Shown: piece by piece, positions 1 to 64,000 of the stretch
Layout: each line of letters begins with the position of its first letter
Position numbering within the stretch: the first letter of the stretch is position 1
NCBI RefSeq assembly: GCF_004210375.1
Contig: NC_134834.1
Coordinates: 96,724,170-96,788,169 of the forward strand
Source of the DNA: Tachypleus tridentatus
Lineage: Eukaryota > Arthropoda > Merostomata > Xiphosura > Limulidae
Direction: 5' to 3'
Length of the DNA stretch: 64,000 nt
Position numbers and translations under genes: made by a program
Notes under the pieces: generated by a model
Told to the model about the DNA's origin: nothing
The model's database searches: none
Seen by the model: the letters and a program-made list of their open reading frames with translations, nothing else

Positions 1-417
1 AGAAACAATTATCTATCTATCTGATGTTTCCGAATCGTCTATTTTAATCTTTCCTTGCTTTTGCCAGATCTTAAGTCAAAATTTATTCCATCTTGCCATC
101 ATCTTTATGGCCCACAGCTCCCTATAGCTAACAAATTAAAATATTTAGAAAGTAGCTCATAACATTGTTGAATATTTTTTACAAAAAGTGAATTTATCTT
201 CTGAAAGTATCAGTCCCTTTCTTGTAGTTTTCTCCAACTTTTGGTGGCCTCGTAGTATATATCAGAAAATGTCTACATCATACATCACTTACCATATTAT
301 AAATTTAGTAACTTTCTCTTTATTTGCAAGACACCTTTCTATCCCTTTCTACTCTGCTGAAGGTGGCTTTTTATGTTTAGAGTTGTGGCGGGTTTTGAAA
401 CAGTTCAGTGTTAAAGA
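1..417. other. Unit 1 left flank, no gene seen
   Basis: AT-rich flank between the start of the unit and the inverted-repeat arm. A 115-codon plus-strand reading frame at 188-535 runs into the antisense of the pseudogene. It is not kept open in the matching part of unit 3 (about 43040-43270), so I do not call it coding. Confidence 0.6.
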
Positions 418-1915
418 GCTGCATAATAAATATTTATACCTAATTTTCGAGAACGTCATAAAACAATTCTGGCCAAATATTAGGGATATGTGTTCCCTTT
501 TTCTTTTCATCAAATTTTGCCTTCAAACGTTTTGACTGATCTTTAGAGAAATGATCCTTCCAGTCACCAACAACTCCTTTTTGAATAAAAGTGTTCTCTT
601 TCGGCTGTGGTGCCTTTACAACTTTAACATATTCCTGAAGTAACTTTATTGCTTTATGAACACGTATATTTTGATGTTTCAGTTTTTCTTCTTTGTTTTC
701 TTTGTGACAAAACCCATTGAACTGTTCGTTGATGTGTTTTCTCATATATTCTACACTTGTTTGATATAGTATTTTCTTCAACAAATTAGCGTCATTTTCA
801 AGCATATCAAAATATTCCTGCCCTAAAAATTTGGCAATTGTTTCACTGTAACTTGATTGTCTGCTTTCATTTCTTCGTAAACAAGGAATAAAACGTTTGG
901 AAGTTTTCGATGTTCATAAAGCGAAATAATATGATCGAAGTAGTCTCCCCAGTCATTTTCTCCATTCAGAAAAATTTCAAAATATTCATCAAAAGTTCCT
1001 TCTGAGAACTGATAGTGTGGAAACGTTTTGGTATGATGATAAAATGAAAAGCAACAATTTTTTGGATTTCGAATAATTATGATGTACTTTGCTTTAGCAG
1101 AATAAAGTTTTACGTGAAATGGGAGATGAGTTTTCACAGCCCCAGGTCGAGGCATGAGTTCAATACCTTCCTTTTCAAAAAAATCTATTATAGGACAAGA
1201 AAGGTTGTATTCTTCCAGACTTGTCAGTGGTTTTCCTTTGGGCAAGATATTGTGCGCTATATTGTGTCCAAGTTGTTACAGATTTTGGAAATGTCAGTAT
1301 AATAATGTCGTCATTGGATGGCTTCTTTTAAATATTTGGGAGTAAAGACTCCGACAATTCTGACATTGTAAACATCTTGATAAGCTGGCATTTTCTAATT
1401 GTGTACATGTTGATTGAACCTTTCTTAATACAGGGTAAGGAAATAATAAGTGAAAACATTATACTGAATCAATATGGAATTTCCGCGAAAAACAGGTTTA
1501 AGTCATTCACAAGAACAGAAAATTTATTCACAAAATATTTACACTCAAATCATAAAAAAATGTGATCGATAAGAAATTTAGACAGTGAAAATTATTGTAC
1601 TAAATGGAATTGGAACACAGAAAGAGTTCTGCAACAGATTTTACACCCACGATTTTAAGAAAAGTTAGTGCTATGTAAGAAATTATTATACACGAACTTT
1701 AGTGTAACCACCATAAAATGTATGTGGATGCATACATGCAAAGCCCAGGTGAAGTCTGTTTTGTATATCGTTATAACCAGTAATATATTAAAATAAAATT
1801 TGAGTGAACGAAATAGAAGACGTTACATTTATTGTCCTTTATATTAATAAACATATGTAGCTTTAAGAAAAGTTGAATGTGGATGTCTGAGCATACATAT
1901 GATAATTAGGAACTA
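418..1915 (-). repeat. Inverted-repeat arm (left) carrying sulfotransferase pseudogene, unit 1
   Basis: The reverse complement matches 7703-9082. The match covers the whole sulfotransferase coding region, about 20 bp past the stop, and about 350 bp upstream of the presumed 3' splice site in front of the start codon. Because intron-like sequence is included, the copy arose at the DNA level and not through mRNA. Confidence 0.88.
440..1408 (-). pseudogene. Cytosolic sulfotransferase pseudogene, unit 1
   Basis: Reading on the minus strand, start-equivalent at 1408 and stop at 440, this is a near full-length copy of the plus-strand sulfotransferase of the same unit. Two long open pieces remain: 1245-823, which includes the KTHLPF catalytic-His motif and the YHH region after RNPKNCC, and 805-440, which includes RKG-type QKGVVGDWK near the C-terminus. 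It is broken by a 14-base deletion around codons 33-37, a 2-base deletion after the PAPS loop and a 1-base loss near 820. The PAPS loop reads PKSVTTW instead of PKSGTTW. One A is also missing after the start. All but the last lesion are shared with the unit 2 copy, so it died before the 21.6-kb duplication. The family transfers sulfate from PAPS to hydroxyl or amino groups of small molecules in the cytosol; this copy is unlikely to do so. Confidence 0.9.
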
Positions 1916-3758
1916 ATGGAAAGAAATGTTATATTGGATCGTTTCTTGTAAGTAGCTCAAAATTAATAAAGAGAGCTGTAGCCGAACCTTCAAGAAACTA
2001 ACTTGTTATTTTTGTCTACATACTGTATTTATTATACATATTTATGTCATAGAGATTAAGGACTACGCTTCCAATGTGTTTGTGTAAACCACATACAAAA
2101 ACTTACTTAATCGTGTGCCAATGAATTTATATCTACAATTGGGAAAATATTAAAAATGATAGCAACAGCTAGTTCAAGTGAAAACTCCCTTCATTGACAG
2201 GATAAACTTTCATGTAAATATACAAAGTTACATTACAAGTTCTGGCTACGAAAAAAAGAAGTTGAACAGAAATGAAATCATGCATTCTACTAGAAGCTTT
2301 TCAGCCATTTGGCAATGTGCCAAGAGAATGACACAGAAAAATACAGTAAGTGTAAGAGAATGCATGTTGTATTATGAAGTACTACAGTTACGAAGCAAAA
2401 TTTACTATATGGTGTCCTTGAGTTTTCTTGTGTTTTCTTTTTTTTAGCAAAGCCATATCGGGCTATCTACTTGTAGTTAAAATCTTACATCCTAAGCTGC
2501 TTAGCGTGTAGAATGAGATTCTCCTTGTTAAACAATATTCAAATTAAACAAAGATGTACGAATCTAAACTAAAGGGATAAAAGTATATAATGATTTATTG
2601 TAAATTGTTCAATTAAGAGGGTGTGTCGATACATGAAGAAAGTAAAGTGCAGATCCAAAGAGGGTGTCACTAATAAAGAATATTGTGTGTCTTAAAAATT
2701 CATAGATAAACTGAAGTCCTCAAGTTGCTCATAACAGCCGTGGAAAAAAAGGCCTTCAATCTGATGGTACCGCAAGTGCAGTTATTAAGATAAAGCGTGG
2801 TGGATTCTCAGTGATGGATCTTAACATTTCCACCTGGCTAGGAGGGTTGGGTAACGTGTAGCTCGGGAAAAACGAATTAGAATTAATATTTGACAAAATG
2901 GAAAATAGTGTACTTCTGAGGAGGATATTTGCACAGGGAGGAAAAATTTATTCTGAATATCCCCTGAATTAAACACTGTTGGTCATTATCGTGTAAATCG
3001 ATAAGCCTCGCTACTCATTGTTTTCCTCATATTTTATGTGTAAAATAAGTGTAATATCTTTGCTATCCCAACGAGTAAAGGTCATGATTGTAATCTAAAT
3101 ATATATTCCTGTTTGAACTTTGTCAAGTCATAATTATTACGTGAGCAGTTAATGCCTTGACGTATTGGACCATCATTGATTATTCAACATTAGCTGTACA
3201 AATGAACTTCTGTAAGGAAAACAATAGTTCTTTCAGCATTATAACACACCACATCATACCAGCCATTATATCTCATCAGTGTTCACAGACATATAATATT
3301 TGGATTTGCCTTGATTATCTCAGATCTGAATCTGACTGACCTTTACTGGTTAGTTTTGGAATACTTCAAAGAGTTAAAAAAAACAAAATATCTGATTACA
3401 TTTGGAGATGTTATGCAAGAGAAGTTACTGTCTGTTACACCAGGAAAGCACCAAGGTTAATAATCAAGTATCCGTTACAAAGTGTTGTCTGTAATAGATA
3501 CTAGAGGTCTACTTACGCCACATGTAACGATGTACTTGTAGCATAGCACAAAATTCTCATAATTTTGCTTTATCATAAAACATTTGAAAATACCGTGATG
3601 TCAAACTCGCGTCCCATGTTAATAAAATTCTGTTTAATAGAATAATAATTCAAGATAAAATTTGTATTTAAGTTCAAAGTTAAACTTGGTTCAGTACAAT
3701 AAAAAGAACTGGTTGCTTTACTGTTATTTTACAGACTGCAGAGACCTTTGCGAGAATG
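1916..3758. other. Intergenic, unit 1; SINE fragment only
   Basis: AT-rich, with no supported reading frame. At about 2445-2515 there is a decayed minus-strand fragment of the tRNA-like SINE family B, recognised by AGCAAAGCCATATCGGGC and the following bases. An open frame at 2178-2447 is interrupted in the unit 2 copy and is probably chance. Confidence 0.6.
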
Positions 3759-4031
3759 TTTGTTTGTTTTCGAAATTCGCGCAATGCTATACGAGGACCA
3801 GCAGCGCTAGCTCTCCCTAACGTAGGAGTGTTGACGGAAGAAATAGAGGGAATGTGGCTAGTTATCACAATCCACCTTTTGGACTACTCTTTTACCAACG
3901 AATAGTGGGGTTTCTCCCTCACATTATAACACCTCCACAACCGAAAGGGCTAGCATGTTTGGTGTGACTAGGATTTAAACTCTCGAACCTCAGATTACGT
4001 GTCGATCTACCTAACCATCTGGCCATGCCGG
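3759..4031 (-). mobile_element. SINE family A (tRNA-Thr-like head), unit 1 copy 1
   Basis: Minus-strand full-length but mutated copy. The tail (TTTGTTTGTTTTCGAAATTC in this orientation) is at the left and the tRNA-like head, ending GGCCATGCCGG, at the right. The family body words ACCAACGAATAGTGG and GGCTAGCATGTTTGGTG are present. Confidence 0.9.
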
Positions 4032-5468
4032 ATATGTTTGGTAAGGAACGAAAAAATTGAAGCGTCTCAAGCATCTTAAACGAACTTCAGCAAATAGTGA
4101 ACGTATGATGTTTTTGAAGAATGTGTAAACACCAGTTTGTACGATTGGTCTCTGCAGTACACATACGATACTGTTGACTACTATTCTGTGATGTGAGCTT
4201 CCACATCTTGGATTTTACCACACATCTATTTCAAACACCATCACAGATGGTTAATAATTAAGTTTGTAAGTGCTATATCTGTAATGTCTCTTGCCACAAC
4301 TAAAGGCACACGATCCTCTTTCACAGAGAACTTTCCAGTTGATGACTGGTCCACATATGAAAGAATGCTTAATACTCCCGCTTGCCCACAGTGAAAACTA
4401 GCTACATTTTTTCATTTCGGTAGAATTTGTTTTTTACGCATCTTGATATTTCCATTCTTTATTTTGTACCTTTTATATTGTATTGCTTGATACGTGAATT
4501 GAAAATCTTACTGTCTCGTCACCCTTCGTACAGATGGCAATGAGCCTTCTCTTCTGTGTGCCCTTTGATATCAGCATCTTACTGAATGCACACTGCTATA
4601 GATAGTGAAAACAATTAGCTTCCCTGCTGCTTTATTGTACAAAATTACCCCGATAAACGTATTATTACTTAGGAGTTGTTGTAATTCTGTATAATACCAC
4701 TCATTGCATTGGTGTTTCAATGACAGATTATCTATGATTATACTTTCAAACATATTAATATTACACATTAAGTTTTGGTGATGTTTTGGTGGTGTAAACT
4801 AAACACGATGATTTCAGTGTTGGTGTCCATACCACTTTGGAACATAGCATACAATTTCAATGACATAAATTGGAAAGCACACTTTAATATTGTAGTTAGA
4901 AATGGAACAAGATTTTCATAACACCAGGTTTAGGTTACGATGCTTGTGAGTTTGAAAATTATTCATGTTTGTATCTAGAGAAATACGATTTGAATTATGA
5001 TTATCACTTATTAAATGATGTTTAGCCAATATTTTCAAAATTATATTTATTTATCAGCATCAACAATATAGATATATATTCGATTATTACATGCACTATA
5101 CTTATTAGCTGTTAACACTTTGACAACGAAATTTGCCACACCAAAAATCTGTAAACTTTGTCTTTTTTTCAATTATGGCTGTTTTTTTTAGAAGTGAACA
5201 CTTTTATTTTCTAAGGTTTTGAACAGACTGATTGACATAAACTGTCATTTCATTTTCTTTGACTAAAATAATCAATTCTTTCGACAATATTTCAACATTA
5301 GCCAACTGATCACACTTTCAATGATATATTATAAACACTTGAAGATAATTCGCAGTTTTATGCTCTTACCCCGAATTTATTTAACATATATTACTTTTAT
5401 TTGATTATAATACCCGAGACGCACATATATTAACACCTAGAACCAGTTAACAATTTAAAACCATATAC

Positions 5469-5488
5469 ATATATATATATATATATAT
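5469..5488. repeat. (AT)n microsatellite, unit 1
   Basis: Uninterrupted AT dinucleotides followed by AAATACCTGG. The unit 2 counterpart at about 27053-27076 differs in length and lacks the AAAT step, as expected for slippage. Confidence 0.9.
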
Positions 5489-6375
5489 AAATACCTGGAA
5501 CCGGACCATACTTTAAAATTTGAACAGAAATCTCCAACTGTGAATAATATTGAGATCTCTTTATTTGCAAATGATCATTTACTTATACTTATGCTACCTC
5601 TATAAAGTACAACCTCAATAGTACACTTTATCAGGCTCACATCGGTGCCGTGAGATATTCGTGCGAAAGGTTGATACGAGACGAACAAAAGCGAGAGTCC
5701 GTCAAAGTATATTGTTATCAACTCCCTTAAGGTTAGAGGGATGTAAAATAACTCTCAAGACAGGGAGCAAAGTCTTCTATATCACTTATTTTTATTGAGA
5801 TTTCTTAAAATAATCTAATCTTTTGTGCTTATTAGAAAAATAAATACAGTGCGTCCTTTACCTAATTGATCACAAGATCACTGACGAGAGCAGGTGAAGA
5901 CGGAGTTATATTTTTACAACTAAAAGGTAATGAGCTCTTTATGTTATGATACAGTTTCTCTGTTTGTAGATCACAAAACTTAAATTATCACTAACTTAGT
6001 AATGGATTAATTTCTTCGGAAAACTTAATTTAATATTAAAGTAAAACGTGTGTCTAATAATACGATTTATTCATTAAACGTTTCACAATATTCAAATTCT
6101 CGTCTTTAGTTATCTAGGGTGTCAGAAATCTATGTGATGAGTTATAAATTTAACGACAAGACAGAAGCGGTACGCGCTAAATGTGGTGCTCGTATATGAG
6201 AGTTTTCGTCACACATCATTGGTCTCAATACATACATCTCCATGTGTTCCGTTTGTGAGCCTCAAAATAGAGAGTCAGTATTCGATTTTCATCCATTTGT
6301 TGGCCAGCTACACTGACGCTTGACATTGTGTCGATGATCCGATAACATAGTCCCCAGATTGGCTCCCTTTGTCCT

Positions 6376-6648
6376 ATGGACAATGTCCCTCACACAACCA
6401 CACAAGGAAACGTTCACAGAAGTAGCAAAACTGGAGACAGAGAAGGCTATCTACGAAATATGGCTAACAGATCTGAAATCGTCTATTTTGGTACAGAGAC
6501 ACAATCTTGGAGTGTATGGAAAAGATCCGTCAGTTTTGCTAATTACATTTTTGGAGACTGTGTTTATGTTATATGTGATTTCTCTTACTATAACGAAACA
6601 GCAGCGTTCGTTTTAATTGCTACTGTATCTGTACTTGTCGTAGTTTAG
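6376..6648 (+). CDS. Hypothetical 90-residue frame, possibly an exon, unit 1
   Basis: Not recognised. The frame is open from about 6345 and reads MDNVPHTTTQGNV from 6376. It has an aromatic, Cys-containing middle (FANYIFGDCVYVICDFSYY) and ends in a hydrophobic run, AAFVLIATVSVLVVV, just before the stop, which would suit a C-terminal membrane segment. A second overlapping frame starts at 6359 and is also open for 85 codons, which weakens the case for either. I see no difference between this stretch and its unit 2 copy, but the whole block is nearly identical there, so this is little evidence of selection. It is absent from unit 3. It could be a chance frame in a less AT-rich patch. Confidence 0.2.
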   Translation: MDNVPHTTTQGNVHRSSKTGDREGYLRNMANRSEIVYFGTETQSWSVWKRSVSFANYIFGDCVYVICDFSYYNETAAFVLIATVSVLVVV

Positions 6649-7378
6649 GTTTGTGATATGTCAAATAAATTTTCGAACAGTAACAAACGAACAATAATTA
6701 CATACCGTTATATACAAAACACACAGGAAAACTAACACGTGTAATGTTTAGAGTGTATTAATATATCACTAGGTGCTCTCGTTCTTAACCAAGTTTCGAC
6801 CATTATCGTCATAATACCTCAAGAAATTTAGTCAACTTTGAAAAAATATGTATTAGTTCTAAATGTGTATACTAAGTCAACAATGTAAAATATTATTGAC
6901 AGAGAAATATATTAACAATAATGTAAAATATATTTTGTATTACACCAGTTATAATGTTTTTCATTGTTTATTTTGAAGTGCAAAGTTACAAAATTGTTTA
7001 AATGCGCTCTGGTAATGACAAGTGTCGAATACAACAACTTTTTGCGCTGTAAACAATAAAACTAGATTTCCATGGTTAGCGGTAATAAATTATATTAATC
7101 AAAAGAAATTCGAAAGAAAAATGAGACATTTCATTTTTTATAAGTTTGAACAAATAAGTTTCCAGCAGCAATCTACATAGCTCTCCCAATTTTAATCACA
7201 AGTTATTGTCTATTGATAAACCTTTATTACTTCCTTTATTGTATCTTAATATTTAGTTAAATTACATTTAACATTTAGTTGAGTTAATTGTGTTGGGTAA
7301 AGTTGTATCTTGTCAAAAATTTTATCGCGAAATATATTTTAGAAAGAAGACAAACCTACGAAGAAGGACCTGGTTCAG

Positions 7379-7386
7379 TATAAAAG
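7379..7386 (+). promoter_or_regulatory. Candidate TATA box upstream of the plus-strand sulfotransferase, unit 1
   Basis: TATAAAAG, about 670 bp upstream of the presumed 3' splice site at 8059, and kept in unit 2 at 28962-28969. It lies outside the inverted-repeat arm, so the minus-strand pseudogene does not carry it. The assignment rests on motif and position only. Confidence 0.25.
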
Positions 7387-7702
7387 ACATTGTTTTGAAG
7401 ATATCCGAATCTGCTCCAAATACTAAAACAGAGTGAATACTAAATTAAGACGGTTTCTAAGGCTCTTTAAGTCGCAAGGTCCGGTCATATTATATTTTAT
7501 GGCTATGTGTTTTGACAATAGTCTTGAAGCGTAGTTTTGGTATCCAATAATCAGAATACCCGTTTTATTCATCAGCTGTTTGAGGTATGCGTTGAACTTT
7601 CAAGTTGTGACTCACGCCTATTTTTCCACACATTAGTCCTTTCATAGTTATATTGCATTCTCTTATATAGGGAACGTACTAGTACCCTTTTTGTCCATAA
7701 GT

Positions 7703-9082
7703 GGCCTAATTATCATATGTGTGCTCAAACATCCACATTGTGTCAACTTCTTTTTAAAGCTTTATTAATATAAAGTATAAAAATTTTACGTCTTCTAGTT
7801 CGTTCACTCAAATTTTATTTTAATATATCACTGGTTATAACGATTTACCCAACAGATCTCACCTGGTCTTCGCATGTATGCATCCAAATACATTTTATGG
7901 TGGTTACAATTCCATTTAGTACAATAATTATCACTGTCGAAATTTCTTTTCTAAAAACGTGTAAACAATGTAAAAATGAAGTTTAAATATAAGTTATTGT
8001 ACAGGAACTTCATATCGGCTGATTTACATGTTCTTATTATTTTCTTACTCTGTTTATAGAAAGGTTCAATCAACATGTACACAATTAGAAAAATGCCAGC
8101 TTATCAAGATGTTAACAATGTCAGACTTGGCGGAGGCTTTACCCCCAAATTTTTAGAAGAAGCCATCCAATACGAGCCAAGAGATGACGACATCATTATT
8201 CTGACATTTCCAAAATCTGGAACAACTTGGACACAATATATTGTGCACAATATCTTGACCAAAGGAAAACCATTGACAAGTCTGAAAGAATACAACCTTC
8301 GATGTCCTATAATAGATTTTTTTTGGAAAGGAAGGTATTGAACTCATGCTTCGACCTGGGACTATCAAAACGCATCTTCCATTTCACGTAAAACCTTATT
8401 CTGCGAAAGCAAAATACATCTTAGTTATTCGAAATCAAAAGATTGTTGCGTTTCATTTTACCATCACACTAAAACGTTTCCAAACTATCAGTTCTCAGAG
8501 GGAACCTTTGATGAATATTTTGAAATTTTTCTGAATGGAGAAAATGACTGGGAGACTACTTCGATCATCTTCTTTCACTTTATGAACATCGAAACCTTCC
8601 AAACGTTTTATTCCTTGTTTACGAAGAAATGAAAGCAGATCATGAAGCTACAGTGCTAAATATTGCCAAGTTTCTAGGGCAGGAATATTTTGATATGCTT
8701 GAAAATGACGCTAACTTGTTGAAGAAAATACTATATCAGACAAGTGTAGAATACATGAGAAATCACGTCAACAAACATTTTAATGGGTTTTGTCACAAAC
8801 AAAATAAAGAAGAAAAACAAAAAGATCAAAATTTTCCTGTTCATGAAGCAATAAAGTTACTTCAGGAATATGTTGAACGTGTGAAGGCACCACAGCCGAA
8901 AGAATTCCCTTTTATTCGAAAAGGAGTTGTGGGTGACTGGAAGAATCATTTCTCTAAAGATCAGTCAAAACGTTTGAAGGCAAAATTTGATGAAAAGACA
9001 AAGGGAACAGACATCCCTAATATTTGGCCAGAATTGTTTTATGACGTTCTGGAAAATTAAGTATAAAATATTCATTATGTAG
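7703..9082 (+). repeat. Inverted-repeat arm (right) with plus-strand sulfotransferase, unit 1
   Basis: Matches the reverse complement of 418-1915. The outer limit on the left is near GGCCTAATTATCATATGTG; on the right it ends about 22 bp after the sulfotransferase stop, near ATGTAGCAG. The spacer between the arms is about 5.8 kb. Confidence 0.88.
8075..9060 (+). CDS. Cytosolic sulfotransferase (SULT family), unit 1, with three apparent frameshifts
   Basis: A single large coding exon starting MYTIRKMPAYQD, preceded by a plausible 3' splice site (TCTGTTTATAG, ending 8059) 15 bases before the ATG. Compared with unit 2, three one-base changes break the frame: a run of eight T at 8317-8324 (seven in unit 2), a missing C near 8435 in the RNPKDCC segment, and GGG at 8550-8552 where the sister copies have one base more. 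In its pieces it keeps TFPKSGTTW (5'-phosphosulfate loop), KTHLPF (catalytic His), and RKGVVGDWKNHF (3'-phosphate/PAPS motif) near the C-terminus. Without the shifts the length would be about 328 residues, normal for the family. SULTs conjugate sulfate from PAPS to phenols, steroids, amines or similar substrates; the substrate cannot be told from sequence. There are no internal stops apart from the shifts, so either sequencing error or recent loss is possible. Confidence 0.85.
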
Positions 9083-9581
9083 CAGGTTACCGTAATATTA
9101 TGGTATGCTATAATATTGAGTCTTCATTTTACAATTATCATATGATTACAAGATCTCATGAAATTTTAGTATGTCTCTGTTTTGAAAATGCTATTATTCT
9201 CGAATGTTAGATTGTGCCAATGAAATGTAACTAGGTTTAAAAGGAATCTTAATTACATATAATGCCAATTTCATATTGCTTTTTGCTAAACTGCAGCGTA
9301 GATTTTAAATTGTGAATCAAGCATACAAAAATACATATTTTTTATAAAAATAAAAAGGAGTAATTATGTTAGTATATTTTTCTTTTCTGTTGTGTGTTTT
9401 ATGTTCTTATATTTTGGTATCAATAATAGGTAGAGAGTCATGACACCACGTCGCACTGGCTTATATAACCTCTTTAAAAGAAATCCATTGTACGTGTGTG
9501 ACGTTCTGATTGAAAAATGATGAACTCACATTCAATTAAAATTCGCTAACAATAATATGACTAAGAATTTACGTAAAAAAA
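9083..9581. other. 3' flank of the sulfotransferase, unit 1
   Basis: AT-rich 3' flank. AATAAA at about 9349-9354 is a possible polyadenylation signal. Bases 9215-9345 also occur, reverse-complemented and diverged, at about 43690-43805 in unit 3. Confidence 0.5.
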
Positions 9582-9832
9582 GGGGATCGGCATGGCAAAG
9601 TGTGTTAAAGCGTTCGACACGTAATCCGAGAATCGCGGGTTCTATTCCCGATCGCACCAAACATGGTCGCTTTCCCAGCCGTGCAGGCGTTATAAAGTGA
9701 CGTTGGTAAAAGAGTGAACCAAGAGTTGGTAGTTAGGTGGTGATGACTAGCTGATTTCCCACCAGCTTCTTCAAACTGATAAATTATGGGCGGCTAGCGC
9801 AAATAGCCCTCGTGTAGCTTCGCGCGAAAATG
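9582..9832 (+). mobile_element. SINE family A, unit 1 copy 2
   Basis: The plus-strand head begins GATCGGCATGGCAAAGTG. The loop ACACGTAATCC holds a CGT anticodon-like triplet as in tRNA-Thr, and the B-box-like GGTTCTATTCC is altered. Some of the body is missing, and it ends CTTCGCGCGAAAATG. Confidence 0.9.
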
Positions 9833-10788
9833 AAATTATTCTCCATTTCTTAACGTCTCTGAAGATTTTTAACTCAAGTAATTTTTATTGTATTGATTAT
9901 TTGTTCAATTTCACGAAATTCTTTCTATAAGTTAAAATGGATGATGATCGCTGTGAGAGATCAAAGGATTTATTACAGTTTCAGAACTTTAAAATAGCTC
10001 TCGAGTAATTTTGCGCTAAATTCAAAAATAAACATCTAGAAAAAGTGATGGGAGAGGAAACGATGCACAATGTACAATACGAAAATATTTAATAACGTCT
10101 TTATTGCAGGATTTACAACAATAAACGAAGAGTAAATTAATAAACTGAATCGAATAAACACGGCTTTAATTTAGAAAAAGACAATAACTTCAGAAGCAAA
10201 CTTGCTTATCGGTTTGGCGAAAGAGAAACAGTAAACAACTCTTCTGACAAATTCAAGACAGAGGATAAGAAATGAAAATTTTGTTGTATATCAAATATGC
10301 TCAGTAGCCCTGATAGCAAACTGTCTCAAAACTCACCGTTAAGCAAAACACCACAAAACACTTTGATGATGTTTGAAACTCCTAAAACTGACACCTGTCA
10401 CAAGGACTAAAAAGCTACAGTCGTACTTTACAGGGTTACGGATAAATTCGTGATTGTAGAATAAACGTTGGAGTAAAGTTATGACATGTTACATGTTTTT
10501 AACCTGTGATAATATTTTTAGAAATATAGTTGAAATAGAAATTTCCCATGTGCACCTCTTTATATATTTTCTTAAATATAACGTTCCATGCGTGAGTAAT
10601 TCACTTGAGACCTTTTAGTAACCTTTTATTTTTCATTGCAAATCTTAGTTATTGTTGAAAAAGTAATTTAAATGGGCGGAATAATTAGTTCTTGTATTGT
10701 ATTCGATAACATACAAATTTCCCTCACCAGGAGCTCGAAGCAGAATAGTTTTACCAATGACACAAAGTGATGCTGACATTTTATTACT
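9833..10788. other. Intergenic, unit 1
   Basis: AT-rich. A short SINE-A tail-like piece, AGCTCTCGAGTAATTTTGCG, sits at about 9996-10015. No supported gene. Confidence 0.55.
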
Positions 10789-10947
10789 GCCCATAATTTA
10801 GCAGTGTAAGACCAACGAATAGTGGAATTAACCGTCACTATATAACGTCCCTACGGCTGAAAGGATGAGCATGTTTGGTGCGATGGGGATATGAATCCGC
10901 TACCATCAAATTACGAGTCAAGTGCCTCAACCATCTGGCCATTCCGA
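10789..10947 (-). mobile_element. SINE family A, 3'-truncated, unit 1 copy 3
   Basis: Minus-strand copy retaining the head (CCATCTGGCCATTCCG at its right end) and part of the body. This element marks the left edge of the second homologous block in unit 3. Confidence 0.85.
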
Positions 10948-11299
10948 ACCATCTACAGTGTGTAAAGCTGTTAATTTATGCAGACCAAATGACCACAAAC
11001 TAGCTCATTCGAAATTATAAAAACAATAAGAACTGAAGATACTAAGGAATTAATATTGGCCTGAAATTCATGATTTCATAAATTATAATCAATTTGAACA
11101 ATTTCCTTTTTATTTTTTCGAAAGGGCACACAAGCATTAAATACCTAATTTTTTCCTAACACTTTAAAATGGTTTCAAAATTTCTGTTGTAAAAATTTGG
11201 ATTAATTAAGTAACGGCTTTATTTACTTCGATAAAAGAAGTTATTCAAGTTATAAAATTAAGCGATTTGTGTATTTTCAACATTCTCGTCTTATTTCAA

Positions 11300-11581
11300 G
11301 GACCTTGAGGCTTCCCATATATTAAGGCGTGCGAATCGTATTCTGAGGGTCGCAGGTTCGAATACAGGTCGCAACAAATATGCTCGCCCTTTCAGCCGTG
11401 AGGGCGTTATAATTTTATGGTCAGTCGCGCTATTCGTTGGTAAAAGAGTAGTCCAAGAGTTGGTGGTTGGTGGTGATGACTAGCTGCCTTCCCTCTAGTC
11501 TTACACTGCTAAATTAGGGACTACTAGCACAGACAGCTCTCGAGTAGCTTTGTGCGAAATTCAAAACACAAACAAACAAAC
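11300..11581 (+). mobile_element. SINE family A, unit 1 copy 4
   Basis: Full body and AAACAAACAAAC tail, with a decayed first 25 bases of the head. GGTTCGAATACAGGTCGC keeps the B box. Present in all three units. Confidence 0.92.
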
Positions 11582-12642
11582 TTTTCCAAAGAAAAGTGGT
11601 ATTGTGTGTCAAGTGATAATGCCCCAGTGGTATAAAGAACGAGCATGTCTGGTAACGTGATTTGCACCCATATATTTAAGGTCAAACACTCTAATTATCA
11701 AGCCATTCCAAGCCCAATATTAAAGTCAATGGATTGTTAAGTGTACCATTTTAGAATCCGTAATTAGTCAATAAAAGCTTTCATAAGTAAACAGGAAAAA
11801 AAATTCAAACTACTGTAACACAGATGGATTTAATACAGACCATCACATGTTGTCTTAAGTAATTTCTTTAACTTGTGGTTTTAATATCCCTCAATACTGA
11901 GAGTTGTTTGTGAAAATGTTCACACACACACACATAAATGTTGTTTTGTCAAGTTCATATTTCTTAGCTTTTATAAGTTTGCTGAAACTCGAAGAATTTC
12001 TTGAAGAAACGGCATCGTTTGTTTTAACAATCACAGGCAAAAATTGTACCATTCTCTTACTTTGCAATGACGTTTTAACTAACAATTACAAACCTGAACA
12101 TCAGTTGCTACCAAGTATTTTACGAGCACACAGGTAGAATAAAATGATAACTGGAATATCTTTATGTGTTTTTTTGTGCAGTACGTGATTAGCTAATAAA
12201 CACAAAGCTTTTCCCAGTAATTTTTTTACGTGGGGAACGTTTGGAAACTTGCCAAAGAAACAGATAAGTGAAATCTTGGAACTGAAGAGGCTGATATATA
12301 GCATTTTCGTCTATGCCCAAGTGGTAAAATAAATCAGGAAAGACAATCACGTGATTTATCTTGAATTGTCAGGTTAAAGGTTCTTATGATAGTTCGTCCT
12401 CGTTGATAAGAGTAAAAGGCGTCGTATGAAGAACACTGAAATTGAAGTTCTCTGTAAAGTTAAAGGTACGGTAAGGCGTAATATATTTTTAGTTAAGTTA
12501 TTGAAATACAATTTGAAACTCGACTCTAAAATAATTATATATAAAAAAGATAGCCCGTAAAGTTTCCAAAACAATAGTCTAGATAAATAAATTTCAAACT
12601 TTTACTCTTTTTGTAACTAATTGTTGTAATCACGTTAGATGT
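11582..12642. other. Intergenic, unit 1
   Basis: A short CA run at 11923-11934. Open frames here (for example 11904-12137) are not preserved between unit 1 and unit 3, so I see no gene. Confidence 0.6.
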
Positions 12643-12767
12643 TGTTATTTGTAATGAAACAGAAAAATACAAAATGGGTTATCTGTGCTTTGCCAACCAC
12701 GGGTGTTGAAACCTGGATTCTAACGTTATAAGTCCGCAGATTTACCGTCGTGACACTGGGAAGTCCA
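12643..12767 (-). mobile_element. SINE family C, unit 1 copy 1
   Basis: The minus-strand tail (TTTGTAATGAAACAGAAAAA) is at the left, followed by GGGTTATCTGTGCTTTGCC and a degraded tRNA-like head ending CACTGGGAAGTCC. Confidence 0.8.
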
Positions 12768-12814
12768 GCAATAGGAATCGATTATTTCTTTGCGATCAGA
12801 CTTTATCACTGACA

Positions 12815-13065
12815 TTTGTTTGTTTTCAATTTCTCGTAAAGCTAAACGAGGGCTATCTGCACTAGCCGTTCCCAATTTAGCAGTGTAAGACTAGAGGGAA
12901 GGCAACTAGTCATCAACACCCACCGCCAATTATTCGGCTACTCCTTTACCAACAAATAATGGGTTTGACCATCACATTACATTGCCCCTACGGCTGAAAG
13001 GCCAAGCATGTTTGGTGTGATAGAAATTCGAACCCGCCACCCTCAAATTACGAATCGAGTCCCGA
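12815..13065 (-). mobile_element. SINE family A, unit 1 copy 5
   Basis: Minus strand, nearly full length. GAAATTCGAACCCGCCACCC is the B-box end of the head, and the first part of the head is missing past ATCGAGTCCCGATAG. Confidence 0.9.
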
Positions 13066-13200
13066 TAGTTTGGGTCTGCATGAAGCCCAAATAACGGGCA
13101 TTATATAAACTGCTATGGCGCATCGTGTACATGTTATCAAAAAAGAGATGTCAACACTATTATCTGCGGCACAAATCTCCATTAAGAGTACTCGAGGAAG

Positions 13201-13381
13201 TTTCGCGCATGGCCAGGTGGTCAAGGGTTCGAGTCTTTGTCACATCAAACATGCTCACCCATTCAACTGTGAGGGTGTTATAGTGTGACAGTTCGTGTAA
13301 AAGAGTAGCCAAAGTGCTAAAATAGGGACGGCTAGCGCAGATAGCCCTCGTGTCGCTTTGTGCAAATTAAAAAACAAACAA
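13201..13381 (+). mobile_element. SINE family A with internal deletions, unit 1 copy 6
   Basis: CATGGCCAGGTGGTCAAGGG runs straight into TTCGAGTC, so the anticodon arm is gone. A middle part of the body is also missing compared with the unit 3 copy (46302-46533), so the second deletion came after unit 3 split. Confidence 0.88.
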
Positions 13382-13399
13382 GTTCCACAGAAAGTTAAA

Positions 13400-13673
13400 G
13401 GGCCTGGCATGGCCTAGCGCGTTAAGGCGTGCGCTTCGTAATCTGAGGGTCGAGGGTTCGCGACCGAGTCGCGCCAAACATGCTCGCCCTCCCAGCCGTG
13501 GGGGCGTTATAATGTGACGCTCAATCCCACTATTCGTTGGTAAAAGTAGCCCAAGAGTTGGCGGTGGGTGGTGATGACTAGCTGCCTTCCCTCTAGTCTT
13601 ACACTGCTAAATTAGGGACGGCTAGCACAGATAGCCCTCGAGTATCTTTGTGCGAAATTCTAAAAAACAAACA
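13400..13673 (+). mobile_element. SINE family A, complete, unit 1 copy 7
   Basis: GGCCTGGCATGGCCTAGCGC head, CGTAATC loop, complete body with GTTGGCGGTGGGTGGTGATG, and an A/C-rich tail. Among the best-kept copies in the unit. It falls in the part of the unit that unit 3 lacks. Confidence 0.93.
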
Positions 13674-14027
13674 ATCGAAAAGTTAAAGAAATAGAAACTG
13701 GACACAATATGAATCAAAATGAAGCTATCACAAAAACAATAATAAATATATTACTTGATTAGATCGGCGCATCTAGAAGGAAGAACTTTCCTCACTAACC
13801 TGAAGACGAACTGAGCAAATGTAACATTATGTACTTAAAAATATAATGTTACTCTTGTGAAAATATGTTCGCTACCGACATGACCGTCTGTTATTCCCAC
13901 AAAAAATTGATGGAAACTATAGCCTGGGGTGGTCACGTGACATTCCAATAGAAAGTATAACGTCTATATTTTTATGTAACGCTGAACTTTGATTTTCAGA
14001 AAACGTGTTTATTGTCGGACACACTGT
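13674..14027. other. Intergenic, unit 1
   Basis: No gene or repeat recognised. Confidence 0.5.
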
Positions 14028-14152
14028 TGTTGTTGTTTGAAATTAAGCACAAAGCTACACAATTGGCGATTTGTGTTCTGCACTATCACAGGTGTCGAAA
14101 CTTGGTATCTAATGATATAAGTCCACTGGCACACCGCTGTGCCATAGGGAAG
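14028..14152 (-). mobile_element. SINE family C, unit 1 copy 2
   Basis: Tail AATTAAGCACAAAGCTACAC at the left; the head ends ACCGCTGTGCCATAGGGAAG at the right. Confidence 0.85.
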
Positions 14153-14418
14153 TGCATATACGAAGCATAACATTTTTGAACATCCCTTTAACCTCTGACT
14201 ATCGGACAGGAATCCAATTATAAGTTTTACCTAACAGAATGCTTCCTTTAATTGTTTATGATCAACATCATATTGTAAGGGTTTTATTTTAAAACTTGGT
14301 GTGATTACCAGTTTTGCATTGAAACCGATATAACGCGCTGTGAGAATTGCAGTGGCAATTTTAAAATTTCGTCATTTTATAGCACAATGTTTCTATAGTA
14401 ATGTTAACATTACTGTTG

Positions 14419-14476
14419 GCTACTGTTGGCGGCCAACATGTTAACATTAAGTTCACCTGTGGACGCCAACAGTAGC
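14419..14476. repeat. Short inverted repeat with TGTTGGC echoes
   Basis: GCTACTGTTGGCG at 14419-14431 is perfectly complementary to CGCCAACAGTAGC at 14464-14476, with a 32-base loop that contains the palindrome GTTAAC. CTGTTGGCTACTGTTGGC is also a direct repeat. The unit 3 homology restarts inside the loop (50227). Confidence 0.85.
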
Positions 14477-15026
14477 ATGTTCAAACTTCTTTTGACATAA
14501 ACAACAACCTCATAGTGTAGGTCGTTATCATAAGCTGAACTTCACAAGAGTGTACATCCACTTTAAAAATTTCTTTCACTTCACTTCAATGAAAACTTTG
14601 TGAAATGTATCCTGTCTTGTGCACATCGTATCGTGAGTTCCTGTGAATTCAGAATAAAATCTGTTTAAAACTTAACTCATTATCAAGAAACATTACTAAG
14701 GTGGTGATGTCATAAATTTTGAATAAAATACTAAACACCATAATCAAAGTTTTTTCCACAAGTTCACTACCAGTGTGTGTTCAGGCCTTTCTTGAGAATT
14801 CAGACCTTCTTAAAGGTCACGTGCTATCTACGAATCCTACTGACCATCACGAGAGGACGCTTTTGCCAGATTGACTGTCAGAAAAATGGAAGAACGCTTA
14901 AATTAAAGGAACGTTCTATTCTTAAGTTCAAGGACTGAGAAACAGTTTTAATCTTCAGTGTATTCAAAGTAATCGATAAAGTCGAAAACGAGATTATTCT
15001 ACGCGTGCATATCTTTCAAATGAAAT

Positions 15027-15140
15027 GCCCTCCCCTAGAGACTGACTTAAAACCCTAGAAACCGAGTTTTGATATCAGTGGTTGGCAGAGCACAGATAGC
15101 CCAATGTGTAGTTCTGTGCTTAACTTGAAACAAACAAATT
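15027..15140 (+). mobile_element. SINE family C, 5'-eroded, unit 1 copy 3
   Basis: Recognisable from CCTAGAAACCGAGTTTTGAT onwards, with the tail GCACAGATAGCCCAATGTG then CTTAACTTGAAACAAAC. Confidence 0.8.
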
Positions 15141-15204
15141 CAAATAAAACCTGAATTAAATAATTTTGCAAATAGCGACTGAATGAACACTCGCAATTTA
15201 GTTA

Positions 15205-15466
15205 GGTTTGTTTCGAAATTCGCGCAAAGCTACATGAGAGCTGTCTGTGCCAGTAATCCTTAATTGAGCGGTAAAAGACTCGAGGGAGGGTAGTTAGTCA
15301 TCATCATCCATCGCCAACTCTTGGGCTACTCTTTTACCAACGAATAGTGGGACCGACCGACATTTAAAACGCCCTACGGCTGAAATGGCAAGCATGATTG
15401 TTGTGAAGAGAATTCGAACCTGCGACACTTAAATTGCGAGTAGAATTTCCTTACCAGTTGGCCTGA
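15205..15466 (-). mobile_element. SINE family A, unit 1 copy 8
   Basis: Minus strand. GAATTCGAACCTGCGACAC marks the B-box end and CAGTTGGCCTGAAAC the start of the element. Present in all three units. Confidence 0.88.
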
Positions 15467-15566
15467 AACTTCCACACTAAACTATGTAATTTAAATAAAA
15501 AGAAAGCGTTTCAAACATTTGCGTCAGCTATATAATAATGTATTAAAGAAACTAAATAATGTGCGT

Positions 15567-15688
15567 GAGTGTGTTTTCTTATAGTAAGGCCTCATCGGGC
15601 TAGCTGCTAAGCACACCAAGGGGAATCGAACCCCTTGATTTTAGCGTTGTAAATCCATAGATTTACCGCTGTACTAGCGAGGGCACTA
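15567..15688 (-). mobile_element. SINE family B (tRNA-like head), unit 1
   Basis: Minus strand. GAATCGAACCCCTTGATTTT and TTACCGCTGTACTAGCG are the reverse complement of the tRNA-like head; GTGTGTTTTCTTATAG is the family tail. Confidence 0.88.
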
Positions 15689-16086
15689 ATTTGAGTAAGG
15701 CATGTTATATTTTTTGAAAACTGGTCATTTTCTACTACATCTTAATTTTAATATAAATTATGCAAGTGTCAAGAAAATGACCAAATTCTATATCTTTATT
15801 CAAAATATGTTTAGTAAATGGTTTTGATTATAAAACGGTTATTTTTTTCTATTGAAAATCAATTTGAATAAGTTGCACATAATATTCTTATTTTTACGCT
15901 AATCTATTATCTCAAAGCTTTAGGTGCTGGAATAAGATATGTTTGTTTGTTTTTGAATGTCGCACAAAGCTGCACAATGAATTAATAATATATAAATTAC
16001 TAAAAATAGTGTTTTGTATAAACACTCGTTCTATTGCGAATAAAAAATATTAAGCATACCTTTCATGATAAATGCTCTTTTGTTGT

Positions 16087-16323
16087 AAGGCCCAACGTGG
16101 CCCAGTGGATCCAAGATTCCATGATTCGTGCTTCACACTTTTGGGCTGTGAGTGAATTATGAAAATTGTGATCAAATCCCACTGTCCGATTACAGTTACC
16201 TACAAATCGTCGGTAAGTAGCGTACAGTAGTTGTCTTCCCTCTCGTCTTTCACTTTTATATTAGGTTCGTACAGGTCAGTTATCCCCCTGAATTGCTCAA
16301 AAAGAAATTCAAACAAAACAAAC
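16087..16323 (+). mobile_element. Old, diverged SINE related to family A, unit 1
   Basis: GGCCCAACGTGGCCCAGTGG head, then body words that line up only loosely with family A (TCAAATCCCACT, TAGTTGTCTTCCCTCTCGTC), and an AAACAAAACAAAC tail. Much older than the other copies. Confidence 0.75.
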
Positions 16324-16370
16324 CTCAGTTTTAACTTAATATACATTGGTTATCTGGCCCACAACTAAAT

Positions 16371-16482
16371 TAAGGCCAGGGAGATAGCGACAGATTTCCA
16401 GACTTTACGATGTTGGGGTTCAATTTTCCGCAGTGGGCAAAGTGCAGATAACACATTGTGCAGCTTAGCACTAAAAGACACC
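16371..16482 (+). mobile_element. SINE family C, unit 1 copy 4
   Basis: Head from GGCCAGGGAGATAGCGACAG, B-box-like GGGGTTCAATTTTCC, tail GTGCAGATAACACATTGTG. Confidence 0.78.
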
Positions 16483-18154
16483 GATAACAATAACCTATTT
16501 AAAGGACGAATCTAACTAGAAAATTATTACAAATAATAGTTAGTACTTGATATCTAATTGATATCAAATCCTGTAATCTTTTTACATCTTAATTTTGATA
16601 TAAATTATGCAAAATCTGGGGTAAAGTGAAAACTAATAAACTGGAAACTTTTAAATGACTAATTGTAGTTCTTCACTACTGATTATTGTACATTTTATTA
16701 TATATTGACAGGTCCATGAAATACATTAATGGTTAAAGTAAGAAGTATTTGGTCTGACATCAATTCAATTTTGTATTCTTTGTGTCTCTAATTCCTGCTT
16801 GAGTATTACAGTATAATAGGGGATCAATAGATGCCGTGTTGTGAAGATGAATCATATTTGCCTCCAGTTTAATTAAGTAATCAATGAAAGACAATATACA
16901 AAGATTTGAGCATACTGAAACACTTTATTTCACGATACGATGAAAATTAATCTGAATATTACTTTGTGAACATGTAATACTTAATTTACCTGAAATAAAA
17001 TGTTGACAACTGATCATTCTCATAAAAACATAAGAAAGTTTAAAACTTTGAGGTATTAGTTTACCTGTTATTTGAGGAAACTGTTCTGTAGGTTCTAAAA
17101 CAAATTACAGCCATATCTCTCACGAGCAGATCTAATGCCACTGCATTAAAAGAACACAGAATAAAAGTAAGTAGAATTAAATCAACAGTTTTCTTACTCA
17201 CTTACCAGATTACTATCTAGGTTCACTTAATACAGTAATAAATTAGAAGATATAAAATGCATGTTATGCTTACATACCACATTACCAACACTACGAAAGC
17301 AACTTGGTCCATCAAATGATGGGTTACAGTAGTAACATGTTGACAAGCTCATACTGAATAACCTTATTCGTTCTGGTTAGATCAAGAGTAAAATGTTGAG
17401 ACCTGATAAGTCAGGATAGTGGAAAAACTGTTTTGTCTCTTCTAAAATTATATAATGACGAGAAAGACAGAGATGCATCTCTTTAGCTATCTCCTGAAGG
17501 GAAGGTGTAAGCTAGTTGCCAAGATCCTGATAATAGCACTGTGATCAATGTAATTGTGATTCAATAACTAAGCAAGCATTTATGACGATCATTTGTTTTA
17601 AGATTAAATGACTGAAAGCATAAGACATTCTAGCTCTCTGAACTATAAAGTGGTATTTCATGGTGAAATGCTTGATTATTACAAAATGAGGATGACTTGT
17701 TATTTACAACGTTAATGGATTTGAAAAGGCACAATGAATCTTACTCTCCAAGCTGTTAAACTCAATTTTTACTGACAAACCACCTAAAGAAGATTCGATA
17801 ACAGTACTCGATCACTACACAGTTAAGATGGCTAGTATTAGTTAATGTAAAGTCTTGAATATCAACTGTTAGATTAAATGAGGATGAGTTCTAGTAATTC
17901 GATATATAGGCTGAAAGGACATTGTGACCATAAGTGTCTGAGCTATTGAATGTCTTTCTGGATCATTCACGTACAACATCAAGTGAGCTATCTCTTGGAA
18001 AAGATCACTGAAAAGTACAGTATACTATGTAAATGTGGACAATAATCCTTTCCACTGGCAAGTCAGGTGAGACCTTGAGATTACATCATCCATTGATTTT
18101 TTATTGGATTATCCTATTGTGGCAATGACCTAGGTATCACATGAGTCACAAGAA
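16483..18154. other. Intergenic, unit 1
   Basis: A 29-base segment at about 16584-16612 repeats one at 15737-15764 (ACATCTTAATTTT then ATATAAATTATGCAA). Otherwise no gene or repeat recognised; the block is kept in all three units. Confidence 0.6.
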
Positions 18155-18258
18155 TTGTTTGTTTATTTGTAAATAAGCACAAAGCCATCCAATGGCTCTG
18201 TGCTCTTGTCACCACAGGTGAGAAACCCAGTTTCTTGTGTTGCAAGTCCAAGAGGATG
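18155..18258 (-). mobile_element. SINE family C, unit 1 copy 5
   Basis: Minus strand, from TTGTTTGTTTATTTGTAAAT to TTGCAAGTCCAAGAGGATG. Homology of unit 3 to unit 1 ends inside this element. Confidence 0.8.
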
Positions 18259-21200
18259 TCCAGCCAGAATCTGAGAAGTAGTAACTGTCAGCTACAACAT
18301 AAACAGTTCTGTTCTTTTATTTCAAATACTCTTTGTTTTTATAAGAAATGCAGTATTCTAATGATGAATATATTTGCTCACCATGATCAGTTGTAAAATG
18401 AACTGAAGAGTGAATTACTTTTGGTACTGTACTTTTACACAGTTTAATAATATGGTATGTACACAAAGATGTTGATAGCCAAATTCTATGTATGCAATAG
18501 TAATAATATACAATTACACTGCAACCATGAGCAGGAATATCAACTTTTGGGTCTGCTAGAACATTGTCCTTAGATTGTCACTTCCTTTGTTCATTAATGA
18601 AAATATTGCAGAAATGTTAATATTCATTTGTAGAACCATAATATCTTTTGAAAAAGGTGTTATTTTTAGCAACAGCCTATGGATATGTTATTATCTTCCT
18701 TCTTAAAGTTTTTACTCTCAGTGTTGAACAGTAATAATATCAATTAAATAATGATACTGGCATGACAGGTGATGAAGCCATGAGTACTTTCAAGAAACTC
18801 TTGAGAAAACCTACAGATATACATTAAACTGCCTTGTTCATAACTAGACTGAAATATAAAAGTGGATAGGCAGCAAAACAAGTTTGAAGTGGAAGGGGGG
18901 TAGTGACAACTGAGGCAACTGTTTTGAGTTGTTAACCAAGACAGTTGAATTGAAAGTTGAAACAGCAGCTTTTCCTCATAAGTTTATACAATTTTCTATT
19001 TCTTACTGAAAGATCTGCATGCATATAGCTCTTTCTCTCTGTTGCCTATATAAGGTGTTCATTATATTATCAGTTCAACATGCATGTGTGAATGCTATAA
19101 GCTACATACAGGAGTGCCATTCCCACTTACTTTTTCATAACAAATATTATTTTAATGCTGAAAGCCAGTGAAGCAGTAAAAACGACATGCTTAACAGTGC
19201 TGATAAAATCTCCAGAACGGAGGAGGTTTTTTTCTCATTCTTCAAAATTACTCTATTATCAATATCAAATCAGGGGTATTTGTAAAATATCATTTTAAAC
19301 CTTTTCACAACTTGTCATAGCAAGTGAAGCTGTTTGGTTCAATATTAGAACTCATCAGGCTGAACTTGCTAACATACAAAAGTGTGAAAAATGATGTTAC
19401 ATGCAGTGCAAAACAGTTAATGTTACAGTTTTAAACATCAACACCTAGCAAAGAAATTAAAACAGTATGTCAAATAATAGTGATAAAGTTACACAGTTTA
19501 TTTCACTGTTGTTAGACTTATTAGTTTTAGCCTATTAACCTTTTCAAATTAACAGTTCAGTAAACAAAACAAAATTAATAGGAGTCAGGGCATAATTAGT
19601 TTTCACACATGACACCTTACTTTTTAAGCCAATTTAAAACTTACCTATGATTATTTATTGGAAGATTGTTCTCAAAATCCATATTTGCATAATTCTGACA
19701 AATAAATTTTGTTTTACCACTACCACTATTCAGGTCTCAGTATATTGTTGAAAATGCCATCATTATCAAAATCAGCCATAGAGTTGCTGAGTATAATTAA
19801 TGATCATAGGAGTAATATATGTGTATATATGTGACTGCCCACAGGACCAAAATCATCACATTGCATTGTTAAAACAATTATTGTTGCCAACCTGAAAGGC
19901 CTGGTTGTAACAATATTGAGGGAGTTATCATAAAAAAAAAAAGTTAAATTGCATGCAGTGAAATGGAAAGAATAAATGTTTGTTGTTGATATGGATAATT
20001 TCACTTGCATGACTTGTGTAAAAGTACTCGCCAGTGACTACAAATTCATTAAAGAATATTTGATTAATATTTGTTAAGAATGTTGTAATGCAGATAAGAC
20101 TAGAACAAAACTGAAGTGTTAAATAAAAGGCACATTTACAACTTTACTGTAATAATTACACATGACACCTCACTTTTTAAGCCAATTAAAAACTTACCTA
20201 TGATTCCTTATTGGAAGATTGTTCTCAAAATCCATATTTTATACAGTTTATTAAAGATAATATAAAAAAAATTCTCTCTGTGTTCAAAAGTGATTTCTAT
20301 AATGCTATAAATAAAATACGTATGCTTTTTATCTATATGTAATGCTGTCAAGTTTTTTTTGTTACAACTTTACTGTAATAATTAAACTGTTCATTTAATC
20401 AAATGAAACTGAAAAAAATCCACTGGTCTTCTATGTTATTAGACTTCAAAATCAGGAATGGCTCATGCAGATGGCCCTCACATAGCTTTGCACAATGAAA
20501 AACACCAGCTTGATGATCTGATGCATAGAATGTAAAAAAATGCTTACACACGTCACAAGTTTTTAATTATTATTACATGGGGCAAGTTACGTAATAGAAA
20601 AGTAAAAAAAAATACATAAATATGTAAACAATAAGTTAGTGGACATATAAATACAATTAGCACTGAATAACTCCCTACAGAACAATGTCATATTCTGATA
20701 GGCAGATTTCCAACATAAAAGTATTAAGTAAGTATAATACATAAATTATAGAAGTCTTAAGCAAAAAATAAATTCAATGTGGCAACAAATAAAAAGAAGC
20801 AAACACAACAGCCTAAAGATGACGTGGGATTTTTAAAATGCTGTAACTGGTTTCTAATTTCTAACTTTCTTCTTATGACTTCTAGCTGTTGCAGCTGGAA
20901 AATATCGAAACTACACAAGATTAAAATAAAAGTAAAAATTGTGATAATATAACTATCATTCAGAAGAACTGATCCAATTAGTTCTATGAATTGTTTAAAC
21001 ATCCTAACTCAACTATTGTCATCATATTTCCTTACTTTTTAACACTAATGTTCTAAGGAATTTTGCATCATCATTTGTGTCAAATAGCATGTGATGTCAG
21101 CTCAAACAATAAATAAACCTGAGTGACCCCATAAATAGTGAAGTAAGTTCAAATTTAGTGAAAATTAATAAAGGAAGAGAGATTTATCATGAAAGATTAT

Positions 21201-21577
21201 AATAATATATATTTTTAAATCTGAAAGTTTGAATACGATCAGATTATCCAGTTTTATGTATGGCAACATTGTATATGGATACTTTCTATCCCTACTTCAA
21301 TTTATTAAGTTTGTTTATAGCATACTTTTGTAACTTTGTTCTTTCATGGCAGGTTCTTTAACATTCTCTGGTGAAAGTAAATCATCGTAACAACAACAAA
21401 TCATTTTATTTCTTCCTTAATGATTTTACACTGTCAAATACTTGTAACTTGTATGCTAAGTGTACAAACGACACCAATATAAAATACATTTAATACGTTC
21501 AAAGTAACTGAATGTGTAATAATTCACACAGATCCAAATACCTCACTAAACACAATGGCAGGTTCATTTGACCAGCT
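18259..21577. other. Unit 1 right part and tail, no gene
   Basis: AT-rich. A direct repeat of about 80 bp occurs at 19608-19690 and 20160-20245 (CTTTTTAAGCCAATT, GGAAGATTGTTCTCAAAATC). A SINE-A tail fragment is at 20452-20505 (GCAGATGGCCCTCACATAGC). Open frames of 60-80 codons here look like chance. Confidence 0.6.
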
Positions 21578-21994
21578 AGAAACAATTATCTATCTATCTG
21601 ATGTTTTCCGAATCGTCTATTTTAATCACTCCTTGCTTTGCCAGATCTTAAGTCAAAATTTATTCCATCTTGCCATCATCGTTATGGCCCACAGCTCCCT
21701 ATAGCTAACAAATTAAAATATTTAGAAAGTAGCTCATAACATTGTTGAATATTTTTTAGAAAAAGTGAATTTATCTTCTGAAAGTATCAGTCCCTTTCTT
21801 GTAGTTTTCTCCAACTTTTGGTGGCCTCGTAGTATATATCAGAAAATGTCTACATCATACATCACTTACCATATTATAAATTTAGTAACTTTTTCTTTAT
21901 TTGCAAGACACCTTTCTATCCCTTTCTACTCTGCTGAAGGTGGCTTTTTATGTTTAGAGTTGTGGCGGGTTTTGAAACAGTTCAGTGTTAAAGA
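21578..21994. other. Unit 2 left flank
   Basis: Counterpart of 1-417. The first 180 bases carry more differences from unit 1 than the following part. No gene. Confidence 0.6.
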
Positions 21995-23495
21995 GCTGCA
22001 TAATAAATATTTATACCTAATTTTCGAGAACGTCATAAAACAATTGTGGCCAAATATTAGGGATATGTGTTCCCTTTTTCTTTTCATCAAATTTTGCCTT
22101 CAAACGTTTTGACTGATCTTTAGAGAAATGATCCTTCCAGTCACCAACAACTCCTTTTTGAATAAAAGTGTTCTCTTTCGGCTGTGGTGCCTTCACAACT
22201 TTAACATATTCCTGAAGTAACTTTATTGCTTTATGAACACGTATATTTTGATGTTTCAGTTTTTCTTCTTTGTTTTCTTTGTGACAAAACCCATTGAACT
22301 GTTCGTTGATGTGTTTTCTCATATATTCTACACTTGTTTGATATAGTATTTTCTTCAACAAATTAGCGTCATTTTCAAGCATATCAAAATATTCCTGCCC
22401 TAAAAATTTGGCAATTGTTTCACTGTAACTTGATTGTCTGCTTTCATTTCTTCGTAAACAAGGAATAAAACGTTTGGAAGTTTTCGATGTTCATAAAGCG
22501 AAATAATATGATCGAAGTAGTCTTCCCAGTTATTTTCTCCATTCAGAAAAATTTCAAAATATTCATCAAAGGTTCCTTCTGAGAACTGATAGTGTGGAAA
22601 CGTTTTGGTATGATGATAAAATGAAAAGCAACAATTTTTTGGATTTCGAATAACTAAGATGTATTTTGCTTTCGCAGAATAAGGTTTTACGTGAAACGGG
22701 AGATGAGTTTTCACAGCCCCAGGTCGAGGCATGAGTTCAATACCTTCCTTTTCAAAAAAATCTATTATAGGACAAGAAAGGTTGTATTCTTCCAGACTTG
22801 TCAGTGGTTTTCCTTTGGGCAAGATATTGTGCGCTATATTGTATCCAAGTTGTTACAGATTTTGGAAATGTCAGTATAATAATGTCGTCATTGGATGGCT
22901 TCTTGTAAATATTTGGGAGAAAAGACTCCGACAATTCTGACATTTTTAACATTTTGATAAGCTGGCATTTTTCTAATTGTGTACATGTTGATTGAACCTT
23001 TCTTAATACAGGGTAAGAAAATAATAAGTGAAAACATTATACTGAATCAATATGGAATTTCCGCTACAAACCGACAGGTTTAAGTCATTCACAAGAACAG
23101 AAAATTTATTCACAAAATATTTACACTCAAATCATAAAAAAATGTGGTTGATAAGAAATTTAGACAGTGAAAATTATTGTACTAAATTGAATTGGAACAC
23201 AGAAAGAGTTCTGCAACAGATTTTACACCCACGATTTTAAGAAAAGTTAGTGCTATGTAAGAAATTATTATACACGAACTTTAGTGTAACCACCATAAAA
23301 TGTATGTGGATGCATACATGCGAAGCCCAGGTGAAGTCTGTTTTGTATATCGTTATAACCAGTAATATATTAAAATAAAATTTGAGTGAACGAAATAGAA
23401 GACGTTACATTTATTGTCCTTTATATTAATAAACATATGTAGCTTTAAGAAATGTTGAATGTGGATGTCTGAGCATACATATGATAATTAGGAAC
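21995..23495 (-). repeat. Inverted-repeat arm (left), unit 2
   Basis: Reverse complement of about 29286-30665. Holds the minus-strand sulfotransferase pseudogene and about 0.5 kb of its upstream intron-like flank. Confidence 0.88.
22017..22986 (-). pseudogene. Cytosolic sulfotransferase pseudogene, unit 2
   Basis: Same inherited lesions as the unit 1 pseudogene: the 14-base deletion around codons 33-37, PKSVTTW, the 2-base deletion after the PAPS loop and a 1-base loss near 22400. Unlike unit 1 it keeps the start segment MYTIRKMPAYQ in frame. Positions 22646-22690, encoding KPYSAKAKYILVIRN, are identical to the plus-strand gene and differ at about six sites from the unit 1 pseudogene, which suggests gene conversion. 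Open pieces are 22822-22400 and 22382-22017. Confidence 0.9.
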
Positions 23496-25343
23496 TAATG
23501 GACAAAAATGTTATATTGGATCGTTTCTTGTAAGTAGCTCAAAATTAATAAAGAGAGCTGTAGCCGAACCTTCAAGAAACTAACTTGTTATTTTTGTCTA
23601 CATACTGTATTTATTATACATATTTATGTCTTAGAGATTAAGGACTACGCTTCCAATGTGTTTGTGTAAACCACATACAAAAACTTACTTAATCGTGTGC
23701 CAATGAATTTATATCTACAATTGAGAAAATGCTAAAAAATGATAGCAACAGCTAGTTCAAGTGAAAACTCCCTTCATTGACAGGATAAACTTTCATGTAA
23801 ATATACAAAGTTACATTACAAGTTCTGGCTACGAAGAAAAAGAAGTTGAACAGAAATGAAATCATGCATTCTACTAGAAGCTTTTCAGCCATTTGGCAAT
23901 GTGCCAAGAGAATGACACAGTAAAAATACAGTAAGTGTAAGAGAATGCATGTTGTATTATGAAGTACTACAGTTACGAAGCAAAATTTACTATATGGTGT
24001 CCTTGAGTTTTCTTGTGTTTTCTTTTTTTAGCAAAGCCATATCGGGCTATCTACTTGTAGTTAAAATCTTACATCCTAAGCTGCTTAGCGTGTAGAATGA
24101 GATTCTCCTTGTTAAACAATATTCAAATTAAACAAAGATGTACGAATCTAAACTAAAGGGATAAAAGTATATCATGATTTATTGTAAACTGTTCAATTCA
24201 AACGGTGTGTCGATACATGAAGAAAGTAAAGTGCAGATCCAAAGAGGGTGTCACTAATAAAGAATATTGTGTGTCTTAAAAATTCATAGATAAACTGAAG
24301 TCCTCAAGTTGCTCATAACAGCCGTGGAAAAAAAGGCCTTCAATCTGATGGTACCGCAAGTGCAGTTATTAAGATAAAGCGTGGTGGATTCTCAGTGATG
24401 GATCTTAACATTTCCACCTGGCTAGGAGGGTTGGGTAACGTGTAGCTCGGGAAAAACGAATTAGAATTAATATTTGACAAAATGGAAAATAGTGTACTTC
24501 TGAGGAGGATATTTGCACAGGGAGGAAAAATTTATTCTGAATATCCCCTGAATTAAACACTGTTGGTCATTATCGTGTAAATCGATAAGCCTCGCTACTC
24601 ATTGTTTTCTTCATATTTTATGTGTAAAAATAAGTGTAATATCTTTGTTATCCCAACGAGTAAAGGTCATGATTGTAATCTAAATATATATTCCTGTTTG
24701 AACTTTGTCAAGTCATAATTATTACGTGAGCAGTTAATGCCTTGACGTATTGGACCATCATTGATTATTCAACATTAGCTGTACAAATGAACTTCTGTAA
24801 GGAAAACAATAGTTCTTTCAGCATTATAACACACCACATCATACCAGCCATTATATCTCATCAGTGTTCACAGACATATAATATTTGGATTTGCCTTGAT
24901 TATCTCAGATCTGAATCTGACTGACCTTTACTGGTTAGTTTTGGAATACTTCCAAAGAGTTAAAAAAACAAAATATCTGATTACATTTGGAGATGTTATG
25001 CAAGAGAAGTGACTGTCTGTTACACCAGGAAAGCACCAAAGGTTAATAATCAAGTATCCGTTACAAAGTGTTGTCTGTAATAGATACTAGAGGTCTACTT
25101 ACGCCACATGTAACGATGTACTTGTAGCATAGCACAAAATTCTCATAATTTTGCTTTATCATAAAACATTTGAAAATACCGTGATGTCAAACTCGCGTCC
25201 CATGTTAATAAAATTCTGTTTAATAGAATAATAATTCAAGATAAAATTTGTATTTAAGTTCAAAGTTAAACTTGGTTCAGTACAATAAAAAGAACTGGTT
25301 GCTTTACTGTTATTTTACAGACTGCAGAGACCTTTGCGAGAAT
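23496..25343. other. Intergenic, unit 2
   Basis: Counterpart of 1916-3758, including the decayed SINE-B piece at about 24028-24100. No gene. Confidence 0.6.
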
Positions 25344-25617
25344 GTTTGTTTGTTTTCGAAATTCGCGCAATGCTATACGAGGACCAGCAGCGCTAGCTCT
25401 CCCTAACGTAGGAGTGTTGACGGAAGAAATAGAGGGAATGTGGCTAGTTATCACAATACACCTCTTGGACTACTCTTTTACCAACGAATAGTGGGGTTTC
25501 TCCCTCACATTATAACACCTCCACAACCGAAAGGGCTAGCATGTTTGGTGTGACTAGGATTTAAACTCTCGAACCTCAGATTACGTGTCGATCTACCTAA
25601 CCATCTGGCCATGCCGG
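25344..25617 (-). mobile_element. SINE family A, unit 2 copy 1
   Basis: Orthologous position to 3759-4031, so inserted before the duplication. Confidence 0.9.
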
Positions 25618-28600
25618 ATATGTTTGGTAAGGAACGAAAAAATTGAAGCGTCTCAAGCATCTTAAACGAACTTCAGCAAATAGTGAACGTATGATGTTTT
25701 TGAAGAATGTGTAAACACCAGTTTGTACGATTGGTCTCTGCAGTACACATACGATACTGTTGACTACTATTCTGTGATGTGAGCTTCCACATCTTGGATG
25801 TTACCACACATCTATTTCAAACACCATCACAGATGGTTAATAATTAAGTTTGTAAGTGCTATATCTGTAATGTCTCTTGCCACAACTAAAGGCACACGAT
25901 CCTCTTTCACAGAGAACTTTCCAGTTGATGACTGGTCCACATATGAAAGAATGCTTAATACTCCCGCTTGCCCACAGTGAAAACTAGCTACATTTTTTCA
26001 TTTCGGTAGAATTTGTTTTTACGCATCTTGATATTTCCATTCTTTATTTTGTACCTTTTATATTGTATTGCTTGATACGTGAATTGAAAATCTTACTGTC
26101 TCGTCACCCTTCGTACAGATGGCAATGAGCCTTCTCTTCTGTGTGCCCTATGATATCAGCATCTTACTGAATGCACACTGCTATAGATAGTGAAAACAAT
26201 TAGCTTCCCTGCTGCTTTATTGTACAAAATTACCCCGATAAACGTATTATTACTTAGGAGTTGTTGTAATTCTGTATAATACCACTCATTGCATTGGTGT
26301 TTCAATGACAGATTATCTATGATTATACTTTCAAACATATTAATATTACACATTAAGTTTTGGTGATGTTTTGGTGGTGTAAACTAAACACGATGATTTC
26401 AGTGTTGGTGTCCATACCACTTTGGAACATAGCATACAATTTCAATGACATAAATTGGAAAGCACACTTTAATATTGTAGTTAGAAATGGAACAAGATTT
26501 TCATAACACCAGGTTTAGGTTACGATGGTTGTGAGTTTGAAAATTATTCATGTTTGTATCTAGAGAAATACGATTTGAATTATGATTATCACTTATTAAA
26601 TGATGTTTAGCCAATATTTTCAAAATTATATTTATTTATCAGCATCAACAATATAGATATATATTCGATTATTACATGCACTATACTTGTTAGCTGTTAA
26701 CACTTTGACAACGAAATTTGCCACACCAAAAGTCTGTAAACTTTCTCTTTTTTTTCAATTATGGCTGTTTTTTTAAAAGTGAACACTTTTATTTTCTAAG
26801 GTTTTGAACAGACTGATTGACATAAACTGTCATTTCATTTTCTTTGACTAAAATAATCAATTCTTTCGACAATATTTCAACATTAGCCAACTGATCACAC
26901 TTTCAATGATATATTATAAACACTTGAAGATAATTCGCAGTTTTATGCTCTTACCCCGAATTTATTTAACATATATTACTTTTATTTGATTATAATACCC
27001 GAGACGCACATATATTAACACCTAGAACCAGTTAACAATTTAAAACCATATACATATATATATATATATATATATACCTGGAACCGGACCATACTTTAAA
27101 ATTTGAACAGAAATCTCCAACTGTGAATAATATTGAGATCTCTTTATTTGCAAATGATCATTTACTTATACTTATGCTACCTCTATAAAGTACAACCTCA
27201 ATAGTACACTTTATCAGGCTCACATCGGTGCCGTGAGATATTCGTGCGAAAGGTTGATACGAACCGAACTAAAGCGATAGTCCGTCAAAGTATATTGTTA
27301 TCAACTCCCTTAAGGTTAGAGGGATGTAAAATAACTCTGAAGACAGGGAGCAAAGTCTTCTATTTCATTTATTGTTTATTCAGATTTCTTAAAATAATCT
27401 AATCTTTTGTGCTTATTAGAAAAATAAATACAGTGCGTCCTTTACCTAATTGATCACAAGATCATTGACGAGAGCAGGTGAAGACGGAGTTATATTTTTA
27501 CAACTAAAAGGTAATGAGCTCTTTATGTTATGATACAGTTTCTCTGTTTGTAGATCACAAAACTTAAATTATCACTAACTTAGTAATGGATTAATTTCTT
27601 CGGAAAACTTAATTTAATATTAAAGTAAAACGTGTGTCTAATAATACGATTTATTCATTAAACGTTTCACAATATTCAAATTCTCGTCTTTAGTTATCTA
27701 GGGTGTCAGAAATCTATGTGATGAGTTATAAATTTAACGACAAGACAGAAGCGGTACGCGCTAAATGTGGGGCTCGTATATGAGGGTTTTCGTCACACAT
27801 CATTGGTCTCAATACATACATCTCCATGTGTTCCGTTTGTGAGCCTCAAAATAGAGAGTCAGTATTCGATTTTCATCCATTTGTTGGCCAGCTACACTGA
27901 CGCTTGACATTGTGTCGATGATCCGATAACATAGTCCCCAGATTGGCTCCCTTTGTCCTATGGACAATGTCCCTCACACAACCACACAAGGAAACGTTCA
28001 CAGAAGTAGCAAAACTGGAGACAGAGAAGGCTATCTACGAAATATGGCTAACAGATCTGAAATCGTCTATTTTGGTACAGAGACACAATCTTGGAGTGTA
28101 TGGAAAAGATCCGTCAGTTTTGCTAATTACATTTTTGGAGACTGTGTTTATGTTATATGTGATTTCTCTTACTATAACGAAACAGCAGCGTTCGTTTTAA
28201 TTGCTACTGTATCTGTACTTGTCGTAGTTTAGGTTTGTGATGGGTCAAATAAATTTTCGAACAGTAACAAACGAACAATAATTACATACCGTTATATACA
28301 AAACACACAGGAAAACTAACACGTGTAATGTTTAGAGTGTATTAATATATCACTAGGTGCTCTCGTTCTTAACCAATTTTCGACCATTATCGTCATAATA
28401 CCTCAAGAAATTCAGTCAACTTTGAAAAAATATGTGTTAGTTCTAAATGTGTATACTAAGTCAACAATGTAAAATATTATTGACAGAGAATTATATTAAC
28501 AATAATGTAAAATATATTTTGTATTACACCAGTTATAATGTTTTTCATTGTTTATTTTGAAGTGCAAAGTTACAAAATTGTTTAAATGCGCTCTGGTAAT

Positions 28601-28961
28601 GACAAGTGTCGAATACAACAACTTTTTGCGCTGTAAACAATAAAACTAGATTTCCATGGTTAGCGGTAATAAATTATATTAATCAAAAGAAATTCGAAAG
28701 AAAAATGAGACATTTCATTTTTTATAAGTTTGAACAAATAAGTTTCCAGCAGCAATCTACATAGCTCTCCCAATTTTAATCACAAGTTATTGTCTATTGA
28801 TAAACCTTTATTACTTCCTTTATTGTATCTTAATATTTAGTTAAATTACATTTAACATTTAGTTGAGTTAATTGTGTTGGGTAAAGTTGTATCTTGTCAA
28901 AATTTTATCGCGAAATATATTTTAGAAAGAAGACAAACCTACGAAGAAGGACCTGGTTCAG
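25618..28961. other. Spacer between the sulfotransferase pair, unit 2
   Basis: Counterpart of 4032-7378, with the (AT)n run at 27053-27076 longer than in unit 1. The only candidate gene is the 90-codon frame at 27960-28232. Confidence 0.6.
27960..28232 (+). CDS. Hypothetical 90-residue frame, unit 2
   Basis: Same predicted peptide as 6376-6648, with the first difference seen only after the stop (TGATGGGTC against TGATATGTC). Not recognised; may be a chance frame. Confidence 0.2.
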   Translation: MDNVPHTTTQGNVHRSSKTGDREGYLRNMANRSEIVYFGTETQSWSVWKRSVSFANYIFGDCVYVICDFSYYNETAAFVLIATVSVLVVV

Positions 28962-28969
28962 TATAAAAG
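28962..28969 (+). promoter_or_regulatory. Candidate TATA box, unit 2 sulfotransferase
   Basis: TATAAAAG in the same context as 7379-7386 (GGTTCAG before, ACATTG after). Motif and position only. Confidence 0.25.
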
Positions 28970-29285
28970 ACATTGTTTTGAAGATATCCGAATCTGCTCC
29001 AAATACTAAAACAGAGTGAATACTAAATTAAGACGGTTTCTAAGGCTCTTTAAGTCGCAAGGTCCGGTCATATTATATTTTATGGCTATGTGTTTTGACA
29101 ATAGTCTTGAAGCGTAGTTTTGGTATCCAATAATCAGAATACCCGTTTTATTCATCAGCTGTTTGAGGTATGCGTTGAACTTTCAAGTTGTGACTCACGC
29201 CTATTTTTCCACACATTAGTCCTTTCATAGTTATATTGCATTCTCTTATATAGGGAACGTACTAGTACCCTTTTTGTCCATAAGT

Positions 29286-30665
29286 GGCCTAATTATCATA
29301 TGTGTGCTCAAACATCCACATTGTGTCAACTTCTTTTTAAAGCTTTATTAATATAAAGTATAAAAATTTTACGTCTTCTAGTTCGTTCACTCAAATTTTA
29401 TTTTAATATATCACTGGTTATAACGATTTACCCAACAGATCTCACCTGGTCTTCGCATGTATGCATCCAAATACATTTTATGGTGGTTACAATTCCATTT
29501 AGTACAATAATTATCACTGTCGAAATTTCTTATCTAAAAACGTGTAAACAATGTAAAAATGAAGTCTAAATATAAGTTATTGTACAGGAACTTTATATCG
29601 GCTGATTTACATGTTCTTATTATTTCCTTACTCTGTTTATAGAAAGGTTCAATCAACATGTACACAATTAGAAAAATGCCAGCTTATCAAGATGTTAACA
29701 ATGTCAGACTTTGCGGAGGCTTTACCCCCAAATTTTTAGAAGAAGCCATCCAATACGAGCCAAGAGATGACGACATCATTATTCTGACATTTCCAAAATC
29801 TGGAACAACTTGGACACAATATATTGTGCACAATATCTTGACCAAAGGAAAACCATTGACAAGTCTGAAAGAATACAACCTTCGATGTCCTATAATAGAT
29901 TTTTTTGGAAAGGAAGGTATTGAACTCATGCTTCGACCTGGGACTATCAAAACGCATCTTCCATTTCACGTAAAACCTTATTCTGCGAAAGCAAAATACA
30001 TCTTAGTTATTCGAAATCCAAAAGATTGTTGCGTTTCATTTTACCATCACACTAAAACGTTTCCAAACTATCAGTTCTCAGAGGGAACCTTTGATGAATA
30101 TTTTGAAATTTTTCTGAATGGAGAAAATGACTGGGAGACTACTTCGATCATCTTCTTTCACTTTATGAACATCGAAACCTTCCAAACGTTTTATTCCTTG
30201 TTTACGAAGAAATGAAAGCAGATCATGAAGCTACGGTGCTAAATATTGCCAAGTTTCTAGGGCAGGAATATTTTGATATGCTTGAAAATGACGCTAACTT
30301 GTTGAAGAAAATACTATATCAGACAAGTGTAGAATACATGAGAAATCACGTCAACAAGCATTTTAATGGGTTTTGTCACAAACAAAATAAAGAAGAAAAA
30401 CAAAAAGATCAAAATTTTCCTGTTCATGAAGCAATAAAGTTACTTCAGGAATATGTTGAACGTGTGAAGGCACCACAGCCGAAAGAATTCCCTTTTATTC
30501 GAAAAGGAGTTGTGGGTGACTGGAAGAATCATTTCTCTAAAGATCAGTCAAAACGTTTGAAGGCAAAATTTGATGAAAAGACAAAGGGAACAGATATCCC
30601 TAATATTTGGCCAGAATTGTTTTATGACGTTCTGGAAAATTAAGTATAAAATATTCATTATGTAG
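29286..30665 (+). repeat. Inverted-repeat arm (right), unit 2
   Basis: Counterpart of 7703-9082, holding the best-preserved plus-strand sulfotransferase of the array. Confidence 0.88.
29658..30643 (+). CDS. Cytosolic sulfotransferase (SULT family), unit 2, one apparent frameshift
   Basis: The exon begins at about 29643 after TCTGTTTATAG. ATG at 29658; an in-frame second Met (MPAYQD) is six codons on and could also be used. The frame is open to residue 159 (NDW). There GGG at 30133-30135 is one base short compared with the minus-strand copies, which read W-E/G-DYFDH. From there the other frame continues to the stop at 30641-30643, about 328 residues in all, normal for SULTs. Motifs: TFPKSGTTW at 44-52 (5'-phosphosulfate loop), KTHLPF with His100 (catalytic), YILVIRN then SFYHH at 114-131 with Arg119 and Ser127 spaced as in known 3'-phosphate sites, and RKGVVGDWK from about 282. 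Predicted soluble, cytosolic, PAPS-dependent. As assembled it would end after 185 codons (stop at 30213-30215) and lose the C-terminal PAPS motif. Confidence 0.9.
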
Positions 30666-31164
30666 CAGGTTACCGTAATATTATGGTATGCTATAATATT
30701 GAGTCTTCATTTTACAATTATCATATGATTACAAGATCTCATGAAATTTTAGTATGTCTCTGTTTTGAAAATGCTATTATTATCGAATGTTAGATTGTGC
30801 CAATGAAATGTAACTGGGTTTGAAAGGAACCTTAATTACATATAATGCCAATTTCATATTGCTTTTTGCAAAACTGCAGCGTAGATTTTAAATTGTGAAT
30901 CAAGCATACAAAAATACATATTTTTTATAAAAATAAAAAGGAGTAATTATGTTAGTATATTTTTCTTTTCTGTTGTGTGTTTTATGTTCTTATATTTTGG
31001 TATCAATAATAGGTAGAGAGTCATGACACCACGTCGCACTGGCTTATATAACCTCTTTAAAAGAAATCCATTGTACGTGTGTGACGTTCTGATTGAAAAA
31101 TGATGAACTCACATTCAATTAAAATTCGCTAACAATAATATGACTAAGAATTTACGTAAAAAAA
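30666..31164. other. 3' flank of the sulfotransferase, unit 2
   Basis: Counterpart of 9083-9581, with an A-rich stretch containing AATAAA near 30932 as a possible polyadenylation signal. Confidence 0.5.
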
Positions 31165-31415
31165 GGGGATCGGCATGGCAAAGTGTGTTAAAGCGTTCGA
31201 CACGTAATCCGAGGATCGCGGGTTCTATTCCCGATCGCACCAAACATGGTCGCTTTCCCAGCCGTGCAGGCGTTATAAAGTGACGTTGGTAAAAGAGTGA
31301 ACCAAGAGTTGGTAGTTAGGTGGTGATGACTAGCTGATTTCCCACCAGCTTCTTCAAACTGATAAATTATGGGCGGCTAGCGCAAATAGCCCTCGTGTAG
31401 CTTCGCGCGAAAATG
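31165..31415 (+). mobile_element. SINE family A, unit 2 copy 2
   Basis: Orthologous to 9582-9832; differs in the head by GAGGATCGCGG against GAGAATCGCGG. Confidence 0.9.
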
Positions 31416-32369
31416 AAATTATTCTCCATTTCTTAACGTCTCTGAAGATTTTAACTCAAGTAATTTTTATTGTATTGATTATTTGTTCAATTTCACGAAA
31501 TTCTTTCTATAAGTTAAAATGGATGATGATCGCTGTGAGAGATCAAAGGATTTATTACAGTTTCAGAACTTTAAAATAGCTCTCGAGTAATTTTGCGCTA
31601 AATTCAAAAATAAACATCTAGAAAAAGTGATGGGAGAGGAAACGATGCACAATGTACAATACGAAAATATTTAATAACGTCTTTATTGCAGGATTTACAA
31701 CAATAAACGAAGAGTAAATTAATAAACTGAATCGAATAAACACGGCTTTAATTTAGAAAAACAATAACATCAGAAGCAAACTTGCTTATCGGTTTGGCGA
31801 AAGAGAAACAGTAAACAACTCTTCTGACAAATTCAAGACAGAGGATAAGAAATGAAAATTTTGTTGTATATCAAATATGCTCAGTAGCCCTGATAGCAAA
31901 CTGTCTCAAAACTCACCGTTAAGCAAAACACCACAAAACACTTTGATGATGTTTGAAACTCCTAAAACTGACACCTGTCACAAGGACTAAAAAGCTACAG
32001 TCGTACTTTACAGGGTTACGGATAAATTCGTGATTGTAGAATAAACGTTGGAGTAAAGTTATGACATGTTACATGTTTTTAACCTGTGATAATATTTTTA
32101 GAAATATAGTTGAAATAGAAATTTCCCATGTGCACCTCTTTATATATTTTCTTAAATATAACGTTCCATGCGTGAGTAATTCACTTGAGACCTTTTAGTA
32201 ACCTTTTATTTTTCATTGCAAATCTTAGTTATTGTTGAAAAAGTAATTTAAATGGGCGGAATAATTAGTTCTTGTATTGTATTCGATAACATACAAATTT
32301 CCCTCACCAGGAGCTCGAAGCAGAATAGTTTTACCAATGACACAAAGTGATGCTGACATTTTATTACTG
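31416..32369. other. Intergenic, unit 2
   Basis: Counterpart of 9833-10788. No gene. Confidence 0.55.
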
Positions 32370-32527
32370 CCCATAATTTAGCAGTGTAAGACCAACGAAT
32401 AGTGGAATTAACCGTCACTATATAACGTCCCTACGGCTGAAAGGATGAGCATGTTTGGTGCGATGGGGATATGAATCCGCTACCATCAAATTACGAGTCA
32501 AGTGCCTCAACCATCTGGCCATTCCGA
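32370..32527 (-). mobile_element. SINE family A, truncated, unit 2 copy 3
   Basis: Orthologous to 10789-10947. Confidence 0.85.
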
Positions 32528-32877
32528 ACCATCTACAGTGTGTAAAGCTGTTAATTTATACAGACCAAATGACCACAAACTAGCTCATTCGAAATTATAA
32601 AAACAATAACAACTGAAGATACTAAGGAATTAATATTGGCCTGAAATTCATGATTTCATAAATTATAATCAATTTGAACAATTTCCTTTTATTTTTTCGA
32701 AAGGGCACACAAGCATTAAATACCTAATTTTTCCTAACACTTTAAAATGGTTTCAAAATTTCTGTTGTAAAAATTTGGATTAATTAAGTAACGGCTTTAT
32801 TTACTTCGATAAAAGAAGTTATTCAAGTTATAAAATTAAGCGATTTGTGTATTTTCAACATTCTCGTCTTATTTCAA

Positions 32878-33158
32878 GGACCTTGAGGCTTCCCATATAT
32901 TAAGGCGTGCGAATCGTATTCTGAGGGTCGCAGGTTCGAATACAGGTCGCAAAAAATATGCTCGCCCTTTCAGCCGTGAGGGCGTTATAATTTTATGGTC
33001 AGTCGCGCTATTCGTTGGTAAAGAGTAGTCCAAGAGTTGGTGGTTGGTGGTGATGAACAGCTGCCTTCCCTCTAGTCTTACACTGCTAAATTAGGGACTA
33101 CTAGCACAGACAGCTCTCGAGTAGCTTTGTGCGAAATTCAAAACACAAACAAACAAAC
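32878..33158 (+). mobile_element. SINE family A, unit 2 copy 4
   Basis: Orthologous to 11300-11581; GATGAACAG replaces GATGACTAG in the body. Confidence 0.92.
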
Positions 33159-34219
33159 TTTTCCAAAGAAAAGTGGTATTGTGTGTCAAGTGATAATGCC
33201 CCAGTGGTATAAAGAACGAGCATGTCTGGTAACGTGATTTGCACCCATATATTTAAAGTCAAACACTCTAATTATCAAGCCATTCCAAGCCCAATATTAA
33301 AGTCAATGGATTGTTAAGTGTACCATTTTAGAATCCGTAATTAGTCAATAAAAGCTTTCATAAGTAAACAGGAAAAAAAATTCAAACTACTGTAACACAG
33401 ATGGATTTAATACAGACCATCACATGTTGTCTTAAGTAATTTCTTTAACTTGTGGTTTTAATATCCCTCAATACTGAGAGTTGTTTGTGAAAATGTTCAC
33501 ACACACACATAAATGTTGTTTTGTCAAGTTCATATTTCTTAGCTTTTATAAGTTTGCTGAAACTCGAAGAATTTCTTGAAGAAACGGCATCGTTTGTTTT
33601 AACAATCACAGGCAAAAATTGTACCATTCTCTTACTTTGCAATGACGTTTTAACTAACAATTACAAACCTGAACATCAGTTGCTACCAAGTATTTTACGA
33701 GCACACAGGTAGAATAAAAATGATAACTGGAATATCTTTATGTGTTTTTTTGTGCAGTACGTGATTAGCTAATAAACACAAAGCTTTTCCCAGTAATTTG
33801 TTACGTGGGGAACGTTTGGAAACTTGCCAAAGAAACAGATAAGTGAAATCTTGAAACTGAAGAGGCTGATATATAGTCATTTTCGTCTGTGCCCAAGTGG
33901 TAAAATAAATCAGGAAAGACAATCACGTGATTTATCTTGAATTGTCAGGTTAAAGGTTCTTATGATAGTTCGTCCTCGTTGATAAGAGTAAAAAGGCGTC
34001 GTATGAAGAACACTGAAATTGAAGTTCTCTGTAAAGTTAAAGGTACGGTAAGGCGTAATATATTTTTAGTTAAGTTATTGAAATACAATTTGAAACTCGA
34101 CTCTAAAATAATTATATATAAAAAAGATAGCCCGTAAAGTTTCCAAAACAATAGTCTAGATAAATAAATTTCAAACTTTTACTCTTTTTGTAACTAATTG
34201 TTGTAATCACGTTAGATGT
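33159..34219. other. Intergenic, unit 2
   Basis: Counterpart of 11582-12642. Open frames differ from unit 1 by one-base length changes, so there is no sign of coding. Confidence 0.6.
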
Positions 34220-34345
34220 TGTTATTTGTAATGAAACAGAAAAATACAAAATGGGTTATCTGTGCTTTGCCAACCACGGGTGTTGAAACCTGGATTCTAA
34301 CGTTATAAGTCCGCAGATTTACCGTCGTGACACTGGGAAGTCCAG
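34220..34345 (-). mobile_element. SINE family C, unit 2 copy 1
   Basis: Orthologous to 12643-12767. Confidence 0.8.
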
Positions 34346-34391
34346 CAATAGGAATCGATTATTTCTTTGCGATCAGACTTTATCACTGACA

Positions 34392-34643
34392 TTTGTTTGT
34401 TTTCAATTTCTCGTAAAGCTAAACGAGGGCTATCTGCACTAGCCGTTCCCAATTTAGCAGTGTAAGACTAGAGGGAAGGCAACTAGTCATCAACACCCAC
34501 CGCCAATTATTCGGCTACTCCTTTACCAACAAATAATGGGTTTGACCATCACATTACATTGCCCCTACGGCTGAAAGGCCAAGCATGTTTGGTGTGATAG
34601 AAATTCGAACCCGCCACCCTCAAATTACGAATCGAGTCCCGAT
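34392..34643 (-). mobile_element. SINE family A, unit 2 copy 5
   Basis: Orthologous to 12815-13065. Confidence 0.9.
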
Positions 34644-34777
34644 AGTTTGGGTCTGCATGAAGCCCAAATAACGGGCATTATATAAACTGCTATGGCGCAT
34701 CGTGTACATGTTATCAAAAAAGAGATGTCAACACTATTATCTGCGGCACAAATCTCCATTAAGAGTACTCGAGGAAG

Positions 34778-34959
34778 TTTCGCGCATGGCCAGGTGGTCA
34801 AGGGTTCGAGTTTTTGTCACATCAAACATGCTCACCCATTCAACTGTGAGGGTGTTATAGTGTGACAGTTCGTGTAAAAGAGTAGCCAAAGTGCTAAAAT
34901 AGGGACGGCTAGCGCAGATAGCCCTCGTGTCGCTTTGTGCAAATTAAAAAACAAACAAG
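34778..34959 (+). mobile_element. SINE family A with internal deletions, unit 2 copy 6
   Basis: Orthologous to 13201-13381 with the same two internal deletions. Confidence 0.88.
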
Positions 34960-34976
34960 TTCCACAGAAAGTTAAA

Positions 34977-35251
34977 GGGCCTGGCATGGCCTAGCGCGTT
35001 AAGGCGTGCGCTTCGTAATCTGAGGGTCGAGGGTTCGCGACCGAGTCGCGCCAAACATGCTCGCCCTCCCAGCCGTGGGGGCGTTATAATGTGACGCTCA
35101 ATCCCACTATTCGTTGGTAAAAGAGTAGCCCAAGAGTTGGCGGTGGGTGGTGATGACTAGCTGCCTTCCCTCTAGTCTTACACTGCTAAATTAGGGACGG
35201 CTAGCACAGATAGCCCTCGAGTATCTTTGTGCGAAATTCTAAAAACAAACA
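34977..35251 (+). mobile_element. SINE family A, complete, unit 2 copy 7
   Basis: Orthologous to 13400-13673 but keeps GTAAAAGAGTAGCCC where unit 1 has lost two bases. Confidence 0.93.
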
Positions 35252-35605
35252 ATCGAAAAGTTAAAGAAATAGAAACTGGACACAATATGAATCAAAATGA
35301 AGCTATCACAAAAACAATAATAAATATATTACTTGATTAGATCGGCGCATCTAGAAGGAAGAACTTTCCTCACTAACCTGAAGACGAACTGAGCAAATGT
35401 AACATTATGTACTTAAAAATATAATGTTACTCTTGTGAAAATATGTTCGCTACCGACATGACCGTCTGTTATTCCCACAAAAAATTGATGGAAACTATAG
35501 CCTGGGGTGGTCACGTGACATTCCAATAGAAAGTATAACGTCTATATTTTTATGTAACGCTGAACTTTGATTTTCAGAAAACGTGTTTATTGTCGGACAC
35601 ACTGT

Positions 35606-35730
35606 TGTTGTTGTTTGAAATTAAGCACAAAGCTACACAATTGGCGATTTGTGTTCTGCACTATCACAGGTGTCGAAACTTGGTATCTAATGATATAAGT
35701 CCACTGGCACACCGCTGTGCCATAGGGAAG
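35606..35730 (-). mobile_element. SINE family C, unit 2 copy 2
   Basis: Orthologous to 14028-14152. Confidence 0.85.
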
Positions 35731-36603
35731 TGCATATACGAAGCATAACATTTTTGAACATCCCTTTAACCTCTGACTATCGGACAGGAATCCAATTATA
35801 AGTTTTACCTAACAGAATGCTTCCTTTAATTGTTTATGATCAACATCATATTGTAAGGGTTTTATTTTAAAACTTGGTGTGATTACCAGTTTTGCATTGA
35901 AACCGATATAACGCGCTGTGAGAATTGCAGTGGCAATTTTAAAATTTCGTCATTTTATAGCACAATGTTTCTATAGTAATGTTAACATTACTGTTGGCTA
36001 CTGTTGGCGGCCAACATGTTAACATTAAGTTCACCTGTGGACGCCAACAGTAGCATGTTCAAACTTCTTTTGACATAAACAACAACCTCATAGTGTAGGT
36101 CGTTATCATAAGCTGAACTTCACAAGAGTGTACATCCACTTTAAAAATTTCTTTCACTTCACTTCAATGAAAACTTTGTGAAATGTATCCTGTCTTGTGC
36201 ACATCGTATCGTGAGTTCCTGTGAATTCAGAATAAAATCTGTTTAAAACTTAACTCATTATCAAGAAACATTACTAAGGTGGTGATGTCATAAATTTTGA
36301 ATAAAATACTAAACACCATAATCAAAGTTTTTTCCACAAGTTCACTACCAGTGTGTGTTCAGGCCTTTCTTGAGAATTCAGACCTTCTTAAAGGTCACGT
36401 GCTATCTACGAATCCTACTGACCATCACGAGAGGACGCTTTTGCCAGATTGACTGTCAGAAAAATGGAAGAACGCTTAAATTAAAGGAACGTTCTATTCT
36501 TAAGTTCAAGGACTGAGAAACAGTTTTAATCTTCAGTGTATTCAAAGTAATCGATAAAGTCGAAAACGAGATTATTCTACGCGTGCATATCTTTCAAATG
36601 AAA
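35731..36603. other. Intergenic, unit 2, with short inverted repeat
   Basis: Contains the counterpart of the 14419-14476 inverted repeat at about 35997-36054. No gene. Confidence 0.6.
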
Positions 36604-36720
36604 TGCCCACTCCCCCTAGAGACTGACTTAAAACCCTAGAAACCGAGTTTTGATATCAGTGGTTGGCAGAGCACAGATAGCCCAATGTGTAGTTCTGTGC
36701 TTAACTTGAAACAAACAAAT
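36604..36720 (+). mobile_element. SINE family C, unit 2 copy 3
   Basis: Orthologous to 15027-15140. Confidence 0.8.
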
Positions 36721-36785
36721 TCAAATAAAACCTGAATTAAATAATTTTGCAAATAGCGACTGAATGAACGCTCGCAATTTAGTTA

Positions 36786-37047
36786 GGTTTGTTTCGAAAT
36801 TCGCGCAAAGCTACATGAGAGCTGTCTGTGCCAGTAATCCTTAATTGAGCGGTAAAAGACTCGAGGGAGGGTAGTTAGTCATCATCATCCATCGCCAACT
36901 CTTGGGCTACTCTTTTACCAACGAATAGTGGGACCGACCGACATTTAAAACGCCCTACGGCTGAAATGGCAAGCATGATTGTTGTGAAGAGAATTCGAAC
37001 CTGCGACACTTAAATTGCGAGTAGAATTTCCTTACCAGTTGGCCTGA
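36786..37047 (-). mobile_element. SINE family A, unit 2 copy 8
   Basis: Orthologous to 15205-15466. Confidence 0.88.
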
Positions 37048-37146
37048 AACTTCCACACTAAACTATGTAATTTAAATAAAAAGAAAGCGTTTCAAACATT
37101 TGCGTCAGCTATATAATAATGTATTAAAGAAACTAAATAATGTGCG

Positions 37147-37269
37147 TGTGTGTGTTTTCTTATAGTAAGGCCTCATCGGGCTAGCTGCTAAGCACACCAA
37201 GGGGAATCGAACCCCTTGATTTTAGCGTTGTAAATCCATAGATTTACCGCTGTACTAGCGAGGGCACTA
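37147..37269 (-). mobile_element. SINE family B, unit 2
   Basis: Orthologous to 15567-15688. Confidence 0.88.
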
Positions 37270-37666
37270 ATTTGAGTAAGGCATGTTATATTTTTGAAAA
37301 CTGGTCATTTTCTACTACATCTTAATTTTAATATAAATTATGCAAGTGTCAAGAAAATGACCAAATTCCATATCTTTATTCAAAATACGTTTAGTAAATG
37401 GTTTTGATTATAAAACGGTTGTTTTTTTCTATTGAAAATCAATTTGAATAAGTTGCACATAATATTCTTATTTTTACGCTAATTATTATCTCAAAGCTTT
37501 AGGTGCTGGAATAAGATATGTTTGTTTGTTTTTGAATGTCGCACAAAGCTGCACAATGAATTAATAATATTTAAATTACTAAAAATAGTGTTTTGTATAA
37601 ACACTCGTTCTATTGCGAATAAAAAATATTAAGCATACCTTTCATGATAAATGCTCTTTTGTTGTA

Positions 37667-37901
37667 AGGCCCAACGTGGCCCAGTGGATCCAAGATTCCA
37701 TGATTCGTGCTTCACACTTTTGGGCTGTGAGTGAATTATGAAAATTGTGATCAAATCCCACTATCCCATTACAGTCACCTACGAATAGGCGGTAGGTAGC
37801 GCACAGTAGTTGTCTTCCCTCTCGTCTTTCACTTTTATATTAGGTTCGTACAGGTCAGTTATCCCCTGAATTGCTCAAAAAGAAATTCAAACAAAACAAA
37901 C
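37667..37901 (+). mobile_element. Old, diverged SINE related to family A, unit 2
   Basis: Orthologous to 16087-16323, but with a cluster of differences from unit 1 at about 37755-37812 where it agrees with unit 3 at several sites. Confidence 0.75.
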
Positions 37902-37948
37902 CTCAGTTTTAACTTAATATACATTGGTTATCTGGCCCACAACTAAAT

Positions 37949-38062
37949 TAAGGCCAGGGAGATAGCGACAGATTTCCAGACTTTACGATGTTGGGGTTCA
38001 ATTTTCCGCAGTGGGCAAAGTGCAGATAACACATTGTGCAGCTTAGCACTAAAAGACACCGA
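37949..38062 (+). mobile_element. SINE family C, unit 2 copy 4
   Basis: Orthologous to 16371-16482. Confidence 0.78.
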
Positions 38063-39731
38063 TAACAATAACCTATTTAAAGGACGAATCTAACTAGAAA
38101 ATTATTACAAATAATAGTTAGTACTTGATATCTAATTGATATCAAATCCTGTAATCTTTTTACATCTTAATTTTGATATAAATTATGCAAAATCTGGGGT
38201 AAAGTGAAAACTAATAAACTGGAAACTTTTAAATGACTAATTGTAGTTCTTCACTACTGATTATTGTACATTTTATTATATATTGACAGGTCCATGAAAT
38301 ACATTAATGGTTAAAGTAAGAAGTATTTGGTCTGACATCAATTCAATTTTGTATTCTTTGTGTCTCTAATTCCTGCTTGAGTATTACAGTATAATAGGGG
38401 ATCAATAGATGCCGTGTTGTGAAGATGAATCATATTTGCCTCCAGTTTAATTAAGTAATCAACGAAAGACAATATACAAAGATTTGAGCATACTGAAACA
38501 CTTTATTTCACGATACGATGAAAATTAATCTGAATATTACTTTGTGAACATGTAATACTTAATTTACCTGAAATAAAATGTTGACAACTGATCATTCTCA
38601 TAAAACATAAGAAAGTTTAAAACTTTGAGGTATTAGTTTACCTGTTATTTGAGGAAACTGTTCTGTAGGTTCTAAAACAAATTACAGCCATATCTCTCAC
38701 GAGCAGATCTAATGCCACTGCATTAAAAGAACACAGAATAAAAGTAAGTAGAATTAAATCAACAGTTTTCTTACTCACTTACCAGATTACTATCTAGGTT
38801 CACTTAATACAGTAATAAATTAGAAGATATAAAATGCATGTTATGCTTACATACCACATTACCAACACTATGAAAGCAACTTGGTCCATCAAATGATGGG
38901 TTACAGTAGTAACATGTTGACAAGCTCATACTGAATAACCTTATTCGTTCTGGTTAGATCAAGAGTAAAATGTTGAGACCTGATAAGTCAGGATAGTGGA
39001 AAAACTGTTTTGTCTCTTCTAAAATTATATAATGACGAGAAAGACAGAGACGCATCTCTTTAGCTATCTCCTGAAGGGAAGGTGTAAGCTAGTTGCCAAG
39101 ATCCTGATAATAGCACTGTGATCAATGTAATTGTGATTCAATAACTAAGCAAGCATTTATGACGATCATTTGTTTTAAGATTAAATGACTGAAAGCATAA
39201 GACATTCCTAGCTCTCTGAACTATAAAGTGGTATTTCATGGTGAAATGCTTGCTTATTACAAAATGAGGATGACTTGTTATTTACAACGTTAATGGATTT
39301 GAAAAGGCACAATGAATCTTACTCTCCAAGCTGTTAAACTCAATTTTTACTGACAAACCACCTAAAGAAGATTCGATAACAGTACTCGATTACTACACAG
39401 TTAAGATGGCTAGTATTAGTTAATGTAAAGTCTTGAATATCAACTGTTAGATTAAATGAGGATGAGTTCTAGTAATTCGATAAATAGGCTGAAAGGACAT
39501 TGTGACCATAAGTGTCTGAGCTACTGAATGAGTTTCTGGATCATTCACGTACGACATCAAGTAAGCTATCTCTTGGAAAAGATCACTGAAAAGTACAGTA
39601 TACTATGTAAATGTGGACAATAATCCTTTCCACTGGCAAGTCAGGTGAGACCTTGAGATTACATCATCCATTGATTTTTTATTGGATTATCCTATTGTGG
39701 CAATGACCTAGGTATCACATGAGTCACAAGA
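38063..39731. other. Intergenic, unit 2
   Basis: Counterpart of 16483-18154. No gene. Confidence 0.6.
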
Positions 39732-39836
39732 ATTGTTTGTTTATTTGTAAATAAGCACAAAGCCATCCAATGGCTCTGTGCTCTTGTCACCACAGGTGAG
39801 AAACCCAGTTTCTTGTGTTGCAAGTCCAAGAGGATG
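39732..39836 (-). mobile_element. SINE family C, unit 2 copy 5
   Basis: Orthologous to 18155-18258. Confidence 0.8.
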
Positions 39837-42829
39837 TCCAGCCAGAATCTGAGAAGTAGTAACTGTCAGCTACAACATAAACAGTTCTGTTCTTTTATTT
39901 CAAATACTCTTTGTTTTTATAAGAAATGCAGTATTCTAATGATGAATATATTTGCTCACCATGATCAGTTGTAAAATGAACTGAAGAGTGAATTACTTTT
40001 GGTACTGTACTTTTACACAGTTTAATAATATGGTATGTACACAAAGATGTTGATCGCCAAATTCTATGTATACAATAGTAATAATATACAATTACACTTC
40101 AACCATGAGCAGGAATATCAACTTTTGGAGTCTGCTAGAACATTGTCCTTAGATTGTCACTTCCTTTGTTCATTAATGAAAATATTGCAGAAATGTTAAT
40201 ATTCATTTGTAGAACCATAATATCTTTTGAAAAATGTGTTATTTTTAGCAACAGCCTATGGATATGTTATTATCTTCCTTCTTAAAGTTTTTACTCTCAG
40301 TGTTGAACAGTAATAATATCAATTAAATAATGATACTGGCATGACAGGTGATGAAGCCATGAGTACTTTCAAGAAACTCTTGAGAAAACCTACAGATATA
40401 CATTAAACTGCCTTGTTCATAACTAGACTGAAATATAAAAGTGGATAGGCAGCAAAACAAGTTTGAAGTGGAAGGGGGTAGTGACAACTGAGGCAACTGT
40501 TTTGAGTTGTTAACCATGACAGTTGAATTGAAGTTGAAACAGCAGCTTTTCCTCATAAGTTTATACAATTTTCTATTTCTTACTGAAAGATCTGCATGCA
40601 TATAGCTCTTTCTCTCTGTTGCCTATATAAGGTGTTCATTATATTATCAGTTCAACATGCATGTGTGAATGCTATAAGCTACATACAGGAGTGCCATTCC
40701 CACTTACTTTTTCATAACAAATATTATTTTAATGCTGAAAGCCAGTGAAGCAGTAAAAACGACATGCTTAACAGTGTTGATAAAATCTCCAGAACGGAGG
40801 AGGTTTTTTTCTCATTCTTCAAAATTACTCTATTATCAATATCAAATCAGGGGTATTTGTAAAATATCATTTTAAACCTTTTTCACAACTTGTCATAGCA
40901 AGTGAAGCTGTTTGGTTCAATATTAGAACTCATCAGGCTGAACTTGCTAACATACAAAGGTGTGAAAAATGATGTTACATGCAGTGCAAAACAGTTAATG
41001 TTACAGTTTTAAACATCAACACCTAGCAAAGAAATTAAAACAGTATGTCAAATAATAGTGATAAAGTTACACAGTTTATTTCACTGTTGTTAGACTTATT
41101 AGTTTTAGCCTATTAACCTTTTCAAATTAACAGTTCAGTAAACAAAACAAAATTAATAGGAGTCAGGGCATAATTAGTTTTCACACATGACACCTTACTT
41201 TTTAAGCCAATTTAAAACTTACCTATGATTATTTATTGGAAGATTGTTCTCAAAATCCATATTTGCATAATTCTGACAAATAAATTTTGTTTTACCACTA
41301 CCACTATTCAGGTCTCAGTATATTGTTGAAAATGCCATCATTATCAAAATCAGCCATAGAGTTGCTGAGTATAATTAATGATCATAGGAGTAATATATGT
41401 GTATATATGTGACTGCCCACAGGACCAAAATCATCACATTGCATTGTTAAAACAATTATTGTTGCCAACCTGAAAGGCCTGGTTGTAACAATATTGAGGG
41501 AGTTATCATAAAAAAAAAAGTTAAATTGCATGCAGTGAAATGGAAAGAATAAATGTTTGTTGTTGATATGGATAATTTCACTTGCATGACTTGTGTAAAA
41601 GTACTCGCCAGTGACTACAAATTCATTAGAGGATATTTCATTAATATTTTTTAAGAATGTTGTAATGCAGATTAGACTGGAACAAAGCTGAAGTGTTAAT
41701 AAAAGACACATTTACAACTTTACTGTAATATTTACAAATGACACCTTACTTTTTAAGCCAATTAAAATTTTGCCTATGATTTCTTACTGGAAGATTGTTC
41801 TCAAAATCCATATTTTACACAGTTTATTAAAGATATTATAAAAATAATTCTTTCTGTATTGAAAAGTGATTTCTATAATGCTATGAATAAAGTACGTATG
41901 ATTTTTATCTTTATGTAGTGCTGTCAAATTGTGTTGTTAAAACTTTACTGTGGTAATTAAACTGTTCATTTTGAAAAATTGTTGAATAACCTTGATGAAA
42001 GTCTGGCATATTAGATAAATTCCTCAAAGGAAAATCGAATAAAATTGAAAAAAATTCCATGAGTCTTCCATGTAATTACACTTCAAAATCAGGAATGGCT
42101 CTTCTAATTTCTAACATTCTTCTTGTGACTTCTAGCTGTTGCAGCTCGAAAAAAATCGTTTCTACACAAGATTAAAATAAAAGCAAAAATTGTGATAATA
42201 TCACTATCATTCAGAAGAACTGATCCAATTAGTTCTTTGAATTGTTTAAACATCCTAACTCAACTATTGTCATCATATTTCCTTACTGCTTAACATTAAT
42301 GTTCTAAGGAATTTTGCATCCTCATTTGTGTCAAATAGCATGTGAAGTTAGCTAAAAGAAGAAATAAAACTGAGTGACCCCATAAATGTTGAAGCGAGTT
42401 CAAATAAAGTGACAATTAATAAAGGAAGAGAGATTTATTTTGAAAGATTATAATAATATATTTTTTTTTAATCTGAAAGTTTGAATTAGATCAGATTATC
42501 CAGTTTTATGTATGGCAACATTGTATATGTATACTTTCTATTCCTACTTCAATTTATTAAGTTTGTTTATTGCATACTTTTGTAACTTTGTTCTTTCATG
42601 GCAGGTTCTTTCACATTCTCTGGTGAAAATAAATCATATAATCGTAACAACAACAAATTTATTTATTTCTTCCTTAATGATTTTGGACTGTTAAATACTT
42701 GTAACTTTTTTATCCTAAGTGCGCAAACGACACCAATAGAAAATACATTAAATAGTACAAAGTAACCGTGTAATAATTAACACAGATCCAAATACCTCAC
42801 TACATACAATGGCTGGTTCACCAAGCTAG
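39837..42829. other. Unit 2 right part and tail, no gene
   Basis: Like 18259-20050 up to about 41628, then a clearly more diverged tail. The direct repeat of about 80 bp recurs at about 41185-41270 and 41739-41820. No coding evidence in frames such as 40323-40601 or 41382-41711. Confidence 0.6.
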
Positions 42830-43273
42830 AAACAATTCTCTATCTATCAGATGTTTTTCCGAATCTGCTATTTCAATCTGTCCTTGCTTTGCCAGATCTT
42901 AAGTCAAAATTTATAGACATTTCTTGACTTATATAATTTAACTATTCCATCTTGGCATCATCTTTATGGCCCACAGCTCTCTCTAGCGTGCAAATTAAAA
43001 TATTTAAAAAGTTGCTTTTCACATTGTTGAATATTTTTTTACAAAAAGTGAATTTATCTTCTGAAAGTATCAGTCACTTTCTTGTAGTTTTCTCCAACTT
43101 TTAGTGGCCTCGTAGTGTATATCAGAAAATGTCTACATCATACATCACTTACCATATTATAAATTTAGTAACTTTTTCTTTATTTGCAAGACACCTTTCT
43201 ATCCCTTTCTACTCTGCTGAAGGTGGCTTATAATGTTCAGAGTTGTGGCGGGTTTTGAAACAGTTCAGTGTTA

Positions 43274-43689
43274 AAAACCCCTGTGGATATTTGTTAAAGA
43301 TATAGTGCAAGTTGTCAGACTTAATTTTGTCAACAAATTTTTCTTGTGTTTTCTTTTGCCAACTTGATAAGCATTTTAGTTTCTGAAGTTATTGTTCTTT
43401 TCAATTAAAATCTGTTTCACTTTATTTTTGTTCAATTCAATGCAATTTACTTTTCGTTTATTATTGTAAATCATGCAGTAAAAGCCTAATTATATCCTTT
43501 CATACTGTGCACTCTGAGTCACCTTCTTTTCACTCCAATATTTTTTTCAAAATTACTCCTAGATTTTACTAGCACATACTTCGTGATGCATGTGACCCTA
43601 TACGTGTTTTTGATACTAAAGCATGAGAACCAACAACACACGACAAACAAAGAAGATATATTAATATTATTACTCGTTTTTTATTTTGA
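43274..43689. other. Unit 3 filler sequence, origin unknown
   Basis: Starts exactly where the inverted-repeat arm of units 1 and 2 begins (after CAGTTCAGTGTTAAA) and matches nothing else I can see in the window. AT-rich, no gene. Confidence 0.5.
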
Positions 43690-44056
43690 TGTACAATATA
43701 TATATTTGTACACTTGATTTACAGTTTAAAATGTACGATGTAGTTTAGCAAAAACAATATGAAATTAGCATTGTATGTAATTAAGATTCCTTTTAAACCT
43801 AGTTACATACCATTAGTTGTGGTGCCTTCACAACTTCAACATATTCCTGAAGTAACTTTATTGCTTCATGAACACGTATATTTTGATGTTTCAGTTTTTC
43901 TGCTTTATTTTATTTGTGACAAAACTGTTCGTTGATGTGTTTTCTCATGTATTCTACACTTGTTTCATATAATATTTTCTTCAACACGTAAGTGTCATTT
44001 TCAAGCATATCTAAATTTTCCTGCCCTAGAAACTTGGCAATATTTAGCACTGCAGC
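43690..44056 (-). pseudogene. Truncated sulfotransferase remnant, unit 3
   Basis: Positions 43690-43805 match, in reverse, the 3' flank of the plus-strand gene (9215-9345). After a deletion, about 43812-44056 match the coding stretch from the TVLNIAKFLGQ region to KAPQP. Like the minus-strand pseudogenes it encodes a HINEQF-type segment. Both the C-terminal PAPS motif and the whole N-terminal half are gone; the break at 44056 abuts a truncated SINE. Confidence 0.85.
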
Positions 44057-44195
44057 TAGAGGGAAGGCAGCTATATAACGTCACTTTATAACGTCTCTAC
44101 GGCTGAAAGGGCGATCATGTTTGGTGCGATGGGGATTTGAATCCACCATCCTCAAAGTACGAGTCGAGTGCCTTAACCACCTGGCCATGTCGAAC
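44057..44195 (-). mobile_element. SINE family A, truncated, unit 3 copy 1
   Basis: Counterpart of 10789-10947, joined directly to the sulfotransferase remnant. Keeps CTAGAGGGAAGGCAGCTA that units 1 and 2 have lost. Confidence 0.85.
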
Positions 44196-44509
44196 CATCT
44201 AAAGTGTGTAAAGCTGTTAATTTATACAGAACAAATATTATTTGTAGATATTAAGAAATTCATATTGGCCTGAAATTCACAATTCCATAAATTATGATCA
44301 ATTTGAACAATTTCCTTCTTATTTTTTTGAAAGTGCACACAAGCATTAAATATTTAATTTTTTCTCACACTTTCAAATGGTTTCAAAATTTCTGTCGTAA
44401 AAATTTGCATTAATTAAGTAACGGCTTAATTTACCTCGATAAAAGAAGAAGTTATTCAAGTTATAAAATTAAGCGATTTGTGTCTTTTCAATATTCTCGT
44501 TTTATTTCA

Positions 44510-44798
44510 AGGACCTTGAGGCTTCCCATATGTTAAGACGTGCGAATCGTAATCTGAGGGTCGCAGGTTGGAATCCAGGTCGCACCAAACATGCTCGCCC
44601 TTTCAGCCGTGAGAACGTTATAATTTTACGGCCAGTCGCACAATTCGCTGGTAAAGGGTAAAAGAGTAGTCCAAGAGTTGGCGGTGGGTGATGATAACTA
44701 GCTACCTTCCCTCTTGTCTTACACTGTTAAATTAGGGACGGTTAGCATAGATTGTTCTTGAGTAGCTTTATGTGAAATTCAAAAACAAACAAACAAAC
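44510..44798 (+). mobile_element. SINE family A, unit 3 copy 2
   Basis: Diverged counterpart of 11300-11581 with extra bases at GGTAAAGGGTAAAAGAG. Confidence 0.9.
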
Positions 44799-45760
44799 TT
44801 TTCAAAAGAAAAATGATATTTTGTGTCAAGTGATAATGCCCCACTGGTTTAAAGAACGAGCGTGTCTGGTGACGTGGAAATGGTCAATAAAAGCTTTCAT
44901 AAGTAAACAGGAAAAACATTTTCAAACTACTGTAACACAGACGGCTTTAATACAGACCATCACATGTTGACTTAAGTAATTTCTTTAATGGAAGAACTTG
45001 TGGTTTCAATATCCCTAAATACTGAGAGTTGTTTGGAAAAATGTTCACACACACATATATGTTGTTTCGTCAAGTTCACATATCTTAGCTTTTATAAGTT
45101 TGCTGAAACTCGAAGAATTTCTCAAAGAAACGGCATCGTTTGTTTTAACAATCACAGGCAGAAATTTTACGTTTCTCTTACTTTGCAATGACGTTTTAAC
45201 TAACAATTACAAACTTGAACATCAGTTGCAACCAAGGATTTGACGAGTGCATACGTAAAATTAAAACCATAATTGGAATATCTTTATGTGTTTTCTTTTG
45301 CTGTACGTGATTAACTAATAAACAAAAAGCTTCTCCCAGCAATTTGTCACGTGGGGAACGTTTGGAAACTTGCCAAAGAAACAGATAAGTGAAATCTTGA
45401 AACTGAAGAGGCTGATATATAGCATTTTCGCCTACGCCCAAGTAGTAAAATAAATCAGGAAAGCCAATCATGTGATTTATCTTGAATAAATATGCTTACA
45501 GGTTCTTATGATAGTTCGACCTCGTTGATAAGAGTAAAAGGCGTCGTATGAAGAACACTGAAATTGAAGTTCTCTGTAAAGTTAAAGGTAAGGTAAGGCC
45601 TAATATATTTTTAGTTAAGTTATTGAAATACAGTCTGAAACTCGACTCTAAAATAATTATGTATAAACAAGATAGTCCGTAAAGTTTCCCAAACAATAGC
45701 CTAGATTAATAAATTTCAAACTTTTTGTCTGTTCTAATTAATTGTTGTAATCACGTTAGA
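44799..45760. other. Intergenic, unit 3
   Basis: Diverged counterpart of 11582-12642. Reading frames are not shared with units 1 and 2. No gene. Confidence 0.6.
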
Positions 45761-45885
45761 TGTTGTTTGTAATTAAACACAAAAATGCAAAATGGGTTAT
45801 CTGTGCTTTGCCAACCACGGGTGTTGAAACCCGGATTCTAATGTTGAAAGTCCGCAGATATATCGCAGTGAAACTGGGAATTCCA
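45761..45885 (-). mobile_element. SINE family C, unit 3 copy 1
   Basis: Counterpart of 12643-12767. Confidence 0.8.
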
Positions 45886-45931
45886 GCAATAGGAATCAAT
45901 TATTTCTTTGCGATCAGATTTTATTGCTGGC

Positions 45932-46168
45932 GTTTGTTTGTTTTCAAATTTCTCGTAAAACTAAACCAGGGCTATCTGCGTTAGCCGTCCTAATTTAGCA
46001 GTGTAAGACTAGATGGAAGACAGCTAGTCATCAACACCCACCGCCAATTTACCAATGAATAGTGGGATTGACCATCAAATTACAATGCCCCTACGGCTGA
46101 AAGGCCAAGCAAGTTTGGTGTGTTAGGGACTCGAACCCGCCACCCTCAAATTACGAATCGAGTCCCAA
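45932..46168 (-). mobile_element. SINE family A, unit 3 copy 3
   Basis: Counterpart of 12815-13065, with an additional deletion of the GGCTACTC segment. Confidence 0.88.
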
Positions 46169-46301
46169 CAGTTTGGGACTGCATAAAGCAAATAACGGGC
46201 ATTATATAAACTGCTATGGTACATCGTATATACATTATCAAAAGAAGAGATGTCAGCATTATTCTTTGATGCACAAATCTCCATTAAGAGTAATCGAGTA
46301 A

Positions 46302-46533
46302 GTTTCACAGATGGCCAGGTAGTCAAGGGTTCGAATCCTTGTCACATCAATCATGCTCACCCATTCAAACATGAGGGTGTTATAATGTGACAGTTCGTGT
46401 AAAAGAGTAGCCAAAGAGTTGGCGGTGGGTGGTGATAACTAGCTATTTGTCCTCCCTGCTCACACACTGCTAAAATATTGACGGCTAGCGCAGATAGCTC
46501 TCGTGTAGCTTTGTGCAAGCTAAAAACAAACAA
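46302..46533 (+). mobile_element. SINE family A, unit 3 copy 4
   Basis: Counterpart of 13201-13381 that still keeps GAGTTGGCGGTGGGTGGTG; the anticodon arm is missing here too. Confidence 0.88.
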
Positions 46534-46699
46534 GTTCCACAGAATAATAAGTGGTTCAACAGAAAATGCATTTTGAGTTCGAAAATTAAATAGCTTCAGC
46601 TGCAAAATAATATTTGTCTTGATATTATTGTTATGTAAATGGGTCGAAAATTGAACATGTAAGGCGTGGAAATAATTAAAATACTAATGTTTAAAATCT

Positions 46700-46826
46700 T
46701 CCCCTACCCCACCGCCAGTATCACAGCAGAAAGTCACGAACTTACAACGCTAGGCACCAGATTTCGATACTTCCGGCGGACAGAGCACAAATAACCCATT
46801 GTGTTGTTTTGTTCTTAATTTCAGAC
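46700..46826 (+). mobile_element. SINE family C, single copy outside the shared blocks
   Basis: Head CACAGCAGAAAGTC then ACTTACAACGCTAGG, GATTTCGATACTTCC, and the tail GAGCACAAATAACCCATTG. It lies just upstream of the third sulfotransferase, probably in its 5' intron. Confidence 0.8.
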
Positions 46827-46989
46827 AATTATGTTTCTTCATTAAAACGAAGAACAATTTTATAATCCTAGAATACATACCGATTTCAAAATGTTTTATT
46901 ATATTTTATCAGAAAAAAATTCTGATCGTTTTGCCTTTATTAATAAAAATACAATATGCATTCCTCAGGTTCGTTCGAAATAAAAGACA

Positions 46990-47944
46990 ATGCCTAAGGG
47001 TCCCGACTACCAAGAAATCGAAGGACTGATAATTCCCAAAGCGTTTTCACCAAAATGCCTTCGAGATTCTCTCCGTTATAAACCAAAGGATAATGATGTG
47101 TTTATTGTGACTTTTCCTAAATGTGGAACAACTTGGGTACAACATATTGTAATCAACATTTTAAAAAGAGGGCTACCACCAGAGAGTTTTGAAGAGTTTC
47201 AAAGGCTAAGTCCTTTTATGGAACTTACAGGAACTGGTATTGTAGAAACAATGCCTCGACCTGGAGCTATCAAAACTCACCTTCCGTTTAATATGCAGCC
47301 TTATTCTCTTCAAGCCAAATACATCTACGTAACAAGGAATCCTTCGACTGCTGCGTTTCTCTTTTTCACCACAGCAGAACATTGCCAGTATATCAATACT
47401 CTGATGGAACATTTGAAGACTTTTTTGAGATTTTCATCAACGGCGAAACTGAATTTGGGGACTACTTCGACCATCTTCTGTCCTGGTATGAACACAGAAA
47501 TGATCCTAATGTGCTCTTTCTTGTCTATGAGAAAATAAAAGCTGACACCAGAGCTGCTGTTTTAAAATCGCTAAGTTTCTGGGTCAAGAGTACGAAGACA
47601 TGTTAGTGAAGGATGAACAAATGATGGAGAACATAATTCGTCAGACTTCTGTTGAGTACATGAAGAAATCTACCAACAAACACTTTGGGAGCTTCTTTGG
47701 ATCAGTACATAGTGATGAAGAAATAGATAACGAAAACATTCCAGAAGGACTAAAGCACGTTCTTAAGTACATGAAAAGCATTAACTTTAAACCACAGTCG
47801 GAATTTACCTTTGTTAGAAAAGGTATTGTCGGTGATTGGAAAAATCACTTTACCCAAAAACAAAGAGAACGACTGAAAAGAAAATGTATTGAGAAATTTG
47901 AAGGTACTGAAATTCCTGAATTCTGGCCAGACATTTTAAAATAA
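46990..47944 (+). CDS. Cytosolic sulfotransferase (SULT family), divergent paralogue, two apparent frameshifts
   Basis: Starts MPKGPDYQEIEGL, 21 bases after a plausible 3' splice site (GCATTCCTCAG, ending 46968). Motifs: TFPKCGTTW at 41-49 (Cys where the array copies have Ser), KTHLPF with His97, YIYVTRN at 111-117, and RKGIVGDWKNHF near the end. The frame breaks once just after RNP near 47342 (one base short; the sense resumes DCCVSLFHHSRTLP) and once at the A run near 47565 (one A short; sense resumes IAKFLGQEYEDM). Allowing for both, the length is about 318 residues. No other lesions are seen and every motif is kept, so sequencing indels are a fair explanation. It is clearly more diverged from the unit 1 and 2 genes than these are from each other, so it is an older paralogue. 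AATAAA at 47979-47984 is a possible polyadenylation signal. Confidence 0.9.
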
Positions 47945-48410
47945 AAAATCGTGCGTATAATTTATTAATTTTCACAATAATAAAATTGCGTATTTTTCAT
48001 ATACTACACTTGATATTTAGAAATATTAATAATGATTTTGTTTTTTCTAATTTTCATTTTAAGCGCTAATGGCATTGAAATATTTTTGTGAGCAACTATT
48101 AAAAATATATGAAAGAAATGCAAATCTTCAGTATAATTTGCATAAGAAATTCTAAGTAAGTGTACAATAAAGTAAAATATAGATACTACCTCTTATAAAA
48201 GCATCTTCTCTAATTGTATTTTGAGTTTTCAGAAGATGTGTAAAATTACAGGGACTTTGCATTGAAGTAATAAATTTTTATTTCTAGTTGGTATAATTTT
48301 GTTTGAATTTATTAAGACGCTTACCTTTTCAGGAATTCTTATTCTGGGGAAATATTCGACAATATTATTACTTTACAACTTTTATCTGGTTTGTGTGGGT
48401 TCGTTTTCGC
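47945..48410. other. 3' flank of the third sulfotransferase
   Basis: AT-rich, with possible polyadenylation signals at 47979 and near 48166. No gene. Confidence 0.5.
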
Positions 48411-48676
48411 GGTTCGGCATGGCTAAGTGTGTTAAGGCGTTCGACTCGTAATCCGAGGGTTGCGGGTTCGAATCCCGGTCGCACCAAACATGCTCGCCGT
48501 TCTAGCCGTTAGAGCGTATAATGTGACGGTCCATCCCAATATTTGTTGGTAAAAGAGTAGTCCAAGAGTTAGCGGTGGGTGGTGATGAGTAGCTGCCTTC
48601 CAGTCTTACACTGCTAAATTAGGGACGGCTAGTGCAGATAGCTCTCGTGTAGCTTTGTGCGAAAGTAAAAACAAAA
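48411..48676 (+). mobile_element. SINE family A, well-preserved copy
   Basis: GGTTCGGCATGGCTAAGTG head, TTCGACTCGTAATCCGAGG anticodon arm, perfect GGTTCGAATCC B box and nearly complete body. Probably one of the youngest copies in the window. Confidence 0.95.
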
Positions 48677-50226
48677 GCGTTGTGCGCGAGACAGGAAGTG
48701 ACGTATAGACATCATAATCTAAATGTTGAAATAACTGTAACTCACGGTTCTTAATTATTGTTACTATGTTAGAAATAGGAAATCAAAACTACAAAAAACA
48801 ACAACAACATGCGATTTCACCCGGTAACCTGAAGCCGAAGTTGTGGCATTGTTCAAGTCAAGTGTCGAAGGAGGTATAAAGTGAAAACCACACCTGGAAT
48901 ACACAATTTATAATATTGAAAGAGCAAGATGACAGTGTTTAATTAAACAGGCGTATTTCTTATTGTTTAAACTAGAAGTTTTCTTAATTCTTGTTTATTT
49001 TTTATCAGTAACATAAGGTTTTGTTGTTGGTTTTTTCACGAATCCAAACTTACCCATAAAGATTATTGTTATTGAGTTACTAATGACAAGTTTGTTGAGC
49101 TTATTTTGAATTTCGCCTAATTTAAAGGTGATAAAGTATAGGATGGGCAGATGTTCAACACCTCTTATTGCCAACTCTTGGCTTTACCAGTTACTTTGAA
49201 TATACTTTGATTGGGACCACATTTAATTCAAATAGCCCCTGTATAGCTTTGCGCTAAACTTAAAATGAGCCAAACTTTCAATAATTATTGTTATCTCATT
49301 ACAGACAGAACTGTAACAGAAGTAATAAAACGTTTCAAGTGTAAATATTTATGTTAAGTGAAAAGGGATCATAATCCCTCCCCTATTTCTTTTTCTTAAT
49401 CTTTGAGAAGCGAGTTGAAGTCTAGGATTCCTTTGGAACTGTTAGTATGATTAATGTTTTCTATTTTAGAAGATATTGACACTCTCTTGATGGACAGATT
49501 TTTACACTTTTCGTCCAACACAGGGACGATGAGTTGATAGTTTGGAATACAGTGCCGGAGTAAAATAAAGGAGCATAGTCAGGAGAACTTATAACTTTTT
49601 AAATAATTCTAAAATTTACAAACCGTCTGATGAATGAGTGTGAGAAAAACTAAACAGTGAACACTTCACAATAATAGACTGAAGGAAAGGTGAATGGATG
49701 CTGAAAAAGGAAACACTCCTAATTCGTATTCTACAACCTAAGTTGAACAGTTGGCTAGCTACGTCACTGTGCTTCAAACTATAATCAATTTATCGTGTCT
49801 AAGATCAGCAAATAGTGAAAATTTCAACCAATAAACAGTCTAAATATTGGATGTCTATTCATTGGCCTTTTCCTAGATGAACAAGGAATTTGTTAACGAA
49901 CTACATAAATAATATTTCAGATAACTGATGGATTTTTCTACGAAACACTCAGTTTTTCAGTTCAATGCTGAATATTATGAACCGTCTATTAGAGTTTAGT
50001 TTCATGTCCTTTCATGAGAATAGTTGGTCGAGGGATTGTTTTACTGACATCACACTATTATTTACTGACTTCACACAATTTATTGACTTCACACTCATTT
50101 ACTGACTTCACACTATTTACGGACCTCACAACCACATATTCACCCTGTCTATGTTGATGACATATTTATAATATTTAAAATGAAAATCAAGTAGTGAAAT
50201 TTGTAAAATATTCGAACAAACATAAA
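48677..50226. other. Unique intergenic stretch in the unit 3 insert
   Basis: No gene. A worn SINE-like tail sits near 49190-49270 (GCCCCTGTATAGCTTTGCGC). Contains the minisatellite at 50040-50134. Confidence 0.6.
50040..50134. repeat. Short minisatellite, about 5 copies of an 18-21 base unit
   Basis: Repeats of the form TTTACTGACTTCACACTA with small length and base changes, beginning at 50040, 50061, 50080, 50098 and 50116. Not present in units 1 or 2. Confidence 0.9.
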
Positions 50227-50811
50227 TGTTAACATTAAGTTCACCTGTAAACGCCAACACTAGCATGTTCTAACTTCTTTTGACATGAACAACAACCATA
50301 TAGTGTAGGTCGTTATCATAAGCTAATCTTCACCAGAGTGTACATCCACTTTAACAATTTCTTCCACTTCACTTCAATGAAAACTTTGTGAAATGTATCC
50401 TGTCATGTGCACATCGTATCGTGAGTTCCTGTAAATTCAGAATAAAATCTGTTTAAAACTTAACTCATTATCAAGAAACATTACTAAGGTGGTGATGTCA
50501 TAAATTTTGAATAAAATACTAAACACCATAATCAGAGTTTGTTCCACAAGTTCACTACCATTGTGTATTCAGACCTTTCTTGAGAATTCAGAACTTCTCA
50601 ACAGTCACATGCTATCTATGAATCCTACTGACCAACACGTGAGGGCGCTTTTGCCAGATTGACTGTCAGAAAAATGGAAGAACGCTTAAATTAAAAGAAC
50701 GTTCTATTCTTAAGTTCAAGGCCTGAGAAACAGTTTTAATGTTCAGTGTGTTCAAAGTAATCGATAAAGTCGAAAACGAGACTATTCTACACGTGAATAT
50801 CCTTCATATGA

Positions 50812-50928
50812 AATGCCCCCTTCCCCTAAAGACTTAGAAAACTAGAAACCGAGTTTTGATATCAGTTGTTGGCATTGCGCAGATAGCCTAATGTGTAATT
50901 TTGTGCTTAACTTGAAACAAACAAATTC
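50812..50928 (+). mobile_element. SINE family C, unit 3 copy 2
   Basis: Counterpart of 15027-15140. Confidence 0.8.
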
Positions 50929-50990
50929 AAATGAAACCTGAATTAAATAATAGGCAAATAGCTACTGAACGTTCACTCGCAATTTAATTA

Positions 50991-51251
50991 GGTTTGTTTT
51001 GAATTTTGCGCAATGCTACATGAGAGCTGTCTGCGCCAGCCATTCCTAATTGAGCAGTAAAAGACTTGAGGGAGGGCAGTTAGTCATCATCATCCAACGC
51101 CAACTCTTGGGCTACTCTTTTACCAACGAATAGTGGGGTCGACCGAAACATTAAAACGCCAAGCGTAAAAGGGCAAGCATGTTTGGTGTGAAGAGGATTC
51201 GAACCTGCGACCCTTAAATTGCGAGTAGAGCTTCCTAACCAGTTGGCCTGA
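50991..51251 (-). mobile_element. SINE family A, unit 3 copy 5
   Basis: Counterpart of 15205-15466; keeps GATTCGAACCTGCGACCC. Confidence 0.88.
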
Positions 51252-51350
51252 AACTTCCACACTAAACTATGTAATTTAAATAAAAAAGAAATCGTTTCAA
51301 ACATTTGCTTCAGCTATATAATAATGTATTAAAGAAACTAAATAATGTGC

Positions 51351-51474
51351 GTGTGTGTGTTTTCTTATAGTAAGGCCTCATCGGGCTATCTGCTAAGCAC
51401 ACCAAGGGGAATCGAACCCCTTGATTTTAGCGTTGTAAATCCATAGATTTACCGCTGTACTAGCGAGGGCACTA
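51351..51474 (-). mobile_element. SINE family B, unit 3
   Basis: Counterpart of 15567-15688, unusually similar to it for this unit. Confidence 0.88.
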
Positions 51475-51858
51475 ATTTGAGTAAGTCATGTTATATTTTT
51501 AAAAACTGGTCATTTTCTTAACAAGTGTTCAAGAAAAATGGACAAATTCCATATCCTTATTCAAAATACGTATAGTAAATGGTTTTGATTTTTAAGCGAC
51601 TTTTTTTTTTCTGTTAAAAATCAATTTGAATAAGTTGGACAGAATAATCTTGTCTTTACGCCTATCTGTTATCTTAAAGCTTTAAGTGTTGAAATAAGAT
51701 ATGCTTGTTTGTTTTTGAATGTCGCACAAAGCTGCACAATGAATTAATAATGTTTAAATTACTAAAAATAGTGTCTTATATAAACACTCGTTATATTGCG
51801 AATAAAAAATACTAAGCATACCTTTAACGTAGCTTTCATAATAAAAGCTCTTTAGTTG

Positions 51859-52093
51859 TAAGGCCCAACGTGGCCCAGTGGATCCAAGATTCCATGATTT
51901 GTGCTTCACACTTTTAGGCTGTGTGTGAATTATAACAATTGTGATCAAATCCAACTATCCGATTACAGTCACCTATGTTTAGGCAGTAGGTAGCGTACAG
52001 TAGCTGTCTTCCCTCTCGTCTTTCACTTTTAAATTTGGGTCGTATAGGTCAGTTATCCTCTGAATAGCTTTAAAAGAAATTCAAAGAAAACAC
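51859..52093 (+). mobile_element. Old, diverged SINE related to family A, unit 3
   Basis: Counterpart of 16087-16323. Confidence 0.75.
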
Positions 52094-52143
52094 ACCTTAG
52101 TTTTAACTTAATATATACATGTTATCTGGCCCAAAACTAAATT

Positions 52144-52254
52144 AAGGCCGGGGAGTTAGCGACGAATTTCCAGACTTACGATGCTGGGGTTCAATTTTCC
52201 GCAGTGGACAAAGTGCAGATAACCCATTGTGTGGCTTAGCACTAAAAGCCACCG
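52144..52254 (+). mobile_element. SINE family C, unit 3 copy 3
   Basis: Counterpart of 16371-16482, with the more standard tail AGATAACCCATTGTGTGGC. Confidence 0.78.
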
Positions 52255-53913
52255 ATAACAATAACCTATTTAAAGAAAGAATCTCACTAGAAAATTATTA
52301 CAAATAATCATTAGTACTTGATATCTAATTAATATCAAATCCTGTAATCTTTTTACATCTTAATTTTAATATAAATTATGCAAAATCTCAGGTTGACTGA
52401 AAACTGATAAACTGGAAACTTTAAAATGACCAATTGTAGTTCTTCACCACTGATTATTGTACATTTTAATATATAAAGACAGGTGCATGAAATACATTTA
52501 TGGTTAAACTAAGAAGTATTTTGTCTGACATCAATTCAATTTTGTATTCTTTGTGTCTCTAATTCCTCCTTGAGTATTACAGTATAATAGGGGATCAATA
52601 GATGCCGTGTTGTGAAGATGAATCAGGTTTGTCTCAAGTTTGTGACTAAGTAATCAACGAAAGACATTATACAAAGCTTTAAGCATACTGAAACAGTCAT
52701 TATTTCACGATATGATGAAAATTAATCTGAATATTACTTAGTTATTATGTAATACTGAGTTTACCTTAAATCAAGTGGTGACAACTGATCATTCTCATTA
52801 AAACATAAGAAAGTTTAAAACTTTGAGGTGTTAGTTTACCTATTATTTGAGGAAACTGTTCTCTAGGTTTTAAAACAAATTACAGACATATCTCTCACGA
52901 GCAGATCAGATACCACTGCATTAAAAGAACACAGAATAATAGTAAGTAGAATGAAATCAACTTAACAGTTTTCTTAGCCACATCTCATGTGAAACTACAC
53001 ATACCAGAATACTATCTAGGTTCACATAATACAGTATTAAGAAGAAGATATAAAATGCAACACTATGAAAGCAACTTGGTCCATCAAATAATGGGTTACG
53101 GTATTAACATGTTGACAAGCTAAAACTGAATAACCTTTTTTGTTCTGCTTAGATCTAGAGTAAAATATTGAGACCTGATAAGTCAGAGGATAGTGGAAGA
53201 ACTGTTTTGTCTCCTCTAAAATTATATGATGACGAAAGAGAGAGACGCATCTGTTCAGCTATCTCCTGAAGGGAAGGTGTAAGATAGCTGCCAAGATGCT
53301 GATAATAGCATCGTGATCAATATAATTGTGATTCAATTACTGGGCGAGCATTTATGACGATCATTTGTTTTAAGATTAAATGACTGAAAGCAAAAGACAT
53401 TCCTTGCTCTCTGGACTATAAAGTGGTATTTCATGGTAAAATGTTTGGTTATTACAAAATGATGGTGACTTGTTATTTGCAACGTTAATGGATTGAAAAG
53501 GCACTGTGAATCTTACTCTCCAAGCTGTTAAAATCAGTTTCACTGAGAAACCACCTAAAGAAGATTCGATAAAATACTAGATTACTACACAGTTCAGATG
53601 GCTGGTATTAGTCAATGTAAAGTCTAGAATATCAACTTTTAGATTAAATGAGAATGAGTGCTAGTAATTCGATAAATCGGCTTTAAGGACATTGTGACCA
53701 TTAGTGTCTGAGCTATTGAATGACTTTTTGGATCATTCACGTACGATATCAAGTGAGCTTTCTCTTGGAAAAAATTACTGAAAAGTACAGTATATTATGT
53801 AAATATGGACAAAGAGTTACAGTAACAGTGAAACCTTGAGATTACATCATCCTTTGCTTTTTATTGGAATAACTAATTGTGGCAATGGCCTATGTATCAC
53901 ATGAGTCACAAGT
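52255..53913. other. Intergenic, unit 3
   Basis: Diverged counterpart of 16483-18154 with small deletions. No gene. Confidence 0.6.
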
Positions 53914-54014
53914 ATTGTTTGTTTATTTGTTATTAAGCACAAGGCAATCTAATGGGCTATCTGTGCTCTGCTCACCCCAAGTATCCAAACCCGGTTTCTG
54001 GTGTTGCAAGTCCT
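53914..54014 (-). mobile_element. SINE family C, right end of unit 3 homology
   Basis: Keeps AATGGGCTATCTGTGCTCTG that units 1 and 2 have shortened; array homology stops within it. Confidence 0.82.
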
Positions 54015-54929
54015 GATGATCCATTGGAGGTGATCATGAGAGAAATAGCATCATGGTAATGTATTTATTATAATCTCTTATAGTGATATGGATATTTCCA
54101 AGATATTCCATAATAGCACTTTCTTCTATTAACACACTTGCTGTTTTGTATTGTATAAAAAATACTTCATTGCTCTAGTTTCAATTGTGCTCACTTTATT
54201 TTTTTGCTTAAATTTCTGCCAAAATCCAGAGAATTGAGTTTAATTGAATCTCCTGTTATTTTGTGGGCCATAGTGGGTTATACCTATTTCATGGAAAAGT
54301 CAGTGAAATGTAGAATACCAGAAATATGTTATCACACTTCATAGTAACTCTTTAATATGACGAATAATTTAAATATTATTTTATAAAATTATGATATTCA
54401 GACTCATAATAATGCCATCATTATGGAAAATGAATGTACGTAAATCATATCCACCACAGAATAAACGTTTCTTTCTGAGATATCATTACTTGAAACTTAC
54501 TTTTATGATATACACAGTAAATGATTTGAAAGACATATATATTAGTTTCCAAAGTTGTGGAAAGCTTTATGAAAGAAAGCCAATTTTTAACAATCAATCA
54601 TAAACGTAATTTGTTTTTGACACTGATATATCTCAACCTAAATGTCCATAAATAATTATAACTGGTTAAGATTCTCTGTGCAATACATATGTCTTTTACG
54701 TGACATCTTCTGTCAAAAACAAATTACTAATAATCTGAATACTTACGTCTAATTCACCTTCGTTATATATATATTAACACGACACTAATTGAATTGTATA
54801 TTTTAACCACTAGAATGAAAGAATAATACAGTAAGTTATATAATTTTTCTAAACTGAAAAATGACTAGAAATAGATAAAAAAAATCCACTAGCATCACAC
54901 ACATAAGAAATGAGAACGGATAATTTGGA
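54015..54929. other. Unique AT-rich stretch
   Basis: No homology to the array. The 70-codon open frame at 54391-54603 is not recognised and has no supporting context. Confidence 0.5.
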
Positions 54930-56188
54930 TACAAAGGATTGTGGTTGAAAGTGGAGCTCTACGACCATCTAGAATCAGAACCAATCAATATACCAGATAT
55001 GATAACAGAGTTGTCGCAATTTGCAACAGGTGAGACTCAGAGAAAACAAACAGTAGTGGTAAAAGTTGTCTATCTATGTGACCCAGGCAACAGTTCACAA
55101 CAGTACGAAAAAGCAACAAAAGTCTGCTATAGAAAAACTGCTTCCACGACATACGGGTTCATACATCATATATTGACTATGTTATATCAAAATTAATTTC
55201 AATTTGCAAAGCAACACAACTGGAACAATTACTTCCAATATAAAACTGTAGTAGTGGTGGGTCTGTGTGAAAAACTACATTTTAACCTTGTTTGGTGTTC
55301 GTGGGTAGTGTGATACCTCCAAATACTGATCACTTTTAAAATGGTATGTAACAGGGCTTTCTGACGAAAAGTATTCAAAACTCAGACTATAAAGATATGT
55401 TAAAATATAAATTTAGAATTATTGGATGGAGATATCAGATCGGGTAGCACTGAAACCTCAACTCTCGTTGACGATAGTATAATAGAACTGAAAGGACTAA
55501 TCTAACAGTAAGTTACATATAATATAGAAAATAAATCACAAGACAAAAGTGTTTCAAATAAAACTTGAAAGGACATTTTGCTAGGATCTCATATTATAGC
55601 TCGTAGGGAATAATGATGCTTTCCAAATGTTTGCTGTAAAACGGAATTGTTATAATTATGGAAAATGTGGCCATTACAGCCGAGACTATAAAATCAACAT
55701 TCATTAATGAAACAAGAAAATAAAACCCAAGAATCAGTCTTTAAGTCCAGTCAGATCAAACAAACAACTAATAGTTGATCAGACATTGGAAAATTAGGAA
55801 TTAGCTGACATTATAAAGCAAACCTCGACTAAGAATACTCCACTTGCCTCAAATAAGATAAGAAGTTCATCATTTAAAGAAATCAGTCATCTAGTCCATG
55901 TGCTTATTAGCAGGAAACTTTACAGTATGTTTATTAGCATTGACTTACAGCTATAATAAATAAACTGAATGTAGTAATGAAAAGTGGAAAATTGTTTCAA
56001 GCAATGATAAAAAAAGATGAATTAATTTGGAAAGCAAACAGAGAGAATTTTTCAGAAAAGTAAGTACTTGACAATGAAGAAGACTACGTATTGATATCTA
56101 ACTTCATGTAAAGACACGAATATGGGCTAGGCTTCCTTCGAGTAGCTTTACTATATGACCAAGTACTGTGTACTACTTGACGATCACC
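54930..56188 (+). mobile_element. Possible fossil retroelement, gag-like, broken, family uncertain
   Basis: A degenerate zinc-knuckle-like segment (about 55645-55705) lies downstream of an 85-codon open piece (54939-55196) rich in charged residues. That order would suit a decayed gag region of a retroelement. No terminal repeats or polymerase region are seen and the right side runs into the N gap. Old and broken; a chance resemblance is possible. Confidence 0.3.
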
Positions 56189-56688
56189 NNNNNNNNNNNN
56201 NNNNNNNNNNNNNNNNNNNNNNNNNNNNNNNNNNNNNNNNNNNNNNNNNNNNNNNNNNNNNNNNNNNNNNNNNNNNNNNNNNNNNNNNNNNNNNNNNNNN
56301 NNNNNNNNNNNNNNNNNNNNNNNNNNNNNNNNNNNNNNNNNNNNNNNNNNNNNNNNNNNNNNNNNNNNNNNNNNNNNNNNNNNNNNNNNNNNNNNNNNNN
56401 NNNNNNNNNNNNNNNNNNNNNNNNNNNNNNNNNNNNNNNNNNNNNNNNNNNNNNNNNNNNNNNNNNNNNNNNNNNNNNNNNNNNNNNNNNNNNNNNNNNN
56501 NNNNNNNNNNNNNNNNNNNNNNNNNNNNNNNNNNNNNNNNNNNNNNNNNNNNNNNNNNNNNNNNNNNNNNNNNNNNNNNNNNNNNNNNNNNNNNNNNNNN
56601 NNNNNNNNNNNNNNNNNNNNNNNNNNNNNNNNNNNNNNNNNNNNNNNNNNNNNNNNNNNNNNNNNNNNNNNNNNNNNNNNNNNNNNNN
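56189..56688. other. Assembly gap, 500 N
   Basis: Exactly 500 N, the sort of fixed-size placeholder used by scaffolding software, so true distance and even adjacency are unknown. The sulfotransferase array and the chitin-binding gene are therefore not on one continuous sequence. Confidence 0.99.
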
Positions 56689-58046
56689 GAATTTTAGCTA
56701 ATTTGAGAAACTGCGTCTCTATTGAGTAAGTACCGGAGCACCTGGATTCCATGCCAAACAAAATAAACACATTCAACTACGACACGAAAATATCTGGAAC
56801 CTGTTATTATGTTAAAGTAACAAGTGGTACACTGAATTATCGAAAGTGTATTCGTTGGAAAATCTTGAACTCTAACGAGGGTTAAAGTACTTGTATCCTA
56901 GGTAGACACGTGTTCTGTACATCAAACTTTATACGGAAGTTCTGGAACAGAACGTAAACCCTAATCTGAATACAAACCTAAAATTATGATTCGTAGCCTA
57001 AAAATTAAAAGGTCGCCGAGAATATAAAGCATCATCGAAATGTCATTCCTTACCACTACCAGTTGTATATTAATAACACCATACTTTACTTGGTTTCATT
57101 AGACTACTGACTCACTTCTCATTCATTATCTTATTGTATTTTATTTCAAATAAGAATTTACATAAAAGGCTTAGAATTCAGAACGATATAGATAAAAGGA
57201 ATGGTGACAATATTCTGTAGCTGGAATTGTAGCTAATTCAATTGGTACTGTTCCTTTACATGAAGCACCAGAGAACATCATTTCCATACCTGGCAGAATA
57301 AACCCACCGATCGATAATATCGAAATATTTGTTGTAAGTTATTGTTTTAAAACAATGAATGGTACATTGGCTCATAAAGCATACTTGTTGGATGGAAAAT
57401 TCTTTTCCATAGCTTGGTATAAAGTTTAGTGTATAATCCACCGATCTATGCACTAAACTTTATACCGCAAAGTTATGGAACAGAACACAAAGATTAACAC
57501 GTTACAGGAAGTGTAAAGCATTATCGAAAACATTTGATCATGAAGCACTTGTGCACAACATTTGTTCTACATACAGAATATGTCCAATAGCGTATTTAGA
57601 AAGCAATAGTGTGTTTGATACAAAACTACATTACAAAGGTTTCTGTAATATTTCAATAATGTTTCATCTCACATATTTTCTTCGATTTCTTGGTAACTTT
57701 TTAATTACTTTTAACCACTGTTAATATTAAACACTACAAACGTTAGAATAAACAATCTTTATATAATTCAACTTACAATTAAACACACATCGTTAAATGT
57801 ATAGTTTTCACTCCCTATATTTTTAACTGTTCAAGTGAAATAATGATACTCGCAAACCTAGCATGGTAGTTTATACAAGTACAGAAGCAAGGTAAACACT
57901 TACAACAATTGCAGTTTATAAAAATATTATTAAACTACTTGTCGTTTGCATATGACAAACTACAGTTTTGTGGTGTAAGCACTTTTAGCTAAAGACATTA
58001 AATAGTAATGACATGTCATCGTATCAGTAGATTTCGTTGTATAAAG
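56689..58046. other. Intergenic with foldback sequence
   Basis: Two loosely similar stretches, about 56840-57040 and 57385-57530 (both with AAACTTTATAC, TGGAACAGAAC and AAGCAT(C/T)ATCGAAA), suggest a decayed local repeat. Contains the inverted repeat at 57392-57478. No gene. Confidence 0.5.
57392..57478. repeat. Nested foldback (inverted repeat)
   Basis: GGTATAAAGTTTAGTG at 57416-57431 is a perfect complement of CACTAAACTTTATACC at 57451-57466, loop 19 bases. Pairing extends outward with a few mismatches to CCATAG/AGTTATGG. Just to the left, ATGGAAAA-TTC-TTTTCCAT (57392-57410) forms a second small hairpin. Confidence 0.9.
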
Positions 58047-58315
58047 TTTGGTTTGAATTTCGCGCAAAGCTTCACAAGGACACTTGTACCAGTCGTCCCT
58101 ATTTTAATAGTGTAAGACTAGAGGTAAGGCAGCTAGTCTTCACTACCCACCGCCAACTCTGTGGGCTATTCTTTTACCAACGAACAATAGGATTGACGGA
58201 ACATTATAACGCCCCACGGCTGAAAGGGCGAGCATGTTTGGCGCGACGGGGATGCGAACCCGCGACCCTCGGATTACAGAGTCGAACGCCTTAACACACT
58301 TGGCCATGCCGGGCC
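58047..58315 (-). mobile_element. SINE family A, near-complete copy
   Basis: Minus strand. GATGCGAACCCGCGACCCTC and CACTTGGCCATGCCGGGCC give a nearly full tRNA-like head. It ends right before the duplicated intron segment at 58322. Confidence 0.95.
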
Positions 58316-58321
58316 TGTCTC

Positions 58322-58759
58322 CAAGTGCATTTTTTAAGAAACAAAGTTCTTTAATAGCTTCACACACATTCAGGTCTCTATTACTTTTATTTAAAAAATA
58401 TGTTTATTTAAATTTAACACATAAAACGTAATTCGGTACGAGATACGTGCCTTTACCTTAGAATTTAGATACTTTAATAAGTTCAACTTTTGTTTCAGTT
58501 TTCAAATTACGATTTGAAAAATTGATTTGTTTGTGTTTCTCAATCTGTTTATAAATATATTTTCGCCTTATTAGAAAGTAGTCCATATTTATTTAATACA
58601 AAACTAAGTATAGGTAAAGTGTACTGTAATTTTATTCCAGAAATGAATGGGAACATACGATTTTGACCAAACAAATTCACGTAAAAGTTTTTAAACGACT
58701 GCATTAATAGTGTTGTTAACACTGGAAACTGAAGACCTTTTTTCTCCATCTAACAGGCA
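58322..58759 (+). repeat. First copy of duplicated intron/acceptor segment
   Basis: Matches 59605-60050. It keeps the polypyrimidine stretch and acceptor (TTTTTTCTCCATCTAACAG, ending at about 58756) and the first 16 bases of the chitin-binding exon, then changes to unrelated sequence. It is an exon-less duplicate. Confidence 0.88.
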
Positions 58760-58861
58760 AAACGAGCTGCTTAGTTGTTTGAAGAAACAGGTCACAGATA
58801 TGTCCACCTTCCGTCTCTACCCCACGGGTTTCTCGGAAACATAACTTCACCTTCTTGCTGC

Positions 58862-58984
58862 GTGCCCCATAATGGAATAGCACTAAGTTTACGGATTTAC
58901 AACCCCAAAATCAGGAGTTCTATTCCCTTCTGTGGAGACAGTAGATAACCCGATGTAGCTTTGTTATAAAATACACATACACAG
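58862..58984 (+). mobile_element. SINE family B, decayed
   Basis: GGATTTACAACCCCAAAATC head, AACCCGATGTAGCTTTG and an ACACATACACA tail. Confidence 0.75.
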
Positions 58985-59190
58985 TCCGCTCGCTGAATGG
59001 GATATTAACACCAGTAAAGATGTCGATAGAAATGAAAAGATTGTTTATTTCAGATTACTGTTTCTGGAGGCTTCGAAAAATGACGAATAAAGTTTCGTTG
59101 TGGATTTTTAGGTCTTCTACGGTGTTTTTCCTCAAGAGGTAGCAAACCGTATTTTATAAAACTAATATGTAAGTATTTTATTCACTTGCA

Positions 59191-59314
59191 CGTGCCCTCC
59201 ACATGGACAGCAGTAAGTTTTCGGATTGCTAACGGTGAAATCAGTGGTTTGATTCTATCAGTACACATTGCAGGTAGGCTGCTATGGCTTTACTATAAAA
59301 AACACATACATAAA
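59191..59314 (+). mobile_element. SINE family B, decayed
   Basis: CGTGCCCTCCACATGGACAG head and CTATGGCTTTACTATAAAAA tail. It lies between the two copies of the duplicated segment. Confidence 0.7.
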
Positions 59315-59604
59315 TACGCTTATTAACTAGATGATGCATTTGTGTGTATTGATGTTAACCCGATTTAAACAATGTCTGTTATTCCACATAAATAATGGAG
59401 TAAAAGGGAGATTGCTTTCTAGATCAAAGACAAGAAGAAACAAACTAAGAAATAGGCTCGCATGAGAACCTTATACGTCCGTAACGTGTAGTGCATGATG
59501 AAATCATTATTTTATTACATGAATTTGCTTGTTAATATTGTACGATGTGACCAGTTAAACACATTAGTAAATGTTAAGTTTATCGTCACCTTGTCAGTCT
59601 ACGA

Positions 59605-60050
59605 GTGCAGTTTTTAGGAAACAAAGTTCTAAAACAGCTTCACACACATTCAGGTTTCTATTACTTTTATTTAAGAAATATGTTTATTTAAATTTAACAC
59701 ATAAAACGTAATTCGGTTGCCAGATACGTGCCTTAGCTTGGAATTTAGATACTATAGAAAGTTTAAATTTTGTTTCAGTTTTCAAATTACAATTTCAAAA
59801 ATTGATTTGTTTGTGTTTCTCAACCTGTTTATAGATATACCTTTGCCTTATTAGAAAGTTGTCCATATTTATTTAATAAGAAAATAAGTATAGATAAAGT
59901 GTACTGTAATTCTATTTCAGAAATGAATGGGAACATACAATTTTCATTAAACAAATTCACGTAAAAGTTTTTAAACGACTGCATTAATAGTGTTGTTAAC
60001 ACTGGAAACTGAAGACCTTTTTTCTACATCTAACAGGCAAAACGAGCTGC
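59605..60050 (+). repeat. Second copy of duplicated intron/acceptor segment
   Basis: Counterpart of 58322-58759, differing by scattered substitutions and short indels; runs directly into the chitin-binding exon. Confidence 0.88.
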
Positions 60051-60430
60051 TTTTAAACTGCCAGACGGCGCGCAGCTTATTGTGGGCAATATAAACACAG
60101 ATTTCTCGTGTGATGGGCTTGGATATGGCTATTATGCTGATGTGACTAACAAATGCCAGATATTCCACGTATGTGTTTCGTCGGTGTTGGATAATGGAGA
60201 GCAAATTGTTCATCAGTACAGCTTTTTTCTGTGGTAATCAGACCGTTTTTAACCAACTGACTCTCACTTGTGTCATCCAAGAAGAAGCTATACCTTGTGC
60301 AAACGCTCTTGACTTTTACTCCGTCAATGACAACATAGGAATTGAGGACGCACTTTTCTTGACTGAAGATGACGTACAGAGAGCAAATCAACTCATTGGT
60401 GGATATGGTTCTCGTGTACAGAAAAAATAA
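60037..60430 (+). CDS. Last exon of a one-domain chitin-binding (CBM14 / peritrophin-A) protein, one apparent frameshift
   Basis: The exon starts after TTTCTACATCTAACAG and reads AKRAAFKLPDGAQLIVGNIN, followed by a CBM14 domain. Its six cysteines are spaced 14, 5, 18, 12 and 8 residues apart (FSC-DGLGYGYYADVTNKC-QIFHVC ... FFC-GNQTVF ... LTC-VIQEEAIPC), which fits the family pattern. The domain binds chitin extracellularly. A single domain with a short acidic C-terminal tail (to GGYGSRVQKK, stop 60428-60430) suggests a cuticular protein analogous to peritrophins (CPAP1-like). Signal peptide and upstream exons are not seen, so it is partial. The run of six T at 60223-60228 is one too many: the upstream frame would stop at 60235-60237 before the fourth cysteine, while the downstream frame continues perfectly. 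AATAAA at 60595-60600 is a possible polyadenylation signal. Confidence 0.88.
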
Positions 60431-61566
60431 AACTTTGAAAACATACAAGATAATGATCAATTGACCAGCCTATGAATATTGTTTTTCGGTATGCAACAAA
60501 CAATTTCCTTTTTCATGTATAGCTTATAGAGTGGTTTAATGCAGGCATAGGTGATTCTGTGTTTTCTTTCTTAATTCAGTATTATTTCTACAGGAATAAA
60601 GCTAATAACCCTGAGAACCAATTTATAATTTTTAACAACAGTATTTTTTTAGCATCGTATTGTCTTCTCAATAGCCGTTATTCCATACAAATGGTTAGAG
60701 TCTTTTATTATGCTCATCCATTTCAAATTTGTTTGTAAACATTATCACTAATTTGTTTGTGAATTATCCAGTGTTAGTCCTCATGTGTTCTGTATTGACA
60801 GTTTACTTTTGTATGTATATGTATCGTATACTTACGTTTGTTATATGAAATTGTGCAACTTTGAATTGAAACTTGACATCTCTATATATCCACACTTTCA
60901 ATTTTTTTTGTTAAACACCTTTTCAAATGGGCAAGTTTACCTGGAAAAAATTTAACAATATCAACGTCGATAAATATATTTAAAATATTTTCACACCACA
61001 AAAGGTTCTCCATACAACGACTTTTTCTGTTTGTCTTAATATCAAATAACACCATAAATTATGTTGTTCAAACTAAACTGGTCACAGGATCATAGATCAG
61101 CAACTTCAAGTAACGTGTAACCCGTATTAAACAATGATGAAAAATATATTGTTAAGATGTAATCACAAAATTCGATACCGATAAAGAGGAATCTCATAAA
61201 TATCTGAAATAACAAGTATTATAAAGAATAAAACTCAGTGTACAAGATATATTTATGGAAGTGTACGCACCACGAGGAAAGGAGTCCATTAAGTTCATAC
61301 ATATTGCCAAACGACTTTTGAATTCAATTATTTACAAATTTATTAATATTTTCAGACTGCAGGTGGCGCTAAATGATTGAAAGTGAATGTAGACTTCTGG
61401 CAAAATGATTTTCTTCCGGCTCAAAATGTACATATGTTACTTCCTAAAATTAATAATAAACAAAGTATGTCCATTGTTAAATTAAGTACAACTTTGTTGT
61501 ATGGTTAATTGGCATTCACAGGTATTGTTATATTGGCTTATAACATGAGTGAATCCCTATCTTTCT
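60431..61566. other. 3' flank and intergenic
   Basis: No gene or repeat recognised beyond the AATAAA noted for the upstream gene. Confidence 0.5.
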
Positions 61567-61833
61567 ACAGGGAAAGCGTGTTAAGACTCGTAATCTGAGG
61601 GTCGCGGGTTCGCATCCCCGTCGCGCCAAACATGCTCGCCCTTTCAGCCGTGGGGGCGTTATAATGTGACGCTCAATCCCACTCTTCGTTTGTAAAAGAG
61701 TAGCCCAAGAGTTGGCGGTGGGTGGTGATGACTAGCTGCCTTCCCTCTAGTCTTACACTGCTAAATTAGGGACCGCTAGCACAGATAGCCCTCGAGTAGC
61801 TTTGTGCGAAATTCAAAAAACAAAACAAACAAA
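61567..61833 (+). mobile_element. SINE family A with shortened head
   Basis: GAAAGCGTGTTAAGACTCG lacks the first bases of the head and a few before the anticodon arm. The body is excellent (GTTGGCGGTGGGTGGTGATG), with an AAACAAAC tail. Confidence 0.93.
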
Positions 61834-61845
61834 TATTCTACAATG

Positions 61846-61967
61846 GTGCCTCCCGCTAGTACAGCGGTAAGTCTCCGGATTTACAACGCTAAAATCAGGG
61901 TTTCGATTCCCCTCGGTGGGCTCAGGAGATATGGCTTTGCTATAAGAAAAAACACACAAACACACAG
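61846..61967 (+). mobile_element. SINE family B, well-preserved copy
   Basis: CCGCTAGTACAGCGGTAAG, GGATTTACAACGCTAAAATC, TTTCGATTCCCCTCGG, then the tail ending AAACACACAAACACAC. Inserted within 13 bases of the preceding family A copy. Confidence 0.92.
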
Positions 61968-64000
61968 TGGCATATCAAACACAAGCAATACAGACCAGCT
62001 GGAGCTGAGCTTGATAAAAACTAAACCAAAATGGTACGTTTAACAAAATCCTTTAATTATCTGAAAGTTTTAATTTTTATCTGAAAGTTGGTACTAATGT
62101 TCCAACAAACAATATTTTATCTACTGATAAAAGAAGCATCAGTGTTCGTACTTCATTTGATTTTTATAAAATATAGCTACAACATATCGCCATTGAAGAC
62201 ACCAAGTGAAATGTGTAGTCCAACAGTGTACCAGAGTTCCACTTGAACATTCTTTCAAGCTCATATTTAACAGCGCTCAGTGGCATTCTGGCGTTCTTCA
62301 GTCCACAAAATGTTTGACCACGCATAAAAAAAATAATTGATGTAAAACCGAATTTCAGAAATAAAGAAAAAAATAAAATTATTAATGTCCTAAAACCTAT
62401 CAGTTCCTGAAAGTTTTGTCATGAAGGCTATTCACAAGTTCATACCCGAAGGTTAATTCATTTGTAAGCCAACCAAAATTAAGATCATTCATGCAATCAA
62501 TTCATGGCGTATTCATAGAACAGTTATTGGTAAAAATCAGTTGGGTTAACAATTTCTAACATGTAGAAAAGCCAGTGCGTTTCGATAACATTACATTCCA
62601 CCAATGGAATATATCCTGACATTATTGTTATTCTATCTACAGAAAGTACAAAATTAAATGCATAAACAAGACATCTGTAAAATATTTGTTGATTTCGTAA
62701 TTATGAGTCTCCTTTGATTAAACAGATTTGTTTTGCATTAAATGTTACTGATATTAACAGAAAATAGCTACATTCATAATCGATTAAAGTTTAAATTGAA
62801 TCCATATTTTATTTCATTAATAAATTTATGCCCTTGGTTTTAGACCAGGTAATCTCACACAACATTCTTACTTTGGGCATATTTTACAAACGTTCACTAC
62901 AGTTATAAGGTTTCACGATGTCTTACACCTCCATAACTAAATACATAATGATCAGACAGTAACTGAACTATTTATCAGGATAAATATGTTTGGGCTTTTA
63001 TGACTCCTCCCATTTATTAAAGTGATAAAGTGTGACGTGACACACATCCGCTTTTGCAAAGGTTAGATATATATATATATATGAAATGGATTTCACAGTT
63101 ACAAATTAGAACACAATTTAAGACTAAAAAGACAGTTTGGATTTTTTATCCCCTCTGCCTCAATGCTGATTGGTTGAGTTAAACGAGCGATCTCGAGAAC
63201 GTTACGCGTATACCCTTAGGTTCAGTCAGTTTAGAGTTGGTAAAAAGTACAGAGATATTATTTCAATTTTATAATTTATTATAGTTTTTCTTTGTGTTGT
63301 ATCAGTTTCTCTCACACGCGCACAGAATCTGTAGTACTATTAAATTTTTAAAAAATATCTTATTTCAGTGTCCACTTTTCTATTGTCCGATCCAAATCTT
63401 CAGAATAAATATTACTTTAGCTCATGGGTTTCAAGGGGTTGGACCACGATGCTTTAGTTCACTCAAGACTGTTTCAACATAAAGTGTAGCATTGTAATAC
63501 TAATAACCTGCATTTAATTGTGATTTTACTATACACATTCTGAGAGCTGATGCTGAAACACCTGTTAAACATGATTCAACTTGAAGGGTCGTGTGTGAAA
63601 GTTTGTTTGCTTGTTATAAAGCAGAAGGCTACAAAATAGACTAAGAGTGATCTGAACATGTAGGTTTTCCAGCATCTACACTTACCCTTGAACTACATAG
63701 GGTATCTATGATAGATAATGAGGTGAAACATCAGTGAAATTGAACAAAAGGTTGAGAAATATAGATTTCTACCTAAAATACACTGATTATTTTCTAATAT
63801 GATATTGGAAATATCGAAATGTAAATAATAAATCTTTTAATCACGTGTTTCATAAGAAAATGTTTTCCATAATAATCTAGTGTATTTATATATTCATTTT
63901 TCTACCACGATACAAAATTATCGGTTGATATTCAGACTAGGTTTTGCATTCTCTTCTAGAACTTTCGTATCAAGTTTCATTTATTAAACTCGTGTCTACC
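61968..64000. other. Intergenic to window end
   Basis: No gene recognised. A direct repeat ATCTGAAAGTT occurs twice near 62061-62090, and there is an (AT)n run at about 63066-63083. A stretch near 63170-63230 has GATTGG and two TCAGT words that could be promoter elements, but nothing downstream supports a gene. Confidence 0.5.

Follow-up and report, generated by a model that had tools for sequence, protein, structure and literature searches.

A tandemly repeated sulfotransferase unit of Tachypleus tridentatus lies on a contig that probably represents an alternate haplotype

A 64,000-nucleotide stretch of the Tachypleus tridentatus genome (RefSeq assembly GCF_004210375.1, NC_134834.1, here called C10, positions 96,724,170 to 96,788,169; hereafter the window) contains a long head-to-tail repeat with sulfotransferase genes. 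Is this repeat a recently expanded gene cluster, or did assembly place two haplotypes of one locus in series? The initial annotation had offered both readings. Tandem gene clusters are known in horseshoe crabs, and long Nanopore reads have yielded a chromosome-level T. tridentatus assembly with a contig N50 of 1.7 Mb (PMC7210998). Retained haplotypes are known as false duplications (PMC8081667).

The window was aligned with itself. Positions 1–20,396 and 21,578–41,971 were 98.957% identical, with 159 mismatches and 47 gap openings. When the flanks of the window were included, copy 1 (−74 to 20,396, of which 1–20,396 lies inside the window) matched copy 2 (21,503–41,971) at 98.951%, with 161 mismatches and a period of 21,577. 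In a three-way MAFFT alignment, which also included the matching array unit described below, the two copies differed by 162 mismatches over 20,443 aligned positions (0.79%) and by 45 indel events, of which 39 were 1 bp long. The near-identical copies are 20.47 kb each, are read on the forward strand, and are separated by a 1.1-kb spacer (20,397–21,502, forward strand). The two-copy repeat was confirmed as real sequence, far beyond chance. The initial annotation was right that two collinear copies of more than 20 kb are joined without a gap, as no N was present at their junction. It had extended the repeat to 41,628 or 42,829; near-identity actually stopped at 41,971. The downstream flank on the same strand (41,972–56,188) contains an older, diverged unit, whose blocks span 42,102–54,013 and were 84–89% identical to copies 1 and 2.

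Each unit contains a sulfotransferase gene with a single exon and, inverted, a relic 88–90% like the gene. The gene is located at 8,075–9,060 in copy 1 and at 29,658–30,643 in copy 2, both on the forward strand. The degenerate relics are on the reverse strand at 441–1,408 and 22,018–22,986, 89.8% and 89.9% identical, respectively, to the gene of an array at 91.65 Mb on C10. A second-type sulfotransferase gene is found in the older unit at 46,990–47,946 on the forward strand. Compared with the intact array copies, the copy 1 gene had three 1-bp indels and its PF00685 domain was matched in pieces, the copy 2 gene had one 1-bp indel, which it had in common with copy 1, and the second-type gene had two. 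All three contig genes were frameshifted, and five of the six 1-bp indels in total were in single-base runs of at least three. The array gene at 91,702,428 likewise has indels in such runs. Sequencing error would be the likelier cause of the contig frameshifts. No intact sulfotransferase gene was found in copy 1 or copy 2. The description of each copy as an "entire sulfotransferase locus" was too generous: each holds a single stretch of gene length, interrupted by 1-bp indels, and one inverted relic.

Among array frames of at least 170 aa, five were sulfotransferase frames, and three of these were full length (328, 328, and 318 aa). The 328-aa protein of the matching array unit and the 318-aa protein scored 178.6 and 198.5 bits, respectively, against PF00685, for which the cut-off is 22. 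The nearest solved chains to this 328-aa protein were 8xgz (S4, "Sulfotransferase") and SULT1C2. These two array proteins share their domain with the cytosolic sulfotransferase family (PF00685), above the curated cut-off. Set beside that family, each of the two genes is one open frame with no introns, and the products are predicted sulfotransferases.

Both copies lie inside one contig of 56,263 bp (C10:96,724,095–96,780,357), which starts 75 bases upstream of window base 1 and fills window positions 1–56,188. Gaps of 500 N enclose it, at C10:96,723,595–96,724,094 and at C10:96,780,358–96,780,857 (window 56,189–56,688). Neither gap had appeared in the initial annotation; the first ends 75 bases ahead of window base 1.

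The genome (2,167,478,450 bases, 205 contigs) gave 19 matches to the coagulin family (best 100.2 bits), which is not known outside horseshoe crabs; none of 14 control genomes gave one. Spidroin_N, a mark of a spider source, matched neither this genome nor any of its 14 controls and so carries little weight. A contig of 15,008 bases (C205) contains the mitochondrial COX1. The 56,263-bp contig was searched against this genome. From −74 to 56,187, which is all except its last base, the contig matched C10:91,645,064–91,683,715 in inverted orientation at 98.96–99.24% identity. The match came in two parts. Window positions 17,532–56,187 matched C10:91,683,715–91,645,064 at 98.96%, and positions −74 to 20,396 matched C10:91,679,748–91,659,286 at 99.24%. 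Copies 1 and 2 overlap the same array stretch, and so both correspond to one single array unit. The spacer aligned with C10:91,679,749–91,680,851 over 1,106 columns, of which 10 were mismatches and 3 were gaps. The array is about 5 Mb from the contig on C10; the region 91.64–91.76 Mb is without N, and other tandem units at 91–97% identity are present elsewhere in this gap-free array. The 1,501 bases around 21,577/21,578 also matched the array from end to end, at 99%. Because the junction is present in the array as well, reads crossing 21,577/21,578 would not be diagnostic by themselves.

Two of these findings are those by which a haplotig is recognized. First, the whole contig matched another locus, with mismatches of 0.11–1.16% by segment, which is about the level of heterozygosity. 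Second, there were scaffold gaps on both sides and no sequence of the contig's own that linked it to its neighbours. The downstream flank differed from the array at 6 of 3,996 positions (0.150%) up to 45,971, and at 118 of 10,192 (1.158%) after that. A genuine second locus, that is, a 56-kb inverted segmental duplication truly located at 96.72 Mb, would agree with the scaffold position and with a contig–array difference that reaches 1.158% in part of the flank. However, the homology runs from gap to gap, and the tested pieces of both neighbouring contigs similarly match other loci, which makes a second locus very unlikely.

The neighbours and a control were searched in the same genome with only the best candidates scored, so the results hold among the matches listed. 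For the left neighbour, the tested pieces of 2.1 kb and 9 kb matched C10 at 66.438–66.440 and 66.487–66.496 Mb at 99%, inverted. The right neighbour, another tandem array, starts at 56,689 and fills the window to 64,000. Its tested 2 kb and 9 kb matched 87.60–87.64 Mb in pieces at 96–98% and 98–100%, respectively, inverted, and its first 2 kb were closer to 96.88 and 96.95 Mb (99%) than to 87.6 Mb (96–98%). The matches listed for its 9 kb lacked the position of the query itself, a sign that such lists are incomplete. A 9-kb control taken beside the array (n = 1) had, among the matches listed, none of at least 300 bases above 75%; the best other match among those listed was 66% over about 2.9 kb. 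Three adjoining contigs, each resembling a different C10 locus and all inverted, would be better explained as alternate-haplotype contigs that were misplaced than as three segmental duplications.

How does the single array unit relate to the two copies? We compared them at the 162 sites that differ between copies 1 and 2, excluding sites gapped in any of the three aligned rows; positions are in copy-1 coordinates. Up to 8,130, the array unit was copy-1-like at 74 of 75 sites, and from 9,701 onward it was copy-2-like at 72 of 78. Within the change zone (8,130–9,700, forward strand), the nine sites from 8,131 on were divided, three copy-1-like and six copy-2-like. The best single switch, placed between 8,129 and 8,652, left 10 exceptions among the 162 sites, and 10,000 shuffles gave at least 54. 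The array unit is a mosaic. Its left part differed from copy 1 by 12 mismatches in 8,197 positions (0.146%) and 19 indels, and its right part from copy 2 by 12 in 10,670 (0.112%) and 28 indels. In the middle zone (8,131–9,700), it was close to neither copy, with 12 mismatches in 1,569 positions to copy 1 and 9 in 1,570 to copy 2, so the exchange was not a clean single switch. The zone overlaps the sulfotransferase gene at 8,075–9,060, and the intact gene of the array may therefore be a chimera of copies 1 and 2.

The suggestion of a very recent gene-cluster expansion was rejected on these divergences. The two copies differ from each other by 0.79%, compared with 0.11–0.15% between each half of the array unit and its matching copy, and 0.79% is near the heterozygosity of 0.8% given for a relative, Carcinoscorpius rotundicauda (PMC7210998).

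A mosaic would also arise if the array at 91.65 Mb had been collapsed, the assembler having passed from copy 1 into copy 2 within a 99%-identical unit; there would then be no one-unit allele. Two 20.5-kb stretches at 99% identity are readily confused. The array unit is only 0.11–0.15% from the matching copy, with at least as many indels as mismatches (19 indels to 12 mismatches on the left, 28 to 12 on the right), like consensus errors of noisy reads. The counts of 1-bp indels did not track divergence, being 19 and 24 in the low-divergence halves and 11 and 25 in the high-divergence halves, as expected if most indels are consensus errors. However, the contig differs from the array by 1.158% beyond 45,971, so that a second haplotype would have to enter the array there. 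We consider a collapse unlikely.

Direct repeats of about 2.9 kb bracket the array unit (91,659,286–91,662,145 and 91,680,852–91,683,715) and are 96.9% alike. They were used to type the tails of the copies. Of the 27 informative sites at 17,750–18,749, the copy 1 tail was of the downstream-repeat type at 19 and off-type at eight; at 20,000–20,396, it was of the upstream-repeat type at 34 of 39. The copy 2 tail was of the downstream type in both sets of bins (26/27 and 32/39, respectively). These counts exclude the bins at 17,250 and 17,500, in which 62 of 65 sites were of the downstream type and the homology of the upstream repeat starts only near 17,532. Also excluded were one isolated downstream-type site and one isolated upstream-type site lying between 18,750 and 19,999. 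The tail of copy 1 (17,532–20,396, forward strand) is a hybrid, and its type switches between about 18.75 and 20.0 kb.

Unequal crossing-over produces unit-number variation in tandem gene arrays. The hybrid tail has the pattern expected of unequal crossing-over between the flanking repeats, and the mosaic single unit would be the expected remnant of a later unequal exchange between two copies. The mosaic and the hybrid tail are also compatible with a collapsed array or with an in-series join of two alleles.

For an in-series join, the contig would be misassembled: copies 1 and 2 would be alleles of one unit joined through the 2.9-kb repeats, and the array would switch phase at about 8.1–9.7 kb and at about 46 kb. 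The phase change would give the mosaic and the misjoin the hybrid tail, and the 0.79% divergence of the copies resembles the heterozygosity of the relative (0.8%, PMC7210998). However, we argue that such a join would have an overlap of no more than about 2.9 kb, at 97%, to run through, although correct overlaps of greater length ought to be available, and that two phase changes would be needed besides. This makes the misjoin quite unlikely. The two haplotypes in series proposed by the initial annotation do seem to be present, but mainly in the form of the 56-kb contig as a whole and the array at 91.65 Mb, which match end to end at about 99%, rather than in copies 1 and 2.

The reading that we prefer, with a probability of roughly 0.6, is that window positions 1–56,188 and the 75 bases upstream are a misplaced alternate-haplotype contig, and that the difference in unit number is real and arose by unequal crossing-over. 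The contig would represent the second haplotype at a sulfotransferase tandem array, the main copy of which is at about C10:91.645–91.734 Mb, and scaffolding would have put it 5 Mb off, next to other such contigs. The alternate haplotype would carry the 21.6-kb unit twice in tandem, and the main assembly carries one unit. A real two-unit allele was preferred because only a placement error is needed and because further tandem units at 91–97% are present in the gap-free array. One haplotype probably does carry the tandem pair. Weighing against the preferred reading are the middle zone of the array unit that is close to neither copy, the eight off-type sites in the copy 1 tail, the closer match of the right neighbour's first 2 kb to 96.88 and 96.95 Mb, and a genome-size estimate that shows no overall inflation of the assembly.

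We infer the following order of events. The extra unit was most likely gained through unequal crossing-over between the 2.9-kb direct repeats around the unit. A later unequal exchange at about 8.1–9.7 kb, within or next to the sulfotransferase gene, then most likely reduced the two-unit form to the one-unit form. The two forms would be alleles of the same animal, and both unit numbers would exist in its DNA. That the animal is heterozygous for unit number, with two 21.6-kb units on one side and, on the other, one unit left with a chimeric gene by unequal exchange, we put somewhat below even odds; the middle zone close to neither copy lowered them.

The contig resembles a heterotype false duplication (PMC8081667) in that a diverged-haplotype contig in the main assembly mimics a gene-cluster duplication. 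It is unlike one in that the number of tandem units also differs from the main locus and that it is known here from sequence alone. The direct repeats around the unit, the hybrid tail of copy 1, and the mosaic single unit are like those of unit-number variation by unequal crossing-over; a difference is that they come here from a single assembly. The known tandem clusters of horseshoe crabs (PMC7210998) are likewise made up of genes recently copied in tandem within this group of animals; the word sulfotransferase occurs 0 times in that text. No paper on a horseshoe-crab or Tachypleus sulfotransferase array was found in the literature as judged from listings, which mostly exclude subscription journals, and no on-point paper on structural heterozygosity of tandem arrays was found by title. 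The locus is a new instance of a retained haplotype and of a horseshoe-crab tandem cluster, both kinds being already known.

These considerations bear on how the locus should be counted. The stretch would not be countable as a new gene cluster, and one parental chromosome may carry one extra unit. Double counting of the sulfotransferase array is probable in gene counts from this assembly, and it may extend to other tandem families. Should the difference in unit number be true, one animal shows both the gain of a gene-bearing unit, through flanking repeats, and the loss of one, by exchange within the unit. Overall haplotype inflation of the assembly was considered as a support and dropped: assemblies of the species are 1.72–2.17 Gb and the k-mer estimate of its genome is 2.22 Gb (PMC7011531), which gives no sign of overall inflation in the 2.17-Gb assembly.

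The left neighbour may also differ in unit number from its main locus. Judged from coordinates only, 18.3 kb of this contig corresponds to 46.2 kb at the 66.4-Mb locus, a difference of 27.9 kb. Two copies at the 66.4-Mb locus, which matched one and the same tested 9 kb at 99% and 95%, are spaced by this same distance. The left contig thus seems to be short of its main locus by one 27.9-kb unit, compared with one unit more in the 56-kb contig. The left neighbour would suggest that haplotypes commonly differ in unit number in the tandem arrays of horseshoe crabs, and that these differences prevent such contigs from being merged.

Across the T. tridentatus genome assembly, 147 matches to the sulfotransferase domain were found. 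Many of them were clustered, and many represented the full domain within a single open frame. Examples are located at 44.07–44.47 and 16.65–16.70 Mb of scaffold C5, 8.61–8.78 Mb of C2 and 92.70–92.98 Mb of C1. A part of the 147 matches may be doubled through the same misplacement of contigs, in which alternate-haplotype contigs were probably set at a wrong place in the scaffold.

The contig next upstream of the window (C10, NC_134834.1: 96,684,170–96,723,594) was compared with the 66.44–66.50 Mb locus. The tested pieces were 99% identical to this locus in inverted orientation, and the corresponding lengths differed by an amount equal to one 27.9-kb tandem unit. The same contig contains a 464-aa open frame on the minus strand (window −35,656 to −34,262; C10: 96,688,514–96,689,908), which by eye looks like a seven-helix receptor.

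The right neighbouring contig (window 56,689–64,000 and onward to at least C10: 96,827,169) is another tandem array. It resembles 87.60–87.65 Mb and also several places at 96.8–96.97 Mb. A frame on this contig, at window coordinate 68,126–68,938, is reverse-transcriptase-like by look only. Three ORFs in the ORF list (window 56,084–56,776, 56,155–56,697 and 56,168–56,701) each cross the 500-N gap and are artefacts.

COX1-like pieces with stops were observed in nuclear scaffolds C9 (118,898,281–118,899,402) and C13 (169,799,699–169,800,061). They are probably nuclear copies of mitochondrial DNA.
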